Shown: in pieces, positions 1 to 64,000 of the stretch
How the letters are laid out: every line of letters starts with the position of its first letter
How positions within the stretch are numbered: the first letter of the stretch is position 1
Origin: Brachycybe producta
Taxonomy: Eukaryota > Arthropoda > Diplopoda > Playtdesmida > Andrognathidae
DNA: 64,000 nt
NCBI GenBank assembly: GCA_036925085.1
Contig: JAUPFP010000045.1
Coordinates: 1,054,001-1,118,000 of the forward strand
Direction: 5' to 3'
Program-made: the position numbers and the translations under genes
Notes under the pieces: generated by a model
What the model was told of the DNA's origin: nothing
Databases searched by the model: none
What the model saw: only the letters and a program-made list of their open reading frames with translations

Positions 1-189
1 AAGCGGTGGTTGCCACCTGTGACGCAAGGGCTCGACCACTCTTAGCTGTTGTGGTGCAGAAAAATTGGTGGTCATGGCTTGCGTGAACCCCTACTATGTA
101 ATCAGTGGTCAGCTAAAGATGGCCACCACTTTTTTGTGGCACTACAATGTGGTGCAGAACGTGAAGCAGAAGCCAGCCAAATACTTCAT

Positions 190-706
190 CTACACTTAAG
201 TTAAAAATGCACTTAAGTGGGTTTAGTTGAATTATACGAAGATAAAATTGACTTCATTACTTAATATCTGAACAAATTAAAATACTAAATTAATATTTTG
301 TTAAACTAACCATTTATATTGAAATACAAATTTAATATTTTAAAAAAATGAACTCAATATGTAGAGAGAGAGATTAAATTCAATATGTTGTTTGTTCTTA
401 ATACCTTGTACACACATGAGTTAAACGAATTCGAATTAAATGCGTTTAGGTGAATTCATACGAAATCCACTCAAGGACATGAACCAAATAAAAATTGACT
501 TTACTATTAATATTTTAAATTGAAATACTAAATCAATATTTTGTCAATAGTTTAATTAGTTATATTTAAGTATTAACTCAATATTTTGAGATTATTAACT
601 GAATAAATTGAATTCGACATATTGTTTGTTTGCTCTTCAGAGAGGGCTCTGTAGAACACACTTATTATTTAAGTGCATTTTAATTATCAGGTGTGTACAA
701 GGTATG
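190..706. mobile_element. Nested GTACACAC-terminus MITE pair
   Basis: From about 401 to 705 a roughly 300-bp element starts with ATACCTTGTACACACATGAG and ends with CAGGTGTGTACAAGGTAT, so the ends are inverted repeats. Its inside includes AAAATTGACTTTA, TAAATTGAATTCGA and AGGGCTCTGTAGAACAC, which recur in the copies near 10.5, 22.2, 29.8 and 40.9 kb. The stretch from about 190 to 400 resembles the left part of the related copy near 39.15 kb (TCTACACTT, then AATATCTGAACAAATT), so this looks like one element inserted into a relative. No coding capacity is visible. The superfamily is not settled because a target duplication could not be fixed. Confidence 0.7.
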
Positions 707-1894
707 AGGTATAACAAGTTCAAGTTTCAAGTTGTCTTCTTGAATTCAGACCTCAAAGACCCTTGTGCTCCAATTGGTCCGGAACTAAATTGAATACTAA
801 ATTCGATTATGTACAGTTTGGTTTTTTTTTTTCTCTCAGGAACGCTAAATAAAATTTAACTGATTACTGATTAGTTTTCGACCGACCTGAGTCTCACCTG
901 ACATTAGTTTTTTTTTTTTTACTAGCTACCGGTATAGGAAATTACTTTTGAAATTTTTTGACTAGAAAAAAAAGTATCAAAGAATTTTTTAAATTATCCT
1001 TGAGACATTTTTTTTGTATTAAAATATATCTTAATACTTGTTTCATTTTATTACATTATTAAAGTATGTAAGTTTTTTTCAAAGGAGGTGAAGAGGTTAA
1101 CGACATGCATAAATGGTTATATTTAAATAAGACAAAAAATATAAAAATATCTTTGATTTGACAAGTTGTTAGCCAAAAAAGTACATTAATTAAGCAAATG
1201 ACCACTTGTCTGGAAAATTGAACGAGAACGGACTTCCTTCCTTCCTTCTGTCCGTCTGACCACTGTCAAAATTAATATAAATATATATGGAGATTTTTAA
1301 GCTCTTAACTAAAAAAAACTTGTTTATTTTCTTAAATTTTAATTTAATTACTGATAGACTTATCTATTTGATGAAAAAATTTCAATTTCCCCTTTTTCAT
1401 AGCAAAAAATAAACATTTTTTTTGTCAAAATTAATTACATAATATAATAATATGAAAATTCTTATGTTATTTATTAAAACAATAAACTCGGAAATGTTTC
1501 TTTTTGTTACATAAAAAAAATGATGGCGCCATTAATTAACAAATATTTTTATGTACCATTTTTTGTTGATTATAATCACGATACCACTTGCTATATCATG
1601 TTTATATGAAATACTTAAAATAAGCAATTCAGTTTTATTAAAATTGGATTTTTCTTTACTAATTAAATCAATTTTAATCTAAATTATTTTAATGAATTTA
1701 CATCTATTTTAGTCGTAATAATTTTTTTTTCATGTTAACACTTTTTATAACTGGAAATTTTGAAAAAAAAATGTTAAATTTTAACTGAAAAATTAGTGTA
1801 ATTTGTTAAAAGTGATAATCAAAAAATTATAAAAAAATCAGTGGTTTTTTTAAATCAACTGCTATTGTAATAACTAAGGCTAAAAAGTAAGCCA

Positions 1895-2143
1895 AGAGCC
1901 AATTGTGAAGTAATAATCCAGTTTACTGTAGATCAACAATTATGGGCGTTTTTTTTCAATCAAAACACTGGTTAGAACTCTAATTGACAACTGATAGTAA
2001 CCGGGACATCTTAACCTCTAATCCTTTTTTATTAGAAAAAAAAATAATTGCAGTTGCTCTAATGATGATGATTACACAATTGGCACTTGAACCACAAATT
2101 GTGAAACATTTGCTTGATATTAACTATAAAAATCCGAGCCCTA
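1895..2143. mobile_element. Palindromic MITE, GGGCTCGGATTTTTA family (left end clipped)
   Basis: The two halves are imperfect reverse complements: CCAATTGTGAAGTAAT on the left faces ATTACACAATTGGCACTTG on the right, around a centre with AACACTGGTTAGA and CTAACC. The right end reads AAAATCCGAGCCCTAATAAT, as in the copies near 11.5, 14.3 and 43.8 kb. The left terminal stretch seen in the 11.5 and 14.3 kb copies is missing or decayed here. Confidence 0.65.
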
Positions 2144-3434
2144 ATAATGACTGTGTAAACCTTTTTTTGTTACACTATGATACCAAATAAATATCGTAAA
2201 CAGTTTAATCCAAAATAAAAATGTATATAAAACTCACGAATTGCATAATCATTGGAAATTTGCATAAAAGTTGCATTTCACTTATTTCATTAAGAAAAAT
2301 TATTTTCTTTTACCAGAAAACTACAGAGCGTTTCCTATACCAAATAGTTTTGATTTTATATTTTCATACAACTGCTGTTATTAAATGCTTCTGATAATTA
2401 ATTGTGCTGTTGCTATAAGAATATACATTTTAATTTGCATTCTTGCATATTTTGGGGTTTGTTTTTAATTTGTTTAAAATGCATAATTTTGAAGAAATAA
2501 AAACATATAGCACATTTTTTAATTTGTATGTGCGTGAAAGTTTTGGACTTAAAGTTGATAACTAACTCACAGAATGCAATTGTGCAAATATTTGAAATTC
2601 TGTGAACGCTCTTTAATAAAACTAAAAAAAAATGTTCCTAACTTTTAGAGAAAAAAATTCACACTTCCGTTTTAACTCAGAAAAAAAAAAGTAAATAACT
2701 TAAATAAGTTAACATTACTGAGAAAAGTAATTTGTCGTGCAATATGCTGCTGCGAATTTTATTAGAAAACTCATATTTTCAAATTATACAAAGTTGGGTT
2801 CAAGTTTTTCTGCTCATAACAATGGGGTGCAAACATAGAAAGGTAATGATAAGGAGAGATAACCCTGTAATCTTGTGCTTTACCTACTTCCTAAAGGATA
2901 GGTAAAAATTCAAATTGTTTATCCCACAAAGTGGTCACTTTTTTTTTTGAAGTGTTCTTGTGGGGTGAGAGAGATAATTTTGGCCTTTTTCAGGTCACAA
3001 CCACCACCAAGTTCATTTTGTGGTGTTGTCTGTGTCACTATTTAAGAGAGTATTTATATATTATATAACCTTTTCCTGTTATTAAATACACTACACATAA
3101 AACTAAATTAAAATTTTCTTGCAGCAGCAAACAACATAACAGCCTGTGTTTTTATATTGTATTTCTTTTGTTTCTTATTAGCATTGTATTTGGAAAGACA
3201 ATGTTTTGCCTCCAAAGAAGAAGACAAATTAGTTATTTCCTATGAGGACTTCTGCAGGCAAACTTTAGATGCAAAGTGGCAGCTTTAAATAATTTATCTT
3301 CCGCTTGTTTTTAATTGAATTTTTTTTTAAAAAACTTCTTTGAAAATAGAAAACACATGTTACAATTTGACTTATGAATGTCAATTTATTTATTTTCTCG
3401 GTTTGTCTGTTTTTTAGTATATTTGAGAATTTTA

Positions 3435-3628
3435 GGCCCCCTTGTCACACGAATTTTTTTTTAACACTTTTCGACTGCAAAATGAAATCGGGTTGTCGCC
3501 AAAACTGAACACCTCGAGTGTTTTCGTAGAAAATGAATTGTATTCACAGCCCAACCACCTTCAACTTCATTTTGTAGTCGAAACGTGTTCCAAAAGTTGT
3601 CTGTGTGTGTTCCAATCTTAGGCTTTGC
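3435..3628. mobile_element. Fold-back element, CGACTGCAAAATGAA family
   Basis: The left arm has TTTTCGACTGCAAAATGAAA followed by CGGGTTGTCGCCAAAACTGA. The right arm has CTTCAACTTCATTTTGTAGTCGAAA, which is its imperfect reverse complement. Related copies lie at about 17850-18030 and twice at 45048-45375. The outer part reads GTCTGTGTGTGTTCCAA and then CTTAGGCTTTGC. No protein is encoded. Confidence 0.6.
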
Positions 3629-3749
3629 TTAAATTTCAGCTGCTCAAGAGCATTTTATATTTATTTTTTAGTCCAAGTGCTCTTTTCTGATAACATTTTC
3701 TCGTAATGTTCTGTGGTTTGCTAAGGTAAACTGTAATAATGTAATCAAC

Positions 3750-4112
3750 TTCTGGTTAAGCTTGTTTCAAAAAGTGTAAACGAATCACAAACTCTGGCTA
3801 TTCTGTCTCTCAGAAGTAATACGTAGAGAAACTTGAAACCGTTTTTAGAAACTAGCAGGGCTGCTCAATCACTTAAAAATTATCTCATGTCGATATCATT
3901 TTAAATTAAGCTTTTATATTTCAGTTTAAAAATTGATCCAAATTTAAGCAGATAATGTTTTTTTAAATTTTTGTCTATAATATGTTTTGTTTTGAAAGAT
4001 ATCAACATGAAAATACTATTAATATAAGTGATTTAGGTACCGTTGTAGTTTCTAACACACTTTTCAAATTCTCGTATTTTGCTTCCAAAACGCAGAATAA
4101 CCAAGTAAAGTA
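3750..4112. mobile_element. Fold-back A palindromic MITE
   Basis: The left arm contains CAAACTCTGGCTATTCTGTC, a variant of AGAAACTAGAAGGGTAG and a diverged GATATC core. The right arm repeats these as the reverse complement (GATATCAACATGAAAATA, then GTAGTTTCTAACACACTTTTC, then GCAGAATAACC). This arrangement defines the fold-back A family in the rest of the window. The element lies just beyond the polyadenylation side of the myosin light chain gene. Confidence 0.7.
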
Positions 4113-4349
4113 AAAAAAAAACTATAAGTAATACCTTTATTTTATCAATTATGCTTGAATAATACAAAAAAAAAAGAAAAAGATTTGACACTTTTATTTT
4201 ACTTTTATTTAGGAATATATTTTGTTAGAAAACTAATTAAAAAAAGCGCCCCAAGAATGATAATAATCAAAAGAATGTATTTTTAAAGGAAACATTTAAG
4301 TTCTTTTTTTTTTGTGGAAACAATAATTATTTTTAATTTAACAAATCTG

Positions 4350-4355
4350 TTTATT
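4350..4355 (-). terminator. Polyadenylation signal AATAAA of the myosin light chain gene
   Basis: The plus strand reads TTTATT, which is AATAAA on the minus strand. It lies 48 bases beyond the stop codon at 4403-4405. This is a canonical animal signal at a plausible distance; cleavage would fall 10-30 bases further left. Confidence 0.6.
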
Positions 4356-4402
4356 AAATAAATTTCAAGTCTTCTTTGCTTTTTTTATTTTTCCTTTTTC
4401 TT

Positions 4403-5846
4403 TTATTGTTCCGGATCGTCTTTATCCTTGGCTCCGTGTTTAAGAATGCGAGTGAATTCGATGTAGTCGAACATTCCCGTTTTGATCGGAGCTTCGCGAT
4501 ACATTTCGTCCACCTAAAAAAACGAAAAAAAAAGAAAAGAAGATTAAGAGTTATAACATAATTTCGTATGAAATTTTTGTTATGAAATTGTTGAATTTAA
4601 AAAAATAGGTACGGTAGAATCTCCACTTGAATTATCGTTAAAAAATTCAATTTAAACCCACTAAAGGTGGCTAGAATCATAGTCGCGTCAAATTTGCTTA
4701 ACACTGCGTCTATGGAGTCGTGCAGCACGTACAAACTGAGTTGGCACGTTATAGAAATTTCTCGTTACCTAAAAGGGATACGACACAATATTTCTTAAAG
4801 CTGAAAGATGTTCTCGAAGAACCGAAATGTGGCTAGCAAATTAGTAAAAAAAATCAAAAGGATGTAAAATAAAAACTCTCCTTTGAATATTGCAAAATAA
4901 AACGATGTTGGATACAACATTCGAGAAGCGATTATAACTTAAATTATAATTATTGTTCAAAACAGACATTTGACTGAATTATGCTAATTTTCTCTCAGCC
5001 CATGTTATAAAGATCATTTATCTAAAAACAAAAAGCCCATTTTTTTGCTGACAACCTTTCAGTTCTTCGGCTTTAAAGAAAAGGTAACAAGGAATTTTCA
5101 CGACGATGTTTCAAATTGCCGTTTTGGCTTCTCGAGACATTTTTTTTTTAGCAACTTTCGAATCACAAAAATTGACCACGTGTCTAAGCTCTTAAATAGT
5201 TTCATCGCGAAAGTGATAGTTTTATGCGAAATTGTAGCTTAGTAACGAAATTAGGCAAAGAAAAATGACGTCGAAAAACAAGATTAAGTTAAAAAAAATT
5301 ATATTTCGCAAACTCTCTTAATAATCTCTCAATTTTATTACGTCTTCATCCGAGAATCGATCTCCCATGCAAGTGAGAAGATCTCTTAGACGTTCTTCGT
5401 TTAAGTAACCGGTATTGTCTTCGTCAAAACATCCGAAAGCATTCTTGATGACATCCTCCGGATCGGTCCCTTGTAATTTCTCTCCGAACAGAGTGAGAAA
5501 CATGGTGAAGTTGATTGGCCCCGGAGCCTCGTTCATCATTCCATCTAAATAATCATCGGCGGGATTCTTTCCTGTGGAAGTTATTTATGGAAAAAAGTTT
5601 AAGAAGTTACAAAAAGCAGCGAAGCTTGAAAAAATTGGGATTGAAAAGAGTTTGAGAACCTAGCGAGGCCAACATGTCGTGAAGATCCTCTTTGTCGATG
5701 AATCCGTCTCGGTTCTGATCGATCATGTTAAAAGCTTCTTTGAACTCTTGAATCTGAGCCTGATCGAACATGTTGAACACGTTCGAAGTGGCTCTCTGAG
5801 CTCGCTTCTTCGTAGTTCCACGTCCCTTTGTCTTACGGCTCGACAT
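4403..5846 (-). CDS. sqh: Myosin II regulatory light chain (non-muscle/smooth type)
   Basis: Regulatory light chain of cytoplasmic myosin II. It binds the heavy-chain neck and switches motor activity when phosphorylated. Coding exons on the minus strand are 5846-5660, 5571-5342 and 4513-4403, joining in phase to 175 residues; fly Sqh has 174. The N-terminus has [12 protein letters not shown], placing the conserved Thr20-Ser21 phosphorylation pair exactly as in Sqh. The first EF-hand loop, residues 43-54, reads [12 protein letters not shown], and later segments read [20 protein letters not shown] and [14 protein letters not shown]. The start is the only ATG that gives the family N-terminus. 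A splice-acceptor-like TTTGCAG ends at 5864, so a non-coding first exon probably lies further upstream but was not located. Residue 25 is Asn where I know Ala in fly and human. The orthology group is confident; the symbol follows the fly gene. Confidence 0.96.
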
Positions 5847-5929
5847 CTTTTCAATGTTCCTTTCTGCAAATTTAAAAGAAAAATTATGAAAAAATGAAAG
5901 AATAATTAGTTTTAAAAATTTTAAAATCG

Positions 5930-6200
5930 AACTACGATTTATTCTGTCTTTCAGGGCTTGAAAGTGTTTTAGAAACTAGAAGGGTAGCGGCAATCACATA
6001 AGGCTATTTTCAGGATGATATATCTTTTTAAAAAATAAGCTTTTTAAGTTTTAGATGGTTTTTTTTTACTCATAATGTTCATTTTATAAAGATAACAAAA
6101 TGGAAATGCAATTAGTTGATACTTACTTTTCTAGTTTCTAAAACATTTTTTTTTCTAATTTAATATCGTGCTTTTAAACCGCAACATAACCAAAGTTTGA
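5930..6200. mobile_element. Fold-back A palindromic MITE
   Basis: The left arm reads TTATTCTGTCTTTCAGGGC and then TTAGAAACTAGAAGGGTAGC. The right arm carries TTTTCTAGTTTCTAAAACA. The centre has the pair TTTAAAAAATAAGC and TTATAAAGATAAC. The copy starts about 70 bases upstream of the light chain 5' UTR exon. Confidence 0.65.
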
Positions 6201-6221
6201 TTATTGGCTATTTGAAAACCA

Positions 6222-6512
6222 CCTTAAGCTGGTTTTGAAGTATAAATTGGACCTCGAACTCTGGTTATTCCATTCTGTCTTTGAGTTCTAAGCAATAATT
6301 AAAAGAAACTTTAAAAAAGTGTTTTTAGAAACTAGAACTGGGTAGTTGAATCAGTTAATTTGTATTTTCAGGTTGATATCTTTCAAAATAAAATTTTTTT
6401 AATAAGTTAAAAAGTTTATTTTAAAAGATATCAATATGAAAATATTATTAAGTGAATTTACCTAACTGTTCTAGTTTCTAACACACTTTCGATTTCTCTT
6501 CATAAAACATTT
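6222..6512. mobile_element. Fold-back A palindromic MITE
   Basis: The terminus resembles CTTAAGCTGGTTTTGAAGT and is followed by CTCGAACTCTGGTTATTCC. TTTTTAGAAACTAGAACTGG and GATATCTTTCAAAATAAA are on the left, with AAGATATCAATATGAAAAT and TTCTAGTTTCTAACACACTT on the right. This is a fairly complete copy that abuts the previous one. Confidence 0.7.
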
Positions 6513-6879
6513 TAAGTCAAATTCTTCATTTTTTTTTTTGTTCTTCTTCTGTTTTTCAAGTAACTTTTGAGTAAATTAAAATAGAAAAATGTGTGTTCGC
6601 GGTGCAATAACACTTTTACATTATTTGTGAGGTCATTTTATAAATAGCCTCAAGTTTTCGTGACTCACAAATGTATAAATAATGGCCACTGACATTTTTT
6701 TTTCAGAGTTATTTTTACGACAAACAACAAAATGTGACCAAAAAAACTACTTTTAAAACTATTACGAAACTGTTTTTTTGAAATTTATGAAAGTAAAAAA
6801 AAAAAATTCCTCCCTCTCTTTGTTTTATAATTTAAACATTGCAAAAATATGCAAATGAGAGAGAAGGATTTAATCAAAC

Positions 6880-7275
6880 TATTGATTTGAGTTATTCTGC
6901 AGTTTCAGAACAGCCAACACTGAGGAGAAATTGAAAATGTGTTAGAAACTAGAATGATTTAACTGAATCACTTTTAATGCTTGCAAAATATACTTAAGTT
7001 TTTTTCTTCTAATTTCTAAAACACTTTTTAAGGAATAATTGATAGTGTCTTAGAAACTAGAAAGGTATAGAGCGCAATCACTTAATTGTATTTTCATGTT
7101 GATATCTTTCAAAATAAACTTTTTATAGACAAAAATTTAAAAAAAAATATTGTCTACTTGAAAGTTGGGTTATTTTGAAACTGGCATAAAAGCTTATTTT
7201 GAAAGATATCAATATTAAAATACCCTTAAGTGATTGAGTTACCCTTCTAGTTTATAAAAAAAAACTTTCACCTTT
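6880..7275. mobile_element. Two abutting fold-back A copies
   Basis: A short copy (about 6880-7030) has GTTAGAAACTAGAATG facing TCTAATTTCTAAAACACTT with most of its middle deleted. A longer one (about 7030-7275) follows, with TTAGAAACTAGAAAGGTA, GATATCTTTCAAAATAAAC and the reverse-complement right arm. The short copy shows how these palindromes lose their centres. Confidence 0.6.
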
Positions 7276-8289
7276 CTTTTAATTTTGCACATTGAAATAT
7301 AAATTTAAAATTCACATAGGCCTAACAGTAAATGAGAAGTAACATAATTTATTAAAATATAAGATTAAATTATTGTTGGCGTCGCTAGACGGCGCCACCA
7401 ATTCAGCTATCGCTTCTTTAACACATTGTTTATTTTAAAATATTAACAGGATGTTTGTCTTAAAAGTCAAAATTTATTTTTATGATTTTCCTCCCTCACC
7501 CACCCACACATTAAATTTTCAATTACAAAAGAGGGCGGAGGCACCCTGCAAAGAGAGGGGCACAGTGGCCCTTGTACAAAAAAACCCTGCTGCCCCCTAT
7601 TGACATAATCAAAAAATAACAAAAAAAATCAAGTTATAAAGTAAAATAGGCCACAAGAATTGAATGACTAATAGCTCAGTGAGAGAGATAAAAACAGTTA
7701 AAAGAATTCCATGACCATAAAAGGAAAAATCGCAAATATTTCTGCAACAACAGTCAATATAAGCAATCGTTTAAAATGTATAATTTTTTTAAGAAAAAAA
7801 AAGAACAATTCATTTATATTGTTCTTAGTTATAAGTTTATATACTTACCCCTTTTTTTAAAAAAAAAGATAAACTAATCTATGAAAGAAATGCCAACTTC
7901 ACGAAATTCACACACAAAATGAAATGTCTAAAATTCCGAGAAAAAAAGGAAACGCATAGAAATAGTGTTAAAATGCACCACTAGGTGGCACTTAATTCGC
8001 CACAAAAAATGCAGCATGGGAAAAAAAAAAGGGTGCAAACTTCAATAGCGCTTTATTTTATAGCTTTCTAGCCTCTTATTTCTACAATATATTAAACATA
8101 TGTTTAATGCAGCGCGCCTCTAGTAGCAGTAGGGTAAAAAATGGCCTATTCAATATTATTATATACTAGAAGGGTAAATCAATTTCATATTGTTTGATCA
8201 TGATGATTATTATTAAATCAAGTGAAAAATAGAAATAGAAATATTTCAAACTTCTTATAGAAAAGTTTTATTTTGAAATATGAGCAGCT

Positions 8290-8455
8290 GATTTTCAAAC
8301 TAGAAAGTGTTTTAGAAACTAGAAGGCGTAGCTCAATCACTTATTATGGATATTTTCATGTTGATATCTTTCAAAATAAGCTTTTTATGACAACTTTAAA
8401 CTTTTTAAAATGTTTGTCTAAAAATAGTTTATTTTGAATAGTTTATTTGATTGAG
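8290..8455. mobile_element. Half copy of fold-back A
   Basis: Only the left arm is clear: GAGCAGCTGATTTTC, TTTTAGAAACTAGAAGGCG, TCATGTTGATATCTTTCAAA and then AAGCTTTTTATGACA. The right arm is replaced at about 8455 by the left part of a related element. Confidence 0.55.
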
Positions 8456-8464
8456 CTAAAATTT

Positions 8465-8830
8465 GAGCAAAAATTAAAAAAAATTAGAAACTAGAATAAT
8501 TGGTGATAATGCTCAAACATTTTTTTTTTTCATGATGATATCTTTAAAAAAAAAATAACCTGTTTAATGAAAATTTGAAAAAGGAGAAAATAATTTTTTT
8601 CATGAAATGTCAATGAAAAACCCCCCAAAACAGGTCATTTTCAAACTAAACTATAAAATATTTATTTTATAAGATATTGTCATGAGAAAACGTTTAGCAT
8701 AATCTTTTGCCATTCTAGTTTTAAACACAATTTGAATTTTTTTCGTAATAAAAACGTTCGCTTGACGTTTTTGCGCGCAAATTTTACAAAAACATCTAGA
8801 GAGAGCGCAGCACTTGACTGATATTGATTA
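8465..8830. mobile_element. Fold-back H element (GACGTTTTTGCG tail)
   Basis: It starts with TTAGAAACTAGAATAATTGG, has TGATGATATCTTTAAAA on the left and TAAGATATTGTCATGA on the right, and then CATTCTAGTTTTAAACACA. The tail reads AACGTTCGCTTGACGTTTTT and GCGCGCAAATTTTAC. The same order is seen at 10.05-10.45 and 49.65-50.08 kb. It shares its core with fold-back A but has a different right end. Confidence 0.6.
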
Positions 8831-8854
8831 GTCGACTAAAAATTCAATGGACGA

Positions 8855-9235
8855 AAATCTTTTGCCATTCTAGCTTTTAAAAACAATTTCGAATTTTTTT
8901 TTTTAAAAAATGTTGTTTCTAAAAAAAAAAAGTTCACTAGACGTTTTTCCTCCCAATTGTTTTAAAACATCTATTGAGCTTATATACATTAATTAGCCAC
9001 AGCAGCCGTGGCACCATCCGGAGTGAAGGACAGGCATCTGTAGACAGCTTCAGAATTTCTTTGGCTCCGCCCTTTTATGAGCGTCAGACGAAATATCAAC
9101 CAATTAGAAATAAAAAGGGTGGTGGGGCATGTGACATCAGACCCAGTAACAAACCAATTAGAAATTGAATGACGCTCATAAAAGGGCGGAGCAAAAGGGA
9201 AAGACAAAAACCAAATATCTATTGAGCCACCTTAA
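8855..9235. mobile_element. Truncated fold-back H copy carrying a GC-richer inverted-repeat insertion
   Basis: The segment from 8855 to about 9000 repeats the right part of fold-back H (CCATTCTAGCTTTTAAAAAC, then GACGTTTTTCCTCCC and CATCTATTGAGC), and CTATTGAGCCACC resumes at about 9218. Between them lies a 23-base perfect inverted repeat: GCTCCGCCCTTTTATGAGCG and three more bases at 9064-9086, matched at 9170-9192. CAACCAATTAGAAAT and AAACCAATTAGAAAT recur inside. A related element lies at 23266-23463. Confidence 0.6.
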
Positions 9236-9429
9236 AAATGATTGTTGTACCACACTACAGGTTTTATAATATATTTTAAAGCATTTTTTTTTCTTCTTTA
9301 TTATTGCAAATAAACAACCCAGGCGTGGAATTATATAAAAATGTATAACAATTGATGGATAAAACCAGAACTTTGACAACTTTTAAAACAAACATTTTGT
9401 AATGTGAGTGTATCTTGTATGTATTTATG

Positions 9430-9480
9430 GGGTGTTGTGTGTACTGTGTGTGTGTGTTATGTGTGTTTGTGTTATTTGAC
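9430..9480. repeat. GT-rich microsatellite
   Basis: The stretch is mostly TGTG with interruptions such as GTGTGTGTGTTATGTGTG. It is simple-sequence DNA and no function is visible. Confidence 0.6.
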
Positions 9481-10029
9481 CTGATGTGACAGTGACAACA
9501 TAATTATCACTGTGTACTGTTTTTCATTTTGAAAACATTTCAAATTCTTTCTAACTTGTCTTCTCTGTGAAAAATATATCAAAAAAAAAGTTCTTTCTTA
9601 TTTTTCTTTTTTCCAAAAAAAAAAAAATACAACAACAAAGACATAATTTGAGGCCTAGATTTCTGTTTGAAAAACAAGGACTAGTATTCATTTCATTACA
9701 AATTTACAAATGAGTTGGGGGAGAGTTAAACAACATTTAGATTAGAGAGAGGTAATGTGGTGGAGGGGTGGTTGACCTATGACCTAAGATAATATTTTTT
9801 TTTTAATATTAAAAAAGAAAATCAAAATTATTTCAAGGTTTTCTTGTTATTCTTACGAGAATTTGTTATCCTAGCTGAGACTATTCTAACTGGGATGACT
9901 TCGAAGGTTGGAGGTTGGAGGTTGAGGCTAGCAGTAACGTTTGGCCGCAGCACAAAATTAATGAGTGGTTAAATAGCAAAAAGCATAATATGCAATTGTA
10001 GCAGATTACAGAAGAGGATGTTTTTTTCA

Positions 10030-10450
10030 AAAGAAACATTACGAGAAAAAAAAATTAGAAACTAGAATAAGTTGGTAATAATGCTAGAAGTTTTGTTCAT
10101 AATTATATCTTTCAAAATAAACTTTTTATGATAGTTAAAATAAGGGCCGAAAATAGTTTTTCATGAAATGTCAATGGAAAAAAACAAACCAAAAAAAAGG
10201 GTCATTTTTCAAATTGAACTATAAAATAGTTTATTTTTTAATATATTGGCATGAAAAAAAAACTTTAACATAAACTTTTACTATTCTAGTTTTGAAAACT
10301 ATTTCAATTTTTTTTTAATGTTTAAAAAAAAACGTTCGCTTGACGTTTTTGCGTCAAAATGTTACAAAAATATCTATGGAGCACAGCATATAAGCCACTG
10401 CAGGTGGCGCGAGCCGTCCAGAGGATCAAAAAAGCAAATTAAATATTTAT
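10030..10450. mobile_element. Fold-back H element
   Basis: It contains TTAGAAACTAGAATAAGTTG, TATCTTTCAAAATAAAC, AATAGTTTTTCATGAAATGT and CTATTCTAGTTTTGAAAAC, then the tail CGTTCGCTTGACGTTTTTGC and CACTGCAGGTGGCGCGAG. The order matches the copy at 49.65-50.08 kb. Confidence 0.65.
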
Positions 10451-10462
10451 AAAACCACCTAA

Positions 10463-10760
10463 TACCTTGTACACACATGAGTTAAATGAATTCAAATTAA
10501 ATGTGTTTAGGTGAATTATACGGAATCCAGTTAAGGACATGAACCAAATAAAAATTGACTTTATTATTAATATTTTAAATTGAAATCCTAAATCAATATT
10601 TTGTCAATAGTTAACATATCATATTTAAGTATTAACTCAATATTTTGAGATTATTAACTAAATAAATTGAATTCGATATATTGTTTGTTTGCCCTTCACA
10701 GGGCTCTGTAGAACACATTATTTAAATGCATTTAAATTATCAGGTGTCTACTAGGTATTA
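10463..10760. mobile_element. GTACACAC-terminus MITE
   Basis: The ends ATACCTTGTACACACATGAG and CAGGTGTCTACTAGGTAT form imperfect inverted repeats. The inside is close to the copies at 401, 22237, 29811 and 40879. It is non-coding, about 298 bp, and probably flanked by TA. Confidence 0.75.
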
Positions 10761-11164
10761 CAGTGTTAACTTCAATTTAAATCCATTTTTTAATATGTAA
10801 ATTATTTTTTGTTCTCCATTTAACCCCTCATTTTATACTTTTTTTTTTCGCTACCATTCATGTCACTGCTAGCCTCCACCTCCAACCCTCGGTTTTGTGC
10901 TAAGTTAGAATCCTCTCAGCTGGTTGTGGGTTTCTATTTTTGTTTGTGTGTATTTATGACAGCTATAATGAAAATTATGATCGATTAGTCTGCTTATACA
11001 TTTTTTTTGTAGTCCATTAATTTGTTGACTCAAAAAAAAAATAACATTGGTAAGAAAACTAACAAAAAAATAACAATGTGACAAGTGACATTTATGTATG
11101 AGTTTGAGAGAGAGACACACTTTTTGTTATAAAAGAAAAAAAGATCTTATAATGAGCACTTTTG

Positions 11165-11222
11165 TTGAATACCAAAGCAGGCAATAATAATAATAATAAT
11201 AATATTAATTATAATAATAATT
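11165..11222. repeat. AAT trinucleotide microsatellite
   Basis: AATAATAATAATAATAAT runs with small interruptions. A second tract of the same unit lies at 11411-11445, next to the left end of a GGGCTCG element. Confidence 0.7.
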
Positions 11223-11409
11223 GGGTTGATGAATATAATCCTTCACAAAATTTCACATTTAAAGCAAAATCTTACACACTTTTTTTTTTCTTCGAGGGGA
11301 AAAATTAAAAACACACACATAAGAATGGCACAAATATTATTTACAATATTTACAAATTAAATTCGTCCAAATATAATTAATTATAATGCTTGAATACATA
11401 ATTTCACAA

Positions 11410-11444
<35 letters not shown>

Positions 11445-11455
11445 TATAATATTAT

Positions 11456-11738
11456 TAGGGCTCGAATTTTTACGCAATATCAAAGCAAATGTTTCTCAAA
11501 TGCCAATTGTGAAGTAATCATCATCATTAGAGCAACTGTAATTATGGTTTTTATAATCGAAAAGTATGGTTAGAGGCTAGTTGTCTGGTTACTAACCTCT
11601 AACTAATGTTTTTGATTAAAAAAAACATAATTGTTGGTTGATTGATCTAAACGCGAGATTGTTATTTCACAAATTTTGGCAATTGGGCCACAGATTGAGA
11701 AACATTTGTTTGATGTTGCATAAAAATCCGAGCCCTAA
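11456..11738. mobile_element. Palindromic MITE, GGGCTCGGATTTTTA family
   Basis: It begins TTAGGGCTCGAATTTTTACG and ends CATAAAAATCCGAGCCCTAA, giving terminal inverted repeats with few mismatches. The arms continue inward (AAATGCCAATTGTGAAGTAA facing AATTTTGGCAATTGGGCC), so most of it can fold on itself. It is one of the two most complete copies of this family in the window. Confidence 0.75.
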
Positions 11739-11764
11739 ATATTATCCAAACTGAAGTAAGATCA

Positions 11765-11965
11765 GAAAATTTAAGATGGTTTAGAAACAGCTGATTTACG
11801 AACTCTTTGATTATTCTGCCTCTCAGGAGCAGAAATTAAAGAGAAACTAGAAAGTGTTTTAGAAACTGGAAGGGTAGCTAAAACACTTAATGGTATTTTC
11901 ATATTGATATCTTTCAAAATAAACTTTTTTTAAAGAAAAATTTAAAAATATCGTCTACTAATACC
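11765..11965. mobile_element. Half copy of fold-back A
   Basis: The left arm is intact: AACAGCTGATTTACGAACTC, TTGATTATTCTGCCTCTCAG, TTTTAGAAACTGGAAGGGTA and GATATCTTTCAAAATAAAC. The right arm is absent. Near 12180 a short piece (AGAATAACCCAGAGTTCGAG) looks like its detached far end. Confidence 0.6.
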
Positions 11966-12234
11966 CCATTTCCACTAAAAAAAATTAACTGCAATTAAAA
12001 AAGTTAATCACAGTTAACTTTCTAGTGAAAACAAATGGGCTTACATTACCATGATTAAATTTCTGAACAATGGAGTTAACTCAACTGCATTGACACCATG
12101 TGGCAACCAGATTATTTAGCCTACAAACAACATGGCGGATAGTGAAACACCTTCAAGTTTTTTTTCTTGATTTTGCACCTGAAAAATAGAATAACCCAGA
12201 GTTCGAGAAGCCCCGTTTACACTTTAAAACCACC

Positions 12235-12375
12235 TTAACACTCCAAATTCAAGAATGAAACTTTGCATTTGAACTTCAACTTCAACACTTGAACTGGTAG
12301 TTTTCTATGTTGAAAACTCCTGGCTCAGAGGGTTCAAGTTGAAACTCAAGAGCCAAGTTTCCTTTTTAGAATCTG
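12235..12375. mobile_element. Inverted-repeat element, CACTTGAACTTCAACTTGAA family
   Basis: TTGAACTTCAACTTCAACAC on the left faces GGTTCAAGTTGAAACTCAAG on the right. Related copies lie at about 21145-21330, 21365-21510 and 26530-26690. It sits directly downstream of the LIX1 stop codon, so it may be transcribed as part of the LIX1 3' UTR. Confidence 0.55.
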
Positions 12376-12423
12376 GAATTGAGTTGAGAATGCTAGAGAT
12401 TAAAATGTGTCAGGTTGTCAATC

Positions 12424-48513
<36,090 letters not shown>

Positions 48514-48595
48514 TGTAAGGGGTTAATAGCACTCTTTATATATAAATTATATATATATTTGTTATTAGTGGTTGATGATGATGTCCAGTGGTCAC

Positions 48596-48616
48596 TCTCT
48601 CTCTCTCTCTCTCTCT
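48596..48616. repeat. CT dinucleotide repeat upstream of LIX1
   Basis: TCTCTCTCTCTCTCTCTCTA lies about 90 bases upstream of the LIX1 start codon, which makes it a GA tract in the sense orientation. GA tracts can bind GAGA-type factors in insects; a role here is speculative. Confidence 0.6.
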
Positions 48617-49649
48617 ATGGCCGAACTACAAGTGTCCGGTTCGGCAACGGACTTTTCTTTTGTCTTTTGTTCACCTACTGTGTCTCTTTGTTGCACTTTT
48701 TTATGTCCAACTTATGTTGAAATTGACAAGGTGTAGTGAGTGAAAGGTGGTGGAAGACTTGTGATTTAAATCTTGTCCAGGTTTTTATACCTACCCTACC
48801 TTGAAACGTTTGCTCCTTTACCATTTGTTGGTGAACGCGTTTTTTTTTATGAAAGGTTTTTTCTTACACGTTGCTGTCAATAATTAACATTAACACACTT
48901 TTAAAATTAAAACAAAATTAAGTCCTTTGGAGGTTGTAGTTAACACACAATACCACTTTAACCACCATATATCAAATAATCTTTTTTTTTTCTAAAAAAA
49001 GTATTTAAAATATTTTTAAAGGATATACACAAAAAAAAACTTTTGAACCTTCTCTTCTCTTCTTCCACTTTTGGAAAACTTTTCTCTCTCGTTGTTGTTT
49101 CTACCTCCTCACCTTGTTCTTACCTGTGTTGGTGATGAGGAGAGACTAGACGAGTCCTTGGGGTTGTGTATCTATGTATGTGTTAGTATATAGAGTTCAC
49201 CAACCCCCCCTTTCTCTCTCTCTCTCTCCCCACTAAAATTTGCTTGCCACCACCCACACCACTTTTCTTGCCACTAACCTCCCTCTTCCCTTTTTTTTAC
49301 TGGTCCCCTTTTTCTTATCCTTCTCCTCCTATTCCTCCCCTTATTGTTGTCCCATCCTTGCTCTAGACTTGACTGAAAACTTTTATCTTGGTCAAGTTCT
49401 TTCTCTCATTTTTTCTATCCAAATATACCTGTAAAATAGCCGATTTTTTAGAGTTTTAACACTTAATGAATTTATTGAGTAAAAAGAGTCGTGAAAAATA
49501 AAAGATTTTTTTAAGGTAGCTGAATAGATATTTATTTTGTTTTTGTCTTTCTGGATGGCGCCACTACAAGTAGCTATATTATGTTCTACAATAGGTTTGC
49601 TTCCCTCCCCATCTGCGGTTTTGTGAAAAATTATGTTTTTTTAAGCGAA

Positions 49650-50085
49650 CGGTTTTCAGGAGAAACTTTTACGAAAAAAGTTAAAAGTGTTTTAGAAACT
49701 AGAATAGTTGATGTTAATGCTAAAAGTTTTGTTTATGATGATATCTTTCAAAATAAACTTTTTATGGCTGTTTGAAAAAGGCGAAAATAGTTTTTCATGA
49801 CATTTCAATGGAAAAACCTTAATTTCAAACTGAACTATAAAATGTTAGTTTTTTTAAGATATTCTTCACGAAAACAAACTTTTAACATTACCTTTTACCA
49901 TTCTAGTTTTTAGAAGAATTTGAATTTTTTTCGTGATGTTGTTTAAAAAAAAAAAACGTTCGCTGGACGTTTTTGCGCCCAAATTTTACAATAAAGTATA
50001 AACGTCTAGCATTATCTACTGCAGTGACGCTGTCCGGGAACACAAAAACAAAATAAATATCTATTCAGCCACCATAACTAAATTT
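49650..50085. mobile_element. Fold-back H element, most complete copy
   Basis: TTTTAGAAACTAGAATAGTT, GATGATATCTTTCAAAATAA, ACTTTTTATGGCTGTTTGAA, TAGTTTTTCATGACATTTCA, ACCATTCTAGTTTTTAGAAG, CGTTCGCTGGACGTTTTTGC and TACTGCAGTGACGCTGTCCG follow in order. The copies at 8465 and 10030 share the same order. Confidence 0.65.
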
Positions 50086-50507
50086 TGAGTCCACTAAAAT
50101 TCAGTAGATATATAATTTGAATTTCTTATGTTGTATACACTATACATGTACAGTATATATTATGTACAAACAATCAGAAGCTGCACATAGAAAATTAAAT
50201 TATAATTAGTAATATCAATTAACAGAAACATGTGAAAAGTTAGAAAGTAGAGATATATTTTTATTTTTATTATTATTATTATTATTCATATATACATGTA
50301 ATATGTAAGGTGGCTGCTGACGTTAGAAAAGATGAATTAAATTTAGACAATGTAAACGAAAAATAACAACAACAATAACATGAAAAAGTAAAAAGGAATC
50401 CTTTGTTCTGTGATGTAGGTAAAATAGAACATTTTTTTTTCAGTGTTGAGACAAATTTCTTTTCAAAGTAAATAATTACAGTACAATTTTAAATTGCTGA
50501 AAAACTA

Positions 50508-50665
50508 ATTAATTGCAATTACTGAATTTTAAAACGAAATTAATTGCATTTACTGAATTTTAAAACGAAATTAATTGCAATTACTGAATTTTAAAACGAA
50601 ATTAATTACAATTACTGAATTTTAAACCGAAATTAATTATGATTACTGAATTTGAAAAGAAATTA
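50508..50665. repeat. 31-bp tandem array
   Basis: Units of about 31 bases, containing AATTAATTGCAATTACTGAA and TTTTAAAACGA, repeat about five times with few changes. Looser relatives (TTACTAATTAATTACATTG) continue to about 50935. Each unit is itself a partial palindrome. Confidence 0.75.
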
Positions 50666-51054
50666 ATTGTTTACAATTGCAAGTTTCTCAAATGATTTCA
50701 ATTACCTTCCAGTAATTACAAAACAGGCGTTAGATAAAATGTGTGATATCATCAGATACAAATAAAAACAATTACTAATTAATTACATTGTGCTAATTAG
50801 TGACTTTTTTGGACTTACATTACATTACAATTACTAATTACATTGCTGAGAAATTAATTAGAATTACTGAGTTTAAAAAAATTAATTACAATTACTCATT
50901 TTCAAAAATAATTTCAATTTACTTTACAATTACAAGTTAGGTGGGAGGTAAAGAGTGAAACATCATCAAATGTAACAAAAACAATTACAAAATTCAATAT
51001 AAGAAAGTCACATTCAAACACAAAATAGATAAATATGCAAAATAACTTCGTAAG

Positions 51055-51290
51055 TAATTTGTAAAGTTTATTTGTAAAGTAATTTGTAAAGTAATTTGTA
51101 AAGTAATTTGTAAAGTAATTTGTAAAGTAATTTGTAAAGTAATTTGTAAAGTAATTTGTAAAGTAATTTGTAAAGTAATTTGTAAAGTAATTTGTAAAGT
51201 AATTTGTAAAGTAATTTGTAAAGTAATTTGTGAAGTAATTTGTGAAGTAATTTGCGAAGTAACTTGTAAAGTAATTTGTAAAGTAATTAA
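51055..51290. repeat. 12-bp tandem array (about 19 units)
   Basis: The unit TAATTTGTAAAG repeats about 19 times and diverges only near its right end (TTTGTGAAG, TTTGCGAAG). Short GCAAAATAATT units follow at about 51295-51345. The unit length is a multiple of three, so open frames run through it on the minus strand; they are not genes. Confidence 0.9.
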
Positions 51291-52329
51291 AAAATAATTG
51301 CAAAATAATTGCAAAATAATTGCAAAATAATTGCAAAATAATTGAAAAGTCAATTACATTTTTCATTAGAAAAGGTAACTATAATTACAAATTAGAGTAT
51401 TTCGAAAAGTAATGTTTTGGAATAACTCTAATTACTTGAAGAAAAAAAAAGTAGTTTGATTACAATAATTCATTACTTTTGGCAAATTGCTTCTCAACAA
51501 CTGGATTTTTTTAATGTCATAACACAAGAAAGAGAGAATTACAGTATAGATACAACAACAACAAGTGAGAGTTTTGGTTCTTACTATTTTCCATTCTTGA
51601 AAAACCTGAACCCAACGTTTGATTTTACCTATCTTTCATTTTTTTTATTATTTAAAAAAAAATCTCATGTTTTTTGATTATAGGATATGTTTTAGTTAAG
51701 AGAAAAAGATACAGATAGATAGAAAGAGGATAGCTTTTAAATATGTTGTTGTTGCCTACGGTCTATATGTAGGTTGGTGCATATTATAACCTGACCCGAA
51801 AACTTCAAAACTTTTTTTTAAAAAAAAAGTTTTAAAAGTTAGAACGAAGAAGAAGAAAAAAATAGTCGTGCGTTTAACCCTTTACAAAGGTGTTTTTTTT
51901 GTGAATATGTTGTAACGTTAAAGGATTGAATTCCTTTTCTTTTTTGGACGCCCACTTTTTTTTCCATCAACATGCCACAATCAAAAGTTAAAGTTGTTCA
52001 ATTCAAATAGTTTCTATTTTGTGTGTCCTTTTATTTTTCAAAGTTTATTCGATTGTACTATGTATATATGTTATGTGGGGCCTCGGAAGATTTATGGAAA
52101 TATCTTTTTTATGCAAGTCTTTTCTTTGAATGTCCAATGTATAGTAATTTTTTTGTTTTGTTTAGTGTCTCGTAAATAAATGTTTTAGTTTAACTTTATG
52201 TAGAAAAAAAAAACCACTTTAAACTATCTGTAAATTCTATTTATTTTGTTGTTGTTGTATTTCTACTTTGAAAATTTCACAATCATTTTAATTTATAACG
52301 TAGAATACAAAAAAGAAGCAGGGGCAGAA

Positions 52330-52560
52330 TAATGACAGAACAAATTATAAAATTGTGACAGTCACACCTTATGATGTTACTGCTTGTGCGCTATTATTAT
52401 TGCATTACTGTCATATTATTTTGTACTTAAGTCGATGGCAGTAAGATGATAGTATTTCTCATAATATTTTGTAATTAGCATTTGTCACTATTGCAAGATT
52501 ATGAGGTAGATATGATAGTCTTAATTATATTTCTGTAATGACACCTTATGAGTAGTGTTG
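52330..52560. mobile_element. TATGACAAT-family element
   Basis: AATTGTGACAGTCACACCTT, ATGATGTTACTGCTTGTGCG, GCTATTATTATTGCATTACT and CAAGATTATGAGGTAGATAT correspond to segments at 18683-19335 and 19970-20160. Confidence 0.55.
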
Positions 52561-52748
52561 CTCTTTAAAATCAGCTAGTGATAGAATATCTTTAAATATT
52601 TAAATATTATTTTTAATTTGGAAATGTTACTGCACATTTTGTTATTCATTATCTGCTTGGACTTCACGGCACAAAAGTGGATAAATCGATGAATAACGAA
52701 ATGTGCAGTAAATTATTGTTTTAAAAACTTTGTGGCTCGCGAGCCACT

Positions 52749-52801
52749 AGCTTTTATGATTGACATATATATATTATATATATATGTCAATCATAAAAGC
52801 T
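52749..52801. repeat. 53-base perfect palindrome
   Basis: Arms of 26 bases beginning AGCTTTTATGATTGACATAT are exact reverse complements around a single central T. A second AT-rich tract follows at 52812-52840. It would extrude as a cruciform or hairpin. Confidence 0.85.
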
Positions 52802-53094
52802 ATTATATCTATTATATATATATATATATATAAATACATATATAAATTTAATAAAAGGGTATCTTTTGATTAGGAAGCTGCTAGCCTCTAAGGAGGGATG
52901 TTGCGCGGCGGACGAGCAGTAAAAATTGAATAAGGTGTACATAGAGGCTATAAACGGGGTTTCTCATCGAGAAATTATATGATAAAAATTTTTTAATATA
53001 CATATTTATTTCATGAAATAATATTTTTTTCATTGTGTAGGAGTAAAAGAAGAAGACAGAGGAGGAGGCTAAATATGACACATACTAAAGATTT

Positions 53095-53235
53095 TTATTT
53101 CTATTTTTCAGTAGCAAAATTATAAAAAAAACTAGAAATTGTTTTAGAAACTAGAAGTTTCTAGTTTCTAAAACACATTCATGTTTATACTCATTTTGCA
53201 CTTGAAAGCTAGAATAATCGAGAGGCTTTTATTCT
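53095..53235. mobile_element. Collapsed fold-back A copy upstream of ACP1
   Basis: TTTTAGAAACTAGAAGTTTC is followed at once by TAGTTTCTAAAACACATTC, so the arms meet with no centre, and the right arm continues AGCTAGAATAATCGAGAGG. It ends about 90 bases before the ACP1 start codon. Confidence 0.65.
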
Positions 53236-53270
53236 TATTAAATTAAAACGGCCATTAGATATATTGTTAG

Positions 53271-53330
53271 TGGGCGTGGCTTATTTGAAATGACGTAAGA
53301 GTGTCGCATTGAGTGACGTCATTCAAGATG
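53271..53330 (+). promoter_or_regulatory. Putative ACP1 proximal promoter elements
   Basis: TGGGCGTGGC (53271-53280) is a GC/CACCC-box. TGACGTAA (53291-53298) and the full palindrome TGACGTCA (53314-53321) are CRE/ATF-type sites. CAAGATGGCAGC overlaps the start codon and resembles a YY1 site of the kind found at downstream promoters of housekeeping genes. These are motif matches only; no TATA box is seen. Confidence 0.45.
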
Positions 53331-54740
53331 GCAGCCTCCAGTGAAAACAAGAAATCTGCTCTTTTCGTCTGCTTAGGTAAGTTTTACATAAGGAAAAAAA
53401 AATGCATGATTTTAGTTGTTGTTTTCGATACGAAACAACTTAAAAAAGAATGTTTGTAATATCAGTAGATGTTTATAAGGCCTAAGGTTAAATAACAATC
53501 TAGAAAGAAGAAGAAAAACGTTTATCTTTATGGGTATGGCTCGATTTCTCTTTCGATTTCTTCTTCTTCTTCGTTATTAACTACTGGGTGTGTGTACTTA
53601 TTTTTTTCATCTTCTCTTTCATAAAATATATATGTATATATATATAAAAAAAATCAAAGCAGTATTGCCTTGAGACATAAAACAAAGATATTCACACAAA
53701 GAAGGGTAAAAAGTACCATTTAAAACTTGACATTTCGTTATTATACGAGTTTTTGTTTAAAATACAACCATGGAACGCAAAAAAAAAATGCTTCAACGAT
53801 GAAATATTTCAAAATTGATTGGAATTTTATTTGTATTATAGGAAATATCTGTAGATCTCCAATCGCTGAAGCTGTTTTCGCTTATTTAGTGAACGAACGT
53901 GGTCTTAAAAATGAGGTATGAATTAAAAAGGGTGGTGATGGTGGTGGTGAGAGGAGGAGATTGTATTAAGTATGTTACAAGTGGTTTTTTTGAATCCGTT
54001 TTCTCACGTTTTTCACTTTTTTCTTCTTCTTCTTTTTCAGTGGGTTATTGACAGTGCTGCCACAGGGGATTGGCATACAGGCTCTTCTCCGGACTCAAGG
54101 GCCAGAGCATGCATGAAGAAACATGGTATTCCTATGAATCACAGTGCGAGACAGGTGATTTAACTTTCTTTTTCAGGTGATTTCTCTCGCTTTCTCCCTT
54201 TCTTCTCATTACTTCGAGTCTCTCTCTCTCTATCATTCTTGATATTTATTGAACGATTTCAATGCAAAACAGGCTCTCAACAAACAACAAAGATGGACCT
54301 CCCTCCTCCTCCTCCTCTTCGTTTTTTATTATTTTCTGTATTCTAATTTTTGTACTGTATTTCCCTTTTTTACAGCTCGTTCTCGACGATTTTCATAAGT
54401 TTCAATATATTTTTGGAATGGATAACGACAACATTAAGTAATTTTGTCTTTATACGGTTATTGGTTTTTTATGATTCAGTTTGTTTTTGTCTTTAGAAAT
54501 ATTAAAAGGATGGGTCCAAAGACTTACAAAGCAAAGATAGAACTTTTGGGTCAGTACGATCCTGAAGGAGATCTCATCATTCGTGATCCGTATTATGTAA
54601 GCCTTATAGGAAGTTAGGAGTCTTTTGAGGATAACATAAAGATTTGTCTTTTGTAGGATTCTGGTGATAAAGGGTTCGAAGAAGTTTATGAACAATGTTT
54701 GAGATGTTGTAATGCTTTTCTCGACAAGGAGCAGGAATAG
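53328..54740 (+). CDS. ACP1: Low molecular weight protein tyrosine phosphatase
   Basis: Cytosolic phosphatase of the ACP1/LMW-PTP family, which removes phosphate from tyrosine in receptor and adhesion signalling proteins. The six coding exons are 53328-53376, 53842-53915, 54041-54154, 54376-54437, 54497-54596 and 54657-54740. They join in phase to 160 residues; human ACP1 has 158. The P-loop C(X)5R is seen as VCLGNICRSP with catalytic Cys15 and Arg21, split by intron 1 at Gly17. The general acid lies in RDPYY (Asp130), with the usual pair of tyrosines following. SAATGDWHTG and KAKIELLGQYDP are also family hallmarks. The start is in good context (AAGATGG). All introns are short. AATAAA follows the stop by about 100 bases. 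No second version of exon 3 or 4 was found, unlike the alternatively spliced human gene. Confidence 0.97.
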
Positions 54741-54841
54741 TTTTAAGAAATTATTCATAGATGTGGTTGATTTTGTCTTTTATTGGTTGCTTCATCATCA
54801 TCTCAAAATATAATTATGAGACTATATGATGGCAAAATACA

Positions 54842-54847
54842 AATAAA
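54842..54847 (+). terminator. Polyadenylation signal AATAAA of ACP1
   Basis: AATAAA occurs in AAATAAACACTTTT, 102 bases after the TAG stop, at a normal distance for a short 3' UTR. Confidence 0.6.
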
Positions 54848-55269
54848 CACTTTTAACAGGATTTTTATGCGTTTATTTAAATTTTTAATGTGGTTTCTAT
54901 GAAAGTGGGATCATGATAATTAAGTAGGAGAAATTATGCTCTTTTTTAATTTAAAAGACTTGTTTAAAGGCTAAAGTCGTGAACAACTCAAGTGTCTTGC
55001 GCTGATAGAAAAAACTTTAGCCTCTAAACAGGTTTTTTTTTAAATTGCAAATTGCTGCGTATTTTCTATGATTGGTTTAATATTAGCTGAAGCGCTTTAG
55101 TTAACTTAATTTTACGCTCAGCAGTGAACGCCTGCAAAATATGAACGAGATGCGTTATTATTCAGTAAATAATTCGTTATATCCAATAGTTTATTTTAAG
55201 CTTTGCTTTACATACAAGATTAAATTATTTGTGTTTAATTGAACGATATTTTGAATTGATCTATAATCA

Positions 55270-55340
55270 GCATCGGTGGTTCAGTGGTAGAATGCTCGCC
55301 TGCCACGCGGGCGGCCCGGGTTCGATTCCCGGTCGATGCA
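55270..55340 (+). tRNA. tRNA-Gly (anticodon GCC)
   Basis: The 71-base sequence folds as a full cloverleaf. The acceptor stem pairs GCATCGG with TCGATGC, leaving discriminator A. The D arm is in TGGTTCAGTGGTAGAATGC, the anticodon loop CTGCCAC has GCC at 55302-55304, and the T arm is CCGGGTTCGATTCCCGG. No intron is present and CCA is not encoded, as in eukaryotes. The internal promoter boxes A (TGGTTCAGTGG) and B (GGTTCGATTCC) are intact, and five T follow for RNA polymerase III termination. It delivers glycine at GGC and GGT codons. Confidence 0.98.
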
Positions 55341-55342
55341 CA

Positions 55343-55347
55343 TTTTT
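55343..55347 (+). terminator. RNA polymerase III terminator of tRNA-Gly
   Basis: A run of five T begins three bases after the tRNA end, the usual Pol III stop signal. Confidence 0.75.
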
Positions 55348-55454
55348 ACTTCGTCTCAATTATTTTAAAATTTGTTTGCTGTTATTTAGTTTTTTTAAAT
55401 GTTTTACTAATAATTCTAGTTGTTCTGTGTTTTATTTGCAACACTAACGAAAAA

Positions 55455-55770
55455 TTGAAATAAGAAACTAGAATAACTGAATGATTTTGTAGTATTTTCA
55501 TGTTGATATCATTCAAAATAAACTTATAATTTTTATAACAAACATTAAATAAATATCGACTGCTTAAACTTGATTCATTTTCAAACTGATATAAAAAAAA
55601 CTTATTTTAAAATTAACTGTCAGTTTGAAATTAATAAGAAACTTCATTTTGAAAGATATCAAATAGGAAAATACCCGACAATACGATTGAGCTACCCTTC
55701 TAGTTTCTAAGATACTTTCAAGTTTTCTTAATGTTGTTTCTGATAGAAATGATAATCAAGAGTTAAAAGT
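55455..55770. mobile_element. Fold-back A palindromic MITE downstream of tRNA-Gly
   Basis: AAGAAACTAGAATAACTGAA, TTCATGTTGATATCATTCAA, TTTGAAAGATATCAAATAGG, TACCCTTCTAGTTTCTAAGA and ATGATAATCAAGAGTTAAAA occur in canonical order. Confidence 0.65.
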
Positions 55771-56086
55771 TTTTATATTTTACGATAAAAATATTTGCAA
55801 TTATTGTAGATCAAAATATTACTTTTTTTCAATCAGTGAGACTGTTTCGAGACTATAAAAACATGTAAATCTAGTTAGAAAAGGGGGATTAACCAAGGAT
55901 TCTACTTCAATTATATAGCCACTAAACAGTTTCATTTTATTAAAAAAATGCAAAATTCTTTATGGCTTTGGATAAGACAACCAGAAAAATGCATTTTTCA
56001 GTCAAATAAACAGGTTAGAAGATAGAATTCAGAGTTAAGTATAAGACAAAAGAAACAATTGCGAAAACATACACAAAAAATTGCTT

Positions 56087-56092
56087 TTTATT
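56087..56092 (-). terminator. Polyadenylation signal AATAAA of BRIX1
   Basis: The plus strand reads TTTATT 17 bases beyond the stop codon at 56109-56111, implying a very short 3' UTR. Confidence 0.55.
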
Positions 56093-56108
56093 TCTTTTTG
56101 TAATGGAA

Positions 56109-58190
56109 TTATTTTAACAACACATTTTTCCATCCAGGTGATTTTCTCGGTTTCTTTTTCTTCAGTTTCATCTTCTTACTTCTGGCCATACGCTGTTCGG
56201 CGAATTTCTCAACCTCGATTTCGTCAGTGTCTTTTTCTTCAATCTTGTCATTTGGAATCTTGAAAACATCATCGAATGGATCAAGTTTGTAAGAGACTTT
56301 GGGTTTTCTCATTTCAGCAGACAACATCCCCTCGCAACGATTCACAAACTTCATAGAGGCTTCTTTCTTGAGCAATCGACGGTGCTTTTAAACGAGAACA
56401 AAAAAGGTATAAAAATTTGAACGTAAAAGTTCTTAATGTAAAAATTATACCGTATTAGGAGATACGTAAAAATCGTTGGACCATAAAATTTCACCTCCGA
56501 AACTTCCACTAAATATTTTAATCGGATTTAAAACAAAACGAGGACCTAAAATCATGTAAAAAAGAACGTCAAACCTTATAACCACTTTAAAAAAACTTCA
56601 TTCTTTAAGTTTCAATAACTACCGATCTCTACGAGGGATCCGTTTTCTTCCATTATCTGATAATTACGGAACCAAATTCTTTTGTCGTTTACGCTAAAAC
56701 ACAAGACGTGATCCACAAATGGCTGACTTTTAGGATGTGAATTAGGCGTACTGAACACCTAGAAGTACTCTTATTAGACGTTACTATCAGAAGATGGGGC
56801 TCGATGTAAAACATTTAAAACCTGAACGAAGAGTTCTCGAAGAAGAGCGTAATGTGGTTCTGATTCGAAGGTCCGGTCGAACGATAAGATCGGCCTCGAA
56901 CCTTTCAAACAATTTCCGGTCATTTTCAGTTCTCCCATCGTGTGAACTAGAATCAAATGTAAAATGAGCGATTTCACAGTTAATAACATAATAGGGCACT
57001 GTTTTTACTGTTGCCGACGTAGAATTTAGCTGATGGACCATTGGGAACGTTTGAAATCCTGTGGAAAATCAGAAGAAGAAAAAAAAACCACTTAATTTTG
57101 CAATCGTTATAATTTTCGTAATCTAATAACAAACCACATATAAAGATCCAATCCTTTTCTTTGTTCAAGAAAAATACATTTATTGCAATTCTTCATTTCA
57201 CAGACCTGAAAGAAAAACAACCGACAAGAAAATAAGGAGAAGCGTTTTTATTTTGAAGTGAGAAATGCAATTAAAATCAAAAAGAGACCTGGTTGATGAC
57301 AGATAAGTAATCTTTCTTTTCCATCTTTGAATCTAAAAGAAACGGAAGGTTTGATGTTAATTAGGTAAAATGCAAAAAATATGCTAAAAAAAATAAATTT
57401 TCAATGAATTATTTTTGTATCTCAGAAGCAACACTAAGAAAGACAAAAAAAAAAGGAGACCGGAAGCTGAACCACTTGATATTATTTTCGTTTCGATATC
57501 GTTCAATGTTTTTTATAAACAAAAATTTAAAAAAAATATCATCGGCTTAAACTTGGGTCATTTTCAAACTGGACATATAAATGCTTATTTTAAATAAATA
57601 CCCTTAAGTGATTCAGCGACCCATTCTAGTTTCTAAAAACACTTTCAAAGTTTCTCTTAATTTTTCTCCTGAAAGCCAATTAACAGAATTCAAGAGACGT
57701 TTTACACTTTCAGAAACGACCTTAATGCATTTTTTTTTCTACAGATTTCTTATTGCCTTCATTATTCTGCAAGTAATAGCTTGATTTATTTAACTTTCTA
57801 GTTTTATGTAACTATCTTGCAGTTTTAAGTTCCTTTTGTTTAATTTTTTTTCTTCAACTTTTGCATTTCAGAGCAGAGGTATGTTGTTACATTTATACCT
57901 GGTTTCGAATGTGGTAACATGGATCTAAGATTCATTAACAAGTGCCTGGATCTGTGAGTTACGCCTCTGGAGGCAAAAACCAGAACACGTTGTCTGTTTA
58001 TCCATTTAACCTACGAGAAAAACGTCTTATTAATTAATCGTTCACGTCATTTTAGTATTTAAAAAAATGTAAAGATTACCCTCTTTGCTGGTGGTTCATC
58101 AGATCTAACGGTTTTTGCCGGTCGAACTACTTCTACAGGTTCAACTTTAACGACTTGTTTCTTATCATGACCACGCTTTCTCTTCGCCAT
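56109..58190 (-). CDS. BRIX1: Ribosome biogenesis protein BRX1 (Brix domain)
   Basis: Nucleolar Brix-domain protein needed to assemble the large ribosomal subunit. Minus-strand coding exons are 58190-58080, 58010-57899, 57332-57289, 57205-57135, 57058-57009, 56946-56822, 56758-56623, 56545-56451 and 56384-56109. They join in phase to 339 residues; human BRIX1 has 353 by recall. The N-terminus is basic (MAKRKRGHDKKQVVKVEP). The Brix domain, about 40-235, shows VLVFASRGVTHRSRHLL, EMKNCNKCIFLEQRKG, DLYMW, NGPSAKFYVGNIHT, MTGNCLKGSRPILSF and PFVDHVLCFSVNDKRIWFRN. After IGPRFVLNPIKIFSGSFGG the C-terminus is charged and lysine-rich (KKMKLKKKKPRKSPGW), as expected for a nucleolar protein. The start has A at -3 and G at +4. 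It diverges from the PAIP1 gene and converges on ACP1. Confidence 0.97.
57415..57720. mobile_element. Fold-back A copy inside BRIX1 intron 2
   Basis: CGATATCGTTCAATG and the TTTAAACAAAAATTTAAAAAAA-like centre lie on the left. GATTCAGCGACCCATTCTAG, TTTCTAAAAACACTTTCAAA and GAATTCAAGAGACG with TTTTACACTTTCAGAAACGA lie on the right. It explains why this intron (57333-57898) is much longer than the other BRIX1 introns. Confidence 0.6.
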
Positions 58191-59365
58191 TTTTTTTTCC
58201 TTCTGAAAGGACAAGAAAGGAATGAAGAATCGATATTGATTTAATTGTATAAAAGTTAAAGTAACCGGTTCTCGTAATAACCAAAACTAAAATGGTAATG
58301 CAGAGCCTAACAAAAGTCAGTTTTCACATTACATACTATCCTTAGATTCCTTACTATGTACGCACTGTCTCTTTCTTGTAATATATTGTTGGATCACCTT
58401 GTATTGTCAGTGTTGCCAGATTTATAATGTTAAATTCACGCCACGGATGCAAGGGGGACGACATAAAAAAAGATCATGTAAGAGATTCACAAAGATTCAT
58501 TAAAATACACAGCAGAGTGTATGTATCATAAGCCTGTTTACTTTTTATCCGCGTTTTACTGGATACTCCGAATAAATATGAATTAAATGTAAATCTAGTT
58601 AAATACGGATAAGAAAGTAAAACAGCTTACAGGAGATTCATTCCCTCTATCGTCCCTATTGCGCGTATTTATCTTAATATTTGTAGATGACAATTTTAAA
58701 AGACAGTCTATATTTAATTTACACTGAAATTATTTAATAAGAATGTGATTACATTCTTGACGAGTGTTTTGAACATAAACTAATATTTTCTCACTACATT
58801 TTCGATAGAAATCGAGGAATAGAAAAATACATTGTAAGAAGGGCATAAGCAAACCTTTATGTAAAAACATTTGACGACAAGGGAACGATTTAATAATACT
58901 ATAGTAAAAGTGAACAAACATGGCGTATAGTCTCAAATGACACAACAGGTAAAGAGCCATATTCGTACAGTTAATTGAGCTTCAAAAATCTCACGTAGAG
59001 TTATATTTCCGTTTTAATAACTCTTGAACTTCTTTTGAAACAGTTTTGTACTAAATAGCCTCAAATACATCCACACTTAATGGCCAACTCATAGACTCTA
59101 CGAAATTTTCTAACATGGCGCCTATGTGTACGAAATCAGGTTTGAGTGTATTTGAGGTTATTTTTAACCAAAAATTTCTGTTTGGGATAAAGTTAAATTT
59201 AATTAGGGATAGCAATGAAAGTTTGATCTGGTCACATAATATTTTTCATATGGAATTTATCCGCCATTAGTTGAGAATATAAGAAGACAACTGGTCTGCT
59301 GGTTGTTTTTTCTTTCTTTTTGTGTCGTGGGTTATTTTTTAATTAATTTCTTTTGTGCAGTTGAA
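58191..59365. promoter_or_regulatory. Shared upstream region of divergent BRIX1 and PAIP1
   Basis: The two start codons are 1,175 bases apart and point away from each other, so both promoters should lie here. ATGGCG-type (YY1-like) words occur at the BRIX1 start and near 58920, 59115 and (inverted) 59262. An acceptor-like TTTTGTGCAG ends at 59360, six bases before the PAIP1 ATG, so PAIP1 may have a non-coding first exon here. No gene or repeat family member was recognised in the region. Confidence 0.45.
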
Positions 59366-62300
59366 ATGTCCGACGATAAACAACAACAGCAGCTTCCATA
59401 TAGAGGAAGGGGAGGAATAATATCGCAGGGAGAACCACAGGAAAGGCAACCACTAAGGAGACCTGGTGGTGGAAACATCACTCCGGACAAAGGATCAGGT
59501 GGATAAAACCACAAAAAACAACAATAACCAGAAAATACACCCACTTTTAGCAAACTTATCTATCATATTCTAAACATATACGCAAAGATTTAACCAATAT
59601 ATTTAAGGGAAATGAAAGAAAAACGAATTTTATGCGTAAAATCGTATCGTTTGCCTACGTGTTTATTTTATAGTATAGACAAGTGGCGTCCTCTGGCGAC
59701 CTACGTGTTTTCATTTGTATGTAGTAGAAGACTAGAAGTAATCTTAACGTTTTTTTTAAGGTGATCACTTACATTACGTTCCTCCAATCTCGTCGACCTT
59801 ATCTCCAATGGCCGTCGAGTTCGTTCCAAGTTCGGCTCGTTTATCTTCGACTTTAGAGTCGACTTCGACGACTTCTTATTCGGCACCTCCATTTCAACCG
59901 AGGTTACTACAACAACAGCCGCAGACGAAACTACAACAACAACAACAACAGCAGCAGCAGCCGGAACCGTACGAGAACGGAGAGAGTGAAACCGAAATCA
60001 CGTTGGAACATCTCAGGACCATCATGTACGAAATAACGGTGAATCCGGGTAAATTCGACATGTTGGCCTCTTTACTCGTCGATGCTCTTGGAGCGATGGT
60101 TAGAGACGAAGAGACGCTTGCGGCAGTCGTCAACGAGATCTTCGAACAGGTGAATTTAGCTAAAGACCTGGTTGTTTTAGAGAATTTTTTTTTTTGACCG
60201 GAAGCTTCTTTTAAGGGCTTAAAATCATTTTATTTATGAACGTTGTGCAGTCTATTGATGAGAAATGGTTTTTTCATGCAGCTAATGAAAAAATTTCATG
60301 ATATATGTGAAACGAAAAGGTTAAAAGAAGGATGTATCAATTATTTTGATGATATTTTTGAAAATAAACTGAAAAATGGCATATAACAATGATTTTCCAA
60401 CAGCTGATTATTCGAACTGGCGTTACGCTGCAATTAGAAGGCTAAATGGATCGCTTAAAGAATAATTTGATGATGAATTTGAAATAAACTTTTACACTTT
60501 AAACTTGAACTTAACTGGAAAAAACTTAAATGAAATAATACCACAGACGATCAATTTTTGGATTAAATCAACCGGGATTTATAGTCTGTGGCTAGCTTTA
60601 AACTTATTTCAGGCTGTCATACAAAGTTTATTTTTAGTATAGTAAAGTATATTTGAAAATGTTGTTTGCACCTGCGTTTACGGTTATAGTTTCAAGAAAC
60701 TTGTGAAATTTTTTCATAAGTTTTAAACAGAAAGGATTCTCATTGTTGTTCTGCGATTTTCTCTTCTTAATGAACTTTTATCTAATTTTCAGTCGGTCTC
60801 AGAGTCAAATTTCAGGTATAACGGAGCTCGACTCTGCAACTGTTTATCTAAAAACCTCCATCTGTCGTTTGCAAGCCAAGGCTTTAGAACAACGCTTTTT
60901 CAAAGGTTTTGAACACTTTTTGCTGTATAAATTTTTATACAACATTGATCGTAACTTGTTTTATATCAAATCTTTTAGGTGTCAATACGAGTTTGCACAG
61001 AAAGACGTCATATGTAAAACGGACAGTCCTCGGTTGTGTGATTTTACGATGTTCATGGGAGAACTTTTCATTCATTTGGAGGTTTTATAAGAAACTTCGT
61101 ATTTCTTTTGATTTTCCTTCTCTTTTAGTTTAAAAAAATGCTTGTAATTTAGTATTAATGTTCTTTTCTTTGGAGATCAAGTAATCAGCTGTTTGAATCT
61201 CGCCTTAATTTCCATTCACTAGATACAAATAAATGGAGTTTTACAGAAAGTGTCACTTCTTGGACACACAGTTCCACAACTTCTAAACACTTTGCTACAA
61301 AATCCATTAAAAGAAAATCTCAAGTGTGTTTGTCAGATGCTGAAAGTAAGCCTAGAATAATTTATATTAATTAGTTTGATTGTGTACGACTAATGGCCAC
61401 ACTTGATGTTCTCAATTGTAGTTTACCGGAGCTGCTTTGGAGGACTACGAACGGTCGGCCAACGAAGGTCTTTGTCCGTTTATGGATCAACTGTTTCACG
61501 TCATGAAAAATCTGAGTGTTGACGACAGGATTGATAGGTTTTATTAACACTACAGTGAAAATATTTTAACATAAAAACGGATAACACGAATTATATTTTT
61601 GGTCGCATTCCTCAGAAGTTTTTCATATGCAGTAGAAACTCGATTATCCGGACTAAATGGGGCAGTACCTGGTCCTGATTACTGAAAGTCCAGATAATCC
61701 ATAAAAAGGCCCGTTTTTTTACTTTTAATTCTCTCTTTCAATATTGTAAAGTTAAGTCAAAAACACTAGTAAACTAAAAAAAACCCGCTTATGTTGTTGT
61801 AAAAAGTCAGTTCGGATTACCCGGAAGTCCGGATAATCCGGAAAATGTTCCGTTTTTTTAAAACTTTAATTTTATTTTTCATTGTCAGGAAATTAAGTCA
61901 AAAACACTAGTAAATTAAAGAAAACATTTATATTGCGATAAATACTGTTTCGGATTACCGATATCTGGATAATGGAGATTCTACTGTATTTTAATCTAAA
62001 GATGAAATGAATAACACGAAAATATTGGTTAATTAAAAGATTTTTTTTCGGTTTCATGAATAAAAATCATGCAAATGCAAAATCATTTTTCAACAGAAAA
62101 AAACTTCAAAAGACCTCGTTTTCCAAATTCGCTTCGAGATATTTTATTTTTGTAAAGGTCATTTTGATAAAGGAAAAAACACTTAAATTTTTGGACGGGT
62201 TTTTTTAAAATCTTACTCGTTCTTTCTACATTATTAAAAAGAGTAGGCGGAGCCAAGATGCAAATTTTAAATATTAAAAAAAAACGTTTTATAAATGTTT

Positions 62301-62937
62301 TATATATGGTATTTGTATTATAGTACCATAAATATATTAGAAAATACGTTTTTAAAATTCTTTTAACACGAAAAAATATTCCTGTCTTTTGATTTCGTGT
62401 TAAGCAGTTTTCACTGTACTTCAGTAAATTTAAAGTTTCTGTTCGAGTAAAACTTTTTTTTCCAATTAGAAACTGCAAGGAATTGCTAATAAAAGTGATC
62501 GAGTTACGTGCCTCTGATTGGGGACGAGTTGCAGCTTCGCAACTCGCTAGAGAAGAACCGGTCAACTTAGAAAACATCGGAGTAAGAGACGAGAAAAGAC
62601 ATTAAAGGGAAAAGCTTTCAACTTCTACGTCTTATTTCTTTTTAGATCGACCCTGTAATGTACGGTCCAGATGGACTACCTCTTTCCAAGGAAGAAGCTC
62701 TCTTTTTGGAGAGTAACGCTCGGTATTTGTACGATGCAAACAGTGCCGAAGACGATGGAAACGATGCAGAGTATTATGGGTAATATTATATATGGTTATT
62801 ATTATCAGTTAAGTAATTTTAATGTTGGTGTATATAACAAAAATCGTTTTAGTCGAAGTCAATCGTTATGGTCCACTTCTGACGGAATGGATGACGAAAT
62901 GGCTGCTGCATTTGAGAAATTTCTTCTCGAGAGTTAG
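59366..62937 (+). CDS. PAIP1: Poly(A)-binding-protein-interacting protein 1-like (PAM2 + MIF4G)
   Basis: PAIP1-type translation factor. The family binds PABP and eIF4A/eIF3 through a PAM2 motif and a MIF4G domain and promotes initiation. Coding exons are 59366-59498, 59761-60149, 60793-60905, 60979-61081, 61223-61345, 61422-61537, 62470-62581, 62646-62779 and 62853-62937, all in phase, giving 435 residues (human PAIP1 has 479 by recall). Residues 1-45 are Gln/Gly/Arg-rich. STLSPMAVEFVPSS (56-69) fits the PAM2 pattern L...A..F.P. A nine-Gln run (103-111) precedes the MIF4G domain, about 124-350: NFRYNGARLCNCLS, FTMFMGELFIHLE, FTGAALEDYER, VIELRASDWGRV. The acidic tail ends MDDEMAAAFEKFLLES, like human PAIP1. 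The first ATG after a possible 5' UTR acceptor was taken as start. PAIP1 fits better than eIF4G or CTIF because of PAM2 and the tail. Confidence 0.93.
60400..60520. mobile_element. Weak fold-back A fragment in PAIP1 intron 2
   Basis: CAACAGCTGATTATTCGAAC, GCAATTAGAAGGCTAAATGG and GATGAATTTGAAATAAAC resemble the left arm of fold-back A in order and spacing, with many changes. Confidence 0.35.
61632..61986. mobile_element. Pogo/Tigger-like MITE in PAIP1 intron 6
   Basis: The left end CAGTAGAAACTCGATTATCC faces the right end GGATAATGGAGATTCTACTG. CCGGACTAAATGGGG and CCGGAAGTCCGGATAATCCG lie inside, and CAAAAACACTAGTAAA occurs twice. Ends of the type CAGTA...CTCGATTATCC are characteristic of pogo/Tigger DNA transposons. 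TA follows the right end, but the left neighbour is TG, so the target duplication is imperfect. At about 355 bp it has no transposase. Confidence 0.65.
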
Positions 62938-64000
62938 TCTCGTTAAACAGGGAGAGAGAAAAAACACACACACATAAAAAGTGATTCCTGGTGTCTGTGT
63001 TTGCTTTCTCTCCAAGAGTAAGATTTTACGGGAAAGAAACAAAAAAAAAACCAAGTTTTTCCACCATCTTGTGTGACGTTTTTTCGTGTTTCATGTTTGT
63101 TTTGTCCTTTATTTTGTTTTCCCACCTCATCGTTTCTCATCTCTCTCTCTCACTCTTATTCCTATACTTATTCTTAAAAAGAAACTTTAATTCTGTTGGT
63201 TTATAGGTCTCACAAGTAGCTCGTAGACGAGCTTCTTTTTTAATTTCTCAGCTCTCTCTCTTACTTTCTAATGTCTCGTACCTGCAAATCTCAAAAACGC
63301 CTCCTCATCCCTTCCCCCTCAAAAAAAAAAAAAGAATTTCATAGGGAAAAAAATTTTTTGAATGAGATTAATATATTATTCGATGGTGACGGTGATGATT
63401 GGTTATTACATAACTGGTTTGTGTTAAAATAACCTTGCACTACTAAAAAAAAAACTGCTTTCTCGGAAATTTATCGGAATATCGGAAATTTGTGATATTA
63501 TTTTATCCTCTCTTTTGGTTAAAATGCTCTTTTTTCTTATATTAGAATTAGACCGGGAGGTTTTTAGCCATAAATTTTGCTCCTAGTGCAAGAGTAACGA
63601 TTACTATGTTGTCAGCACGTGACCACACTCATAGTTATAGGAGGGAGAAAAGGAAAAGCATTTCTTAAAAGAAATCGAAAGTGTTTTCTAAACCTTTTTA
63701 CCTTTTAATGACGATCTGTTGGTAAATAATTGTTTAAAATGCTGATGATAATTGAAAACAAAAATGTTTTAAAACCGTCATAAAATCATTATTTTCAAAC
63801 AGATCGTGACTAAAAAGTAATCACTCGATTAATTTATTCATCTGTATTCTAAAACACTTAGCATTTTGCTTAAAATGTTCTTTTAAGAAGTTCTATACTT
63901 GTATCTGTAGATTCGCTCCTTGATAATGTTGTTTTCCTTGTACTACTCAATGAGCATGGCCACGTGCAAACATTTAACGTCATCTAGGAGTATTGTTTGT
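62938..64000. other. PAIP1 3' UTR and downstream region
   Basis: No coding exon was recognised. There are CA (62965-62974) and CT (63139-63151) simple repeats and homopolymers. No AATAAA was seen close after the stop. CACGTG near 63616 and GTGATTACTTTTTAG-like inverted words near 63700-63830 (CGATCTGTTGGTAAATAA facing AACAGATCGTGACT) suggest another decayed inverted-repeat element at the right edge. Confidence 0.5.

What the first reader, a model, noticed from the sequence alone, without database searches (positions are those of the whole stretch)
3750..60520. A single palindromic MITE family (fold-back A) seeded through the whole window
Twenty-five or more whole or partial copies share the order CTCGAACTCTTGATTATTC, AGAAACTAGAAGGGTAG, TTGATATCTTTCAAAATAA and then the reverse complement. 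Better copies (38730, 43020, 46612, 33930) run about 320-390 bp with distinguishable outer ends: one like TTAAGATGTTTTATGAACAG and the other like GGCGTTTACACTTTAAAACC. They sit in every class of non-coding DNA here, including introns of LIX1 and BRIX1, but in no exon. I do not recognise the family from any described transposon. Its abundance and internal pairing make it a candidate source of hairpin RNA.
Basis: partly seen in the sequence, partly recalled or inferred. Interest (0 to 1): 0.75.

Follow-up and report, generated by a model that had tools for sequence, protein, structure and literature searches.

The report
Old TTAA-targeting hairpin MITE family
The hairpin sequences scattered through this animal DNA are old, decayed copies of one small jumping element that inserted at TTAA, ordinary in kind, except that neighbouring copies nearly always point the same way, which is not explained.

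Summary
The window carries 28 blocks (12.0% of its bases) of one palindromic repeat. The family is genome-wide: 1302 exact 30-mer matches against 0 for the reversed pattern, and 4.6% of a 20 x 4 kb sample. A 373-bp consensus has sharp ends beginning TTAAGGTGG and TTAAGATGG around arms that fold into a near-perfect hairpin. TTAA is the target: 111 places match two ends sharing one TTAA, 0 match two TTAA. It is a non-autonomous TTAA-type MITE. Its termini are purine-purine, as reported for Kolobok, and not CCC as in the two piggyBac families read here. No transposase with these ends was found. The best near-full-length copies are 85-94% like the consensus, and arm pairing decays without compensating changes, so nothing supports a selected hairpin RNA. 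One feature is unexpected: abutting copies are almost only head-to-tail (29 of 29 junctions typed on both sides, of 50 examined), and neighbours share somewhat more private differences than unlinked copies. Local duplication at the TTAA fits best but is inferred. Small RNAs and Dfam/Repbase could not be tested.

The parts
3759..4105 (+). fold-back A copy
   Evidence: nhmmer with consensus
5927..6503 (+). two abutting fold-back A copies (5927-6226, 6225-6501), about 80 bp upstream of the MRLC start codon; shared TTAA, head-to-tail by eye
7031..7292 (.). fold-back A copy, partial
8296..8438 (.). fold-back A fragment
11772..11962 (-). fold-back A half copy with 3' end
12138..12237 (.). fold-back A fragment
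15254..15530 (-). fold-back A copy in LIX1 intron
15619..15859 (.). fold-back A partial copy in LIX1 intron
19422..19742 (-). fold-back A copy, two-ended, TTAA eroded
19757..19953 (.). fold-back A partial copy
21577..21723 (.). fold-back A fragment
22771..23067 (+). fold-back A copy
23093..23259 (.). fold-back A fragment
29216..29573 (+). fold-back A copy, two-ended, TTAA at 5' end and TTGA at 3' end
33936..34243 (-). fold-back A copy
38731..39114 (+). fold-back A copy
42363..42577 (.). fold-back A partial copy; its trimmed 3' end abuts the next copy's trimmed 5' end
42579..42869 (+). fold-back A copy
42886..43019 (-). fold-back A partial copy ending in the 5' terminus
43023..43026 (.). single TTAA shared by two abutting copies, head-to-tail junction
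43056..43368 (-). fold-back A copy
44299..44404 (.). fold-back A fragment
46025..46279 (.). fold-back A partial copy
46618..46978 (+). fold-back A copy; MFE about -112 kcal/mol, z -9 to -12
46970..47316 (+). fold-back A copy with a clear 3' terminus at TTAA
47734..48039 (+). fold-back A copy
49652..49940 (-). divergent fold-back copy (31% from consensus, subfamily-like)
53159..53233 (.). fold-back A fragment
55418..55764 (+). fold-back A copy 78 bp downstream of a tRNA gene
57413..57724 (-). fold-back A copy in BRIX1 intron

Best explanation
Fold-back A is a non-autonomous DNA transposon (a MITE) of about 373 bp that inserted into TTAA and was carried by a transposase supplied from elsewhere, more likely of the Kolobok type than piggyBac (inferred from the termini, about 0.55). 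It spread long ago and has decayed since. The hairpin comes from the way the element is built (nearly its whole length is inverted repeat) and shows no sign of being kept by selection. Some single insertions became head-to-tail dimers and short arrays sharing one TTAA, perhaps by local duplication between the two TTAA copies (strand switching past the hairpin, or re-integration of a circle closed at TTAA; about 0.45). Shown: the family, its ends, the TTAA target, decay, the distribution on one contig, the orientation bias. Inferred: the transposase type and the duplication mechanism. The confidence below is for the core, an old TTAA MITE.
For: Genome-wide copies with defined ends. Conserved columns start at TTAA on both sides (67 5' end records and 38 3' end records; these include two overlapping locus pairs, and loci fetched for likeness to a window copy). 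111 places match two ends around one TTAA and 0 match two TTAA, reversed controls 0; of 50 junctions examined, 29 have fold-back A ends typed on both sides. One nested copy (L033 1501-1813; its right repeat reads TCAA) whose joined flanks align to the consensus across the junction (1 of 42 joined records). Termini GG/GA fit the purine-purine ends given for Kolobok (PMC6004289, passages); two piggyBac families of this genome start CCC. Best near-full-length copies 85-90% to the consensus, 93-94% over about 300 bp (40 of 4798 candidates scored). No compensating changes beyond chance in 74 of 76 copies. Dimer neighbours share more private differences than unlinked copies: mean 0.187, n=26, against 0.123, n=873; 0 of 5000 random sets as high.
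Against: No Kolobok transposase with matching ends was found: of 106 THAP matches I fetched 4 and none looked like one. Only 10 of 21 two-ended copies have exact TTAA on both sides, and identity just outside TTAA shows a weak excess at 5, 6, 8 and 9 bases (17-43 of 500 shuffles reach it) that I take as chance or composition. In a first look 9 of 10 dimer pairs shared no more than unlinked copies; the excess is modest, so independent insertion may explain a part. At least one head-to-head junction exists (L118, automatic; L119 by eye; L114 without TTAA).
Confidence: 0.85

Rival explanations
1. It is a piggyBac-type MITE: TTAA target, moved by a piggyBac transposase of this genome.
For: TTAA target; 93 piggyBac matches, several with intact frames of about 610-620 codons.
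Against: Both piggyBac families examined (6 loci of 93 matches) end in TTAACCC and show no match to the MITE consensus. On contig C1 piggyBac matches sit where the MITE is rare. The other piggyBac matches were not examined.
Confidence: 0.2
2. Abutting copies arise by independent second insertions into the TTAA beside a resident copy, with the orientation fixed by the transposition complex or inverted pairs lost afterwards.
For: Double insertion into a target duplication is the mechanism favoured for Drosophila dimers in reviews (PMC12628747, PMC9659126, passages). About 3.5 million TTAA sites and 15,000-55,000 copies would give 64 to 862 chance neighbours (rough, copy numbers assumed). 9 of 10 pairs share no more than background.
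Against: Random orientation predicts half inverted pairs; 29 of 29 typed are head-to-tail. Loss is a weak account, because the element is itself a palindrome and head-to-tail pairs are largely palindromic too (reasoning). Neighbours share more than unlinked copies in the larger set.
Confidence: 0.35
3. The hairpin is a functional small-RNA source under selection.
For: Consensus folds at -219.6 kcal/mol against -69.7 for shuffles; 16 of 20 window copies have z below -2.6; copies lie in introns; with all 76 copies paired double changes exceed shuffles.
Against: That excess goes when two divergent copies are set aside; no Rfam family reaches its gathering score in the window except a tRNA.
Confidence: 0.05

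Closest known systems
Kolobok superfamily and Xenopus T2-MITE (PMC6004289, passages)
   Same: TTAA target; purine-purine termini; short non-autonomous copies with inverted repeats
   Different: T2-MITE ends are AGGRR and the ten full-length Xenopus elements end in AG, here GG and GA; no Kolobok transposase with these ends found; host looks like an arthropod (one protein)
piggyBac and its MITEs
   Same: TTAA target
   Different: the two piggyBac families read in this genome end in CCC; the MITE ends in GG/GA
Foldback elements such as Tetris of Drosophila virilis (PMC4079207, search listing only)
   Same: foldback structure linked to tandem arrays, by title and listing
   Different: sequence and target not compared here
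Transposon dimers by double insertion (McGurk and Barbash, as told in PMC12628747 and PMC9659126, passages; the paper itself not seen)
   Same: tandem copies that share one target duplication
   Different: orientation almost only head-to-tail here, and neighbours share more private differences than unlinked copies

Membership tests
MITE (generic) | short, terminal inverted repeats, high copy number, no coding capacity | tested here: met
   373 bp, 163 pairs in the fold, longest stop-to-stop frame 67 codons, 1302 exact 30-mers
MITE (generic) | target site duplication | tested here: met
   TTAA at both ends; one shared TTAA in 111 pattern places, 0 with two; one nested copy
Kolobok | TTAA target | tested here: met
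Kolobok | purine-purine termini | tested here: met
   5' end G 91%, G 65% (A 14%); 3' end G 92%, A 81% (G 13%); rule from PMC6004289
Kolobok | mobilising THAP-DDE transposase with the same ends | tested here: inconclusive
   106 THAP matches; 4 loci fetched, none fitting
T2-MITE | AGGRR terminus after TTAA | tested here: not met
   GGTGG / GATGG
piggyBac | TTAA target | tested here: met
piggyBac | CCC-type termini as in the host's own piggyBac families | tested here: not met
Dfam/Repbase family | match to a named consensus | not testable with these tools
   neither library is on hand; four 14- to 19-base words of the family occur in 0 papers of the held library

The most novel reading that the evidence does not exclude
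Palindromic MITE copies multiply in place: single insertions turn into head-to-tail dimers and arrays joined by one TTAA through an orientation-locked process (strand switching between the two target copies past the hairpin, or a circle closed at TTAA). This would be a transposase-light route from a scattered MITE to satellite-like arrays.
Probability: 0.35. Interest if true: 0.6.

Novelty: new member of a known kind. Interest (0 to 1): 0.4.

Why it matters
The family makes up a few percent of the sampled genome and 12% of this window, so it must be masked before gene or small-RNA work. The head-to-tail rule among abutting copies offers a natural experiment, with dozens of cases in one genome, on how dispersed transposons turn into tandem arrays.

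Tried and rejected
Inner palindrome as an independent element: not supported. Of 107 places matching the inner TTAA region, most continue into the outer arm by eye; L013 and L021 have an element end there and L003 is a truncated array. I did not count the rest.

Hairpin kept by selection or by arm conversion; the excess with all 76 copies comes from two divergent ones.

A founder dimer moving as one unit: not supported, since first units across loci are no more alike (0.117, n=449) than first and second units (0.123, n=873).

Kolobok partner through THAP: two of a group of ten THAP matches lie in an element of about 880 bp with other inverted ends. L132 and L133 carry long THAP frames that do not look like Kolobok by eye; I ran no family scan on them.

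Host: among named proteins the closest by identity to the MRLC is a millipede's at 92%, with other arthropods mostly at 83-91% (120 of 948 listed; the first row by score is a bird protein at 63%). The species is not identified.

An early tally by the G/A letter alone gave 39 of 49 junctions head-to-tail (counted by eye); typing by the longer subterminal sequence replaced it. The 50 junctions are 49 of the 50 places listed (L105, with a changed TTAA, dropped out) plus one more in L094. Of them 21 have one or both sides untyped and are left out of 29 of 29; one of the 29 (L073) passes only marginally. The 36 dimers are 27 of the automatically typed ones and 9 typed by eye; 26 pairs had enough sequence. 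Some places are duplicate haplotypes (same strings on two contigs), so counts are inflated a little.

Full report
What is there. The window is part of a 295.3-Mb assembly of 442 contigs. An iterated profile search over 266 kb of held sequence gave a consensus that, cut at its sharp ends, is 373 bp. It covers 28 blocks and 12.0% of the window, and 15 blocks and 4.6% of 20 stretches of 4 kb taken at round positions on the larger contigs; 8 of the 20 stretches hold a block. The reversed control had no hit. Bootstrapping those 20 stretches gives roughly 26,000 to 92,000 blocks per genome, fragments included. An exact 19-mer occurs 283 times and an exact 30-mer 1302 times, reversed patterns 0.

Ends and target. 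Across 67 5' end records and 38 3' end records, conservation begins abruptly at TTAA and is followed by GGTGGTTTTAAAGTGTAAACG on one side and GATGGTTTATGAACAGCTGATTTT on the other. These records include two overlapping locus pairs. Of 21 distinct two-ended copies, 10 have exact TTAA at both ends; a weak excess of matching bases further out (5, 6, 8 and 9 bases; 17 to 43 of 500 shuffles) does not settle on one length. 111 places match two element ends around a single TTAA with at most one mismatch, 0 places match two TTAA, and reversed controls give 0. Not every such place is two fold-back A copies: of 50 junctions examined, 29 are typed on both sides. One of 42 joined records (L033 1501-1813) is nested in another copy, and its joined flanks with a single TTAA align to the consensus across the junction; the right repeat of that copy now reads TCAA. 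I take TTAA as the target site and its duplication.

Fold. The fold of the consensus has 163 pairs, 157 of them Watson-Crick, at -219.6 kcal/mol against -69.7 for shuffles. Window copies are decayed: z from -0.4 to -12.1 in 20 copies, 20 shuffles each. Divergence from the consensus is 8-31% in 76 copies, median 13%; that set is enriched for copies like the query. The best near-full-length genome matches to the consensus are 85-90% identical, 93-94% over about 300 bp (40 of 4798 candidates scored). Double changes that keep a pair number 114 against 94.6 in shuffles with all 76 copies (4 of 500 reach it), and 91 against 86.0 without two divergent copies (140 of 500). I read this as neutral decay of an old element.

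Place in the genome. On contig C1 (22.2 Mb) 2 of 85 exact 30-mers lie between 8.3 and 19.6 Mb, where 43 are expected, while the 39 piggyBac places that I listed there lie between 5 and 19 Mb. In the window, copies lie in introns of LIX1 and BRIX1, upstream of MRLC and near a tRNA gene, and in none of the coding pieces identified.

Which transposase. TTAA is used by piggyBac and Kolobok (Sola3 too, recalled). The Xenopus paper (PMC6004289, passages) gives Kolobok ends as purine-purine, T2-MITE ends as AGGRR, and AG for its full-length elements. Here the ends are GG and GA. Two piggyBac families of the genome, read from six loci of 93 matches, end in CCC. This favours a Kolobok-like source, but no such transposase with these ends was found among 4 THAP loci fetched out of 106 matches.

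The unexpected part. I fetched the 50 places listed (47 loci). Typing each side by its 34-36 bp subterminal sequence, 29 of 50 junctions were typed on both sides and all 29 are head-to-tail, one of them (L073) marginally; 18 had one side untyped and 3 both. In sequence not chosen for junctions, 4 distinct junctions were typed, all head-to-tail: L011, L012, window 42580 (trimmed ends) and window 43023. End-specific patterns with up to 3 mismatches give 99 head-to-tail places (24 at 0-1 mismatch), 26 head-to-head-like places (0 at 0-1 mismatch) and 2 tail-to-tail-like places. Both tail-to-tail-like places are typed head-to-tail (L078, L094). I looked at all 26 head-to-head-like places: by automatic typing one is head-to-head at a TTAA (L118) and one without TTAA (L114); L119 is head-to-head by eye; L070, L072, L073, L081 and L121 are typed head-to-tail; the window's own 6222-6227 is head-to-tail by eye; the rest have one or both sides untyped. 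Random orientation would give half inverted. The 99 head-to-tail pattern places were not all fetched.

Relatedness of neighbours. In a first set 9 of 10 pairs shared no more private differences than copies from different loci, L066 being the exception. In the larger set neighbouring units share more (mean 0.187 in 26 pairs against 0.123 in 873; 0 of 5000 random sets as high; medians 0.175 and 0.116, 2 of 5000), while first units across loci (0.117) are not more alike than first and second (0.123). So some dimers probably arose from one copy in place; others may be independent insertions. Longer arrays occur (L070, L083). Reviews describe dimers by double insertion at the target duplication (PMC12628747, PMC9659126, passages); the passages I saw do not address a near-absolute orientation.

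Verdict. A real, old, genome-wide TTAA MITE; a new member of a known kind as far as these tools can tell. Four words of 14 to 19 bases from it occur in no paper of the held library, but Dfam and Repbase were not on hand. The hairpin-RNA idea has no support here. The orientation rule is the part worth following.

Noticed in passing
window 420-692, 10480-10751, 22251-22535, 29830-30079, 39308-39409, 40882-41154: A second dispersed repeat family; some pairs of copies are 90-97% alike over 73-134 bp, others 62-77%.
   Followed up: no
L004, L070, L075, L080: Another repeat with ends like TACC..GTACACAC sits inside or beside fold-back A copies; looks like a TA-target element by eye.
   Followed up: no
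L130 3733-4612, L131 3768-4648: An element of about 880 bp with 37-41 bp inverted ends carries a THAP-domain exon; ten THAP matches of the genome have similar scores and extent (two fetched).
   Followed up: partly
contig C1 5-19 Mb of G000: piggyBac-rich, fold-back-A-poor centre of the longest contig.
   Followed up: partly
window 49652-49940, 10070-10145; L057 638-984; L080 left side: Divergent fold-back copies that seem to form a subfamily with a different inner arm.
   Followed up: no
L003 1200-2000, L122: Short arrays of truncated units joined between the inner palindrome and the next 5' end.
   Followed up: no
window 51052-51288: 12-bp tandem repeat, about 20 copies.
   Followed up: no
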